This document shows, in pieces, positions 1-64,000 of a DNA stretch of 64,000 bases. Every line of letters starts with the position of its first letter. Position 1 is the stretch's first letter. This stretch comes from Naganishia liquefaciens (taxonomy: Eukaryota; Basidiomycota; Tremellomycetes; Filobasidiales; Filobasidiaceae): contig BLZA01000005.1 of the NCBI GenBank assembly GCA_013423385.1, forward strand, positions 1 to 64,000, read 5' to 3'. The translations under genes were made by a program, and so were the position numbers. The notes under the pieces are model-generated. The model ran no database searches and was not told the origin of the DNA. It saw only the letters and a list, made by a program, of their open reading frames with translations.

Positions 1-56
1 TCTTGGTAGATTAGTCTTTGAATGTATACGTTAGTTCAATGTTGGTATCTGATACA
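1..56 (+). repeat. 3' tail of a truncated telomeric LINE copy
   Basis: This stretch differs from positions 301-356 at only one base, so it is the 3' untranslated tail of the same LINE subfamily. It is directly followed by CCCCTAA repeats. The rest of this copy lies outside the window to the left or was never made, because such copies are commonly 5'-truncated. Confidence 0.8.
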
Positions 57-74
57 CCCCTAACCCCTAACCCC
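57..74 (+). repeat. Interstitial telomere-like repeat (CCCCTAA)n
   Basis: About two and a half units of CCCCTAA sit exactly between two LINE copies. The C-rich strand reads left to right, which is the orientation of a left chromosome end. Confidence 0.85.
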
Positions 75-356
75 GTTGGTATTCACGGTCGGAGGTATGA
101 TGGATAAGGGGACGGTGGAGGTAATGAAGTTGTGGCAGGACACGATGCCTCCTGCGGCCTTTTCGACCCTGTGCCAACAGCTATCTTTGATCTTGTTGAA
201 GGCACGCGCGAGATCCTTCGTTCTGTAGGCGGGGTATAGAGGAGAGAGAGAAATTTGGAACTTGGGTGGGTGCAAATATCGAAGGAATTGGAGTTTATGA
301 TCTTGGTAGAATAGTCTTTGAATGTATACGTTAGTTCAATGTTGGTATCTGATACA
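75..356 (+). mobile_element. 5'-truncated telomeric LINE copy
   Basis: Positions 75 to about 230 encode a peptide matching the C-terminus of the LINE polymerase that ends at 3463. Shared stretches include MDKGTV, LWQ and LCQQLSLILL. A 3' UTR follows that is nearly identical to 1-56. The 5' part of the element is missing and the copy starts directly after telomeric repeats, the usual product of incomplete target-primed reverse transcription. Its 3' UTR differs from that of the long copy at 378-3565, so at least two subfamilies are present. Confidence 0.8.
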
Positions 357-377
357 CCCCTAACCCCTAACCCCTAA
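357..377 (+). repeat. Interstitial telomere-like repeat (CCCCTAA)3
   Basis: Three exact CCCCTAA units lie between the truncated copy and the long LINE copy. The long copy's sequence begins immediately after them. Confidence 0.9.
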
Positions 378-395
378 GCGAAAATTGGGAGAGCC

Positions 396-1688
396 ATGCC
401 GGAACCAAGAGGACCAAGATCCGGTGGCGGCATCTGCCCAGACACTGGATGCTCTGGCGGGGAAGGAGCTGCTCGGTTTTATGGGGATCTCATGGAACAC
501 GTTCGCAGGGCCCATCCAAAAAAGGGCTGGTCTCCAGACGACTTTATCGGCAATACAAGCGGTATTGTGGTCTGTGAATGCGGTGCACCTGCAGTCAGCA
601 AGAAAGGGCTCCGACAGCATCAAGGAAAGACAGGTTGTGTTGGTCTTGAGCGATTTCTCCAGAACCAAACAGCGTCTCGACTACCGACAGCCAATGAAGT
701 ACGACAGCCACAACGCCCCGGAAGGCCATCCCCAATAAGTAGTCCAACTGGGGTGTTGTCGCACTCCGATGACGACATGAATGCACGGATCTTCGGTCAA
801 GGTTTACGTCGTCCGCGAGAGCACAGCGAACAGTCAATGGATGTGGTGGAGGATCCCTATCCGGCTTCTCTCAACCCTTTACCCGGGGATTTTAGTAGAA
901 CATCGTCCCCTCTCTTCGAAACGCAAGTCCTGACTGGTGGACCGGCCCTACTACCTCCTGCGCCAATGGACGCAGGAACGGATCTTTCTGACGAATGTCT
1001 TCCAAGCCGACTCCGAGCGAACTTTGGATTCAAAGAAATGAAGAATGCCTTTACCGCTTTGGCGTCCTTACCGACAACGTATCGTCCCTTGCCACCTCCG
1101 ATCGCCACCAGCTTTGCTCAAGCAGCAGAACGAGTCGCGAATCGGTTCTTGGCCGATGCATCCTCAGAAAGGGCCATCTTCGAATTCTTGTGTTTGCCGA
1201 AGATGGGCCTCGCACCAGGCCAGGGTACAGCAAGTACTGCCCGCCTGGCCAAGTACCCCGACGTCTCTACTCCGCAAATCTCTCGTCCATCCGGTGAATC
1301 GTTTCGTTCCAACCCATCTGCCGAGAAACAAGTGGAACTGGGACGACTCGGAAACGCGGCGCGAATACTCGGAGAGGAGAATTCTTTTGCCTCATCTCCG
1401 GGTGGACGGTGCCCCTGCTTAAAGTCGCCATGCGATCAGACGCGGTCAAAAAGATGCTCACCATGTTGGCTGGCATGCTTTTGGCCGGTACTGCTCCGGG
1501 AAGAAATTTCCTTTGCTCTTCCCGGCTCATCGCTCTCGACAAACCAGACGGAGGAGTCCGACCTATCGCCGTCGGAGAACTCATCTACCGACTTTGCACC
1601 AAGGCCATTCTGCGGTGCTCCTTCAAGCCAGACTGCTTATCGCCTTCTCAATTCGGGGTGGGCACTCGAGGTGGCGTCGAGCCCTTAA
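396..1688 (+). CDS. LINE N-terminal zinc-finger region (first reading frame)
   Basis: The start follows the telomere run by 18 bases. The first 80 residues hold two Cys/His clusters of the DNA-binding sort: CPDTGC followed by HVRRAH, and CECG followed by a His and a Cys. A proline-rich linker follows, then a segment (FLCLPKMGLAP, about residues 265-275) like the region ahead of the polymerase in R2/CRE-type elements. Beyond about position 1400 this frame stops looking like reverse transcriptase and the next frame takes over. The last 250 bases of the frame therefore probably overlap the real polymerase. Either the element uses a frameshift or this copy carries one. Confidence 0.6.
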   Translation: MPEPRGPRSGGGICPDTGCSGGEGAARFYGDLMEHVRRAHPKKGWSPDDFIGNTSGIVVCECGAPAVSKKGLRQHQGKTGCVGLERFLQNQTASRLPTANEVRQPQRPGRPSPISSPTGVLSHSDDDMNARIFGQGLRRPREHSEQSMDVVEDPYPASLNPLPGDFSRTSSPLFETQVLTGGPALLPPAPMDAGTDLSDECLPSRLRANFGFKEMKNAFTALASLPTTYRPLPPPIATSFAQAAERVANRFLADASSERAIFEFLCLPKMGLAPGQGTASTARLAKYPDVSTPQISRPSGESFRSNPSAEKQVELGRLGNAARILGEENSFASSPGGRCPCLKSPCDQTRSKRCSPCWLACFWPVLLREEISFALPGSSLSTNQTEESDLSPSENSSTDFAPRPFCGAPSSQTAYRLLNSGWALEVASSP

Positions 1689-3463
1689 TCCGGGCAGTGC
1701 AACGAGCCATCGACGAATCCATCGAGGGGAAGGACTTCACTCATGTGACGTCTCTCGACTTCTCAAACGCTTTCAACACCTTGGATCGGCGCGACCTGGC
1801 TACATTTATTCGGCGACACGCTGGTGGCCTATATCGTCTTGCCAAATGGGCATACGACAACCCTTCGGACCTCATTCTGGGAGGTATTCAAGGGCCGCCC
1901 GAGGTGATCCTCTCCAGTCAAGGAGTTCGACAGGGAGATCCTTTGGGTCCGCTTTTCTTCTCGATCGGAGTGAGACCCATCATCGACAACTTGTCGAATG
2001 CTCTCGGTCCGGATTGCATCGTCATGGCCTATCTGGACGACGTGTACATTCTCAGCACCTCCGCTGACACCCTGAGCGATGTCAAAGAGTTCTTTGAAGC
2101 CAATGAGTGTTCGCTCAAGCTCAACGTCGCCAAATCGTTTACGACGTCGATCGAGGACATCAAGGCAAACGGCCTCAAAATGCTCGGGACATGTCTCGGC
2201 CCGAAGGAAGCAAGATCGGAATTCCTCAAGACCAAGATTCAAGACCTCGAGCTCAAGATCGGTCGACTCGTCGGATTGCCCCATCAGCATGCTCTACTCT
2301 TACTGAGGCAGTGCCTCCAGCAAGACTTACGACATTTGCAGAGATGTCTGATCAGCGATGATCTAACAGACCTGTGGAAACGACTGGATCAAATTATTTG
2401 GGACGCGGCTCTCCGAATGCGCAGCGCAAAAGAGATCCCTGGGGTGGACACATCACGACTCGACAACCAGCTTCTTGCACTTCCACTGCGATTGGGAGGC
2501 CTCGGGTTGCTTTCGCATCAGATCTGTGCACCTCTGGCTTTCTCAGCCGCCAGAGACATCTCCGACAATCTGCTTGTCCCACTTTTGGGCCCTCCGGCAC
2601 AACCGCCAACTCTCTCAAATCCGGACGAACCCGACTCCATTGCGCCACAAAGGATCCGCTGCAACAAAGTATTCGAAGAACAGCGCAATACCCTCCTTTG
2701 CGAACTCGACGGCCATCAAATCAAAACAATCATCGAATCGGCCTCGGGTTTGGGAAAGAAGTGGTTGTTTGTTGTTCCGTTCTACCAATCCTTGCGGCTC
2801 ACCGACTTTGAAGTTTCCGCGGGCTTGCACGCACGAACGTTGCATCCTGGCTCAGATTCAGCTTGTGCCCAGTGCCATGCCCTCAACGAGATCGGCCACG
2901 CCGACGTGTGCGTGCACCGCAAACGATGGAACATTGCGAGGCACGAACAGGTCAAGAGAGCGATCGCATCCACGCTCAGCAGAATCGAGGGAGCCACTGT
3001 CACAGTCGAGCCTCATATCGGTGAGACAAACCGAAGGAACGACATCCGAGTGATCGGATCGGAAGCCTCCGGTCTCGCCAGCCACGAGTACGATGTCACC
3101 GTTGTTTCGTTGAAGAGCCGGGACTCGGTCGAGACCCGCCTACCGCCAAACTTATTACCCACCAACCCGGCGGAGCGTGGTCACGCCCTTATTGGACGAT
3201 TCTTGGAGCAAACGGCGACCAACAAGCGAAACCGACTGCCAGAAGGAAGGAGAAGGATGGCGTTCGACCCGCTGGTCTTCAGCGTGGGAGGATGCATGGA
3301 CAAAGGTACAGTCGCTTGTCTCAGGCTGTGGCAGGGAGTACTGCGACCCTCAGCGTTCTCGGCAATGTGCCAACAGCTATCACTTATTCTGCTACGGGCG
3401 CGGGGCAAAGTCATTCGTTGCGTAAAGATCTCTGGGATCGAAGTGCCTGATAACAGTACATGA
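1298..3463 (+). CDS. LINE reverse transcriptase with RLE endonuclease domain
   Basis: The frame is open from 1298; the polymerase signal begins near 1409. The reverse transcriptase shows LIALDKPDGGVRPI, the SLDFSNAFNT palm motif, GVRQGDPLGPL and the active site AYLDDVYI (about 2026-2050). Thumb and linker follow. Near the C-terminus are CAQC, a His and a Cys (about 2860-2910), then R-N-D and YDVTVV, matching the CCHC plus catalytic Asp layout of RLE nucleases. All expected active-site residues are visible. No ATG lies near the left edge of the polymerase, which fits expression as one protein with the upstream frame. Confidence 0.85.
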   Translation: MVSFQPICRETSGTGTTRKRGANTRRGEFFCLISGWTVPLLKVAMRSDAVKKMLTMLAGMLLAGTAPGRNFLCSSRLIALDKPDGGVRPIAVGELIYRLCTKAILRCSFKPDCLSPSQFGVGTRGGVEPLIRAVQRAIDESIEGKDFTHVTSLDFSNAFNTLDRRDLATFIRRHAGGLYRLAKWAYDNPSDLILGGIQGPPEVILSSQGVRQGDPLGPLFFSIGVRPIIDNLSNALGPDCIVMAYLDDVYILSTSADTLSDVKEFFEANECSLKLNVAKSFTTSIEDIKANGLKMLGTCLGPKEARSEFLKTKIQDLELKIGRLVGLPHQHALLLLRQCLQQDLRHLQRCLISDDLTDLWKRLDQIIWDAALRMRSAKEIPGVDTSRLDNQLLALPLRLGGLGLLSHQICAPLAFSAARDISDNLLVPLLGPPAQPPTLSNPDEPDSIAPQRIRCNKVFEEQRNTLLCELDGHQIKTIIESASGLGKKWLFVVPFYQSLRLTDFEVSAGLHARTLHPGSDSACAQCHALNEIGHADVCVHRKRWNIARHEQVKRAIASTLSRIEGATVTVEPHIGETNRRNDIRVIGSEASGLASHEYDVTVVSLKSRDSVETRLPPNLLPTNPAERGHALIGRFLEQTATNKRNRLPEGRRRMAFDPLVFSVGGCMDKGTVACLRLWQGVLRPSAFSAMCQQLSLILLRARGKVIRCVKISGIEVPDNST

Positions 3464-3565
3464 TAGCAAGCGTAGACCAGCTGGTTCTCAAGTCAAGACG
3501 TACTTCCTTAGTTATTACTCCGTAGACTCACTACTCAATTGTATATGTATTTCCTCATGCTAGTA

Positions 3566-3591
3566 CCTAACCCATAACCCCTAACCCCTAA
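3566..3591 (+). repeat. Interstitial telomere-like repeat next to a truncated element
   Basis: Four telomeric units, two of them degenerate (CCTAA and CCCATAA) and two exact CCCCTAA, separate the LINE 3' UTR from the cut end of a Ty3/Gypsy element at 3592. The perfect units lie on the interior side. Confidence 0.85.
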
Positions 3592-6500
3592 GTGAGAGTC
3601 ACTTTGTACATCGTACCTCGGCTCAACACCAAGATTCTACTAGGAAACGATTACCTCGTTCCTCTGAACCCAACCATCAATTTCGAGGAAAATTGGATGA
3701 AATTCGCTGAGAACCCTCTCAGAATCATGATCACCAATCGTCGAGTCTCCCTGGAGCCGCAAGAAGCGCGGACAGCCCGAACTCGACAGGTATTCACGGT
3801 CCAGCCAGGACACCAGGCTACCATCCCTGTGCTCCTGTACCCCGAAGTCGAAGCTGAAATGTACTGCATCGAAGCTTCACAGCCTCTCAAGGACGTCTAC
3901 GTCGCCCGATCGGTGGCCCATACAGACTCCAACAACCATTTCGCCATGGTAACGAATTTTGGCAAAAACGCTGTCAAAATCCCCACAGGTACACTCCTTA
4001 GTGGATATGCGCCGGTCGAAGACGCCCTCGGCAAAATCGCCGACGTGAACAATATCTGCTTGGCAGAAGAGCTCGACCCAACCTTCGAGGACGATATTAA
4101 AAGTCTCGATATCAACCCTGATCTCCGAGAAGATCAGAAGGAGGAATTTCGGAACGTGATTCGACGACAACACGCCGCTTTCGCGTACGGAACTCGCAAA
4201 CTCGGCAGAACAGATCTGGCCGTCATGAAGATCAAGACAGGCAATGCTGCTCCGATCTCTCAACCTCCTTATCATGCGTCCCCTCCTGGAAGAAAGATAA
4301 TCGATGAGACTCTTGCCGAGCTTATTGCCGAAGATGTGATTGAGGAATCTGATTCCCCTTGGGCATCTCCAGCAATCTTAGTTCACCAGAAAGGGAAAGA
4401 CCGGTTTTGTATCGACTTTCGCAAAGTCAACGAAGTCACTAAGGCCGATCAGTATCCAATTCCCCGAATAGATGACATCTTATCTCAATTCTCCGGCAAG
4501 ACCTACTTCACTACCTTCGATGCTAACAAGGGATTCCACCAGATCGAGATCGACGTCAAAGATCGCGAAAAGACAGCCTTCCGAACACACCGAGGGTTAC
4601 ACCAATACAAACGCATGCCATTCGGTCTCAAGTCTGGACCTGGCATCTTCCAGCGCCTCATGGATAAGATCCTTGGTCGCTACAAGTGGCAAATCGCCCT
4701 TGTCTACATTGACGATATCATAATCTACAGCAAGACATTCGAGGATCACATTAGGGATGTCGAAACCATCCTCCGCCTAGTCGGAAAGTCAGGGATCACG
4801 CTTTCTCCAAAGAAGTGCCATCTGGGCTATCAATCTCTCACGACACTAGGCCACACCATCAGCAACTTAGGCATCGGGACGGCTGACGGGACCGTCAGAG
4901 CCGTTACCGAATTTCCGAAGCCAACGAATAAAAAGGAGCTGCAGCGCTTCCTGGGACTTTGCGTCTACTACCGACGCTTTGTGAAAGACTTCTCGAAAAT
5001 CGCACTTCCCCTCTACCATCTGACCAAGGACGACGTCAAATATGTCTGGTCAGACGAATGTCAGCTCGCTTTCGAAATGCTCAAAGAGAAGCTCACGACA
5101 GCTCCCACGCTGGCACACCCTGACTATGAACGCCCTTTCTTCCTCTACACCGACGCCTCAAACACGGGCTTAGGCGCAGTGCTAGCTCAGAACGACTTGG
5201 AGGGAAAGGAACATCCGATTGTTTACTTGTCTCGCACTCTTACACCAGCTGAGGCCAACTACACGATCACTGAGCTAGAGTGTCTCGCGATCGTCTGGTC
5301 CGTTCGCAAACTGCACGCTTACCTGGATGGCGTTAAGTTCACCTTGATCACTGACCATTCCGCTCTACAATGGCTGTTCGACTTCAAAGGCAGCAATCGA
5401 AGACTCGTGAGATGGTCTATGGAGCTGCAGCCTTACCGAGAATGGATGACGATCAAATACCGAGAAGGACGGGTACACCTAAACGCCGACCCGCTTTCTA
5501 GAGCACCTATCGCCGAGTGCAACTCCATCACCGTCATCGACACCCCACGGGATTTTGTCGAATCTCTGATCGAAGGCTATCCAAACGATCCCTATTTTGG
5601 GAAGATCCTGCAGGCTCTCGACTCTCCTGTCCGACCAAGGGAGTACAACCGTTTGGACTAAGCGTTGACCGTTTGATCACCTACGAGGACCCCTCGGATG
5701 ATCATCTGAGGATTTGTGTGCCAGCGGATACCGCCGACAGCAAACTCAGACTCAACCTGCTTCACGACTTCCACGATTGTCCCATGTCGGGTCATCTTGG
5801 CATGACCCGTACTCACAATCTTCTGGCCTCTCATTACTACTGGCCTGGTCTCTCGAGAGATGTGAAGGATTACGTTAGGTCCTGCTCCATTTGTCAAAGG
5901 AACAAGACCAGTTCAAAAACGTACGGTCCTCACCAGCCTTTAGATGTACCTCCACAAAGATGGCACACGCTTACTATGGATTTCGCTGGACCTTTTGTCC
6001 CTTCTGGCGAAGGCAAGTGGGACATGGTAATGCTGATCATCGACAAGTTCACCAAACGCTGCCATCTCGTACCTGCCAAGAGTACCGACACTGCCGCGAA
6101 TACTGCCAGGAGATTCTTCAACTCCATCGTCCGCCTCCACGGACTCCCCTCCGTGATCATCTCGGACAGAGATGCCAAATTTACCTCTCACTTCTGGAGA
6201 ACACTTTTCGAACGATACGGCACCAAGCTTGCCCTCTCAACCTCTTACCATCCTCAAACTGACGGACAATCCGAGCGAATGGTTCGCACGGTCAAAGAAA
6301 TGCTCCGTTCAGTCATCAATTACAAACAAGACGACTGGGTGGAAAAATTGTCTTCCATCGAGTACGCGTATAACAACTCCGTACACCCATCCACAAGTAT
6401 GACTCCTTTCGAGCTTGACTTGGGATACCATCCTAGAGGGATGCACTCGTTTCTACCCGAAACCATGGTAGAAGTGCAGTCCACTACCGACTTCATCGAG

Positions 6501-9359
6501 AACATGAGATTCACTCAAACAGCTGCACAAGAGCATCTCGAAAAGACTCGCTTGCTGCAGGCTGAGCAAGTCAACAAGGGAAGACCTAAACCTACAACGT
6601 ATTCCGTCGGAGATCTCGTCATGCTTAGCACGAGATACATCCAGCCACTCTTCATCAGGGGTACCGGAAGTAAAAAGCTCAAGGCAAAATACGTAGGACC
6701 GTTTCGCATCGTCCGCAAAATCAGCTCTACCTCATACGAGTTGGATCTGCCTGCAAATGTTCATGCTCATCCAGTGGTAAACTTGGAATACTTGAAGAAC
6801 TATCATCCCACACCAGAACGTTTCTCTGCGCGAGAAGCTCCTCCTCCACCTCCTATCGAAAGTGGAGAAGGCGAGGATCTGGAATATGAAGTTGATCACA
6901 TCAAAGACCACCGCAAGTCGAAACAACATGGCATGCAATACCTCGTGTCGTGGCTGAATTATCCGCCCGAGGAAGACAGCTGGGAGCCTGCTGAAAACCT
7001 TACAGGAGCCCAAGACGCCATTCGCGAGTACTGGAAAAAAGAAGAGGGACGCACTCCTCGGCCGCTTCCTCTCAACGCTCGTAGTGCACGACTGCAGGCG
7101 AGAAATGCCGCTTAACCCTGCCTTATAGCTGACCTTGTGTTGATATCCAACAAAGCACAAGAAGTCTTAGATCTAAGACACCAGATCCGCGAGTAACAAA
7201 ATTAACAACAAAGCTCTCAAGATCTTATCTTATCCTTATCATATCATCCCTAATAATGTCTCTGAGACATCAGCGCGCAGAAAGAATGTCCTTCAACCAA
7301 TTCACAAAATAAACAGAGATTACATCATACCAAAACGAACCAGCTCTCGCCCGTTTTTTCAACCTCGATCGCTTCTGTCTCACCGGTGACATTCGACGCA
7401 GCGAGACTCGAAACGTCGCACTCAGAAGCACCGTCAGCAACCCCTCTTGAGCTGACGTATGGCTCGGAAACTGACAATGAGACGTCAGCAGCTTGGCTAG
7501 AGGCCTTATCTGGACCGCTGATTGATATAAGGCCTGCCGATTTCCGGAGGAATGACTGTGGGATGCCGTGGAGAATGCACTATCAATTATTGCCCTGCCA
7601 AATCGCTTTCATATGCTGCAAGAAGCCCTTCGATTTTACCCATGGGATCACCTGGACGTCGTGAGAGTCCTACCCGAGTCGCACTGGTTCATACAGAAGT
7701 TTGCCTATCTCAGCCGCACACCCACTCGTGCCGAGCTGCTCAAGCCCACCGCGCCTTTCGGTCTGCTCCACGATGCAGATTACGACGAAGAGATGCAACT
7801 TCAAGCATTCCTGCAAAAACGAACAGCCCGCCGAGCGGCCCAGGAGGCCGAAAACGATGAAACGATTGCTTTTCGTGGTCAGCCTGAAGAAGGAGGCTCT
7901 GCAGCCCATCACGAAGCAAAAATAGAGTCGGAAATTGCGCAAGAAGCGATTCGAACTCGCGCAGACGTTAACTATGTCGTCGCAGACGAAGAGCACAACC
8001 ACTTCACCAAAGGATCTGTCAATGACTTTCAAGATCAACAGTCAACTGGTTGGGGAGCTGCGAGCGGTTCTCCCTACACGAACCAACAAGACAATCCGTC
8101 GGGCTGGGACGCCCAACCGGGCCAACATGTCGCCATGTCAGGCGACGCTCCACAAGACCTGCCCGAGTGCACCTCCTCTGAAACGCCTTTCGATCCAGCT
8201 GCGCCTTTCACAGCTGAGTAGGCTGCTGCCGCCCTCGCACATGCCGCTTATCTTAGGTCAGAAAGCGTACAGCGGTACGTCAACTCAACTGATAATGTCG
8301 GTCCCATGGACTTTTCCAACGACGCCACCGACCCAATTCCCGCTTCTCCTGCTCCCGATATTCCGAACCCACATGATGGAATATGCATGCCTTCCACGCC
8401 TGCAGAACTCGAACTATTGATACAACGCTTGCGTCACGAGTTGTTGCAAGAGTGGTTGAATGATGAATTGGCGGATTTAGGCGTCCATGAGCGTGTACCC
8501 GTACACGATTTCGATATCGCTCGTATTAACGAAGCCGCTCGAGTCAATCAACGGGTGGGAAACTTGCCCTTTATCACAAAGGACAATATCGTCCGGCACG
8601 ACTGGTCGCGACGCGCCGATTGCATTTACACGATAGAATTTGCCGGCCGCCGAATTCACGGACCTGCCGAAGAGCTTACTCATCAGGTCTCCGGACTTCG
8701 CCGCGCACTCTGGGAATACTGGGCCAGGCGTCCTCGCGTGCGCGTCGCAAATATTCGTGCATACATGCGCACTTACAACGCGTTCGATTATTATCGGGCT
8801 GTCATGTGGCACCATCTCCCCACTCACAAGTGGATCGCTTTGTGGATGGCTAGACGATCCTCGAGGCGAGGATAGATAAGGGGGGAGGTATTGTAGAGAG
8901 CGTGCTGATCCCAGGTGCGACACGCTGGGAATAACTGCGACGCGCTGATATTCACTGCGACGCGCTGGGGCTCGCCGCGGCGCGCTGATACTCACCCAAA
9001 TGATTGTGTTAGCCCTTGTAACTTTGACTAGTATACCTTTGCCTCTTAAAATAGCTATATAAGAAAAACAGATCCAGACTGACTTGTAATCTTATAGTTG
9101 CGGGGGGGGAAATTAGATCTTATTGTTTGACGCGCAAGTTCAATACTTTGACTCAGGCTTTGCAAACCTTACGTCATCAGCATTGAAGCTCAAGCATAAG
9201 TTAGGCAGTTGCTAAGACAGGTGAGCATTACATAACCACTGCGTAGTCCCACTACTTGGCACGTTAGGATCCGGCTTGTACTTGAACTTAGTCATTTGAC
9301 TTGTCAGCTATCGATCATAAGGTCGACGTGCAGTCTGAACTGAGCGAGGACGGTTGGCC
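3592..9359 (+). mobile_element. Ty3/Gypsy chromodomain LTR retrotransposon, 5'-truncated fossil
   Basis: Parts in order: the end of an aspartic protease (about 3.6 kb), reverse transcriptase (about 4.3-4.9 kb, YIDD box), RNase H (about 5.1-5.5 kb), zinc-binding and DDE integrase (about 5.75-6.5 kb), a C-terminal chromodomain (about 6.86-7.05 kb), a further region with open frames of unknown role (about 7.4-8.9 kb), a purine tract, and a 3' LTR (8892-9359). The 5' LTR and gag are absent; the left edge is cut at a telomeric repeat. Besides that truncation, pol shows about one break. Recognisable domains throughout suggest a fairly young fossil. The chromodomain places it with the Chromoviridae. 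Confidence 0.9.
8892..9359 (+). repeat. 3' LTR of the Ty3/Gypsy element
   Basis: The LTR starts with TGTAGAG directly after the purine tract AAGGGGGGAGG. It contains several GCGACGCGCTG words and a TATATAA box near 9057. A closely similar inverted copy at 16945-17432 fixes both ends. The right end lies inside the 3' part of the oppositely oriented Ulp-like gene. Confidence 0.9.
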
Positions 9360-11314
9360 CTTAACACCCTCACCTTGATCTCACACTCCAATTCATCGTC
9401 AATGTCGCGATTGAGGACCGGGAACTGGGGGGCGGGAATGAGATCAGTCTGATCTTCAAACCAGGCAGCGCCGCTCGGTTGGAGCGTATTGGGATCGAGG
9501 CTGACGAAAGTAGTCAGTGAGAGAGGTAAAGATAAAGAAGGCGATCCCATACCTGAGCATCCTCCAGCGGTGGAAACGGCAAAGATCGATGTCCGGCTCG
9601 GAAGCCGCTTTCTCTGACTTCGCGTCCGACCCAGATTCACTATCGTGGCCATCACGGGAGACCTTCCGGAAGGGCGGAAATGTGGAACATTGAGCACAAG
9701 GGTCGCAACGCCTGTAGCGCGATAAGCTGCAGTGTCCATTCTGACGCTCCTGGAGGGCGGGAGACAGTGCGACATCGACTAGGCGGGGTCCAGATTGTAC
9801 GGGAGCTGAGGGAACGCCCTCGTCGGAGAGTCGCCTAACGGGCAGCGCCTGCCGGAAACCCATTGGGGAGCCGGCGTCAGGTGCGAAGATGTCGAAACCC
9901 GGAGCGTCGATATCCATGCCGTCACTGTCATCCAACGGCTGCGCAAGCCAGATCTCCCCCTCGTCCACATCCATGGCATCATGCGAACTTCCCGGCGCGT
10001 CCATATCCGCCAGCGCTTGCGAGGGAGAAGGCGGAAATGCCGATTGGGACCGCCCCGGTAGAGGGTCCAGGGAAGGGGAAGGCCCGCCGACCGGCCGGGA
10101 TCCACCGGGTGAAGGTACCTGCGGAGAAGACGGGGCGGGTAAGGACAGGAGGGTGTTCCTGATCCGTTCCCGGAGGCTGCCGATTTGCCCCGCGCGCCAC
10201 AAGTTGGCGATCTGCTCTACGGGCATCTTCGGTGTGGCGGAAGCGAAGATCTGGCCCTCTACCCGATCATATTCGAACATGAAGATGTGGGCGAAATGCA
10301 GGAGGAAGATGCCGCAGTCGAACATGTTGGGTTGTAGAGGGGATTGTACACTGCTGTACAGCGCGGGAAAGTGGGTATGAGGAGGCCATGTGGTGGCATG
10401 AGCCTCCAAAACCTCAAGGGCGCGGGAGTAAAGCCACCTGTTGACGTATGTCCCGACGTCCCGGCGGTCACGCTCGCCGGAGCCTGAGTCCAGGGTGACG
10501 ATGACCGGGTGGCGGCGGTCGTTGGTGGTTTGGCGGCGGGGACGGCTGACTTGAGGTGCCGGACCAGTCGCGTTGCCGATCACATCTAGGATCTTATCGG
10601 GATTCAATACGACCGCGAGAAACCAATGGCAGTCGTCCCAATGTACCGGCAGGATGACCATCTTGTAGGCGAATGGATCCCTACCGCCCAGCGAGCGCTC
10701 CACCCGTTGATAAACATCCGGTCCCTCGGCGGCGAAGACTCGGGCAGTGACGTGCCTGATCCGGTCGAAGAAATAAGTGTCGAGAACCAGCACGTCCTCT
10801 TGAGCGATGGTTGAGGCGGGGATGGATGCACGAAGTGGCATCCGATCGTGCCAGTAGTGCAGGATGAAGGCGATGACGTCGGCGTTCGAGCACTGACCGG
10901 GAGCAAGGCATTTGGCCTGCCGGACCGTGAGCTCAACTTGCGCCTGACCTTGAAGTGGCCACCGGCGGAAGGGGTCGTCGTCATTCGGCGGCAGCGCTAG
11001 GGATAAGTCCGACGGCGGGGCCGAGGTAATGGATGAGACGGCGGCTGGAAGTCTGGAAGAACGGGTCGGAAGGTCAGTTGAATATGATCGGAACACGAAA
11101 AAGGCAGACTTACGCAGTCGCATCAGGGGAACGATGTGACTGTCGTCTTTCCCCGGAAGGAGAAGACTGCCCAGCGTTGTGGCTGAGGAAAGGCTGTATA
11201 TGAGCGAAAAACACGAGGGGAACAGGTAGGAAAGGAGACTCACGACGCTTGGCTCATGTTTGCTGCGGGCGCATTTGCCGTGACATCTTGCGGTACTTGA
11301 CGCCCAGCACTCAT
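9308..11314 (-). CDS. Ulp1/SENP-type SUMO protease
   Basis: The enzyme would process SUMO precursor or remove SUMO from proteins. The C48 peptidase triad is visible: His in HWDDCHWFLAVV, Asp in VTLDSGSG and Cys in QPNMFDCGIF, with the oxyanion Gln just before. A long acidic, proline- and serine-rich C-terminal tail follows. I place the start at 11314 (MSAGRQV) and infer introns near 11191-11243, 11048-11112 and 9500-9553, each with GT-AG ends. Between the first two introns the reading frame is partly inferred. The last 17 codons (9308-9359) lie within the antisense 3' LTR of the neighbouring retroelement. The original C-terminus was therefore probably replaced. A Ulp2-like rather than Ulp1-like role is possible. 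Confidence 0.75.
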
Positions 11315-12276
11315 CTTGAGATGGCGGTGGATGCCGCAATGATTGTCGGGAGAAACTATGTAGAGAGCAAAGGTCAGAGACAGTGCGGCAATCACCGAGG
11401 AGACGTACAATATGCGGGCCAATATGTACGGGCAAGCAGCGTGTGTGACTGGTGAAAAGGAGGATACGGCTGCAATCGATTCACAATCCACGAGGCGGAG
11501 AACACGAACGACAGAGACATGGAAGCAAGCGGGAGCCAGCGATATTAATAACAATAACGCAAAGTTCGAGTTTGGCTGCAAGGTCGTCGATCGCCTGTGC
11601 TCGCGGAAGCAAATTTGGCGGGGACTTTGTGGAATTGGACGAAGTGGGCCTGATCCGTGCGGAGCTGCATACGAGGCCCCACCGCCATCACCGGGAACAG
11701 TCACGAACATTCCCGACGGCTAACAGCATGGTTCGAAACGACCGCGAGCAACGACGCGAGCGAAGACGCGGGGATCATTCCCAGAGACGGGCTGTGGAAT
11801 GGAGAAGGAATGCAGAAAGTTTGCCTTTTGGAATGTTTCTCTGAGCTTTACTACAGAAGTTAGCAACGCGAATGGTATAACGGGCGTTAGCAGCGGGAAT
11901 ATTCCGACCGAGTTTAGAGAGTGAGCGGAAGCGCACATGTAGCTTACGACTTGATGCTGGCCACCTGGACGGCACAGGCTACATGCGGGAAAAATGACGG
12001 AAATCGTCGAGGCGATAGTTTGTCAGGATCCCCGTATGGGAGACGCCGGGCAGGTTGACAAGCGCGCACGGCTGGCACTTGGTGGTGGAAGCGCGCATGG
12101 CTGGCGGTTGACGGTGGGACAAGCGCGCATGGCTGGCGGTTAGGGTCCAGAATGCTGGCGCTTGGGGGCCGCGTTGAGGGAAAATACTGGCGCTTGGGGG
12201 TCGCGTCGCCGGGCCGCGGGCGCACCCGCCCCGCATGCGGGGCGCAAGGTGAATAGCGTTAGGTGAATAGCGTTAG
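11315..12276. other. Intergenic stretch without a convincing gene
   Basis: It holds the upstream region of the Ulp-like gene and short unsupported frames. From about 12060 it holds GC-rich imperfect repeats, listed separately. I see no recognisable protein. Confidence 0.5.
12058..12205 (+). repeat. Imperfect tandem repeats of about 30 bp
   Basis: Three units built on AGCGCGCATGGCTGGCGGT are followed by two units built on CTGGCGCTTGGGGG. The unit boundaries are approximate. Confidence 0.65.
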
Positions 12277-12480
12277 GATCCCTCATACAACGGCGGAATA
12301 ATATCGCTATAGCGATATTGACTTCTTGCCCGCGACAATTAGCTACCCTCGTTGTCCTTCCGGTATTGAAAGTTCCTGTCTTGAAGTAATAAGTGTACAT
12401 CGCTAGTACTAGATCCCTTATACAACGTCGGTGCTATCTTCTGTCGCAGAATAGATCACTGGCCTGCGACAGTAAACCTA
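12277..12480 (+). repeat. Dispersed palindromic repeat, B-A-B arrangement
   Basis: Two kinds of block alternate. Block B starts CCTCATACAACGGCGG, holds a palindrome and ends near GCCCGCGAC. Block A starts TTAGCTACC and ends near GTACATCG. The first B block carries the perfect palindrome ATATCGCTATAGCGATAT. Related A-B copies are at 15380-15580 and 17598-17812. There are no coding signs; a MITE or a fragment of a larger element is possible. Confidence 0.75.
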
Positions 12481-12505
12481 CAATGCAGTGACAGTGAGAA
12501 CTCTC

Positions 12506-13612
12506 TCATCTACCTTCACTGTGGATAGATCGTTCCAGTCCCTGAACCTTTCGCTTCACCCAGTTGATTCTGTCCGATGCGTTCTGGTATTCCTGTTGAA
12601 GCGCGCTTACGTCTCGCAACCATCTTTCGCGGCGCCGTTCCCAGATTCTTTCTTCTCGCTGTTCATGGGGCAAGCTCCTGATAGCCTGCAATTCTGTTTC
12701 TAATTCTGTCTTGAAAGATGCCATAATCGTATCTTCACGGGCATCAACTGCGAAGTCGCCCGTACTCTCTTGATCGACCGTGCTCTCCGAAGCTTCACAG
12801 CTTTCAGACAAGATCCTTTTCTCACTTTGATGTTCCCCTTGATCGTTTTCCTGACGTTGATCCCAGGCATTTTCACCAGCCTCAAGAGCCTTTAGAAGGT
12901 TCGCGATGATTTTGTACCGATCATGCAAAATCTTGACTATCACGTTCGCAGCTGGGTCGATTTTCGAGTTTTCGGCTGAGGTAGGCGACCTATCATCAGA
13001 GGCCGGAGGGCTGGTTTTGCCAATGACACTCGTGTGGCTCGACGATGCATATCCTAATGATTTCTGCGTCCTCTCTTTCAGGTATTCCAACTGTTGACGC
13101 GAGTCACAAATCCTCTTCCGAAGCAGATTCTTCCTGCTCCTCCAATTGTCGGAGCGATATTTCTGAAGAGCGCTGATATCTGCGCCTGCATCCGTCTCTT
13201 TCACCTTACTGCTTTGAGAGCTCTGGCTCGAGTCAAAATGCACCAGATTCACTGTTTGTAGATCGGAAAAAGCCTGCTCTGCATTTTCTCGAGATGCCTT
13301 GGCTTTTTCTGTCCAACTGTTATAGTAGGTTGGCTTGTCTCGACTCAAAAGTGTGTACTCCTTAAGAAGTCTGATCCGCTCCAACGCGTAGAAGTCCAGC
13401 TCAGACTGAGCGTCTAGCAGCAAGCTTTGGCATACGACCGATTCATCCGGTAATGTGCTGGACTGGTCAGACATAACGTGTTGTCGAGAGTGGTCACTAG
13501 TGAAGGATGAATTGTAGATGGGGGAGGCATGGCTTGTCATGCGTTGACCACATAGCCTGCGTCCATCGATCATTATATGTCTTTTCCGGTATGATAAGCC
13601 TCGTATCAGCAC
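12506..13612 (-). CDS. Hypothetical coiled-coil protein
   Basis: This is a single 368-codon frame without introns. The protein is hydrophilic and rich in Glu, Arg, Ser and Gln. Heptad-like stretches lie around residues 60-120, 155-185 and 300-365, and a Ser-rich spacer lies near residues 190-220. No catalytic motif, signal peptide or membrane segment is visible. The first ATG may not be the true start; MSDQSSTL at about 13474 begins the more protein-like part. No family was recognised. Confidence 0.6.
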
Positions 13613-13694
13613 AATTCGTCTCCCCTAAAAATGAAGGAGTTGCGGACAGGCCAACCTTTGACCTAAGCAGAAGAAAGGCGTCTGAGAGATAAAG

Positions 13695-13873
13695 AGTAAA
13701 GGGGAAAGGGGAAAGGGGAAAGGGGAAAGGGGAAAGGGGAAAGGGGAAAGAGGAAAGGGGAAAGGCGAAAGGGGAAAGAGGAAAGGGGAAAGGGGAAAGG
13801 GGAAAGGCGAAAGGGGAAAGGCGAAAGGGGAAAGGCGAAAGGGGAAAGGGGAAAGGGGAAAGGGAAAGGGGAA
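13695..13873 (+). repeat. Purine-only 7-bp minisatellite (GGGGAAA)n
   Basis: About 25 units of GGGGAAA run on one strand, with interspersed GGCGAAA and GGAAA variants. The purine strand can in principle form G-quadruplex or triplex structures. The long frames read through it are low-complexity artefacts. Confidence 0.95.
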
Positions 13874-14224
13874 CTGTCAAAAGAAGATTCCGATCCGTCC
13901 AAAGGCATTGCGAGGGGAAAATAACCAGTATCTTCGGTATGACAACGCGCCAACCGTGCTTGAGCCTTCTAAAGAAGCGTTCGCATGCTTCATTCCGTCC
14001 AGGATGCTGGACCGAGTCGATCATTCGTGAAAACAGCCAGTCCTCGATGCCCTGTGTCACTCCAAGCGTATTTGGTAAGCAAGGATCGGCCCGTTTCCAA
14101 CCGGGTCTATAGTCGCAACGAAGCTCGCAATGATTATGCATGACGTGGCAGTGAACTCGAAGTGTCTGTGCTGTGCAAAACCTGCTGACCTCCGGTACAA
14201 CATGCTGGTAAGCAGCACGTACAG
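13874..14224. other. Stretch without a recognisable gene
   Basis: A minus-strand frame reads through here into the minisatellite (13497-14243). The part outside the repeat resembles no family I know. Confidence 0.4.
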
Positions 14225-14335
14225 CACGCTGCGCTGTAATCACTGCGACGCGCTGTTTTTCACCGAGCCGCGCTAGTGCTCACACAATGACTTTGTTCGC
14301 TCTTGTGACTTTCTAGATTGTTGTTTGGAAGGTAC
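14225..14335 (+). repeat. Degraded LTR fragment of the Ty3/Gypsy family
   Basis: It aligns with about 8930-9040 of the 3' LTR, sharing CACTGCGACGCGCTG, the ACTCAC word and the GACTTTGTT/CTTGTGACTTT stretch, but with many differences. It is older than the other two copies. Confidence 0.7.
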
Positions 14336-15187
14336 GGGGCGGCGGCCGATTACCCCCGTCTGGTACAATCCGCTTCACCGCTGAGAGTAGCATCAGCAGA
14401 CAGTCACAGTTTCTGATGTGTCCGTAACTCACAGTCTGCTCACTGCGCTTGATATGCTGCTGATCCAAAGATCTAGAAGTGATAGATTGCCCCTTTCGCT
14501 TTCAACGCCAAGCAGCGTTCCATATTCGTCCCTCAAATCCCGCACCAATCCAATCACCGCACCAATCCAATCAATTGCTCTCCTTGAATCCAGATTGACC
14601 ACCCATCATAACCCCCCTGACCGAAACACTTCTCCAGGGCATCGTTGACCATATGCGTCTCGCTGCCGAATTCCTCACAACGGCCATAGTCTAATTTCAG
14701 GGTATATGCCGGCCTCGTTCTTGAGTAGCCAGGGTTAGGGGGTCGGGGGGGGGGGGGGCAAAGGCCAGCAGTCTGCGAAATGGCCAACACCCGTTGGCCT
14801 CTAGTTGGCCTCTTGAGAATAGTGTTAGGATTCAGAATAGCGGGGCTGAAGACAAGGGAATAGTGTATGTGTGGCGATGTTACCTACGACTAACGAGACT
14901 GGCAAGACGACTTTTAAAGGCACATCGACGCTGAGCCAATGACGTTTCTAGTTTGGGTATCAAAGCGTGATTCAATGGAATGGATTTCTACAGATACAAG
15001 TGATTTGAGCTTCATCATATAGACGTCGGGATTGTGGAAACTGAAGTTTGCGCAAGGAAGCTGTAGAGAGATAGTCTAGTTCAGAGCCTAGGACGAAGTT
15101 GAACCTTAAAGTACTTCCGATGCATCCATTGGCAAGCTTTCAAAACTTGTCTCTCTCCAATGCTCTGACTCGGGTACAAGATCCCAT
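14336..15187. other. Stretch without a recognisable gene
   Basis: It contains a G-run near 14735-14758 and a 78-codon minus-strand frame (14554-14790) that could be a gene remnant. No family was recognised. Confidence 0.4.
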
Positions 15188-15274
15188 ATTGCATTGGACC
15201 TTAGTACATTGGACCATATTACGTTGTACCCAGTACATGGAACCATCGTACGTTTACCAAGTACATTGAACCAT
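15188..15274 (+). repeat. Six degenerate units of about 14 bp
   Basis: Units vary around AGTACATTGGACCAT and run head to tail six times. No function is visible. Confidence 0.7.
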
Positions 15275-15379
15275 GAGCTGTGTCCTTTGGGCAGCTCAAT
15301 CCTATCGTCACAATCTATCAGATTACGTATATATAGCGAGCATTCTGCTCCTTGTAAAAGCCCTCATGCTCTATGGTAC

Positions 15380-15580
15380 ACCTTTTGATTCACCTTTAGT
15401 TCCGAAGCTACCTCGGGTGCAACACTTTCTCAGGATTAGCTACCTTCATCTTCCACTTAAGGTATTTTAAGTCCTAGCTTGCATGATAAGTGCACATCGT
15501 TAGTGGTGGAACCCTTATACAACGGCGGAATAATATTGCTATAGCAATATTGACTTCTTGCCCGCGATAGAAGCCTTTGA
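15380..15580 (+). repeat. Dispersed palindromic repeat, A-B copy
   Basis: It matches the copy at 17598-17812 from GATTCAC onward and the copy at 12277-12480 from TTAGCTACC onward. Its palindrome ATATTGCTATAGCAATAT differs from the first copy's by one change in each arm, and pairing is kept. Confidence 0.8.
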
Positions 15581-16944
15581 TCTCTTTGGGTGTTAACTAT
15601 CAATGCGAGAGCTCAAAGGCTGCAAGTCTTGCACTGGCAAATCGGGCAGTTTTGGCTAACTAGATAAAAGTCAGCTAGCTGCGGGGAGCCCAAGAACCAA
15701 AGATGCATGTCACGGCAGAAGCTGCAAAGGCTGTAAGCTTTGCAACAAGGATATGGGCATAAGAAGACTGAGCTTGGGATGTGGAGGGGGATTCGGGCAC
15801 TTGATGGCTCGTTTATTCCCTGTCACTCGGCGCTCGCTGGCGAGACTCGCAATGCGTGCGGTGCAGGCGGCGGAAGCAACAGTGGCAGCCGCCGCGGGGC
15901 GGGACCTGACATCTAGTCTAGTAGCGGTAAGGTGGATGATGTCTACAGAGTAGCTCTTGAGTCTTGCTCGGAAGCGATACAGGATAAGCTAGAGTTCAGC
16001 TGGAATACAAGTACAAGTCACAAGAAATTAAAGGCTAAAAAGACAGAGCTAGCTAGAAGGGGCCTTTTGTACTCGGTTTATCTATTCGGCTACTGTATAA
16101 CAGTTCGGTTATTCCATTTCCCAATCCTCTTTTCTCCTACTGATCCTACTCTTTGTCGAAGTGGGCAACCATCTCGAGAAGCGGGGCGAGAGGGGCGTGC
16201 TGGCGTTCAGCAAGAGCTGGGCAGCTGCGTTAGTCCTCTTACACTACTGCAGGAAGAAGGATGTAAAGTACCGGCATGCCTAATCGGGTCCAAGGCAGCA
16301 TATCGCTTGCAACTCTGCACAGACTCGTGCTCCAAGTATGCAAACATCACATGACTACGGAGCAAATGCTGCCCCGTTTCCTAGGTGTCATTGATGCCCT
16401 GACGGAATACTGGGAGGAGAATCGACAAGGCTCGATCTCGGAATTCAGCACCAGCAAGCTTTCGCCGCACATGGTCACATTGGGCCTTTGCGGGAGTACG
16501 CGTAACACCTTTTGTCCCGACGAATGTTCCGGATCTTGATGAACTTCAGGTTGCAGGCGAGTTGCACACCTTCTTCTTCTAAGCCCCTGTTATCTCTCTC
16601 GGTCTCTCTCTGCAAATCACCAACATGTCGATCCGCCTAGGAATCTATATCGTGACGCAAACGCTTCACTACTTCAACAGCGTGGGCGCTGTTTTCCTCG
16701 TGAGGAGGGCAAGTTGTAGTGATACGACCTGGTCAGAGCCTGTTGAGTGTTCTAGTCATGACAATGCCATCACTTCGCTATCAGTTCAGCCATGGCTGAG
16801 TCAGCGAGAGCGCTGTCCGCTTGCCTCAACTTCCCATACTTCGCTTTTCCTGACTTCGCAGAAGCTAGCAAAGAAGAAGCAGCTCGCGTCATCCGGATAC
16901 TTCGTCTGTTCAGGAACCACTGAAGCCAGTAAGGACGAAGCGTC
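15581..16944. other. Stretch with only short unsupported frames
   Basis: Frames at 15753-15953, 15932-16354, 16276-16539 and 16625-16996 show no known motif. The last runs into the antisense LTR and takes its stop there. Some may be remnants of a broken gene. Confidence 0.4.
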
Positions 16945-17432
16945 GGCCAACCGTTCTTGCTCAGTTCAGACTGCAGCTCGACCTTATAATCGATAGCTGA
17001 CAAGTCAAATGACTAAGTTCAAGTACAAGCCGGATCCTAACGTGCCAAGTAGTGGGACTACGCAGTGGTCATGTAATGCTCACCTGTCTTAGCAACTGCC
17101 TAACTTATGCTTGAGCTTCAATGCTGATGACGTAAGGTTTGCAAAGCCTGAGTCAAAGTATTGAACTTGCGCGTCAAACGATAAGAGCTAATTTCGCCAC
17201 CTCCAACTATAAAATTACAAGTCAGTCTGGATCTGGTTTTCTTATATAGCTATTTTAGGAGGCAAAGGTATTCCAGTCAAGGTTGCAAGGGCTAACACAG
17301 TCATTTGGGTGAGTACCAGCGCGGTGCGGCGAGCCCCAGCGCGTCGCGGTTATTATCAGCGCGTCGCAGTGATTCCCAGCGCGTCGCAGTGATTCCCAGC
17401 GCGTAGCACCTGGGATCAGCTGGTTCTCTACA
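16945..17432 (-). mobile_element. Solo LTR of the Ty3/Gypsy family
   Basis: This is a full-length inverted relative of the LTR at 8892-9359, with most differences in the U3-like part. It is flanked by a perfect 5-bp duplication GCGTC (16940-16944 and 17433-17437). No internal region adjoins it, so it is the product of LTR-LTR recombination. Sequence similarity to the 3' LTR is high, which suggests modest age. Confidence 0.9.
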
Positions 17433-17597
17433 GCGTCCAGCTGCACTTCTCATATTTCGCTTCACGTGGTTCGTCTTCACACGCTTCGCCGAAGTATGGT
17501 ACATCAAGCTACCACTTTCTCTACCATCAAGGAGTTCTAGATAGCTAGGATCACACATTCGTAGCTGGGTTTTCAACCAATGGCAATAGGCCCCATT

Positions 17598-17812
17598 ATT
17601 TATGATTCACCCTTTGATTTCCCTTCACCCATGAAGCTGCCTTGATTGCAAGACTTTCTTCGGGATTAGCTACCCTCATCTTCCACTTCCAATATTGTAA
17701 GATCCTGTCTCGAAGTAATAAGTGTACATCGTTTGTGCTAGATCCCTCATACAACGACGCTGCTACCTGCTATTGTGGGATGGATGACTGGTCCGCGATA
17801 GTAGCCATCCGC
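17598..17812 (+). repeat. Dispersed palindromic repeat, A-B copy
   Basis: This is the third copy, in the same orientation as the other two. It lacks the perfect palindrome; its B block resembles the second B block of the copy at 12277-12480. Confidence 0.75.
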
Positions 17813-18191
17813 CTCCCATTCTCTTGTTGGCTCATGCATCCGTCTCGGTAGCAGGAATGTGCATGCTCAGGTCGCGGGTGCTCATGAACATGACGCATTC
17901 CAGTTTGTTACGTTAGATGCCTTTTCCCCTCATCGATACCTAACCCTCAAGTTTATATTGCAAGTCTAATTCCATGGATCGCATTCGGATGGGCCGTTGC
18001 GCGCCTTATCTGATAACGATTAGGTCTCGGCCGATCGCGCGCACGCCATATCTCGGCGGCCGAAAATTGCTTGGCGCGGATCGGACGAGGAGGCGAGGCA
18101 TTTGTGCGTTCTCAAGTGGATTGGGGCTGAGGTGAGGGCTGAGGCGAAGGCTGTAGTCGACAGCCGACCATCAAATACACCTTGGACCACC
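17813..18191. other. Upstream region of the heme oxygenase gene
   Basis: There is no gene or repeat visible. It presumably holds the promoter; I could not identify a TATA box or binding site with confidence. Confidence 0.4.
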
Positions 18192-19541
18192 ATGACGGAC
18201 CGAAAGATGCACCTAGACATGGTCAGTGCGCCCGTCATTCCCTCGCGAATACAGCTCATCCCCTGTTCAGCCCACGATCCCAGACCTGTCATCCTCGACG
18301 GGCACCCCGACGCCCGGCACATCCACCGTCGTCACCCCGTCCATCGTCCTTCCTCCCGAACTTCGTCCCTTGGCGTCCAAGACCGCGCGCACAGACTCTG
18401 GGACCACTTCTCCGGCATCATTGGATCCCGTTCACGACCTCGACCTCTCCCTGCCGCTCTCGACCCTCCTTCGCGAATCGACCAAGATCGCCCATACGCA
18501 AGCCGAACACTCGCCCGGCGCCATCGCTCTCGCCGGAGGGACACTTCCTTTCCGTGAATACGTTCGCTACCTTGCCGCCCTTTGGATCGTCTATTCCGTT
18601 CTCGAGCGGGAAATCGCCCGGCATGCAAGTCGCGTAGAAACAGAGGACGAAAGCGAGGTCTTGGCGTTGCTGTGGAATGAACAGCGAGGCGGCAAGGGCC
18701 GAATGTTGAGCAGAGCCGACTCGCTCGCGCAGGACATCGAATACCTGCTATCCATCAAGCCATCCTCGGAATGGACAACCGACCCGCGCGACGCCAATCA
18801 ATCCACGATCTCCCACGCCCTCCCATCACCACCATTCCCCATCCCACCGTTCCTCTCACCGCTATTCACCTCCCCACCATCCGCCATCACCGCCTTTACA
18901 TCCCGCCTCACCGACCTCTCCGCCGCGCGGCCGGCCCTCCTCCTTGCGCACGCCTATGTTCGCTACCTAGGCGACCTCTCGGGCGGCCAACTGGTTCGTT
19001 CCCGGATCCGCCGCGTCTACGCCCTCGACCCGCCGTCCACGTCTTCCGAGCCTTCTGCCGAGTCCGTCACGGAGCAGGCCGGGACACAGTTTTACGAGTT
19101 CGACATCTTTGATTCGGCAGATCGGGCGGTCGAGGGTGGTGTGAGCCAGCCGACGATGTATGAGCGCAAGCAGCGGATGACGGATATCAAGGAGTGGTTC
19201 CGGGGCGTGCTGGATAGCGGTACAGCCGATGGCAAGGAAGAGCTGAAGCGTGAGTCCTGGCCTGATGCCTTCCTTTGTGTTCGCGTTTAAACCTGCTCTC
19301 TGTAGGCGCACTGGTCGACGAGGCCATCGAATGCTTCCACCTGTCCACCCACATCTTCTCTGCGCTTCGACCGACGCCGGCCGGTCCCTCTGACAACGCA
19401 GCGTCATCACCAGAAGATCCTCCGGCTGTCCGCCAGATGCCGCCCAAGTCGTCCGACACGATCACATGGCGTTCATTCCGGCCGCTAATGATTGTGTTTG
19501 CGCTGTATATCGCATGGATCGCGTACAAGGCGGCAAAGTGA
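18192..19541 (+). CDS. HMX1: Heme oxygenase, tail-anchored
   Basis: Heme oxygenase cleaves heme to biliverdin, CO and iron at the ER membrane. The core shows the proximal-His region STKIAHTQAEHSPG and the distal-helix signature YVRYLGDLSGGQ. The C-terminus is a hydrophobic anchor (FRPLMIVFALYIAWIAY). Exon 1 is only 30 nt (MTDRKMHLDM); intron 18222-18270 (GTCAGT..CAG) joins it in frame to PTIPDLSS. A second intron, 19250-19305, gives EELKRALVDEA. The N-terminal 70 residues are Ser/Pro/Thr-rich and probably disordered. The symbol is used by analogy with the yeast gene. Confidence 0.9.
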
Positions 19542-19842
19542 GTAGACAAGGTCGATCGATCTGCAACGCAGGGGGATGCGAATGTATAGATGCGTATAGT
19601 ATTTTTGTGGACATTTTGAGGTATGGTTTGTACACATGACATCTGGTTATAGTAACATTCTTGGAGAGGCTACTGGGGCCACGATGTCGGTCGTGAGGCT
19701 GTGGCTGATACAGCGTGCAACATCAAGAGCGCGATACCATTTCGGCGTCGGCGTCTCTGGGCCAGACTATGCTTCTAGTCGGCGAGGACCTCGGGAGTCA
19801 TTCCGCCGATGTCGAAACCGATGCCGCCCGGTTGACGTGCAC
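19542..19842. other. Convergent intergenic region
   Basis: It lies between the 3' ends of the heme oxygenase and CIA30 genes. No gene or repeat is visible. Confidence 0.5.
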
Positions 19843-22441
19843 CTAGAGCGCATCCTCATCCCGCCTCACTGCCTCGATCTTGCGAATGCCCAACTCAAAT
19901 TTGCCCTCGACGCCCGGACCTGCCTCTTGCAGTGCCGTATGACTGCCCTCGAGTCCCTCCTCATCCGACGTCGCCGCACTCTCCTGCACGCGTTCCGAGC
20001 CCAAGATCGACAGGCCAACGGTTCGGACTTTGCTCTTGAGCATGGTAATTTGCGTTTCTGACAGGGCGCCCGAGTTGGTGAGCACAAATGATGAGAGCGG
20101 TATGTGAACAGTCTGCCATTTGTTGACAGCGGCGAGGTTGTTTGGTGATGGAAGCGGTAGACGATGCTGGAATAGGTCGGATCTAGAGAAGACGTCAGCG
20201 CTGTTCCTATCAGAGTAAGAAGAAGACTTACCGGACTGGTCCGTCCGTCTGAATGTTGACAAACCAGTGCCGCCATGTCTTTGGTTCACCCGAAGGACGG
20301 ACAGTGAGTGCGAGATGCGTGAAAAGGGATAAGTCGTGATGCTGGGTTCCGAAAAGAGACGGCAGAGCCTGAGGAGACAGGAAATCAGCATGGATGGAAA
20401 TGGTGTCGTTTACCTCGACATCAAAATTGCGACAACATGCTCGAGCGCTATCCCACGCTTTCATTGCAACAGGGGTCCAAAAGGCATGTCTTGCAAGGTT
20501 AGGCTTGTCACCTCGATGCGGCACTAACGATCCGGGGTAGGCCACCAATACGCCTTGCGCATCAAGTCTTCTCCCACACAGTCGGTTGTCACCTCGATGC
20601 GGCACTAACGATCCGGTGTAGGCCACCAATACGCTTTGCGCATCAAGTCTTCTCCCACACAGTCGATTACGGAGCAAGCTCATTCGCTCGTCGCAAGGAT
20701 AACAACGTGCATCGCTCTCATGGGCAAGAGCGCACATGTCTTGCGTCTCGACACCTCTGCTCTGACATCTTGCATCACCGCCTTGCAGCCTTTACAGCGC
20801 AATTGCTGTGTCAACACAACAACAGACGCGTAGCCGACGAAGGACGGCCTGGTGCAATTTGCAGATTTAGATAAATCTTTCTTGACACCATCACCGATGC
20901 ATCGCACGTCGATGCGATCTACTTTGGCAGGTTTGACGCATCGCCCATCCTTCCAGCCCTTTGTCTTCGGCCAACGGAGCGAATCATTCTTGACAAGCAC
21001 GTCAAACTCTGCCACAGTTCGGCTTTTACACTTTGGCGAAATGCACGACATGTCTTTTCTCGTCCAGGATGAAGGTAGGTAACGTCTTCGGCATTCCCCC
21101 TTTGGCCTGTCTGACAGCCCGTGCCGACAGATTGCAGAGCGGGATGAAGAATACTCTCGCGACATTCAGTGTCGCTCCTCCGTGTCCCCTACCGCATCCA
21201 TCGGTGATTACGCTTCCAACATAGCAGACACTCCAGATGCGGGCATCCACGGAGCGAATGCTCGACCACCAACTCGAGCGAGATCACCCGCTCTGTTCGC
21301 TGGGTAACCGCACGCACCCAAGCACGCCAGCGGGACTGTTACCGCTTCCGACCAAGAGCGTCTCCTGCTATTGTCGCGATGGTCACTCCGACGCGGTCCG
21401 TTCGAGATCTGTCGAGCGGGGCGATACCGGTGTCGGCACAATCGACGGATCACCGTCCATTGGCAGGCGGTAGGTGCAAGAGGACCTACCTTGGGACTTT
21501 GCCCAGCCCTTACACGTGCGCTTGGTGGATGAGCACCGTACTGCCCGTTGCGGGGCGCGGGACAATGACGGCTTCCGACGACTCAAGGCGTCCTGGTTCT
21601 TCGGTCCGATTGGTTCATTCGAATGTCCATTCACACGCTCCATGCTAGCAGTTGCCATCCTCTGACAGCACCAGCCAAAGACCGGTCCCTACGGATATAC
21701 GCCGATGCGATACACGAAGCGTCCTGGTATCTCGTCGTCGCGATGTTCGTGTCCTCTAGAGGACGACGTACGCAGCAAATCGGAAGGCACATGCCTGACG
21801 AGCCATCGTTTGAAGCCAGGCCCTCGGGGTGTCAACTCGACACATTGATGGTTGTATTCTCGCCCAGCAGTGTGCTGAAGATTGACGCATCGAACCACCT
21901 CATCGTTGCACTTTCCTGCGCACCCACAATGCCACGGTTCCGAAGCGAACCATCTGGTTCTCTTGCCCTCACTGGCAACTGCCAATTTGTGCTTCTCGTG
22001 ACCCTCGCCTAGACATCCACCAATCTCGGGACGCAACGCCAAAGCTTGACAGCGCACTCACTTTATTCCTGAACCCGGCATATCCACCGCGCACCTTGCC
22101 CCTCCACTCTGCACGAACATCCCGCCTCACCTCGCCCCAGAACCGCCCATCCCCTTGCTCATCGACATCCAACGTACACTCGCTCTTTCCTCCAATATCG
22201 GCGTCGCAACCGGTCGCGAAATCTTGCAGTCGGGTATCGCGGTTGATGGCGTAGATGAGATGGGATTTAGCCGAGGGGTCTGCTTCGGCGCGGAGGACTG
22301 GAATGAGGTAGGGGGTTTGGGGTTTGGGGTTTGTCAGGTGTCTTGACGGGAAGGGGCGGGGGGATGAAACGCACCTCGAGAAGTGTTGGCGCGGAGGACG
22401 GCGAGACTGCGGTCCCAGTATGCTTTCCAGGGCGAGGACAT
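19843..22441 (-). CDS. Complex I assembly factor, CIA30 family
   Basis: CIA30 (NDUFAF1) helps assemble mitochondrial complex I. The start is 22441 (MSSPWKAYWDRS). Exons: 22441-22375; 22297-22062, which ends with GYAGFRNK; 20368-20231 with LFGTQHHDLSLFTHLAL and WFVNIQTDGPVR; and 20184-19843 with WQTVHIPLSSFVLT and GKFELGIRKIEAV. All junctions keep the frame. Introns one and three are short (77 and 46 nt), but the second is 1,693 nt (20369-22061), far longer than usual here. Intron one contains three GGGGTTT units on the plus strand near 22310. No clear targeting peptide is seen. Confidence 0.85.
20369..22061 (-). other. Giant intron of the CIA30 gene (1.69 kb)
   Basis: Its donor is GTGAGTGCG and its acceptor is CTCCTCAG. 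It interrupts GYAGFRNK and ALPSLFG, which are adjacent in the family. Inside are Cys-rich minus-strand frames of no recognised family (21689-22057, 20680-21165), an 81-bp tandem duplication, and recurring words such as GATGCGTCAA. It could be an old relative of the word-rich introns listed below, or an inserted element. Confidence 0.75.
20505..20666 (-). repeat. Tandem duplication, 81-bp unit x2
   Basis: The two units differ at only a few positions (for example GGGGTAGG against GGTGTAGG). They lie inside the giant CIA30 intron. Confidence 0.9.
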
Positions 22442-23077
22442 GGTGGCGGTATGGAATGGATGACAGGGAACACGGAGAACAGAGGTCTCAATGGCCATCT
22501 TGCCTCTTCCTCTCTTCTCCCTCTTCTCCTCCCTCGATCGCGCGGATGACGAAATATCATTTTGCTACTTTTCAGCAGAGTTTCTTTCGAATATTCGCCC
22601 AATACCAGACGATTATTTGGTGAATATAGAGGTCCTGATGATGCCCCGATATCAGCGTGGGTCATGCAACTGATGCAAGAGACTGGAGGGAAGTATGTCT
22701 CAAGAACACTGGTCAAGCCGACAGCGCGACTGCCTGTTGTATCGTACACCGGGCGCACAACGGATACTTTTACTACAGAACTCCTTTCTTGTTCAACCAG
22801 AACCATTCAACTGAATGTGGCGGATTCTGCGTAAGCCTGACTAAACCGGAGCATCTCCACACCGATATCATAAATTCTGCGCTGGTCAACTGCATACCTC
22901 ACCTTTCATTTGTGCATCGTCACACACCGTTGCTTGCGACTGTAAACACCGTGTGAGTCGCGGTCTTCAGCGGCCCATAGCCCTTCCTCGAATGGCACAC
23001 ATGCTTGGAGACTTGAAGTAGCGACAGAGCAATTTCATGAGGAGCAGAAATATCATCTGGAACTTTCGGCGGCAGTA
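22442..23077. other. Upstream region of the CIA30 gene, no other gene seen
   Basis: Only short frames are present and none has a recognised motif. Confidence 0.4.
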
Positions 23078-24055
23078 TCATTTACTCAGAGAGCGCTTGT
23101 AATTGGTCTCAAACGCATTTGCCCAGTCCCTATCACCAAAATCTTCGCGATCAACCCCAAAATGCAAGAAAAACTTTTGCCAGAATGGCAGCTCGGGTTC
23201 GACGGGCCAAGAAAACTTGAACGTCGTGGCTCCGTCGTCGACCCTAGACACCTCCAGCGCGCCTCCAGATTGCGGAAAGGAATCTTTCACGAACCAAAGA
23301 AGTGCTCGAAGGTGGATCATCTGTACAACATTGCCGCACGAGTAGGAAAAGTGTTGCCTTATCGTCCCGCTCGATTCATCTTCGGGCCCAGAGGCGAATT
23401 TAAAAGCTAGGTTGTTTGTCTTTGTTAGCATCATCTCATTTACAACTCGTGCTGAGCCGAGCGCGATTTGACTGTAGTGCTTCGAGTATATTTCGACGAT
23501 AAAGAACGAGATCCAGAAAAGACGCTACTTACCAGTAAGATATTCGTCATTCTGGCTTTCTTGCTTTATCTTGCGTCGTATGTTGTAATAGCGTAGTGCA
23601 GTCTGGTATCTCCCCAAAAACTTGTTGACCGAATGACGCCCAAGCGATTCGCACAGCGCCGGACCAAAAACGTCGCGAAGCTGCGTAGCGAATACGGTTT
23701 GATGGGTTGGCAAAGTGTTATCTGCCTGATTCAAGCCTATGGGCACTCGAAAAGAACACAATCTTGCAGTGTTTGCTTGTGTCTTGGGTGGTTTGATCGT
23801 GATATGCCAACCATGTTTCCTTTCCTCGCCCGCTTGCAGCCTTTGATGAAGCAGATTGACATCTGTAAGGAGTAGCCGTACATCGAACTGAACGATTTCC
23901 TCCATATCCAGGCTGCCCAGGGTTGCCATGTCTAGCGTCTCTGCTTTAGGCAAGATCATCGAATCCACATTGGAATGATGTGATGTTGTTTCGAGCGACC
24001 GCCCTGAACCAGCTGGCCGAGGCCCGTTGGAAGCGACAGGGCACGTAGAAATCAT
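23078..24055 (-). CDS. Member of an uncharacterised local gene family (copy 1)
   Basis: Two exons (24055-23533 and 23406-23078) joined by a 126-nt intron. The protein aligns along its length with the gene at 40308-41302. Shared landmarks are VxF at the start of the core, FxVPxGL, a TQxR helix and a C-terminal FxFSWP followed by W+KxFxxxFG. The intron sits at the same place in both genes. No signal peptide, membrane segment or catalytic motif is visible. The function is unknown. The true start may lie further upstream, because the frame stays open beyond 24055. Confidence 0.65.
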
Positions 24056-24997
24056 GAAGGAACCCGTGCTAGGGCGGGTGATGGAATTCGCGGTGGCGGA
24101 TACACCTGTACTGCTACGCGTGGTGGCAGCGTTGTCAGATGCGGGAGCGATGTACCGGAAGGTTGTGGAGTTTGGATCGTTGACGGTGCTGTAGCAGGAT
24201 ATCGATTGTGCTGCTGTTCAACGGTCATACGATTGTGAATTATGGGCAGGGAATGAGGAAGGGGTTTGGGGTTTCATCAAAGAGCTCGGCGTAGAGATCA
24301 GCAATGAAGCGATGGATGGACTTACAACGCTCCGGCGCCCCTTCGCAATCAGCCTTAGACCATGAGAAAGCAGACGCTGATCTCAACTTCGATTCGGTAG
24401 GTTCCGAAGTGCCATCGAAATCGAAAGACGGGTTTGGCGGTCTTCTGCTCAAAGATACTACAAGGGATCGGGATTGAATCAGCCTTGACTTTGCCGCAAA
24501 CCCTGCTGACTTGCCGACTAACGATACTTCTTCGCTTCGGGATTTACAACAGTCCATTCGGGCATACTGTTCGTTTCGATATTTTGGGCAGTGTCTCCCA
24601 ACAAGCTTTGGCTATAGCCTGAACCTCAGCAAAGACAGATATCCTGTGGACTAGACGATGTGCAGCTAAAGCGACATGAAGCGTTAGTCGCTTCATCAAC
24701 GTCAATTGAAATATCGACGGACTCTTTGAAAGTCTGATGATGCACAGACAAAGGAGAAGAAACAGCGCTGTCATTCACACCGCCTCAGTCGGAGCGAGCA
24801 CGGAGGCTCCAGTAGGCTAATGGCGCTCAACGAAATACGTATCCAGTCTATTGATAACTCGAACAAAGGTGGGGGAAGACTTCCTGTCTCAGAATTATAC
24901 AACTTGCGGAGCTTGTGGCCTGTAAGCTGTGGTACTCGACGACTTTGGAGATAATTGCACAGCCGATTGGCTGCCGTGAAAGGATCCCACTCCAACA
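24056..24997. other. Stretch with possible 5' parts of copy 1
   Basis: A minus-strand frame at 24240-24557 and the open extension above 24055 may belong to the family gene. No clear exon structure was found. Confidence 0.35.
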
Positions 24998-27900
24998 ATG
25001 AGGGACAAAAGTCTTTTCGCTGCCTCGCACGGAGCCCCCAGGGTATCTTCCCATGGGTGTCGACAGGCAGGCAGGGCGACGAGATCACCGGGAGAATGTG
25101 TGTTCAACGATATGTACAAGTATTATGTAGGGGCAGCTATAGGGGCTCGACAGTGGCCGGGCAAGCGTGACGCGATCGAGCGCAATGTCTCGGAACAACA
25201 GACGTCGGTGAGCGTGACTGAAAGCGTTCATCACGGCGGGGAAGAGGGTCGGGAGATGGTGGATGGACGTAAAGAGTTCAGCTCCACCGCTTGCCCGTCA
25301 TCGGCAATGCAGATTCCGCAGGCCCGCACCCCTCAGGGGGATGTCATGTACAGCTGGCAGGGCGTCCGCGGGATCCTGGAATCCCTCGAGGGCGATATCT
25401 CACGGGAAAGGGAGGGCCTCGCAACGCCGGCGCGGTCGACGAGGAGCCGGAGGAGCCGGAGGAGCAGGAGCGAAAGGAGAGGCTGGAGCGCGTCGCCGGG
25501 GATCGGGGAGTGGAGTGTGGACTCGATAGAGGAGGAGGCCAGTGAGGAGGAAGAAAATCACGGGCGGAGACAGCCGCATCGGAGAACGGATACGAATCAT
25601 ACTATTCGGCCAGTCTTTGCCAGAGATGTCGCAACGCATCATGAAGAACAGCTACTCGAGGGAGGAGAAACACCGCTCTCGACATCACCTGAAGCAGAGC
25701 CGTCATCGATACTTTCTCCGAGAAATCCTCAGCGGCTGTCAACGCCGTCGTTGAAGAAAGTACCGCCGTCGCGCATACGGAAACATGTACGCACTCTCCT
25801 TCGTTCGGTTCGCCCAAGGCTGACTTGAATCTAGCCGCCAATACTCACATCATCGCCCTTTCGCTCACACTTGATTGAAAGGCGCGTACAATCCCAGACG
25901 ATACCCTCCGGCGACCGTACGCCACTTCTGGCTGCGCGACCAAAGTTTCCGCGAGCCTATACGGATGACGGCGTTCGGCCGCTCAATCCTCCATCGAAAA
26001 TTCCGCCGCCAGCTCCATCATACTGGACAACTCGACTCCGCAAGGCAATCACATCACCTTCACCGAATCACAAACGCATTTTCAAATGCTCCATCGCCTA
26101 CCTCATCGCGTCTCTCTTCACGTTTGTTCCCGTCCTTTCTGCGTCGCTCTCGACTTCGCACGAGATTGACGTTCATGGGCGAGAACGTCCTCGACCGGCA
26201 TATTCGGCCCACATGGTAGCGACCGTTATGGTCTACGTGAGTTTGGTCAACATTCGTGAGACATTGCGCTGATCCTTTACACCAGTTTCATCCCGGTCGT
26301 TCCATCGGAAGCATGATTCTCGCCTCGAAATACTGCGTCATTCTCGCCACACTCGCTGCTCTCACATGCCTTGGTGCCATTGCCACGCTCGCGACATTTG
26401 ATCGATTCTTCCCTGACGAAGACACCTTGGGGTTCGAAGCGGGGGACCTGATCGTTTGCGTCTTTTGGATCGGAGGGTCGATGGGCGGCTTGGCGTGGCT
26501 CAAGCAGTGGGTCAATAATCCAAGCTTCAATACGGGTAAGCCTGCTTCTTCTGCCAAGAAGCGACATGGTCGGTCGCTGACGGTTTCCATGCAGGATGTT
26601 CAATGGCAGCAGTCACCTTGTTTACTGTCGTCGTAAAGGAAGGCGGAATTTCAAAGCTGACAGAAGTGTTGTTGATTGTCGTCATCGGAGGTAGGTCGCG
26701 CTGTTGCATGCTAAAGCTTGAGCTGATCCTTTGCAGCGACCATAAGCAACATCGTATGCTATACCCTTTGGCCACAGTCCGCCACGACCCGTCTGCAGAA
26801 CCAGATTTCCACCACGATCGACTCGTTTGCAACCCTTTTCCGTCTTCTTCAAGCAAGTTTTCTTCTCGATCGCCCACCCAACGATGCCTCGTACGCTTCA
26901 CTTCAAGTTGCAGCCAAAGCACATAGCGCCGCTTTCACCCAGCTCAAGGCGGACCTGGCCGAAGCACAGGAAGAGCGTCTCGTGGACGGACGGATAGGTT
27001 TCGAGCAACGGCAGCGGTATGCGGCCGTCACGTCGAGCTTGACGCGTCTTGCGCAGCACTTGACGGGAATGCGTGGAGGGACGGGGCTTCAAGGCGAGTT
27101 GCTGAGAGGCAAGGCTCCGCGAGACGGGGATACTGGGTCCAACTCTTCCGGAACGGAAAGCGATGACGAAAAAGATTTGGCCGAGGCCGGAAATCTGTTT
27201 TGGGCATTCCGAGATCAAGTGGCCGATGAGCTGAGGCAGCTGACTGTAAGTTGTCAGTCTTCTCGGGTGGCGCGTTCTGACCTGTTTCACAGGACTTGTC
27301 CTGTAAAGTTTTGCACGATGTCAAGATCGCCATGACCGACCTTGACTCGTCGTCCGATCATTCGGCATTGCTTCACCAGGATCACGACCTGTTACAGGCA
27401 GCGCTGAATAATCTGAGCAAAACAACTATCACAGCAATCAATCGGTTGTACCACGCAACACTTGACGGGCAGCAAGGAGGCGCTACGCCAAGCACTAGCG
27501 ACGCCTCGAACGAAGCCGTCTACCTCATCTACTTGTGAGTCGGGAAGCGGGTATGCTGTAAATGCTCATCCTATCCTTCTGCAGTTTCATCTTCACGCTC
27601 GAAGAATTCGTGCGCGAGGAAATTCAGCTTGTTGAAGCCATGTGCGAAGTATGCCTACCTATGCCCTGCCTCGTTGTTTCGATGTTGACAATCCTCCAGC
27701 TCGTAGCAGGAAGTCAAGGTAGCCATCCGTCAGGATTAGCAAAATGGTTCTCTCCCTCGGCGTGGCGCGAAGTGTCAAAGCGCAAAACGATTGGACGAGG
27801 GATACGTGAGTCCGTCCGTGTTGCTTTGGTTCTGTGCTTCATCGCTGTCTTTAGTCAAAGTCGATCCTCTCGACCCGAGCGATCTGCAACCGCCTCTGTT

Positions 27901-29795
27901 TCCGAAAAAGGACAAGAATAGCCCCAACACGCTGACAATCCCTGCTCGATCTACGTTGACGAGACGCGAGAGGATCTACCAGAAACTGTGGAAACTTCAG
28001 GCTCGTCTCAAGGAAAATGACATTAAATATGCCATCAAGGTTGGGTTGGGAACCGGTACGTTCTGAAGCCGTTAAAATGGCATAGCTGATCCGGTTGCCA
28101 GTCATATTGTCCGCTCCCGCCTTTACGGCGACCTACCACGATACGTTCCTCGAATTCCGAGGTAGGCTGGTCGATGCCAATTCGAGCGTTGGCTGATGAT
28201 TCGTGAGGCGAATGGGCGCTGATCGCGTTCTGGGCAACCATGTCGCTTAGTGTGGGGAGTACCAATCTGTGAGTCATTAATGTCGCAATATGCGGTTGGT
28301 GCATGTCTGACGGAAATTCAGGCTGTATGTATACAATCTGACTGATCGCAGTTGACTGAGCAATGGGACAGATCGTTCTACCGGGTAGCCGGAACAATGT
28401 GAGCGGGCTGCCATCTTCCAGATTCCCCGCTAATTCAGCCTCAGCCTCGGTGCGGTAGTCGCAGTTGTCATCTACACATTGTTCCCCGACGACCACATCG
28501 TCCTACCGATATTCGGCTTCTTGTTCTCCCTGCCATGTTTCTGGATCGTGATACACCACCCGGCATATCAGCAAGCAGGGCGATTCATCTTATTGACATA
28601 TGTACGTGCCAAGATTACCTACGGCGCGATCGCTAACGCCCTTGCAGAATCTCACGTGTCTATACGCCTATAATCAACGGGAAACAGACCTGTCAGCTGT
28701 CGACATCGGATGGCGCCGAGCGACCAGTGTCGTCGTTGGCGTTCTCTGGGCGACCTTTGTGTCAAATTATTGGTGGCCGTTCGCTGCCCGGACGGAGTTG
28801 CGAGTTGGTCTCAGCGAGTAAGCGGTGTCAACGCAAACATTCTACTGTGCTCATGCGCCTGGAAAGCTTTTGCTTGGATTTGGCGTATCTTTACTCCCGT
28901 CTCGTTCGCGTGTACAGCCAGAACCACGATGAATCGTGCATCGGTCATCCTCTTGTTGATCGCATGACGGCTTCAGATGTACTGGCTCCATCTGCGCCAA
29001 GCATCAGTATGAGAGAAGTCGAGAACGAAAAGACCATTCGGGAGTTTATGAGCATGTGAGTTACTGGATCCGCGCCCGGCAGGAGTCGACGCCTGAGATC
29101 GTGTAGGGAATTACATCTGCAGATTCAGCTTATCCAGCTGCGGGCATTGCTAACACAAACCGCCAATGAGCCCCGATTGAAGGGCCCATTCCCTCGAGAC
29201 ACGTACGGCGGGATCATCAATTCGTGTCAGACGATGTTGGACAAGCTACATTCAATGCGCTGTGTGACTACCAGGCAAGAATGGTGAGTCAGTATCCATT
29301 TTGTCGGGCTTTTTGGCTGACGTGAATGGCAGGGACAATGTAGGTCTTCCATACCAGTTCGAAAGCTTGGCTCACGTCCGTATAGACAATCCACAGAGAT
29401 TTCATTCGTCCAGTCAACAAGGAAAGGAAGGAGATGGTCGGCAATGTGATTCTTTACGTTCGTAAATTCTCTCCATGCTGTGTACCACCGCTCACGCTGC
29501 GCAGTTCTACCTCTTGGCGGCGTCTCTAAGGCTTCGGTTTCCCATGCCAGCATCCCTGCCTCCAGCAGAGACGGCTCGTCTGCGTCTGATAGCCGCCATG
29601 TCCCGCTTGGACGTATCAGTCATTCAAAGTCGGCGTCAGGACGATACCGATACACGACTCTTGCTATATTTTGCCTATGCCATGGCAATGAAGGGGGTAA
29701 TTCAGGAGCTCGAGTATCTAGGCGAAACTCTGCAAGACGTGTTTGGTATAATCAACCAGAGCACGCGCGCCGAGTTTGATGCATTGTTCGTATGA
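24998..29795 (+). CDS. Bre4/DUF2421-type multi-pass membrane protein
   Basis: This is a large gene with about a dozen short introns. It encodes a disordered, charged N-terminus (Arg/Ser repeats near 25430-25500). A membrane block follows (IFKCSIAYLIASLFTFVPV, YCVILATLAALTCLG, LIVCVFWIGGSMGGLAWL, LTEVLLIVVIG). Then come a long cytosolic helical region (about 26.8-27.6 kb), a second membrane block (about 28.1-28.8 kb, WALIAFWATMSLSV, LPIFGFLFSLPCFWIVIH, VVVGVLWATFV), and a helical C-terminus. This is the layout of the ArAE_2_N/BRE4 family, related to FUSC-type aromatic acid exporters. In yeast, Bre4 affects brefeldin A sensitivity. The start codon is uncertain; 25253 and 25309 are alternatives. 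I did not resolve every splice site. Confidence 0.8.
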
Positions 29796-30069
29796 TGAAT
29801 ATGCATAATGCCTCCTGACTGTCACGAAAGTTACGAGGGCCAGCCACGCTGTGCTCGTCAAGTTTCGGACGCGGCTTGGGCGTATCTCGAAGTTTGCGTT
29901 TCCTTGACTGAGGTAGCCTCAGGCTAGACCTCTTCAAAATATTGCTCGTTTCACCGTGATCAAGCCTGATCGCCACCCAACTATCTTGAATCTCTGAGCA
30001 GCCATGACAGCTGCACTATACGCCGCATCGGAACGAGACGCTCAGATTGCAACGTCCATCTCAAGATCA
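29796..30069. other. Convergent intergenic region
   Basis: It lies between the 3' ends of the Bre4-like and Gep4 genes. No other feature is visible. Confidence 0.5.
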
Positions 30070-32562
30070 CTAAGCCGATTTTGGACTCCGCACGAGCATT
30101 CTCCGCATCGCACCTATCAGGCTCGTTGCGCCCCGTCCAAGACCACTCTTGACTGCCAGAAATACCCGCTGCCGAGATGGGATTTGCGCAAGGAACCATG
30201 CACGCCAGGCCGATCCAGAGAAGTAGCTTCTTATGCGTTCCGAAAGGATCGTCGCTGGCGGCCGGACGGTCTTGATTGGCGTTGTCAAGACTGGTGGTGG
30301 CGCATCGACCGAGTAAGGCAGTATCCAATCCCGTATCGACGCTTCGTTGCCTGCACCATGCCTCCGGAACCGCGCAGAAACAGCAAGCCCGATTCGCAGC
30401 CACGACGATTCCAGCCATCGAAGTGGGAGCACATCGGACTTCTGGAAGAGCGATGTCGTCGCAATCGAAAGGACTGAAGGCTGTAACGACGACGTGTGGC
30501 GATAGTGTGCGGCGAGGCGTCGCGCGAGGAGGACATCAGTGGCGAGTCGGTCGCCGATGACGAGTAGCCGTGGATTCGCCAACGGTGTGCGAGACAACGT
30601 TGGTGGGTCCGCTGAGGGTTGTGGCGGCGGCGATGCCGCCTGAGGAGCTTTGCGTGTCGCGCGTCTACCCAACAATGTCTCCCGTCCGTCCCCTTCGTCT
30701 TTCATCGCCAACTCATTCACCTTGACCGGCCCCTCGACGACTTCCCATCCTTCGGCGAGCTCCCCTACGCGAGGTACCCGGCCGACAGCGTGTATCGGTG
30801 CGCGACCAGCAAAGTAGGCGATGATATCGGCGGCGCAGCCGGGTTTTGGTTGAGCATGGAGAAGCACGGGGACACCGAGGGCTCGCGAGACGGATTCTGC
30901 CTAACAATCGCGAAGAGGAAAGGATGAGTTTGGCGTTGGGATAGGGGTCGGGCGTCAGCGATATAATGACGGCCGGCACAGCGTGGCAAGAGCCAACCAA
31001 AAATCCGTCGCAGTGATCATACGGAAAGCGCACAGATGGCCGCAGGAGCCAGTTTGAAATCACGCGATTTCCCAGGCGAATGGTCAATAGCATATGAATG
31101 AGGGGTTGGGCAGTACGTTGCAAGTTGGATGCAACGTTGTTCGAGCAACAAGCAAAGAGCCGAGACCGAGATTGTGCACCGTTGGGGACAAAGCCGCGCA
31201 TAAACAGAATGGCAGAAGGAAGAGAAGAATAACCCGAAACAATGGCCCGTCAGCGCTGCTCTTTTCGCGTCGTTTAGCACCGAGAACATACCGCGATCCC
31301 GCCAACATCTTTCCTCGTTCCCGCTGAATTTGACACCACCAGCACGTTCGCGGCGCCAAACGCCTCCTTCATCTCGGCCCATCCTTTCTACGGGCGGTTC
31401 CTCGGGCTTAGCCAGTGAGAGAGATGAAAAGGGGCAGGGGAGCAACGTACGGCGATGGATGGGTGGAGGGTGTCTTTGTGCGGCCATGTCTGTGAGAGCG
31501 GGGCGTCAGCAATGCATCATACAGTGAGTCATGTGCCGCCGCAGGCGCGCCGTGGATCCATATCGGATGAGATCGTGATCAGACTGGTCCCCATGTCGGC
31601 GAGCAGCGTTGATCTTTTCATTTCGCTCCGGAAACGATTTCTCTCCGAGGTGGCTCCCGTTCACGGCCCAGCAGAGCATGTCACGGGAACAATCTCGGCG
31701 AATCCTTGCTTGCGGTTATAGTAGTCTCGCGTACGCCGATATTGGATGTCGTCCTCGACAGCCCAGCGGAATCCTTGTCTGCGGCGCCTCCTATCCTCGC
31801 TGGCGCTCGCGAGATATACTCTTCCGCGCCCTACGACGCGGTCGGGTTCCCTTGCGCGCCGCCCGGCTCTTTCGCTTCGCTACGGGATTTTGCGCTTGAC
31901 ATTCCACCATATCAGAGGAGTCCTCACACGTCATCGGGTGTACAGGTAGGGATTTGCCTGCGGCACCTCTTATCCCCGCTCCGCTCCACATGACGGGAAT
32001 GCCCTCTCTCTTTTTCGTTTCCGGGGTATTCGCGGCCGTTCTGCGACGGTATCGGAATCTTCTCGCCTGCCGCGCCTTTTACTCTCACGCGCGCCGGAAG
32101 TGCGTGGGGGATTCTCATGCCTGTGCACCTCCTTTCTCGCTTGCACTCGAGGAGACGGGTATTTTCGCTGGCGCTCGACAAGACACAGTCTGGGCCGTTC
32201 TATATGGTGCTCGAAGGGTGCTTGCCCATGAGGCTGTTACTCTCGCTTCGCTCGAGGGGACTCTTCGCGGTCCAACGACGGCTTCGTAAAATCCTCGCCT
32301 GCGGCGCCTCCTATCGTCGCTTCGCCTGCCGCTCCACGACTCACCAAACAATTATCCTTGTCCACCACAACCCCTTCCCACCCCTCGCTCCTCGCCCTCT
32401 TCCAATCCACCCACGAGATACCTGTCCCTCCCAGGTCAGCCTCCACTCTCCTCTCCACGGACCCTTGCACTCACTCGGAACGACGAGATCCGGCTTGAGA
32501 CGCGTAGGCACGACGAGCGCGCCGAGGTAAATGAGCACATTCGGAAGGCGGAGACGAGGCAT
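30070..32562 (-). CDS. GEP4: Mitochondrial phosphatidylglycerophosphatase, Gep4 family
   Basis: Gep4 dephosphorylates phosphatidylglycerophosphate for cardiolipin synthesis in the mitochondrial matrix. Motifs of this HAD family appear across exons: MPRLRLPNVLIYLGAL at the start (32562), the nucleophile motif VVVDKDNCL, TWPHKDTLHPSIA, NVLVVSNSAGTRKD, and LLVIGDRLATDVLLA with the acidic Mg2+ site. The first intron is about 54 nt. The second (31490-32344) is 855 nt and word-rich. The intron after 31293 is about 390 nt. The C-terminal exon is long and includes a Pro-rich insert (about residues 190-215). It is divergently transcribed from the beta-helix gene with 286 bp between starts. Confidence 0.85.
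31490..32344 (-). other. Word-rich giant intron of GEP4 (855 nt)
   Basis: It runs from donor GTGAGTCGTGG to acceptor CTCACAG and joins DKDNCL to TWPHKD in frame. On the sense strand it repeats degenerate forms of CGAGCGAAGCGAGA, GGCGCCGCAGGCGAGGAT and GCCGTCGTTGGACCGC, with spacing of roughly 30-60 nt. The words decay toward the acceptor. The same vocabulary fills introns at 33215-34894, 54474-55803 and 56591-57647. Confidence 0.85.
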
Positions 32563-32848
32563 GGCGTGGCGTTGCGTAGCGTGGCGAGTCGAGGCTGTCG
32601 GTGGCGAATGCTTTCCCGCCGAACAAGCCTGGCTTCCGAATAAGAAGCGGCGACCCCACCTTCTTCCTGATGGAAACCCGCCGGAAACGCGACCGCGCCG
32701 TGGGATCTGCTTCCGCGCGCGTGTCTCACTCTGCGTCGCAGCGGGGAATCTCCATGCTCGTTATCGCTCTCGTACTCAGCCCACTCGGTCAGCGCGTTGC
32801 AGCAAACAACACACAGACACACACACACACACACCTCACCCCGTCCCG
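32563..32848. promoter_or_regulatory. Divergent intergenic region with (AC)n microsatellite
   Basis: These 286 bp must hold the promoters of GEP4 (left) and the beta-helix gene (right). An (AC)n run lies at about 32812-32834, close to the right-hand start codon. Individual sites were not resolved. Confidence 0.6.
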
Positions 32849-35800
32849 ATGCGTCTCGCCTTCGTGCTCATCTTCCCGCTCGTGCGCGCGCTCGAGATCC
32901 TTGGGACGCAAGAGACGGCCGACTGTGTGCCCTCGGGCAAGGCAACGGAACGGATCATCAATGAGCGGTTTCGCGCCGGTGAGTTGGCGGGTGCCCGTGG
33001 CTTTTGCGGCGAATCAGCGCTGATGGGAGATTCTGGATGGAATAGGAGGACAAGGGACGGTTGTAAAGCTGTGTGCGGGGAGTGTGCATAGGATGCAGGA
33101 GCCCGTGGTGATGACGGCCAAGGGACAGGTGTTGGAGACCGAGGGTGGTGGGGGGGAAGGGTGGGGGAGGGCGTTGTTGGTGGTCGAGGGGGAGGAACAG
33201 AGTATGGCGGTCAAGTGAGTGCCGAGCGCCGAGCGTCGAGCGTCGAGCGCCGAGCGGAGCGAGGATACCCTCGAGCGACCGAAGGGAGCGAGAATCCCTC
33301 TCTCGTCGAGCGGAGCGAGAATCCCTCTCTCGTCGAGCGGAGCGAGAATCCCTCTCTCGTCGAGCGGAGCGAGAAACCCTCTCTCGTCGAGCGGAGCGAG
33401 AAACCCTCTCTCGTCGAGCGGAGCGAGAAACCCTCTCTCGTCGAGCGGAGCGAGAAACCCTCTCTCGTCGAGCGGAGCGAGAAACCCTCTCTCGTCGAGC
33501 GGAGCGAGAATCCCTCTCTCGTCGAGCGGAGCGAGAATCCCTCTCTCGTCGAGCGGAGCGAGAATCCCTCTCTCGTCGAGCGGAGCGAGAATCCCTCTCT
33601 CGTCGAGCGGAGCGAGAATCCCTCTCTCGTCGAGCGGAGCGAGAACACCTCTTGTCGAGCGGAGCAAGAGGTCCGGCGTCGCATACAACACTCTTCGGGG
33701 CCGTCGTAGGACGGCCGAGTCGTTCTCGAGCGAGGCAAACATACCTTTGGCCGAACGGAAGGCGCGACCATTTTCGCGAGAGAAGGAAAATTACAACTCT
33801 CGTCGAACGAAGCGAGAATGAAAAGTGCCGCAGGCGACCCAACAATCTTTTCGGAGATCCGTCCGTCTGCATGCCGGCGAGAACTCGGCGCTGTAGACGA
33901 AAAGTCTTCGAACGCATCGCAGAACAATCGAGGGGAAGCGTCTCGTCGAGTGTAATGAGTTCCGTCAACTGAAGCCAAAACAAGGCCGTTGCGGGCCAGA
34001 CAAAAATGAAAACGTGTCGGAGGCGCGATTTATCTTCCCGAACAGGGGAGCGTCGTGGTTGGGCGTGCCGGAACCATCATAGCAAGGAAACGGCTCGGTT
34101 TCTAGTCGGAAGCCCAGGTTTATCGCTGCGAGTACCGCACCTCATAGAGGCGACGTCGCCATCAGGGATAGACCACGTCGCCAGGGCGAAAGATACTCGA
34201 TGGCTCCTCCGGCCACCTGGCGTGTAACTCACGCAGCAAGTCTGCAGCGCATTGTCAAGCTCGAGATCGGTGACTCGTCAAGCCAAGCAAGCGGCAGAGC
34301 GCAAGAGCAGCCATTCTTTCGAGGCTGTCAGCAGTCGGCCAAGGGCCCCATCTGGTGCAGGAAAATGGCGCTCTCCTTGGATTCGGCGATTTGAGCAAGA
34401 GCACCAAACGGAGAATTCTACGTGGCCGCTGCAAGGCGGCAAGAACGTTTAATTCCAAGGCCAGCGAGAATCAGGCTTTTCCGAATGGCAACGAGCACGA
34501 TACGCGCTGCAACCATAAACTCCCATGGCAAGATCTCGGCGGGTTGAGAAACAGTGCTCAGTCGAGAGTCGGCTTTTCCTCATGCGCAGCAGAAAGCCGT
34601 AAATTAGGGTTTTTCGACGCTGTCGCAGGATAGTCAAGCAAAGGAATTTAGGTTCAGCGAGAAGAAGTGTCCCCAGAACGCACCAGGATGGCATCCGTTG
34701 AAAGCCATACTTTTTCAAGCTCATACAGGACAGACGTGTTCAAGGACGGATTTGCGCTCGGATCTCTCCAGGGCACTGAACCTCGCAGCGAGAGGCAGAA
34801 CTGTCCAAAAAATAGCGTTCCACCCACGAAAGCAATCGACGCGTTGCCGACATTCCGAAACAGAGGACACCGCTGACCCTATACCTTCCCGCAGAGCCGA
34901 CTGCACTGCATGCACCAACATCTCCATTCGTTCTCTCGTCATCGACGGCAACCGCCCTCTTCTCTTACGCGTCCCCAAAGGCGAGGCGCTTGTGGAAATG
35001 GGAAACGCCGATGGGCAAGAGATTCGGGATTGTCGGTTAATCGAGCCGCGAGGGTGGAGTGCTTTGCACTTTAGGGAAGGGGATTGGAAGAGCTGCAGTG
35101 GTGGAGTGATACGGAATAACGTAATCGTGAGTCGCCTTCAATCGGTATTGATTCGCGCTCACGCGATGCAGGGACCGGCAGGAGAAGAGTGGGACGAGGA
35201 ATACGACGGATCCGAGGACCCGGAGCCACGGTTCGGGAATCCGCGAGCCGATGGGATCAGTCTGGCCTGCAAGGATAGTCTTGTCGAGGGCAATGTGAGT
35301 CGCTTGCACAGCTGGCAAGGCGGGGCTAACGTCGCGCAGACCGTCTTTGACACGACGGACGGGGCGATCGTGCTATTCGGCAGTGCCGGGAGCGAAGTCA
35401 GGGAGAACAAGGTGTACGCACGGACGAGAATGGTCATGGGAGGTAGGTAGAGCGTGCCGTTCAGGATCCTGTCTGACGTCGCCGCAGCAATCAACCTCGT
35501 CGACTACGACCCCTGGGAGGGCAACTATACTGATGTCCGCGTCCACCACAACACTATCGCCGGCCTCGGCTCGTACATCAAGGGCGCCATCAACATCGGC
35601 CAGGCCTGTTGGACGGATAATACCGAAATCATGGTTCACGGCGGGTCCGTAACGCACAACACCATCGAAGGCGAGGGAATCGGGTATGGGATCACGGTCG
35701 CGGGAGCGCGCGGAGTAACCGTGTTGGATAACAAGAGCACGGCGCGGTATAGCGGCGTCATGGGCCGCGAATGTCCTGTGGCCCCACCAAATGCCGAGCC

Positions 35801-36778
35801 GGTGGCGTTCCTGATTAATCGGGGAAGCTCGGAGGGTGTATTTCAGGACGAGTTTGTCAACGGCGAGGTACAGCATGGTGAGTTGCCCTAGGATCTGCCA
35901 TGAGTTGGGCTGACCTGTCACAGTGATTTGCATCGAGCCCGCGACCGAGGACGAGCAGCCGTACAAGCCATGGCGACTGCGCGACTCGCCGCTGGCGATA
36001 GCGACACTTGCAGAGGAGGCGCAGTCTGAGAAGACGGGTGGATACATGGACGAAGCAATGGTGCGTGTCACCGTGCGACGACTCGGCGGGCGCTGATGGA
36101 TCTTGCAGCATGCTGCCCTCGCCGATAGCCTCGTAGCGTACCAGATGGATGTCCTGGCAGCGTTAAAGGGTGTCAGAGAAAAGCTTAAGGGATCCGTCGA
36201 ACCAGCCGGCAAGAAGCGAACCTCGGGCAAGAGCTCTGTTTCGTGGGTCCCGTCTGTGGCTGAGCGACATACCGAGCTGACGAACTCGACGATTCCTCAG
36301 GACCGCGCTGGCAGACTTGTTTGCTAGATTGGCCAACCTCGAGTCGGAAAAGAAGCAGGTCAGACAGTCGATCGATGCAGCGAAACGAGGAATGTCCGCA
36401 TACAATTCACGTCTCGGAAACTACGCGGTGAGTGCCGTTCGCAACTCCCGGTGTCTTCACTGACGTCCGGCGCAGAAGGATCGCACGAAATCCTTCCGCC
36501 GTCTATTCATTGCGGTTCGGACGTACAGTACGGCAACCCTGCCCAAGGGTGCTCTCTCCCTCATGCCGCGCCATGTAACGCAACACAACTGGACACCGGC
36601 TTTGCTGTTTCTTCTGCTGGAATTGGTTGGGTTGGGCATATGGCGCTGGTCGCGACGCGGGAGCACGATTCAGAGCGGGGAGAACGGACACGCGCGCACT
36701 AGTAGTCTTGGGTTCAGTACCAGCAAGCCGGCCACCGTTGGGCTGTTTGGACGCAGGAAAGCGGTCAGAATGGTATGA
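32849..36778 (+). CDS. Secreted-type beta-helix protein with C-terminal membrane anchor
   Basis: It starts at 32849 with a signal-like MRLAFVLIFPLVRALE. Exon 2 ends at 33214; a 1,680-nt intron (33215-34894) joins MAVK to ADCTACTNISIRSL. From there the protein shows beta-helix rungs typical of pectate-lyase-like folds (NISIRSLVIDGN, GVIRNNVI, VRENKVYARTRM, VHHNTIAGLGSYI, VTHNTIEGEG, VTVLDNKS), separated by several short introns. The last exons add a helical, coiled-coil-like stretch (about 36.11-36.43 kb) and one membrane segment (TPALLFLLLELVGLGIW), then a Ser/Gly-rich tail. No lyase active site was identified. A separate gene for the last 0.7 kb is possible but the splice frames connect. Confidence 0.75.
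33215..34894 (+). other. Word-rich giant intron of the beta-helix gene (1.68 kb)
   Basis: The donor is GTGAGTGCC and the acceptor is TTCCCGCAG. The first 500 nt are almost pure repeats: GAGCGCC/GAGCGTC words, CGACCGAAGGGAGCGAG, then a 27-bp tandem array. GGCCGTCGTAGGACGGCC and degenerate words follow to about 33.95 kb. Beyond that the sequence looks ordinary. Confidence 0.85.
33308..33670 (+). repeat. 27-bp minisatellite inside the intron
   Basis: Twelve full units of 27 bp plus two degenerate ones, each a GAGCGGAGCGAGA core followed by CCCTCTCTCGTC. Five adjacent units carry AAACCC where the others carry AATCCC, so a block of units was amplified together. The unit lacks stop codons in all six frames. 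Confidence 0.97.
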
Positions 36779-37177
36779 TGCCCCACGCGGCTATGAATCA
36801 TAATCGTATGGGTTACGCATCGTCTATGCTTCGGTGCGGAGATGCTGTGGGACGGACCGCTTCGCCGTGAGCAACGGGCCAGACATTTCTATAGTCGTGG
36901 TGCATAAGGAGCAATCGCTCTCATCAAGATTACACGGTCATGTGCGGTGGCACATGAGCGAAGCAGACTCGCGATCACGAGATATGCAGTGCAAACCGCC
37001 TATTGGCGCGTGGATCAGTCAAACGGGCGCTCATGGTACAGGTGTCCAACTACGTTGTTGCATAACCCCACGAGGCACGTGCTACGGGCCGCAAGAGACG
37101 CAAGATTCGTGTTCCTTTTACAGCGCGTCCATTCTTGGTTTTTCTTTTTCGAATTGCCATAAGGGGTGGCGAGCATA
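36779..37177. other. Intergenic stretch without a recognisable gene
   Basis: Only short unsupported frames are present. Confidence 0.45.
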
Positions 37178-37445
37178 TGGCTGATAAAAACATGACTAAC
37201 GAGACATCAGGAGCAAAAACATGACGAAATTCTCCGGGAAAGAGCAAACGGTTCACTACAGCGTATCCCGGGTGCTCCACCTTTCTCGTCAACAAAGCCT
37301 GACCAACGATCTGGCTGATAAAAACATGACTAACGAGACATCAGGAGCAAAAACATGACGAAATTCTCCGGGAAAGAGCAAACGGTTCACTACAGCGTAT
37401 CCCGGGTGCTCCACCTTTCTCGTCAACAAAGCCTGACCAACGATC
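37178..37445 (+). repeat. Perfect tandem duplication, 134-bp unit x2
   Basis: The units 37178-37311 and 37312-37445 appear identical. Each starts TGGCTGATAAAAACATGAC. There is no coding content. Perfect identity implies a very recent duplication or an assembly artefact. Confidence 0.95.
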
Positions 37446-37850
37446 CAAGATTCAAGTCAGTAGTCGAAAGACACTTAGGACATCACTCCTGAGCCTAAGT
37501 TTATCCAGTAATGAGCGGAAAATCTCACGTCACCGTAGACGCCTTAACGAATTTTGTGGAGACTGCGAGGACAGCATTCTCTGTTTCCAGTCATTCTGGC
37601 TGTCATTTGCCGCGCGTGCAAGATGTTCTGCGGTGTCCGAAAGATGCATCATAATATGTGTTTATCAGTCTGGCTCCTCTGGAATTCGAGAAGGTCTAGC
37701 GCCACGTCTGTGAGTCTTGATGCTGTATTGATGGGCGACGCCCGGAGCGGGCGCTCTGAGCAATCGTCTGTAAATAACCGATGGCCCTTTTTTTTTCCTT
37801 CTCGTTATGCCCTATTCTGAATATCGCGACTTCCGCCCCTGGCGATCCAG
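37446..37850. other. Intergenic stretch without a recognisable gene
   Basis: I see nothing supportable here; a T9 run lies near 37788-37797. Confidence 0.4.
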
Positions 37851-38723
37851 GTTCCTGTGTACCGAAGAGGATTTGATGGAGGTTGGCTGCAAGAGCAGAT
37901 GCAATCCGACGGCTCACCACTGAGAACGGTGAGCAAACCTTTGGCAAAGAGCTGCTCGACGACTCTATTACGATCGAGAAAGAACCATACGGTGTCAGCA
38001 ACCGCTAGCGTCAGCTCGCTGAGCATCCTCGACATGTACACAAGATCGATAGCCCGCTGTGAAGAGGCAGCGTCAACAGTGAAGTTTCACTGCCTTTTCC
38101 CCAGAAAGTCGTAGTTGAGCTGGAGTATCCGGAAGAGCTCTTGAAGCCCTCGTGCCTTCGAAAGACGCTGGAAGATCTATGCAGAGCAATCTCACTTGTA
38201 CGGAACCCTCTTCGCTTTTGAAGCTCCCAGCCGCTCGCCACAGGACTTTAGGTACAGCTGTGGTGATAACAACTTCTACACACAACTCAGATATATTTTG
38301 GGAAGCAGAGTTTGTGACTCGCTCTAATCGCGAAAACCGCATCGGATTTTGCCGGCCTTCAAGGACGCGATCCTCCAAAGGGCAGTCCGAGATAAGATTT
38401 CGGATACAAGATGTTGGAATGAAAAGACCACTATCGCCCCAGCCGTGCCGCGGAGAAGTCAACATCGCAAAACCGCACACTATTTTGCAGATTTCGGCTC
38501 ACTGAAGTCTCCTGAATGCTTAGAAAGGTCCACGGACGGGCTCATATCTTTCTCGTATCGCCCCGGAAATGCTGATTTCGCGAACTACCCACGCATGATT
38601 TTGTGGTTCCGTCACGACTCCACAATATCCCCGTATCAAGACTTCGCCTTTTTCAGCGTGAAACAAAGAGGAGGGCTACCGGAATCTACCTTCCATTGGC
38701 CATCAGGATCCAAGCAGGGATGA
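37851..38723 (+). pseudogene. Broken member of the uncharacterised family (copy 2)
   Basis: The N-terminal part reads VYRRGFDGGWLQE, then VKFHCLF. The core then continues in another frame (FAFEAPSRSPQDF, FYTQLRYILGSRVCDSL), meets an in-frame TAA near 38312, and resumes with LPAFKDAILQRAVRDKISD. The C-terminal domain (FSYRPGNADF, ILWFRHDS, FHWPSG) matches the other copies. At least one frame change near 38200 and one stop make an intact protein unlikely, although an unrecognised intron could explain part of this. It is a host gene family, with no transposon features. Confidence 0.65.
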
Positions 38724-39842
38724 TATAGCAACACCCCTGATGAGGTACCTTGGACTCACTGCAGCTGTCGTGGGCTATCGTATAATGAAGTCTCTGGTGG
38801 AATGTAGCCGGCGTAAGCAAACAAGAGGAAAGGCTTTTCAGCGTGACTCGGATCGTTGAATGTAAAGCAAGCTGTTGACGTAATACAGGAAAGACAATGG
38901 ACCCATATGCTGACTCACGGGCGAATGCAGGCGTGGAGATGCCTAGTCGCTAGGAACCTTTAGGCTATAGTATTCGCTCAATATGAAGGACTAATAGGAA
39001 GGTTCCTTCGGGGGATCATTCGGATACAAATTTGCTGTCATACTTTCAGAATCGATCGCTCGCTCATGCGATAGCCTCCAAAGGCCTCAGTGATTGGGTT
39101 GGTTGGGCAGTAAAAGCCGGGATGGGCAATTTCATGCCACGAATCGCATGTGCGCGATCTTGAAATATATCGACTGAATCAATACAGATACCCTGCAAGA
39201 TTCCAAGGTGAAAACGTGCTTGTCACCAGACAGTCTCCTTTGCTGGAAGCGACACGTGAGGTGTATCTAAAGTATGAATTTGCCCTCTTTTCTTATCGCA
39301 TCCTTTCAGCTCTTCGAGAGGAAGATGCATGAGTGCCTGTGCGAATGATGGTACAGTCTATTTAAGGCAACTTTCAAAGAGACGATGTTTTTCGAAAGAA
39401 TATGGATTTTGCTGGATGACCGATACATACCGTCAACCAGAACGACTTTGGATATTGACCCTTTTCCATGATGAACTCCAGTATTCACACTTCGAGTGAG
39501 TCTCCGCAGGTGTTGCTTATAATAGGCTGATACGCAAGCCACCTAGCTATGCGCCCAAGCAGCGATGACACTTTTCAGATTTCAAAGAGGATTGTTCGAT
39601 CCACGTGTTCTGGAACCCGGGCGTCTGAGTGTGACACGCGAGAAAGACCGGGATGGGCAGGTGCCGAATTATCTTCTGTCACTTCCGAGTTGGCGCCTTT
39701 GAAACCTTTGGCGACCACTGGGAGTTGTGAGTGTTCATTGCCAATGCAATTGCGCAAAGAAGTTGCTCAGAGCAATCCCTTGGGCATCCGATACATGTTT
39801 ACCGAACATCATCATTCATACATAATGTCTTCAATTTTGACA
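38724..39842. other. Intergenic stretch between family copies
   Basis: Short frames only, including 39150-39332. They might be further remnants of the family, but I could not align them. Confidence 0.35.
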
Positions 39843-40225
39843 GTTTCCGTATATCGACGAGGGTTTGGAAAAGGATGGCTGCAAGAACCTTTGCCAGCCG
39901 GAATTTCAGGGTCTGGGATCAAGAAGAGGAGTAGGCGTAATCGAAGTTTTGGGCCGACTGGATCCCAGCCGAGCCAAATTGAGCATAGAGCACCCGGGGA
40001 GGGATCGCGACAAATATCGACGCCCTTCGCCAATGCTGCCAAAAGCGTGGCCGATGAATGTTGCTTTGCTTCGGTTCGAGGATCGGCTTCACTGGACTAT
40101 CCGATCTCTCAGTTCCCAAACATGCAAAACAACAGTCGTAAGTCCACGTTTTCAAAAAGGCGCGATGATCAACGAATGGAGGAGTCTCTCCCTCTCAATC
40201 GCTTGCATGCCAAGTACAAGATAGA
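39843..40225 (+). pseudogene. N-terminal fragment of the family (copy 3)
   Basis: VSVYRRGFGKGWLQE here matches VPVYRRGFDGGWLQE at 37851. The following sequence does not continue into the core domain. It may be the displaced 5' part of the gene at 40308, or a partial duplicate. Confidence 0.45.
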
Positions 40226-40307
40226 GTGATTTGCTCATACCAATCTTGCTGCATTGCTCTATGTTTTGAGCCTCCTTCAGGACTATCCTCACTCCCCACT
40301 GAGACCA

Positions 40308-41302
40308 TGTTCACACATTCCGAGCTACAAACTCTATTGCAGGGGCCAGCGACAGCTTCTAGCTCTCCAGACTCGCGCAGAATGCCGCTCCCAAGTGATC
40401 GTGTTAATTCGGCATTGGCGGCAAATACAACGGTAAAATTTGTCCATCTTTTCCAATCGGCCTTAGCAGAAGAGCTTAAAGACCCCAACGGGCCGTACGC
40501 GAATGCCTTCAAAGCCCTTGGCTGGCAGGTCCACGCAAGAGCAAAGAGAGGCAAGGGGACGCTTTTCACTTTTGAGGTACCTTTTGGACTGGACCGCCGA
40601 GATGGGTATCGCGGTCGCTCTACAGCTTTTACAACCCAATTTCGGAGTAGACTGCCACACGTATTGCGCGATGTGGTCTCAAAGCATAAGATTCTTGACG
40701 TCTATCAAAGCTACGAAGATGCCATTCTCTACGAGGCGACCCGAGACCAGATGTCTAATTTCAAGGACCTGGATAGTAAGTAAAGAGCACGTCTTCGACT
40801 ATTTCCACCTCCCCTTGTAGCTTGTGGGTGAAAGTACGCTGTGTGCAAAAGTATTTTTGTCATCAGCTATCAGCGCCTTCTGCTACTTTCTCAGCGTAAT
40901 CAAGATGACTGAAATCGTTGATACTCATTTCGCACTTATCTCACAAATTCTTTTCCACCAGAATCACCTCCTGGAGATCGAGATCTCTCTTCTCAAGGAG
41001 GATTCGATCACCTTGCGTATCGCCCGATAGATCAAGACAAGAGACGACACCTGACGTTGTTGATGAGGATGATACATAGTTCTGAGAGCTTCCCGCGAGA
41101 TGGCGCACATTTCAGCTTGGAAGAAAAAGGGAAAACCACTCAATTCATCTTCAGTTGGCCGCCATCCGACCCACAGGAGGGATGGAAAACACCGCTTTGG
41201 AAGTACTTTGGACTCAGCGAGGCTACTTTGGGTCACGGTATCACCGCGGCGCTTGGCGATGCTTGGCGAAAAGTCGGTGTAGAACAGCCAGCTCATGTAT
41301 AA
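40308..41302 (+). CDS. Member of the uncharacterised local gene family (copy 4)
   Basis: Exon 1 starts at MFTHSELQ (an in-frame ATG at 40226 is an alternative). Intron 40776-40961 (186 nt) joins DLDK to SPPGDRD at the same position as in copy 1. The core reads VKFVHLFQSAL, GTLFTFEVPFGLD, AFTTQFRSRLPHVL, AILYEATRDQM. The C-terminal domain reads TQFIFSWPP, PLWKYFGLSE. The protein is soluble-looking, without signal peptide or known motif. It is the best-preserved member. The function is unknown. Confidence 0.7.
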
Positions 41303-41544
41303 GACTGTAAACGCTTTCATGAATGTGTATATTATTTTCCCCAAGATGAACCCCATCAGCCCCATGACAGTATACCCCTGTGTTGGGCTGGCTATGTCAG
41401 GGTCAGGGTCGCATTCTCCTGGGGCCAGTTCACCAGCCATCAGCATTGGAGGCACCTCGTCGGAAGCAACGCGACCCGCCTGAGACAGCCAGCGCCAGGC
41501 AGAATCCAATCTCGCATTTCCGTATCAGTACGAGAGAGATCCCT

Positions 41545-43508
41545 ATGCTCGCCACGACAATCACAGGCGCTGCTCATTCGCATCGCGGACTCTTCGTCGC
41601 CATGAATCAGGTGAAGGCGATGCAATTCTCCGACTTTGCCTCTTGTTGGCTCGACCGCGCGTGGACACCATGGCTTCTCAACCTCGCATTGCCCCTTGTG
41701 GTAGTGTCGCTCTGCTTCCTCTTCGCGCGTCCCTTTCGGCTGCAAATCGGAAAGCCACGTCCACCGCCTCACGTCTCGTCGTGGGTTCCATGGCTAGGAA
41801 GTGGAATACACCTCGCGTCGGATCCGGATAGCTTTTTTGACCGCGTGACGTGAGTGTAGAATTAGAATGCTCCTGCAGTGTTCATGTGCCAATCTCCTTT
41901 TGTGATGATAGACGAAAACATGGTCCGGTATTTTCCATCACGGCTGTCGGAAAGAAAATGATCTACGTGACATCGCCCGACCTGATCGCTTCAGTTTACA
42001 GCAATCCCAAAGTCTTGTGAGTATGGAAGTTGAGACTTTGCTACGATGCTGAATCTAGCTTCAGCGATTTCCCCTTGATACGGCGGCACTTGCAAATGCA
42101 TATTTTTGGTCAGGTGTGTTTAGTTCTTACCCCGTCATGCGTTGCTGATATCGCTGTCAGTCCAAAGAAGCAGATCACGACATGGATGAAGAGCTATTTC
42201 CGGCACACTCGAGGCATGTTCTCGCTCGATTCACCACGATTGACTTACTCATGACGATCACAGACAGCTACAACCCGGAGCTATAGGAGACTTGGTTCAC
42301 AGTTTTGCCCGACAGTTGGACAGGAATATCAGCCGATTCTCGGAAGAAATCGGTCAGGACGGCGAGATCATCACGGAGACATCTCGGCTTGTGCAAGCAA
42401 TGGTGCGTTACCTTGTGCTTGAGTCAAGCAATCGATTTACATCCACTTGGTAGTCCGTCTCGACCCTGATCGCTATGATGGGTACCACGTTTCCGGCCGA
42501 CGAGTTCCTTCTTGCCTTTGCCAAGTTTGATGCGGAATTCACGAAACTGGCAGGGGAGTTGCCGGCATGGATGTGCAAGGACGCCATCAAGTACCGAGAC
42601 GTATGTCTCGATATACTCGAACGCTGGTACATCGAATGGAGTAATCGGACCGAAGCGAGCGAGCTGCGCGCGGAAGAGAAGGTGTCGTCCGTCATTCAGG
42701 CCGTACTCGACTTTGCAAGCAAACATGGCACCAAGTCGCGCGATGTTGCGGCGTTCCTGTTGGCGGACATGTTTGCGACGCAAGCCAACGCGCCTCCGGC
42801 AGCAGCATGGCTGATCATCAAGCTTGCGGAGAACCCAGATAGTCTCGAGCGGTTGAGAGGCGAGATACAGGCGGGCTTGGCTCAGTGTCAGGATGGGACG
42901 ATTGCGAGCCTGATAAAATCTAGGGAGATCATGAACGGGGAAACTTTTGCGTTCTTGACCAGCGCCATCAAGGAGACATTGCGATGTGCTACATCGGTGG
43001 CGTCTATTCGGCGTGTCACGGAGGATACGGTGTTCGGGGAAAATCGCAAGGGGGAGGGAGAGGGGAACGGTGGCGTTTTGCTGAAGAGGGGGGAGATGAT
43101 CTATTGTCTGACGCGACCGACACATACGGATTCGTCGTTACATCCGGACGCAGATCATTGGATTCCTGAGCGTTTCATACCCGAGTACAAGTCACAGCAA
43201 TCCGAGGGAAAGACAGTGCGCAATGCGTGGATGCCGTTTGGAGGCGGAACATCGATGTGTGAAGGTAAGACTTTTATGCCACCCACTCGCCCGAGCTTAT
43301 GTTGCTCTCGACAGGCCGTCACTTTGCATTGCAAGAGATACGGATCTTCATGGTGACGTTTTTCCACCACTTTGACGTTCGGCCAACTACCACTCGGACC
43401 GCCCAGATGGACTTTTCTCGTGGATCAGGGTCGGGCGTGATGCCTGCCAAAAAGGGCTGGGGACTTTGTGTGACCAGGAGAGCTGATACTGGCGAAGTCA
43501 AGCCTTAG
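41545..43508 (+). CDS. Cytochrome P450 monooxygenase
   Basis: This is a membrane-bound heme enzyme. An N-terminal anchor (LNLALPLVVVSLCFLFA) is followed by the Pro-rich hinge PRPPPHVSSWVPWLGSG, the K-helix ExxR in IKETLRC, the PERF-like motif IPERFIPE and the heme-ligand loop FGGGTSMCEG joined by an intron to RHFALQE. Several short introns interrupt the first 900 bp; the frame is open from about 42475 to the intron at 43265. The heme loop and the motif spacing resemble the CYP7/CYP8-like group. The substrate cannot be told from the sequence, and no biosynthetic cluster surrounds it. Confidence 0.85.
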
Positions 43509-43902
43509 GGCCCTGTATCAACTCATGCATGATGGATCATTGGACCAAAAGATTTGTGCCCGGACTCTCGTCTGACCTGTCGGAAAAGACCAGCTGCGAA
43601 AATCGAGGTTGGATATCCGTTTGAGATGACAACGCCCTCGTGAAGACGAGAATAGGAACTGTCTCGCAACATGTCCATGTAGACCACCATGCGTCTTTCC
43701 CGGCTGACACTTGGCTGAGCCTAGCGCGGACTGGAGGGAACCTCTGTGATTCGCGCTCTCCTCGGGTCATTGGAGACGGCATGGTAGCTACCAAGGCCGC
43801 GACAGGCCGCTGTCTGTATCCTGTCGCGATCCCACCCGTTGGCAATGAACAGGGACTCTGGACCGGGAAGCCAACGCTGAATGCGATCGCATGACTTTGC
43901 GG
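43509..43902. other. Convergent intergenic region
   Basis: It lies between the P450 and TatD genes. Only short frames; nothing recognised. Confidence 0.5.
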
Positions 43903-45248
43903 TTACAGCCAATCTTTCCTGTGAGGGAAGAACACCTTGACAGTGTTTTCCCAAGTGGCCTGCGCAACCTGCTCCACTGTTAGGCTCATGGCTTGCGAGA
44001 CGACCCAGGCCACGGCCGTGATCTACAATACGAGGGTGAATCAGCAACATATCCGAAAGAATCTTTGACTCGACTCACATCGGCCGGCTCGTTTCTTCCC
44101 TTGACACCTTGACCCTGTTTGTAATTCTTCGATTTGGGCACTGGCGCGAGTGCATGTCCCGCAGGAGGAAGAAGTTTTGCGGACGCGTGCGATCCAGTGA
44201 TTGAGCACCAGGGTGCATCTGCGGCGAAATCAGTAGAGGCCTCGTCGTCGGAAATGAGGACGCACCTGTTTCCAGCATCAGACGCGATAAGGGTATCTGC
44301 GCAACCACACGCAGGTTCTCTTCCGTCTTCAGCGAGCAACCGTTGATGCCAATGTACAACCCAAAGGTCAGCTTGTAGGAAGTGGTCAGCAGATTTGCCG
44401 TCTTTGATCGGGATGCGTCGTACCAGCTCCCGCATTTCTTCCACAGTGCCGGTAAAGCTATGCACGACGCCCAGACGGCCCCTTGACAGACACGCGTTCG
44501 GATCCGCTTGTCCCTCGACGAGCTCTAGGCCCTGCTCCCATCCGGCGTCTTTTAGGGTTTTCACAAAGTCGGTGTGGGCATCTGGATGACGGGAATGGAG
44601 GAACAGGGGTAGCGAGTAGGTATCACTCATTTTGAGGAGACGCGGGAAGTAGGCTTTTTGGGTTGCGGCATCAGAGTAGTGGAGTCTATCATAGTCTGGA
44701 GGCCACGTGAGTGCAAGGTCCGAGGGGCAGAGACAACGCCTTACCCAGACCGATCTCTCCGATGGCAACAATCCTGCTCTGCTCCCCCTTTTTGACTTCA
44801 TCTTTGATAACCGACTCCAAGTCATTAAAGTATTCCTCGACGTTTGCGCGTTTTGCGATTTCCGATGTCGATGTCGGATGGCAGCCTACGGTGGCGTATA
44901 GTTCTGCCGATGGCATCTTTAGCCGGGCTCGAGTATTCGACTCGAGCTTAAACGCACCGTACCTTGCTGCCATATCCAACGCTTGTTTGCTCTCTGACAA
45001 CGACGTTCCCGTGATAATCATGGATTGAACGCCCGCGGCTTTGCTTCGTTCAAGGATTGCGTCGAGGTCCGCTGCGGCGAGGGCTTCAGCTTTTGTGCAT
45101 AGATTCGATTCCTCAACTCACCCTCATGCACTTGCTTGCCTCTGTATTTTCCTTGAAACATGTCGTCTGTCAAATTGACGGCAATATCTAAGACAGCTTT
45201 GAGTACACAGTGGATCGCGTGCCGCATTGACTTACCGATAAAACGCAT
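43903..45248 (-). CDS. TatD-family metal-dependent nuclease
   Basis: TatD enzymes are Mg2+-dependent 3'-5' exonucleases used in DNA repair and DNA breakdown. Exons encode MRFI joined to [91 protein letters not shown], and RLMLET joined to [13 protein letters not shown]. The metal-binding His and Asp/Glu positions of the TIM barrel are all visible. The HxD motif normally near the N-terminus is replaced by DIAVNLTD, which is common in this eukaryotic branch. The first coding exon is 13 nt. The catalytic Asp codon of DAPW is split by an intron (about 44227-44270). Confidence 0.85.
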
Positions 45249-45567
45249 GGCTGAAGGATTGGTGGTATAGGCCGATCGCCCGTGAGAAATGGACCGAAGG
45301 AGCGAGGATGTAGAGAGCGTGCGTGACGACAGGATGGATCGCTGCGAGGAGGACTGCAAGCAGGAAAGGCGCTGAGCAGAGATGAGCCGCATGAGCAGAG
45401 ATGAGCATGATGATCATGAAAGACCTCGCCTGGCGTCATTTGCCTTCATGTGCCGCCGATCGCGCAAAGGCTCGGCTTGCTCCGGCTTATTATTGCTCCA
45501 TTACCGTTTCAAGGCGGCCTCTTTACAGCGTGTATGCAAGGGTATACAGGATACAGTGGGTTCGGTT
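45249..45567. other. Region between TatD and the DUF3431 gene
   Basis: It holds the TatD upstream region and the 3' flank of the DUF3431 gene, both on the minus strand. No further gene was recognised. Confidence 0.45.
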
Positions 45568-47992
45568 CTATTCGTGTATGTACGTCCTCTCCCTCTCCGC
45601 TCCGTCGTCCAGGCACTGACAGAACTCGGGATTGCTCTCGTTCTCGCCCTGGCATTTCAAGGCCATCTCCAGATCCGAGCATCGCATCATGGCGCACCAA
45701 CTGCGCTCCACCGCATGTCCCAACGTGGGATCCGACGGTTGCGAGTTCCACCTATAAGCAAGAAAGTATTGATCAGCGTCGGCAATTGCACGAGAGATCA
45801 TTAAATCGCACCATCCTTCCTTCCAGATCCACTCTTTGCGCGTGGACTCGTACGCGGGATCATTCTCCTCAAGCTTGGGAACATGGAAGAACTCGAGCAA
45901 GTTCTTGTACGTTGACAGCTTGTTCAACTGGATTCGTCGACGAGAGGCCATGAACTGACCCGCCCATGTGATCTGTGAAACAGTCAGCAGTGGTTCACCT
46001 CAAGCATCAGCGAATGAACTCACGGCAAATCCGTCGGCAGGACATAGATCTCCCTGGAATGCACTGTATATTTGAGCAATCCTCGGATGACTCTGTCCAT
46101 GGCTATCGATCTCGCTGCCGTCGGCCGTGCAAGACGCGTTCAGATACGGTCCAAACGAGACGAATCCGGTGGCGTCCGAAACGACATTCTCCATGCGCGC
46201 GGCAAAGATCCAGTCCCACGCAAAGTGCGGCTGGATGAAGAATGTTTGATGCGCAAGCGGTGCGACAATCGAGTCGTAGTGGCGCGTGATGTGATTCTGT
46301 AACGGTATCGTGAGAACGATCTTTCCAATCGTTCTGTAAAGGCAACTCACCAGATATGTCTCGCCCTCCCGACCGACATTCTTCAACGCGACAACTTCAT
46401 CAGCACCGACAGCCTTTCGCAGCCCGTCAAGGCCTTCCAGCGTATGCGAATCGGGACCTTTGGCGTAGATGATGGTCCGTGAGGTGTGGTATTTCTGAAG
46501 TCTCGACTTGACGCTTTGAATCGTTTCTTTAAGAATCGTCTTGTCCTCGTCGTAGTAGGCAACAACGCTGGAGCTCGCGAATCAGCGCCAAGATCTTTGC
46601 AGGACGTCTGGTACCTACATGTCGTAATCTGCCTCCCTCTGCCAGCCGAAGCTCTTGACGCTCATGGATTGCTCTTGAGCCGCTCCGATCAAGACTGCCG
46701 CATGCCGTCCAATCCAGGCCAGCATGGGCAACAACACGATTCCGAAACAAGCCATTCTCCAACGCTCACCCGACAGCCCTGATGAGCGATCCAGTGTCGC
46801 TAGATGTTCAGATGAATCGTGTCCTCTGCTGGCTTCAATATCAGGATCCGCCATGGCTTTGGGTCGCTTGTCGGGGGAGGTTGGATTGGTTTCGCTTTCT
46901 GGGGGATTGGCCAATGTCGTCGAAGACGAACTTCGTGACATGATGCTCGAAGTCGATGTCGTTATCAACGAGGCAAGTGATTCTGGCTGGTAAATCCACG
47001 CCGCGGCAGTGCCAACGGTGAAAACGAAGGCTTGGAGAAGCAGGGTGGCGCTCTCTCGATGCGACGCGGGGGCTGCAACGAGTAGCAGGCATGCGGTGCA
47101 AGCTAGTCCTTTTGCGACGACGTGATCTATGCCTTGACGTATGGCAGAACCAGCCTTGTCGACGGTAGACGATGCCGATGATAGGGTTGCAATAGTGGAC
47201 GCAATGGCGGCACTCACGATAAAAAACACCGCGTGCTTCGAAGGAAGCATTCTTTCCATTTCATTGACGGCAAAAAGTGAAGTCAATACGCTCGTCGCTC
47301 CCATCGCCATGATTGCCGCCTTTCTGCCGCTTAACGTCTTGGCAACGGTGGTCGCTGTGTTCGTACCGGATCGATGCGCGAGGTAAGCGGAACTGACGAT
47401 GTAGGCGACACACATTGCCAAGCTGTATGCCCGATGGTGAAGCGATGTGACCGGTTTGGATGCGGAAATCGCGATAGCAATGGCCGACGATACGAGACCT
47501 ATGAGCGAGACGGCGGATATTCTCGTTCTAAAAATCTCCATATTGCCAAGTGATATTGTCAAGCTCTTGAGAAAGTCTGGTTATAACGGTTACGTGCTTT
47601 GCAGAGGGATGGCTCACTAGGAAAGCGATGGCAGAAGCAGCGTCCAGTCCTACGAACGTTCTTACCCAGGCGAAAAGGGAAACGGAAACCAGGCCGCCTT
47701 GCATTGCGGCCTCTTGCCAGTCCTCTTCTCCCTTAGCGGCGTCCCCGAAGCTCAGACCAGCAGACGCCCATGACGCAGACCAACTTGCTCCAGGGCGATT
47801 CAGGAGTCGCGGTATACCAGCCACCGAGATCCACAAGACGAACAATAGTGATAAGGGCAGCCATATTGACGAGTTTCGCAGCCGGGGATCAGCATTTTGA
47901 ACGAGGTAGACGGTGTAGGCGGCCGATAAGGCGCTCAGGATGATTGGTCGGCCAGTCTGTAGGAGGCGTCCGTTGAGCGTTTCCGACGACAT
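45568..47992 (-). CDS. Membrane protein with C-terminal DUF3431 domain
   Basis: The N-terminal half has about ten hydrophobic segments across two exons (47992-about 47560, then to 46618), including IILSALSAAYTVYLV, LPLSLLFVLWISVAG and WRMACFGIVLLPMLAWIG. The C-terminal half, from DMVVAYYDEDKTILKE onward, carries DUF3431 marks: VVAYYDED, IIYAKGP, LKNVGREGETYLNHI, the HxxYD-like region and TFFIQPHF. DUF3431 proteins are thought to be glycosyltransferase-like, but the activity is not established. Introns are short. The many-segment membrane half is unusual for the family as I know it. Confidence 0.8.
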
Positions 47993-48581
47993 GGCCAGTG
48001 CCCAGCTGATTGACGATGGGATTTCTCATGGGGATGAGACGTCTATCGTCCATGAGGTCGTCAAGCCCAACTTCGCAGTCGCAGCATTGGAATTTGGACT
48101 TCATATTCGCTTCCGCGTCGCAGTTATTTTCAGTGTTTCATGTGCAGAATTTTGCCGCCGGAAGGATGTCACTGACACGTTGCTGACGTTAAGAACACGT
48201 GGACGCATGCCTGGGGGGCTTGTTTAGCAATCATGATCGCCGGGCGAAATTCGCCGATAAGCCGCCGCCGCCAGCGCAGACGACCGTTGTGATCTTTTAT
48301 TGCAATGTTGTTCTGCTTCGCTCTGCATTCCGAAGGCGCTTCATAGTGCGACTGTCAGCCTCACCGTGGGATAACAATCGTTTGTCGTCAACGCAACTTA
48401 TCGCGATCTCAGCAGACAAAAAGCCACATCATTATGTTTTACGGAGAAGAGCGAACTCTTGCAATGAAGCAGAAGCCTGGTCAAGTCACATGACATGCTT
48501 GCGGTCCACTATTACATAGGATTACTGCAGTTTCACCTTACAAGGGAATGGTGTTGCTAGGCAAACTGCTGCAAAGCCCGT
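47993..48581. other. Region between the DUF3431 and CK1 genes
   Basis: No gene was recognised. A plus-strand frame at 48199-48519 has no known motif. Confidence 0.45.
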
Positions 48582-50563
48582 TTACACGGTAACCAATTGC
48601 TGTAGCCGTCCTCGTGGCCTGGAATGATCGCAATCAATCGACCTTGCCAGTTCCGGAGTCTTGAGCTGTTGCAGGATCGCGCGCAGCATGGCGTAGTCTG
48701 GCCGGTCTGCAAAGTCGAGCGCTGCTATATGTTGAAAGTAGGTAGCTATTTCTCGGGCTATAGTATCATATAATCAGTCAGTGGCAAAGAGGCCGATGAC
48801 AGAATAGAATCAAGTACTGACGTAAACGCTCCTGACCTACGCCACGCTTGAAAAAAGTCTTCTTCTCCTCGCGAATATGACTATTCAGGCCAAGCGACTC
48901 CGCAGTCCACCGATGTCCCGATTTAGCAAACGATTCTTCGAATTTGTTGGCGTGCTTCGACCAAGGAAGACTCCCTGAATCCAAGCATTCCCAGCTGAAT
49001 GATCAAATGCCGATGCATTGCTGGAAAACAAAGTATGCGTACCGTGATACAGAACTGCAACGAGCTATGTGAATTTGGGGTAACCCTTTCTTGGGTATTT
49101 CAGCTTACATAACAGCATATAACCCAAGCTTTCCAAGTCGTCTCGGCGAGTGCCCTCTGAAAACGAGACAGTTCGGCTTTAGACTGGGGACTTCCGGAAA
49201 AACTTTCCACATACGACATCGATAACTCATAAACTACGGAAGAGGTGAGGTCAAATTTTCTTTTCCATATCTCTGGCAAAAGCGCTTACCGCTTGCGTGC
49301 CAACGATACTTTGCGCTCCTTTTATGCGAGGCATATGCTGGCCGTCCGCTGTCCGGTATGATTGTGCCATACCAAAGCTGGGACGCAAGCTCAGCTCTTT
49401 CATGAGTGCAGAAGCATTGAGAGTCGAGAGGGGCTCACTCGACAAGGTAAAGTATCTCTTTTTTGGATCCTCGACCTATGCAGAAATTCTCGGGCTGCAT
49501 GCGCGAAAGTGTCAATTCAGTCGAGAGCCCCACAGTCACAAAGGCGTTGGCGCAGAATCACCTACTTTCTGGAGACGGCGCAAAATGAATCAGTCAACTA
49601 TCGAAGCTGCGAGATCCAAAAGGCAATAACCTACAATGTCTCTGTGAACCAACCCCTTTCCATGCATGTGTTCCAGCCTTTTTAGGGCGTGGCATCCGAG
49701 CCAGGCAATCGTGTCAACTTCCCATCCAACAGATTCCGCTGCCGGTCGTAAAGCCGCGACTGAGTGCCTACGCTTTAGGCTGGGACCTTGATATGCGGCG
49801 GGCTTCACCTTCTTCAGCAAATGTCGACGGAACAACGTTCCAAGATCCTCGCCGAGGCGCTCCATAACAAGAGCATGATGTCGCTCTAGCGTCTGGGTAG
49901 CGTTCGCCTGCAATGTCTCGTGAAGATACGGCTGGGGTTGTTGCAGCTGGCGATGCAGAAATTCCTGACTCAAACCGGAAAAGGGGGACACACGTCCTTG
50001 TAGATCAAAGCTCGAATGTAGAGGTGTTGATAGAGGCGAGCGCTTGTAAGCACGCTGAGCAAATGCAATGTGTGCGTTTGGCGACGACTGGACTGGTATA
50101 AAGCAACGTTGTTTGACCGGGATCGTAGTGCTAGAAAATAGGTAGAATTGAGCTGATGTCATGAGCGAATGATTGGACAGCACAAGTGTTAGCTATGTAC
50201 GCTGAACCCAACAGATGGTTTTGCGTACGTATGCCCTCAGCTCCTTGAAGTGCCTTCAGAACTTTGGCTTCATTCACGAGACATGAGCGTTCCTTGTCGG
50301 CTCTGTATGAATCTGAAGGCTCAGACCTTGTTTCGGATATGACATCACGGGTCGGGAGGCCCATACCTTTCCAATTTGATTGCCACATACAGAGCAGATT
50401 CCTCTTGTGCATCGGAATGAATTCTCTGGCTGTTGCGACTGTATATTGAATCGCCCGAATCGGACCCATCGTATTCTTGACGAACTCCGGCGTACACAGA
50501 GCCAAATCCTCCTCTACCTAGTTGCCAATCAAGGCTTTTTACCACCGAGTTTTCAGCTGACAC
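48582..50563 (-). CDS. CK1-type protein kinase
   Basis: Spliced exons give the Gly loop LGRGGFGSVYAGV, the VAIK lysine (YVAIKLE), the helix-C Glu (VNEAKVLKAL), the hinge ALVMERLGEDLGTLF, the catalytic loop HRDI + K + PENFCIG, the Mg2+ loop LVDFGMAQSY, the CK1-like QHMPRIKGAQSIVGTQ, RRDDLESLGYMLL, GSLPWSK and a C-terminal FADRPDYAMLRAIL. DFG appears only after splicing intron 49378-49438, and the loop Lys lies on its own 3-nt exon. An insert of about 80 residues precedes the hinge. Several introns near 48.7-49.2 kb were not fully resolved. The CK1 family is clear; the subfamily is not. Confidence 0.8.
49566..49568 (-). other. Predicted 3-nt micro-exon (Lys of the HRDxK loop)
   Basis: The sense strand reads GACATT, then GTAGGT...CTCCAG (49634-49569, 66 nt), then AAA, then GTAGGT...ATGCAG (49565-49495, 71 nt), then CCCGAGAATTTC. 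Both introns have normal length and splice sites. Skipping AAA would delete the catalytic-loop lysine conserved in almost all Ser/Thr kinases. Confidence 0.7.
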
Positions 50564-52016
50564 GAACTATGATAGGTTTTCCAGGATCTGACCTACTTTG
50601 AGCGGAAGTCTGTCGAGTTAAGAGGTAAAGCTTGCAGGGTCAATGAGTTTATCGTTTTAGATCGTGCTTACCTTTAACCCTGAATGACATGCGGTGAGTT
50701 TGCGATCTGTACTATAACCGAGCTGAGCTGAAGGCAAAGAAGGCGCTCACAAACAGAGGCTATCCACGATCTCTTATGATTACTCGCGATTGAACGTCTC
50801 GCTGGCGTTTTGTATCAACCGAGGCGTCCCTCAGTGGTGGAATGTAGACAGCTTTGTCGACGCTGTGATTCGAGGTCCGGGGAAGAGAAGGGAAGATGAG
50901 GGGAGATAAATGGTCAACTGCACTTCTTGCCGGGGTCTGAGTGGAGACCGAGGGAATACAGAAAATTGGAAAGCGCTTGAGCACGGAAGGCAAGGCTTCC
51001 GGGTAGAGCTCCTGCTGCTAGCCTTAAGAACCGGAGCAGACACCAGCCAATTCGGAGCTCCTCCTTTCTTGTCGGCTCCTTTTTTTCGGCATGCTCAGGA
51101 GAGGGTCTCTGGCGATCAAACTAGCTTTGCAATCATTGCTGTGCTACATGTTCACAATGATCATAGACTTCTGCCTGACCCGAAACCCGAACACTCTCTC
51201 TACCTTTTCGGGAGACTGTTGTCCTAGCGCGGGCTTCTGAGATTCTGAATGTCGAAAATACAGAGCAATCAGCCGAGGAAGACAAAGATTGACTTTCGGA
51301 CAGCATCGAGGCGTATCTTTAGGCTTCATGTAGGATTCAAAATGGGGGGTTCAATGAAGATTGATAAATATCCAGCTAACTGGAGCGGAAGAATGGATTT
51401 GCAGAATACTCAGATGACAGGAATACTCATACTGCAGGATCACATGTCATCGCTGTTCATTGCTGCAGGCTGCGCCACCTGCTCAGTAACATGGATTCGG
51501 CGTGAATCTCGATGTACCGCTGAAGCCAACACAAGGATACTACCTGTGATGTAGTTAGCACTGTGGGAAAGACAGAAATGATCGTCATGTTCAATATCAC
51601 ATGTGGATTCACAAGACTCTATCCCGCATTCTACAATCTACCGGAGTCCGACGTGCTTCGGCAGGTCACTACTCGTGTTCTCCCGAGTGTCCGCCCAGTG
51701 CCCTGATACTGGGCTCCTCGAAGCGTTTGACATATTTCTGCTCCTTTGGGATATGGCAGGACATCCTTTGGGACCTCCCATTGGAGGGTTGAGGGGCCCA
51801 GGGGTCTGCCATCGAGCGAGACAACCTTGCTGATATGCTTGATTCGTTGCCTTCACTATACCAGACACTTTGTGTGCTCTCGAGCTTAGCATCTGAGCTT
51901 GATCCCCCTTCGCCTTCCCCTATCTTCGAGGAAGTGTTCGACTTGACGCGTTCCGTACTTCCCCTCATTCCCAATCATTCAAGCCCACTCCCCATTCCGA
52001 ATTCGACCCCGTAGTT
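50564..52016. other. 1.45-kb stretch without a convincing gene
   Basis: Short frames on both strands (50760-51043 minus, 51249-51554 plus, 51603-51833 plus) have no recognised motif. The right end holds the upstream region of the next gene. Confidence 0.4.
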
Positions 52017-52889
52017 ATGGCGCCCATGGTGAATCCTGCTCCAGAAATCCTGACGTGAGCCTCTTGATCTTCTTTCTTGAGCCTCGATTCTAACGAAGCG
52101 ATCTGTAGACGTTCGGCCGCGACCAATTTCACCCTGGATGACGCCAGCTCTAGCATCTACTATATCGATTTTCCCGCCGCTACGATCTCAAACGTGTGTG
52201 TCGCAGAAGGTACATGTGCATACGGCAATACGCTACACCAGGCTTCACTTCCGAGCGCGAGCGCCGCCTTCCAGTTTGCTGGCTCGGCGTTTTACATTTT
52301 TGGCCTCCTGTCACCAACGTCTGGACCGTTTACTGTAACAGTGGATGGTGTGACTTATGGTTCCTTGACTGGATTCTGTGAGACAACCATCGCACAGGCA
52401 TTGCTGTTCTACAAAGAAAACCTTGATCCTACGAGTACGCACCAAGTCGTCTTGCGTAATGCGGCATCGAGCTTGTTATCCCTGGACTACGTGATAGCAA
52501 CCTCGGGAGGCTCCGCGCTCGGCCCAGTGCGAAATCCGCCTTCTTCCCCGCAAGACGGGACATGGGGGACGCCAGTTGGCAATGTCGGAAACGCTGGAGG
52601 GGTTATTGGTCCACCATTCGCTGGAGGTACCAATGTTCCACCGGTCAACACCAGTACACCTCCGACGGATGCTTTTGGAGTACCTATTGCGACCCCAACT
52701 GAAGCGAAGAACGATAGTAATGGCGATCAGATAGGAGCCATCATCGGAGCAGTCGCCGGCGTGATACTCTTTCTGGTGATTGCCTGGATGCTTTTCCGTT
52801 CCCACAAGAAAAAAAGGGCTGATCAGACCTTGTCTGGCTCCGCTTTCCCTGCTCCAATCGGTCAACGAACGCCCGTTCCGCCACAATAA
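52017..52889 (+). CDS. Single-pass surface protein with carbohydrate-binding-like ectodomain
   Basis: The first exon starts at 52017 (MAPMVNPAPEIL). An intron of about 55 nt (52056-52109) joins it to TRSAATNFTLDD. The ectodomain (about residues 14-150) has the jelly-roll-like pattern common in basidiomycete surface proteins (FQFAGSAFYIFG, FTVTVDGVTYGS). A Pro/Gly/Thr-rich stalk, one membrane helix (IGAIIGAVAGVILFLVIAW) and a basic stop-transfer RSHKKKR follow. No cleavable signal peptide was seen, so the start may lie upstream. The ligand is unknown. Confidence 0.7.
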
Positions 52890-52910
52890 TATCAATCATG
52901 CCTATGACGA

Positions 52911-53177
52911 TTGCATTTGCCTCAGCTGCTCTTGCTTTTCTGGTATCGCTACTACATGTACCGGAAACGGGGAGGCAAAGGTAACTTCTGGGAGGCGCTA
53001 TTTGGTGAGCGCAGAAAGAAACAGGTCAAGGAGGCTGAGCAGGAGGCTGCCGAGAAATGGCGGAACTGGCCAATGCTGAGATACGTCCCGACTTATTCAA
53101 CCAAGGATCTGACCGAGGAGAATGACAGGAGGGAGAAAGAAGAGGCAGACCGAAAGAAGAAATCAGCGTCGAGATAG
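52911..53177 (+). CDS. Small hypothetical basic protein, start unresolved
   Basis: A highly charged C-terminal sequence (RRKKQVKEAEQEAAEKW, then a Lys/Glu-rich end) follows a hydrophobic stretch. The frame begins without an ATG. A spliced start near 52899, where ATG opens a hydrophobic MPMTIAFASAALAFLVSLL, would need a frame change. It could be a small membrane protein. Confidence is low. Confidence 0.4.
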   Translation: MHLPQLLLLFWYRYYMYRKRGGKGNFWEALFGERRKKQVKEAEQEAAEKWRNWPMLRYVPTYSTKDLTEENDRREKEEADRKKKSASR

Positions 53178-53413
53178 CATTGTACAAACTGTTCTGCGTA
53201 GAAAAGGATTGGGACCATGGCTGTAAATCGTTCGTCGGGGAATCTATATTCGATTCGCGATATTCGTAAAATCAAGGCGCTGGTTTCCGGACGCGTTAAG
53301 GAAAGAAAAGTTTGGATACAATACAACTGACTCTGGATATCGAGTCCCGCCAAACTTATGGAATCCCCACATCTACCTTTCGTCCAGATTTATACTGACC
53401 ACCGCCAGAACCT
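53178..53413. other. Convergent intergenic region
   Basis: It is short and AT-richer than its surroundings. No gene is visible. Confidence 0.45.
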
Positions 53414-56044
53414 CTACGCGCCATCTAAAAAGATGGCATTCAGAATCGCAGCTAGCCGGATACCACCCTTAGCAAGCATCATCTCGACGACCTTGTCGTC
53501 GCCAATCTTGCCCAAATACTCTGGTGTATCGAGCTCGACTACAGGGTTACGGGGATCCCAGTGTGGGGGCCAGGCGTAGGCGCAATTGATGGGGTGAATC
53601 TGCTTTGCCCAGGTGTAAGGACATGCGGGGAAATCTTGATCCTCATCGAGCGGGGCTTGTCCGGAGGCGAGCGCGGCAAGCTTGATCGTTTGAGAGTCGA
53701 AGCCTTCTGTAGCTGGGTCGGCGATGTCCACCAGGTACTCGGCAAATGCGGCGATAGGAGCCGGAAGACTACCCTTGGCCCATTGCAAGGCGTTTGTCAT
53801 TCTGCCAGGCGGGTTGTGCGGATAGGGATCACCGGCGGCAGGGCATTCGAGCCATTCGTGAGAAGAGGCATTCCGCCACCATCCCCAGATCCCCTCGCTG
53901 ACGATGAAGCGGACGTAGGGGTCAAAGATGGCGCCGACGAGGGCCGATTCGAGTTGCCGGCTGTTTCAAGGTCAGCGATGTCAGAAAGAGAGACCACCGA
54001 CGTACTTGTGCGTCGGACGAGTGTAGTTCCTTAATTCCCGGATGTTCTTGGTGATGATTCCGGAATCCCATACCGAGTGCAGGCTACGCTGGTCAGGCAC
54101 AATCGCCATTGACACAGCGCTGCTCACCTCCGTCGTCGGCCTTCAAAATTGAAAATCGCTGGCAGGATGTCAGTAGAGTCTCAGAGATCGGTACTAGGCA
54201 ACTCACCATCATTGCCTCCCCTCATTCGGCCCGTCAAGTGCAAAGGCTGGTGCAAATCTCCGACAAAGTGTACCAGAAATCGAAGCGCAATATCCTTCTG
54301 GGTGACACTACAAACCATGAGTCTCATGATCCGCGTCGGCCAGCCGACCTACGTCTTGTGCGGATCCATCAAGATCTTGGTGGTATTGCCGATGGCGGTA
54401 ATCACGTTGACTTTATCATTGGTCCACCCGTGCTCGCCAAACATGCAGTGTTCGCCGGGGACATCGTCGATGGCTGCAAGCCGAAGGTGATCAGTAAGTG
54501 AAGTGTCTGGGTAAGCGAATCAATCAAGAGCGATGAAGGAAACAACTGCTAGAATGCCTCGCAGAGTCAAGGCCAATTGTGAGCAGATCAGGGCGACGCC
54601 CCCTATTGTCATCTTCCGCAACACCGGGTGATAGCTGCTGCTTCAACGATGCGACATTGCGATACACCGGAACGCAAACTTTCTTGTTCAACGATCGTAC
54701 AGTATCGTTCTTTGCACTGCCGCCGTTGACCATGTTTCCCCGAGACCGCCCATATCTGATTTCGTCCTTATTCACCGAGCCGTGTGATTATTTGCGTCGA
54801 GGGCCTCGTCGCGAGGCATGATGTCCTGCCAAGAGCCTTTTGCAGTGCTTTACTGTTCCGAAACAGGCGAAAGGATCGGAACGAAAAGAGTCGTCTGGGC
54901 ATTCTTCGATGTCCTTCCAAACTTCAAGACGCCTCTGCGTTGCAAACGGTTGCCTGCACCATCCGACAGCTAGAGGGCGCCAAGGCGAGCCCAAAGGCAT
55001 CTGTGTGGGTGCATTCTCCGTGACGCCTAAAAAGCGCTCCGGGAGCAGGTCGAAGGCGCCGATACTTCATGCATTGACGGCTGACAGCCGGAGCCTTGCA
55101 ACAACTGAACGACACGGACCCGTTATCTGATGGCCCTGAGCACTGTGCATCTTTCTCGGCAGCCCCACCGGAAATGTCAAATGCGCTGGTGAGAGTCTCC
55201 TGGTCTTGCTGAGACCTTGAAATCTCGAGTGCGAACCTCCCGGCTCCGCTCATGGTATTCTCGCTCATTGAACGAAGGCTGGGGTTGTTTGGTCGGTGAT
55301 CGCGGGCTCGTCAAGCGACGTCCTCGATATGAGGCTCCTTGCATCCCTTCGTACTCTTCGCCTGCGGTTGTGCTCGAGCGCCTTTGCTTGAGCGCGGCAA
55401 GACTCGCTGGTCTCGAGGGCCTTGGCTGCCGCGCGACCAACGCTGGTATCTCGGCGTGCTACTTTGGCCTCGAGGCTTCCAGGCCCGATCCGCCGATATT
55501 CTGGCCTCTTCTGGCATCAGACTGAGGATCTCGTGCCGTACGTCGCGCTCGAGGACTCTTTTCCGCGCAGCGGAAAACTTCGCTTTGCAGGAGAAAATCC
55601 TCGCTTTGCTCGATGAGACGGGACTCTCGCTCCGTTCGAGGTAGTCTCGCTCCCTTTGGTCGCTCGAGGGTATTCTCGGCCGTCTTACGACGGCCTCGGG
55701 GAATCCTTGCCTGCGGCACTAACATGCTCGCTTCGCTCGAGGCAGTCTCACTCCCTTCGGTCGCTCGATCGCTCGGGCTCGCTCCGCTCGCCGGCGCACT
55801 CACGATTCACATAATGCATCGGCCCCGTCTCCCTATACCTCCCTCTCACGCCATCCGCCCACGCCGCCACCGACGCCAACCTGCACTGCGCCTCTTTCGG
55901 CAAAATCCCACACAGCCGCTCCCTGACGTCCGGATGAAGATGAACTTGAGCAATGGTCGCTACGATTTCGTGTCCCGCTGCGCCCCACGCCCAGACCTGG
56001 GGCAGGATCGCCAGCGGCAAGATTGCTGCGAGTGAGAGACGCAT
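53414..56044 (-). CDS. Secreted S1/P1-type zinc nuclease
   Basis: S1/P1 nucleases cut single-stranded DNA and RNA outside the cell or in acidic compartments. A signal peptide (MRLSLAAILPLAILPQVWA) precedes the mature N-terminal Trp that ligates zinc (WGAAGHEIVATIAQ). Further zinc-site motifs follow across exons: ASVAAWADGVR, GPMHYVN joined to PIDDVPGEHC, VITAIGNTTKIL, LRFLVHFVGDLHQPLHL, GGND and SLHSVWDSGI. The last exon (53414-about 53958) closes the fold. The intron after HYVN (54474-55803) is 1,330 nt and word-rich; the others are short. It is divergently oriented to the GFA gene. Confidence 0.9.
54474..55803 (-). other. Word-rich giant intron of the S1/P1 gene (1.33 kb)
   Basis: The donor is GTGAGTGCGCC and the acceptor is GGCTTGCAG; the join gives HYVNPIDDVP in frame. 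The first 300 nt on the sense strand contain CGAGCGAAGCGAG, CGACCGAAGGGAG, GTGCCGCAGGCAAGGAT and GGCCGTCGTAAGACGGCC in near-perfect form. Weaker forms extend to about 55.3 kb. The remaining 0.8 kb looks like unique sequence with no recognised gene. Confidence 0.88.
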
Positions 56045-56332
56045 GATGACTTTGTCGAATGGCCTCCCTCTTTACTTTCCTGCTTGCCATTCCGCTGCTA
56101 TACCCTCTTCAGCCCCAAGCAACGCAAGCCCAGCCGCCCTCCCGCCCGATTTGCCTCCGCGCGCCGGCCATCTCCGTGCGAGTTCATTCGCCGAAGCAGA
56201 GGGGCATTCCCCGCGGGAGCGGGAGAGGACAATACAGGTATTTTTAAGCCAACGACCTGCTCAGCCTGCCATTGCATCAGCTCATCCCTCCTTCCATCAG
56301 TCCATCAACCCTTCCATCGAGCTTCATCCATC
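56045..56332. promoter_or_regulatory. Divergent intergenic region
   Basis: 288 bp separate the start codons of the S1/P1 and GFA genes and must hold both promoters. Individual sites were not resolved. Confidence 0.55.
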
Positions 56333-57908
56333 ATGGTTCAAAAGGGACAATGCCTGTGTGGCGCCATCAAGCTCACCATCCACGAGGACCAGGACAAGCA
56401 GATCGCTTGTCATTGTGAGTTGGGCGGGAACGGGGGAATACGGTTCGAGGCTGATCTGAGCCTATAGGCACCGACTGTCAGCGTCTCGCGGGAGGAGCGT
56501 ATACGACTAATGTGGTTGTAGATGATGACAAGAGTGAGATTGAGGGAGAGACAAAGTCGTACAGGAGCAAGGCCGCGAGCGGGAAGGAGGGTGAGTGCGA
56601 GCGACGGAAGGGAGCGAGAGTATCTGGCTTTTCGAGCGAAGCGAGGAGACTCGTCTCATCGAGCGCCAGCGAGATTACTAGCGCCGCAGGCACGAGGCCG
56701 TCGTAGCAAGGGCCGAGAATACTCTCGAGTGCAGCGAGGAGCCCTCCGAGCGACCGAAGGGAGCGAGCATTTCAGTGCCGCAGGCAAGAACTCTCGAGTG
56801 CGCCTTAGGGCGCGCGAGAATCCCTGTCTCATCGAGCGAAGCGAGAGTACTGGTCTCCTCGAGCGAAGCGAGAATGACAGCGCCGCAGGCAAGGATTCCC
56901 CCGAGGCCGTCGTAGGACGGCCGAGAGTCGTTGACTACCGTACGGTACAAGAACGAAACACGCCGCAGCCATTCCATCTCGACGCTCATCAAAAGCCAAA
57001 AACGATTCGTCGCCGCGGGATGCCAATGAGAAAGCCCCGGGCACATCGAGGATCAGCGCGCAGACGGGCGGGGAGCTGCGACTATGTCCTTCTCGCGATC
57101 TACGACTCTCGGTTTGCGGAAATCGAGGCACGACGGCGCAAGACGTCCGACGCTTCAGGCTGCTTGGACGAGCTACCCGTCACAATCTGCCCTGAGCATC
57201 TTTGCAGTGGCATGCTAGGAGGCTTGACAAATTGCGGTGGGCTTCTGTTGGATGAGCACTTTACCTATCCTCGACGCGCGCCACGTTGGAGAATCCTTCA
57301 ACTCTCACAAAAGGCAGATTGGACGTGCGGGCGGCGACAAGCGAACGCTTCTTGGCGGTAGCCGCGAGGCCGTCTTCAGTGCTCGTCCTCGCAAGGTTCT
57401 TGCCCGAATCACCACCAAGCCTGCCAGCTCTAGTCTATAGAGGCACAGATCAGCTGTCTTGTGCGAGGCGACAAGGCGCAGGGCCACCGCCAGGAGGGGG
57501 TGATTGCTCCTCGTCCGGAATGAGATGTCGATTAATGGACACGACCTTGCGCGCAACGGAGCCCGCCAGATTTCCAGGATGACACGTTGCGACCGCTTCG
57601 CCCTCAACTCGTCTCGTCCACTCCATGCTGACGCGCCTCCTCTGCAGTCGAACACGTCTTCTGCCCCAACTGCGGATCCACCATTGCCAACCGATCGCCC
57701 TCGTACGCCGGCAAGACCTGCTTCAGTACGTTCTTCGCCTCTTCCCTCTCCGTCACTGCTGACCGCGCGCTCCCCCTCGCGCAGAGACGGCCCTCTTTCC
57801 GGCGTTCAAGTCGATCCCGTTCGCGGCCGAGATCTTTGTCAAGGACCGGTTCGACGCGCTCCAGCCCATCGAGGGTGCCGGTCAGGAGCAGGCAATGCCT
57901 TCGTCTTA
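56333..57908 (+). CDS. GFA/Mss4-like (glutathione-dependent formaldehyde-activating family) enzyme
   Basis: This is a small zinc-binding beta-tent protein; in bacteria, Gfa speeds formation of S-hydroxymethylglutathione, while most fungal members are uncharacterised. Zinc ligands are in CLCG, ACHCTDC and, in a later exon, FCPNCGST. Splicing: intron 56416-56466 gives CHCTDCQRL; intron 56591-57647 (1,057 nt, word-rich) joins SGKE to VEHVFCPNC; intron 57717-57784 joins GKTCF to KTALFP. The protein of about 140 residues ends at 57908, normal for the family. Confidence 0.85.
56591..57647 (+). other. Word-rich giant intron of the GFA gene (1.06 kb)
   Basis: It starts GTGAGTGCGAGCGACGG and ends CTCTGCAG. 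The first 350 nt carry repeated GAGCGAAGCGAGA, CGACCGAAGGGAGCGAG, GCGCCGCAGGCAAGGAT and GGCCGTCGTAGGACGGCC, in the transcribed orientation. From about 56.95 kb to the acceptor the words are no longer visible and the sequence has no recognised gene. Confidence 0.88.
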
Positions 57909-58539
57909 GGGAAGGGAAAGGAATAAGGTTTGAGGGGGGTGAGTAGGGGAGCCGTATTGCGAGTATGTAGAGGCGAGATGCATTGCATGGATGAGAAGTT
58001 TGCGCGTGAGGATTCATTAGCGAGAGCTTGTTACTGCTCGCCACCAAGTCCTGGAAAGACTGATCGTTCCACGAGGTACTGGGGCATTCATCGTGTATTG
58101 CGTTCATGTGTCTGAGAGACCCTTGAGAAGCCGGTCAGGGGCATCCCGGGGCTCGTCAAGTCCGTCTGCTATCGCTGCCGGCATACGCAGATCTATATTT
58201 AAGGAGACCACGTGGGCCCGCGGGAAAAAGCCAACCCCATTTCGTCATCGCGGGCGGATCGAGATGGCCCTCGGTGGCCCTGTGTGTGTGTGTGTGTGTG
58301 TGTCGGTGGAAATGTCGTGACTGGAGGACACGGGTGACGGTCAAACGGACGCCCATACGCACCACAGCAAGGCGGCCGCTCGCTTGGCGCGCGTTGTTTC
58401 GCTTTCTCTTGGCAGTCAGCAAAGTAAACAAACGCACAGCGGCACCGCATCAAAATCAACCACAGTGTCCTCCCCGCCGCATTCTCGAGACCACGCCGCC
58501 CCATACCACGCCGCCGCCGCCGCCGCCGCCGCCGTCATC
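57909..58539. other. Intergenic region with (TG)n and (CCG)n microsatellites
   Basis: A (TG)n run lies at about 58280-58302, and a (CCG)n run lies at about 58510-58532 just ahead of the next start codon. No gene was recognised. Confidence 0.6.
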
Positions 58540-59978
58540 ATGCGCCCGCCATCACCCATCGTGCCCCTTCTGCTCGCCGTTGGCGCGGCAGCACAGAGCA
58601 CGACTCTCGGCAGCGCCGTCGGTCGTGCTACACCGTCGATAAATAACCTTGCCGTCGCCATATCAGATGACACCCTCGCAAAGGTACGGGATGTCATGGA
58701 GCAGCTGTGTGTATACAGGTAAGAGGATGCTCGAATTTCAGGTGGTCTTTGCGCAGCTCACCTCGTTCTTTCAGCTGGGAAAACGGAACCAAGGCAGAGG
58801 CACTCCTGGAATACTCATACCAAGACTTTTCAGTCTTTGCGCCGACGTTTGGCAACCCGCTCACAGACCTCTCGCTGTCGCAGTCTATTCCGGACGACAT
58901 TATCGACATTGCCCGTGTTACGTTGGAGCAGCGGCCGTCGTCCAGTAACTCGTCCAACGCCGCCTTCAACGGCACCGGTATCGGATCCCTCCTCGAGGAC
59001 GGCAGCTCGGCGGATCCGGCTTCCCTCGGGATCGCCGTGCTCCTGACCAATGCAAGCCAGGCCGTCGGAACGCAAGAGGTCAAGAACGTCGGATGGGGAC
59101 AGGCAGCCGAGAGCGAGTTGAGGTATCTGCTGGAAGAGGTCCCGCGGAACTCGCAGGGCGCCATCTCGCACAGGGCGGATCAGGCGCAATTGTGGTGTGA
59201 GTCGTGCCGTATCTCTTGTTGTTAGCAATGCTCATTTCCATTATTTCCAGCCGACTTTGTATATATGGTTCCACCCTTCCTGGCTTATTATGGATACATG
59301 CATTCAAATCAGTCCCTCCTCCAAGAAGCCTACAACCAATGCTCGCTCTACCGCGCGGGCCTGCAGGATCCCTCAACCAAACTCTGGCGACACATCATGG
59401 AGGGCACGGGGGCATCCGACCCGGGACTCTGGGCCACGGGCAACGCATGGGCCGCCGCCGGAATGCTCCGAGTCCTCGCTACCATCATGCGCAGCCCGTA
59501 CAACGATCAGATGGCAAGTCAGCGCTCGGATCTCCAGGCGTGGACAGAGGAAATCATCGAGGCTGCGAAATCGCGAAAGGCAAAGGACGGCCTCGTGCAC
59601 AACTATATCGACAATTCCTCAACTTTCGAGGACACGGCCGGCTCGACGCTCCTCGCCGCCGCATCCTACCGTCTCGCCAACTTGGGTCTCTCCTCATCCC
59701 ACGTCGATTTCGCCAATCAAATTCACAGCACGGTCGCGGCGCGATATATCAATTCTACGGGTCACCTCACCCATGCCGTCGACCCGCTCAATTTCGGCAA
59801 GCAGGGTACAAGCAGTCCCGAAGGACAGGCTTTCATCCTGCTGATGCAGGCCGGATACCGGGATTACACCGCCGCTGGAGGCAAGGACGACACCAGTGCA
59901 GCAGCTCCGACGCGTGTTGTCGGCTTGGGTGCATTAGGCGTGGCGCTCGCGGCGGCCGTCACCCTGGGCTTGTGGTAG
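58540..59978 (+). CDS. Secreted six-hairpin glycosidase, GH88/GH105-like, probably GPI-anchored
   Basis: Related enzymes remove unsaturated sugars from pectin- or alginate-derived oligosaccharides. The N-terminus is a signal peptide (PIVPLLLAVGAAAQS). The (alpha/alpha)6 pattern shows in DFVYMVPPFLAYYGYM, LYRAGLQDPSTKLWRHI, DPGLWATGNAWAAAGML and TAGSTLLAAASYRLA. The C-terminus is a hydrophobic tail after a small-residue stretch, as in GPI signals. Introns 58720-58773 and 59196-59250 keep the frame. The region between residues 70 and 210 has several NxS/T sites. The substrate is not certain. Confidence 0.8.
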
Positions 59979-60404
59979 GCCGAGGAAATAAATGGACAGT
60001 ATATTATAGAGGTCAAGGTGTTCATGCAGGATCTGTACAGCGTAATGACATTCATGATTGAGCACACAAACTTTCATTGTCAGCAGCGGATCCGGCCTTT
60101 GCCCCTGCAGCCACGTTCTGAATGACTGTTGCCGCCGCGTGCCAATCACAAAGGCGCGCCCAACCAGGATTCAGGTTGCAACTCGGTCGCATCACGCCTT
60201 TTATCGTATCCCTTTCACCCTTGCATCTCATCCATCTCACCCCTGAGGGAGTATCAAGCCCGACAAAGGACGTTTAACAAATTGCACAGCATGAAGGGGT
60301 ATATAAACCGCCCTCGCGCAGGAATGGCGAATTGTACGGCGTTTGTCAACGATTTTTCGATCGTGTCATCGTAGCCCACCACTGTCTCACGGACCTGACC
60401 TGCA
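59979..60404. other. Intergenic region
   Basis: It lies between the glycosidase and the KH-domain gene, which are in tandem. A TATATAA-like box at 60300-60306, about 100 bp ahead of the next start, could be that gene's promoter. Confidence 0.45.
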
Positions 60405-61669
60405 ATGAACGCCGTCACAGAAGCTGCGCCTGAGCCAAAGGCAGCCGAGCCTGTAGCACAGGCTCAAACCCCACACGAAGGCAATAAGGCTGAAGGCCCT
60501 GCCGACGCTCCCAAAGAGCCCGAACCCGCAAAAGACAAGCCCGTCGAGACCAATGCAGTCCCGAAACCACAGCATGCGACGCCTGGATTAAAGCGCAGGG
60601 CTGAAGGTAAGTTCTCTTTCTCGCTGCCGTCTTCTCGCTAACAGCCATTGCAGTGGTGTATGACAGCCAGTCTGAGATTCCGGGGAGATGCGAAGACTGG
60701 CTCTTGATCCCAGTCAAAAAGTACCCGTTGATCAACTGGCGGTTCTTGTTCGGCGGCACGGGACAGACCTTGTCGCCTTTGACGCTGATTGAGCGAGAGA
60801 CTGGGGCCGCTATCCTGGTGCGAAATATGAAGCGAACCATGAACCGTCGCCCGACTGGCGGACTCGGCGGCTTAATGGCTGGTGCTGGATTCGCCGAGGT
60901 CCAGCGTTTCCAAGAGGCTTTGGCCGCACTGCAAAAGGCCGAACGAGATGCCGCGGCAATGGCTGCCAACGAGGGCAATGTAGGAGGAGGAGCAGGAGCT
61001 ACGGCCGCTCGAGGCAGCAACGCTGCATTTCCCCCTACTCCGAAAGACGACATCCCCGAGGGTGCCAAAAACCGCCAGCTGCCGGAAGGTGGTGGCCCTA
61101 CCCGGTCCCCTCCCAACGTCAACATCAAGCTCGCTGACGCGGCTGTCACAACTCCCGCACCTTCCAGTCCCACCCAAGCTGAACCGAAGGTTACTGTGGA
61201 CACCGATGCTCACAAAGCACATGATCAGAAGCCGGGCAACCTTCCCGCCTTGAAAGAAGAGGAAGAGTTGAAGGAAAAGCAAGATCAGAAACAGCCTCAT
61301 GTAGCTGCAGATCCCAAGAAGGAAAACGAAGTCAGAATGGAAATCGACAAACCCCTCGTGCCCGAAACTTCAGTCGAACCTGAAGTTATTGACCCCCGTA
61401 CTGCCCCTGAGAACAAGGATATCGGCTTGCACTGCTGGATTGTTGGCATCCTTCAATCTGAAGTCGATCATGCCTATGCAAAAATCCAAGACCTGATTCA
61501 CCATGCGATCAATGAATACGAGGTATGGCAAGAAGAGCATGGTAACCAAAGCGAGGAGGAACATGGAGAAGTGAAAGAGACCGAAAAAGACACGGATGTG
61601 ACCATGGAATCAGGCCAAGCAGTTGGACACGACAGTGAGGCAAAGAATACCGTCGTAGTCAAGTTGTAA
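60405..61669 (+). CDS. KH-domain protein resembling SF1/BBP, with a large insert
   Basis: After an acidic Ala/Pro/Glu-rich N-terminus (about residues 1-65; intron 60605-60651), residues about 80-122 read like the first half of the SF1/BBP KH domain. There is a conserved VKKYPLINW, then FLFGGTGQTLSPLTLIERE and TGAAILVR. GGTG stands where SF1 has the GPRG RNA-binding loop. About 190 residues later comes GLHCWIVGILQSEVDHAYAK, which matches the second half (LHALVTA..). Between them is a low-complexity Ala/Gly/Pro/Lys/Glu insert. No zinc knuckle is seen. SF1/BBP recognises the intron branch point; whether this paralogue does is unknown. Confidence 0.65.
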
Positions 61670-63283
61670 GATCAGCTATCGACCTACGGCACAAGACCTG
61701 AGTGCGTACGCTAGCCTTCCGAAATCTCCGCTACAACAAGTTACCTGTTTTTCGTTACTTCCCTCATTGTTTGCCCAGTCAAATGCCCCTACGCGATCGG
61801 ATTGTAGTCAGAAGAAAATGCAAATACTGTATGCAGTGGGTGACCTTGTGAATCATTTACCACTAAGGAAGAACAAAAAAATTGATTATAGCAACAAGTG
61901 AGAGCTCGCTTCAGCGAAAGCCGATGATAAAGCCTTATTTATTTAATAAAGAATAGACCGACGCTCTGCACTGATTTTCGTCCTTCCCGCTTCTCCCATG
62001 TGACATGCTAAGTCGTCCGAGATCGCTGACATAGTATCTGTTGGGGTTTTTGCATATAAAGAGTCCAAAAGCTTATCTTTACCGAGCGAAATGACGTACC
62101 TGTCATGAAGCATCAGCCTGGTGTATCGAACTCGACCGAGAGATTCCGCAAGTAGCAGATCGAGTAATACCTATGAGCCTAGCAAACCCATAGAGAATTT
62201 TCCAAGTCAATTTGGCGTTGCGCTACACAGAGTAGCAGATGTCGCTGAAAGATCACATGATTGTAAGCGATGAGTATCGACTATTTCTGTCTTTCTTATC
62301 GTGCCTTCGTTGAGCTACAACGTGCTATTTCTCACGGCGCGAAAGTCATGCATCACGATTGTATCAGAGCCACCTTTTAGCAAATTCGACCAGAGGCGAT
62401 GAAGGGCCCTGACAACACTGTTTTTGTGTATCTACTTAAATTCAGCCGTATTTGGAACTTGGATGGCCGGCCACAGCATGTGTGGTGGGTATACTCCAAA
62501 AGCTACATATTTCCAAACGAAATCTACGGGCGTTGCGTCCGAACTGATCTTGGCTGCGATCGTTTGAGTTAGCCAGACAATGGAGTTCCTTATATCTCTC
62601 CACTAACACTTAGACCTTCGTCTTCTGTTATACTGCGTGGCAAACTTTAAATCCTAGAAAGCTTTGGAACGTGCAATCTCTAGAGCTTGTAAATTTCAAC
62701 AAACATCAATCGTGTTATATACCTTTATCAAGCTCTCCAGCCTTTTCACCGACGCAGACATGTATCAGTCCCGACAAGAGAAGTCGTCCAAGATACCACT
62801 GCATCCAAGCGCGTGAGACACCCAGTAAGGGGTCTGAATTTCGCTGCTGTGACAAACCAAGAGCGAATGCAAAACATCTGACAGAGATCGTACGGGAAAG
62901 GAACAATTCATTACACTATTCTTGATGTACCGCACCGCAAAAGCGAAATAGAGAAATCTTGTCGACTAGATCTCTCCTATATCGTATCGGCGTCTTGACG
63001 CGGTAGCAGCCCGGTTCTTCGCTCATCCTCTATCGTTGCGTTCTCCGTATGATCTCTTCGCCAAGTTTGCGAAATGTCATGATAGACAGAGTGCGCGATT
63101 TCTTTATACCTGATGCTGTATTTCTGCACTCACATTCCTTCTCTTCCCTAAAAACTGAATAGCTGTGTCTGTGAAATTTTTTCTTTCCATAGCTTGAGTC
63201 TTGACCTCGTCAGCCGACTCTTCCGCTCTCATTGAAGCTTCACAAGTTTACATATTAGCTATTCTAGTTTTTTTCCTCGTAGT
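61670..63283. other. 1.6-kb stretch without a convincing gene
   Basis: It is AT-richer than the gene region. Frames are short (62671-62925 plus, 62715-62906 minus) and have no recognised motif. Confidence 0.45.
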
Positions 63284-63829
63284 TCAAGTTCTGCTGTTAC
63301 TTCCTGGCGGTATAGGCGAGCTGAGTCCATTTGCACCTCGGTTTTGATCTGATACGGATTGAACGAGGCGTTCCGAAGGGTCAAAATCGTCGCCATCTAC
63401 TGGACTTGCCTCACTACTGCTGCTGTCTCTCTTCGACAAAAAGCTGAAGGCAGCTCTTGAAGATATTCGACGTGAAACTTTTGTTACAGCAGTCAAAGTA
63501 ATTCGAAGGGTAAAATGAAAAGGGGACTTAGCGAGGATTCAAAATATGATGAATCGAGATATACAGTATCTGATTAGCTGGTTAACACGATCGCGTTCCA
63601 TACCGTGAGCAAATCTAGCCAAATCATAGCTGAGAGTCTCGAGGTCTTGAAGTTGCGATCGGTTGGTATCTTCTGTACAATCCTCGCAAAGCAGCAAGTG
63701 AGGGGATAAAACCTGGCAGCCATGCCTATAAGAGCAGCAACTTCTCAGAACGCGTTTGCTTGACAAATTCGAGCTAGAACACGATATCAAGTTGGCTATG
63801 AGATATGAGAATTGTACATCATCGTTCAC
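63284..63829 (-). CDS. Possible hypothetical gene, two short frames
   Basis: Two neighbouring minus-strand frames (63829-63539 and 63496-63284) could be exons of one gene. The first holds a Cys-rich stretch (CSSSNLS, RSCCSYRHGC, LLCEDCTED) and the second is Ser- and Asp-rich. No family was recognised; the sequence may be non-coding. Confidence 0.25.
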
Positions 63830-64000
63830 AAGTCTGCAGAGGACCGATTGTGATGCGTGAGGTGTGCTTAGTGTCTTTCAGACAGCCAAATCAGGTGCCT
63901 TCGCCTCGTCACGAAGAGGGTAGCCCTCAAGTCACCCGCCACACAAGTTTCCACAGGTCACACACAAATTACGGTCAGGCTATTAGGTCAGACTTCGACT

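What the first reader, a model, noticed from the sequence alone, without database searches (positions are those of the whole stretch)
31490..57647. Introner-like system: four giant introns built from one shared vocabulary
Introns at 31490-32344, 33215-34894, 54474-55803 and 56591-57647 are 0.86-1.68 kb, while neighbours are about 50-130 nt. All four contain the same words on the sense strand: CGAGCGAAGCGAGA, CGACCGAAGGGAGCGAG, GGCCGTCGTAGGACGGCC and GCCGCAGGCAAGGAT. Two host genes are on the plus strand and two on the minus, yet the words always have the same orientation relative to transcription. Every word is an interrupted palindrome. No transposase, terminal inverted repeat or target duplication was seen. 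Introners are known in algae and some fungi, but I know of no family with this modular hairpin grammar.
Basis: partly seen in the sequence, partly recalled or inferred. Interest (0 to 1): 0.88.

Follow-up and report, generated by a model that had tools for sequence, protein, structure and literature searches.

The report
Repeat arrays anchored at splice donors
In a deep-sea yeast, dozens of unrelated genes carry one oversized intron whose beginning, right at the splice donor, is packed with the same few DNA words almost always pointing with the gene, next to an unusually G-rich piece of coding sequence; how they arise is not known.

Summary
The four giant introns are real. All splice in frame at the stated coordinates, three inside conserved domains, and one product equals a deposited Naganishia liquefaciens N6 protein. 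The words are a genome-wide family. On contigs C1-C13, 38 loci hold an exact word: 35 are sense arrays next to a plausible donor, one has a weak donor, one is inverted against a 3' splice site, one is a lone word. Modules keep a preferred order, and array signal falls from donor to acceptor. Twenty modelled introns share 5' ends (124 of 190 pairs) but not 3' ends (0 of 190), without TIR or TSD excess, so they fail the published introner definition. The exon before the donor is extremely G-rich: skew +0.60 (n=20) against +0.03 (n=21) at ordinary donors. A relative carries arrays at the same donors; N6 has intact, decayed and array-less versions. RNA folding is not above shuffles. Best reading: an inherited, donor-anchored array family renewed at the DNA level and decaying inward. 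The anatomy is shown; the mechanism is inferred.

The parts
31490..32344 (-). Giant intron 1 (855 nt) in a PGP-phosphatase-domain gene; array-like signal, degenerate, in about the first 676 nt from the donor
   Evidence: In-frame splice, Pfam PF09419 across the junction, no gap at the junction against relatives, array extent
33215..34894 (+). Giant intron 2 (1680 nt) in a secreted right-handed beta-helix-like gene (name recalled, no Pfam match); array 33215-33871 with a homogeneous 27-bp tandem
   Evidence: In-frame splice; array extent; repeats
54474..55803 (-). Giant intron 3 (1330 nt) in an S1/P1 nuclease gene; array 55538-55803
   Evidence: In-frame splice, Pfam PF02265 across the junction, array extent
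56591..57647 (+). Giant intron 4 (1057 nt) in a GFA-domain gene; array 56591-56963
   Evidence: Spliced product 100% identical to NliqN6_0179, PF04828, array extent
33699..33716 (+). C module GGCCGTCGTAGGACGGCC (7-bp stem, GTAG loop)
56905..56922 (+). C module, exact copy
55678..55695 (-). C module with one mismatch
32345..32444 (-). G-skewed stretch just upstream of the donor of intron 1 (83 nt of exon plus the end of a short intron)
33115..33214 (+). G-skewed coding exon just upstream of the donor of intron 2
55804..55903 (-). G-skewed coding exon just upstream of the donor of intron 3
56491..56590 (+). G-skewed coding exon just upstream of the donor of intron 4
32563..32848 (.). Shared upstream region of the first divergent gene pair (arrays on both sides)
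   Evidence: Start codons at 32562 (-) and 32849 (+)
56045..56332 (.). Shared upstream region of the second divergent gene pair (arrays on both sides)
   Evidence: Start codons at 56044 (-) and 56333 (+)

Best explanation
What it is (shown): a family of modular repeat arrays in introns of Naganishia. Nearly all begin within a few tens of nucleotides of a splice donor and read in the direction of transcription. They are built from a few modules in a preferred order (A or B, then D, then C or E, then A again; a Z-like leader near some donors) and fade into unrelated sequence toward the acceptor. The exon just before the donor is strongly G-rich on the sense strand, and the exon after the acceptor is mildly C-rich. 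Arrays sit at the same donor in N6 and in a relative, with different content. How it works (inferred): the donor edge is a site of recurrent DNA breakage or single-strand exposure. Short tracts are added there or copied between arrays (slippage, template switching or ectopic gene conversion), helped by C-GNA-G mini-hairpins that are very stable in single-stranded DNA. Older modules mutate and become the long featureless 3' part of the intron. Sense orientation is kept because the purine-rich strand is tolerated next to a 5' splice site.
For: Array sequence starts within 28 nt of a donor-like hexamer in 31 of 33 loci; of five loci read later, four have the first exact word 8-56 nt from a donor. 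Genome-wide, GTGAGT within 30 nt of GAGCGAAGCGA occurs 19 times against 2 for the backwards control; not all 19 were read. Of 4819 matches between 33 arrays all are plus/plus, and 518 of 528 locus pairs are connected. Preferred spacings: A to D 22 nt in 40 of 56, B to D 26 in 12 of 16, D to C 21-22 in 21 of 28, D to E 21-22 in 11 of 14, C or E to A 28-29 in 17 of 39. Leave-one-out word coverage in 20 introns is 0.85-0.91 in the first 200 nt from the donor and 0.06 in the last 100 nt before the acceptor; antisense is 0.04-0.12 over the first 1.7 kb. Module mismatches rise with distance from the donor within loci (0 of 2000 shuffles reach the observed covariance). C-GNA-G cores 419 against 66+-7 in shuffles; such DNA hairpins are reported as extraordinarily stable, GCGAAGC melting at 78 C (PMC4686876, passages). 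Exon skew +0.60 (n=20) against +0.03 (n=21), p=2e-7, and -0.27 against -0.09 after the acceptor, p=0.006. Third codon positions 62% G against 25%. Of six orthologous introns, four have arrays in both species, one is decayed and one array-less in N6. By eye, the metagenome version of intron 3 (P0022) lacks 4 nt near the donor compared with N6.
Against: By module type the rise of mismatches is significant only for B (rho 0.44) and C (0.28), not A, D or E, and within the first 450 nt for none; the coverage gradient could also reflect arrays of differing length. In intron 2 the most homogeneous stretch lies inside the array, not at the donor. One array is inverted against an acceptor. G-skewed segments also occur elsewhere: 22 in the window, 4 of them at these donors. 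Third-position G is gained at the expense of A and T as well as C, which a simple C-to-G mutational process does not predict. Module copies are not independent, so the GNA excess is inflated. There is no direct evidence of breaks, R-loops or conversion.
Confidence: 0.5

Rival explanations
1. Functional element: the purine-rich donor-proximal array is kept by selection as a splicing or expression enhancer for early introns (an intronic enhancer of 5' splice-site use, or intron-mediated enhancement).
For: Sense orientation and donor adjacency; early position: in the window the start codon lies 218-366 nt before the array donor in genomic sequence, and elsewhere the most distal in-frame ATG candidate is 21-569 nt upstream in 27 of 32 loci, with none in 5; same donors in two species; AG excess and GT and TG deficit on the sense strand of the arrays.
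Against: Host genes are heterogeneous (most names recalled); arrays are decayed or absent in N6 at two of six orthologous introns; RNA folding is not above shuffles; neither exon-exon nor intron 5'-3' pairing is better than swapped partners.
Confidence: 0.25
2. Introner burst: an introner carrying its own donor and array inserted into many exons in the ancestor, making new introns, and the copies have since diverged, losing their 3' similarity.
For: Similar 5' ends in 124 of 190 pairs, although in only 10 does the match start within 10 nt of the first base of both; unrelated genes; 9 of 13 Z-like matches lie in the first 200 nt; an inverted copy exists; mirror-image skew on both exon flanks would suit insertion at a break.
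Against: 0 of 190 3' ends similar, no TIR, no TSD; no long near-identical blocks between loci. B modules in the first 200 nt average 0.8 mismatches in 21 nt and rise to 2.3 at 600-800 nt, which uniform ageing would not give, though A and D hardly change.
Confidence: 0.2
3. Independent minisatellite growth in each intron, with no link between loci.
For: Local tandem homogeneity, for example the 27-bp array in intron 2; CGAG-type simple repeats next to donors.
Against: The same complex modules with the same order and spacing in unrelated genes; words of 18-21 nt at 29-38 places against 0 in controls.
Confidence: 0.03

Closest known systems
Introners (Micromonas, Aureococcus and others; PMC9860276: outline, abstract, passages, sections 15 and 17 seen)
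   Same: Similar sequence in introns of many unrelated genes, near the splice site; spliceosomal; no ORF needed
   Different: Introners are similar at both intron ends and often have TSDs or TIRs; here only the donor end is shared, the rest is unrelated, and the shared part is a modular array. That study also filtered out low-complexity families
Fungal introner-like elements of Dothideomycetes (PMC4457414, part 1 of 4 seen; lack of TSD and TIR from passages of PMC9860276)
   Same: Fungal, intronic, no TSD or TIR, degenerating into ordinary introns
   Different: ILEs are described there as near-identical copies; here no block of 97% identity between loci exceeds 41 nt
Sister stwintrons of Xylariales (PMC12403724, abstract and outline seen)
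   Same: Multiplying fungal intron sequences whose special part is at the donor
   Different: Stwintrons are nested introns, some with near-terminal complementary repeats; here 5'-3' pairing is no better than swapped controls; nested splicing was not tested
Minisatellites
   Same: Tandem units with copy-number turnover
   Different: Units are shared across dozens of loci in a preferred order and are anchored at splice donors
Immunoglobulin switch regions (recalled)
   Same: Works-like only: intronic, downstream of a donor, purine-biased repeats on the non-template strand, short palindromes, acting as single-stranded DNA
   Different: Not related; no programmed recombination known here; R-loops untested
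Fungal mitochondrial GC clusters, double-hairpin elements and palindromic repeats (recalled; PMC7218506 seen in a search listing only)
   Same: GC-rich short hairpin modules that spread
   Different: Those are mitochondrial; here nuclear. The complete hit lists for the B, C and long D words show none on the mitochondrial contig C28

Membership tests
Introner (definition of PMC9860276) | Similar introns in several non-paralogous genes | tested here: met
   518 of 528 array pairs connected in sense; hosts have unrelated domains
Introner (definition of PMC9860276) | Similarity reaches both the 5' and the 3' intron boundary | tested here: not met
   5' 100 nt: 124 of 190 pairs (10 starting within 10 nt of both first bases); 3' 100 nt: 0 of 190
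Introner (definition of PMC9860276) | TSD or TIR (common, not obligatory) | tested here: not met
   Own junctions no better than swapped partners, 20 introns
Introner (definition of PMC9860276) | Insertion creates a new intron (empty orthologous site) | not testable with these tools
   No DNA of fungal relatives was available; only proteins
Introner (definition of PMC9860276) | Not low-complexity repeats | tested here: inconclusive
   Modules are complex but arranged in tandem
Fungal introner-like element | Near-identical copies of a whole spliceosomal intron | tested here: not met
   Longest inter-locus block at 97% or more is 41 nt; 3' parts unrelated
Stwintron | A second intron nested in the donor, splicing in two steps | not tested
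   No RNA data at hand
Minisatellite | Tandem repetition of a unit | tested here: met
   27-bp and 25-bp spacings
Minisatellite | Unit private to its locus | tested here: not met
   Same modules in 33 arrays compared
Structured intronic RNA | Folding more stable than dinucleotide shuffles | tested here: not met
   First 200 nt of 20 introns: mean z -0.18 sense, 0.14 antisense; 2 of 20 below -2 in sense; no Rfam match at gathering threshold in the window

The most novel reading that the evidence does not exclude
Introns that grow from their own 5' splice site: the donor edge is a persistent DNA fragile site whose repeated repair adds hairpin modules copied between genes, pushes older modules inward to decay, and leaves a mirror-image G/C strand bias in the coding exons on either side. 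Intron size would then be set by a polarised, transcript-oriented DNA process rather than by transposition.
Probability: 0.3. Interest if true: 0.88.

Novelty: new variant of a known kind. Interest (0 to 1): 0.72.

Why it matters
How introns are gained and grow is an old open question. Here is a family in which only the donor end is shared between unrelated genes, with a series from intact array to array-less long intron, and with a strand-biased mark in neighbouring coding sequence. It makes intron growth by a donor-anchored DNA process directly testable in a culturable yeast with public RNA-seq, and it would escape surveys that require similarity at both intron ends.

Tried and rejected
RNA structure as the reason for the modules: folding of the first 200 nt is no better than shuffles on either strand (a first larger run timed out without output). 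Looping of long introns by pairing of flanking exons or of the two intron ends: own pairs equal swapped pairs. Transposon ends: no TIR or TSD excess. Mitochondrial origin: C28 is the mitochondrion (COX1) and the B, C and long D words do not occur on it; the listing for word A stopped within C14, so C28 is unknown for it. Rfam at gathering threshold, a tRNA scan and one word pattern in IMG/VR gave nothing. One search used a wrong orientation for some loci and was replaced.

Limits. Donors outside the window are read from sequence. Twenty introns (four of the window, sixteen others) were taken as confident from codon score, phase, branch point and recognisable protein families; the remaining loci were not modelled with confidence. 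In five of the sixteen the acceptor taken was not the single best by score (C4_20201, C13_1243700 and C2_846600 were chosen because the protein continued sensibly), or rivals scored close; this choice was by eye. Family names not given by a Pfam result (homeodomain, Rpn1, HIBCH, NDUFA12, NDUFA9, Utp11, GluRS, cytochrome b5 and others) are recalled, not computed. Word-based counts miss degenerate and variant arrays: the Rho-like array on C7 was found only through its ortholog. The 38-locus census covers 10.2 of 19.4 Mb; C7 had no listed hit and contigs after C13 were not used in it. The ordinary-intron control for exon skew is 21 introns from this window, found by a simple coding-score script.
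Full report
Organism. The spliced protein of the fourth host gene is identical over 135 residues to NliqN6_0179 of Naganishia liquefaciens on a contig of 888,501 nt, the length of G000 contig C2, which holds the window. The genome paper (PMC7679087, whole text read) reports 6,883 genes and 38,748 introns, with RNA-seq used for gene structure. It does not mention repeats in introns. A search for papers holding both 'Naganishia' and 'introner' found none; CGAGCGAAGCGAG appears in one paper, on an unrelated subject by its title and abstract (listing only). Other paper searches listed nothing that by title or abstract describes such arrays; only open-licence PubMed Central papers were searched.

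Observation. The four introns were spliced in silico at the stated coordinates and gave open frames. GFA, S1-P1 nuclease and PGP phosphatase domains extend across the junctions of three; the other host had no Pfam hit. Two junctions show no gap against relatives. A search with the PGP-phosphatase product returned no N6 gene model. The words are shared, but as variants more than exact copies. Orientation is sense except one GCCGCAGGC in intron 1 and one short TCGAGCG in intron 3.

Genome-wide. On C1-C13 the listed hits form 38 loci in 10.2 Mb. All 38 were read. In 31 of the first 33, recognisable array sequence starts within 28 nt of a donor-like hexamer. Of the two others, one on C10 has only a weak GTAGCG donor, and one lies antisense against the acceptor of a 357-nt intron (L063). 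Of the five fetched later, four have the first exact word 8-56 nt after a donor; one of these (L058) lies behind an extremely G-rich stretch that I did not verify as coding; the fifth (L059) is a lone word. Over all contigs, GTGAGT within 30 nt of GAGCGAAGCGA occurs 19 times against 2 backwards; not all 19 were read. Loci are enriched near contig ends: 20 of 38 within 100 kb where 8.8 are expected, 11 within 50 kb where 4.5 are expected; whether these are chromosome ends is unknown. Three pairs of arrays lie within 5 kb (0.7 expected). The two in the window are divergent gene pairs, and the C10 pair has arrays on opposite strands pointing apart.

Polarity. In the 20 introns, leave-one-out word coverage is 0.85 and 0.91 in the first two 100-nt bins from the donor and 0.06 in the last 100 nt before the acceptor; antisense coverage is 0.04-0.12 over the first 1.7 kb. 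Module mismatches rise with distance from the donor within loci (542 modules, 0 of 2000 shuffles), but by type only B and C are significant, and within the first 450 nt none is. So the rise is carried by distal modules. Sequence beyond the arrays is unrelated at E 0.001: 7 matches in 4 of 528 pairs, all starting within 120 nt and ending within 231 nt of the array cut.

Introner test. Following the definition in PMC9860276 (section 15), 5' ends are similar in 124 of 190 pairs (10 with the match starting within 10 nt of both first bases) and 3' ends in 0 of 190; TIR and TSD scores equal swapped partners.

Exon skew. In the 100 nt before the donor, (G-C)/(G+C) averages +0.60 (range 0.17 to 0.75, 20 loci), against +0.03 (maximum 0.33) at 21 ordinary donors found in the window. 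After the acceptor it is -0.27 against -0.09. The skew is local: from -200 to -350 nt it is slightly negative. Third codon positions are 62% G against 25% in control ORFs; A, C and T all fall there. Mirror-image strand bias is, by inference, what clustered mutation in the single-stranded flanks of a break could leave; in yeast expressing deaminases, C-to-G changes, which are enriched in clusters, depend on Ung and Rev1 (PMC3628087, passages). But the fall of A and T here does not fit that process alone, and selection for G-rich exon ends is not excluded. The window holds 22 segments with skew of 0.5 or more in either direction, 4 of them at these donors.

Relatives. A translated array found 20 metagenome ORFs at E up to 10, of which 9 at E 0.001 or below; 16 were read, and all 20 hold at least one array-like peptide signature. 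Several begin with a conserved exon and run through the donor into array sequence. Three of those used below have weak E-values (P0024, P0025, P0027), so their array nature rests on reading the peptides. P0022 carries the N6 S1/P1 exon. Five other exons were searched in N6 and match at 85-98%, so they come from one or more close relatives. At the same donor, N6 has an array in the GluRS-like, Not3-like (degenerate) and Rho-like genes, a decayed array in the NDUFA9-like gene, and in L056 an intron of roughly 480 nt, by eye, with no recognisable array. P0024 matches the NDUFA12-like N6 locus, which also has an array. The five N6 loci keep a G-skewed upstream exon, 0.37-0.62. Most simply, arrays are older than the split, persist at the donor, and turn over there.

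Judgement. The anatomy is solid and, within the searches named above, undescribed. The mechanism is open. I favour a donor-anchored DNA turnover process over selection for a splicing function and over a classical introner burst.

Noticed in passing
window 200-420: CCCCTAA-type repeats near the start of contig C2, resembling telomeric sequence (recalled), so the window may be subtelomeric.
   Followed up: no
window 13690-13890: A GGGGAAA-type G-rich tract with GC skew up to 0.96, outside any array.
   Followed up: no
window 22041-22410: Back-to-back negative and positive GC-skew segments resembling those at the array donors, but without an array.
   Followed up: partly
L063, G000:C1:356551-356907: One array lies antisense with its head against the branch point and acceptor of an intron in a cytochrome-b5-like gene (name recalled).
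   Followed up: yes
P0022 against window 55750-55803: The metagenome version of intron 3 seems, by eye, to lack 4 nt near the donor compared with N6, a possible slippage difference.
   Followed up: partly
window 32958-34076, minus strand: A 372-aa open frame that overlaps the array of intron 2 on the antisense strand; probably open only because the tandem unit lacks stops in that frame.
   Followed up: no
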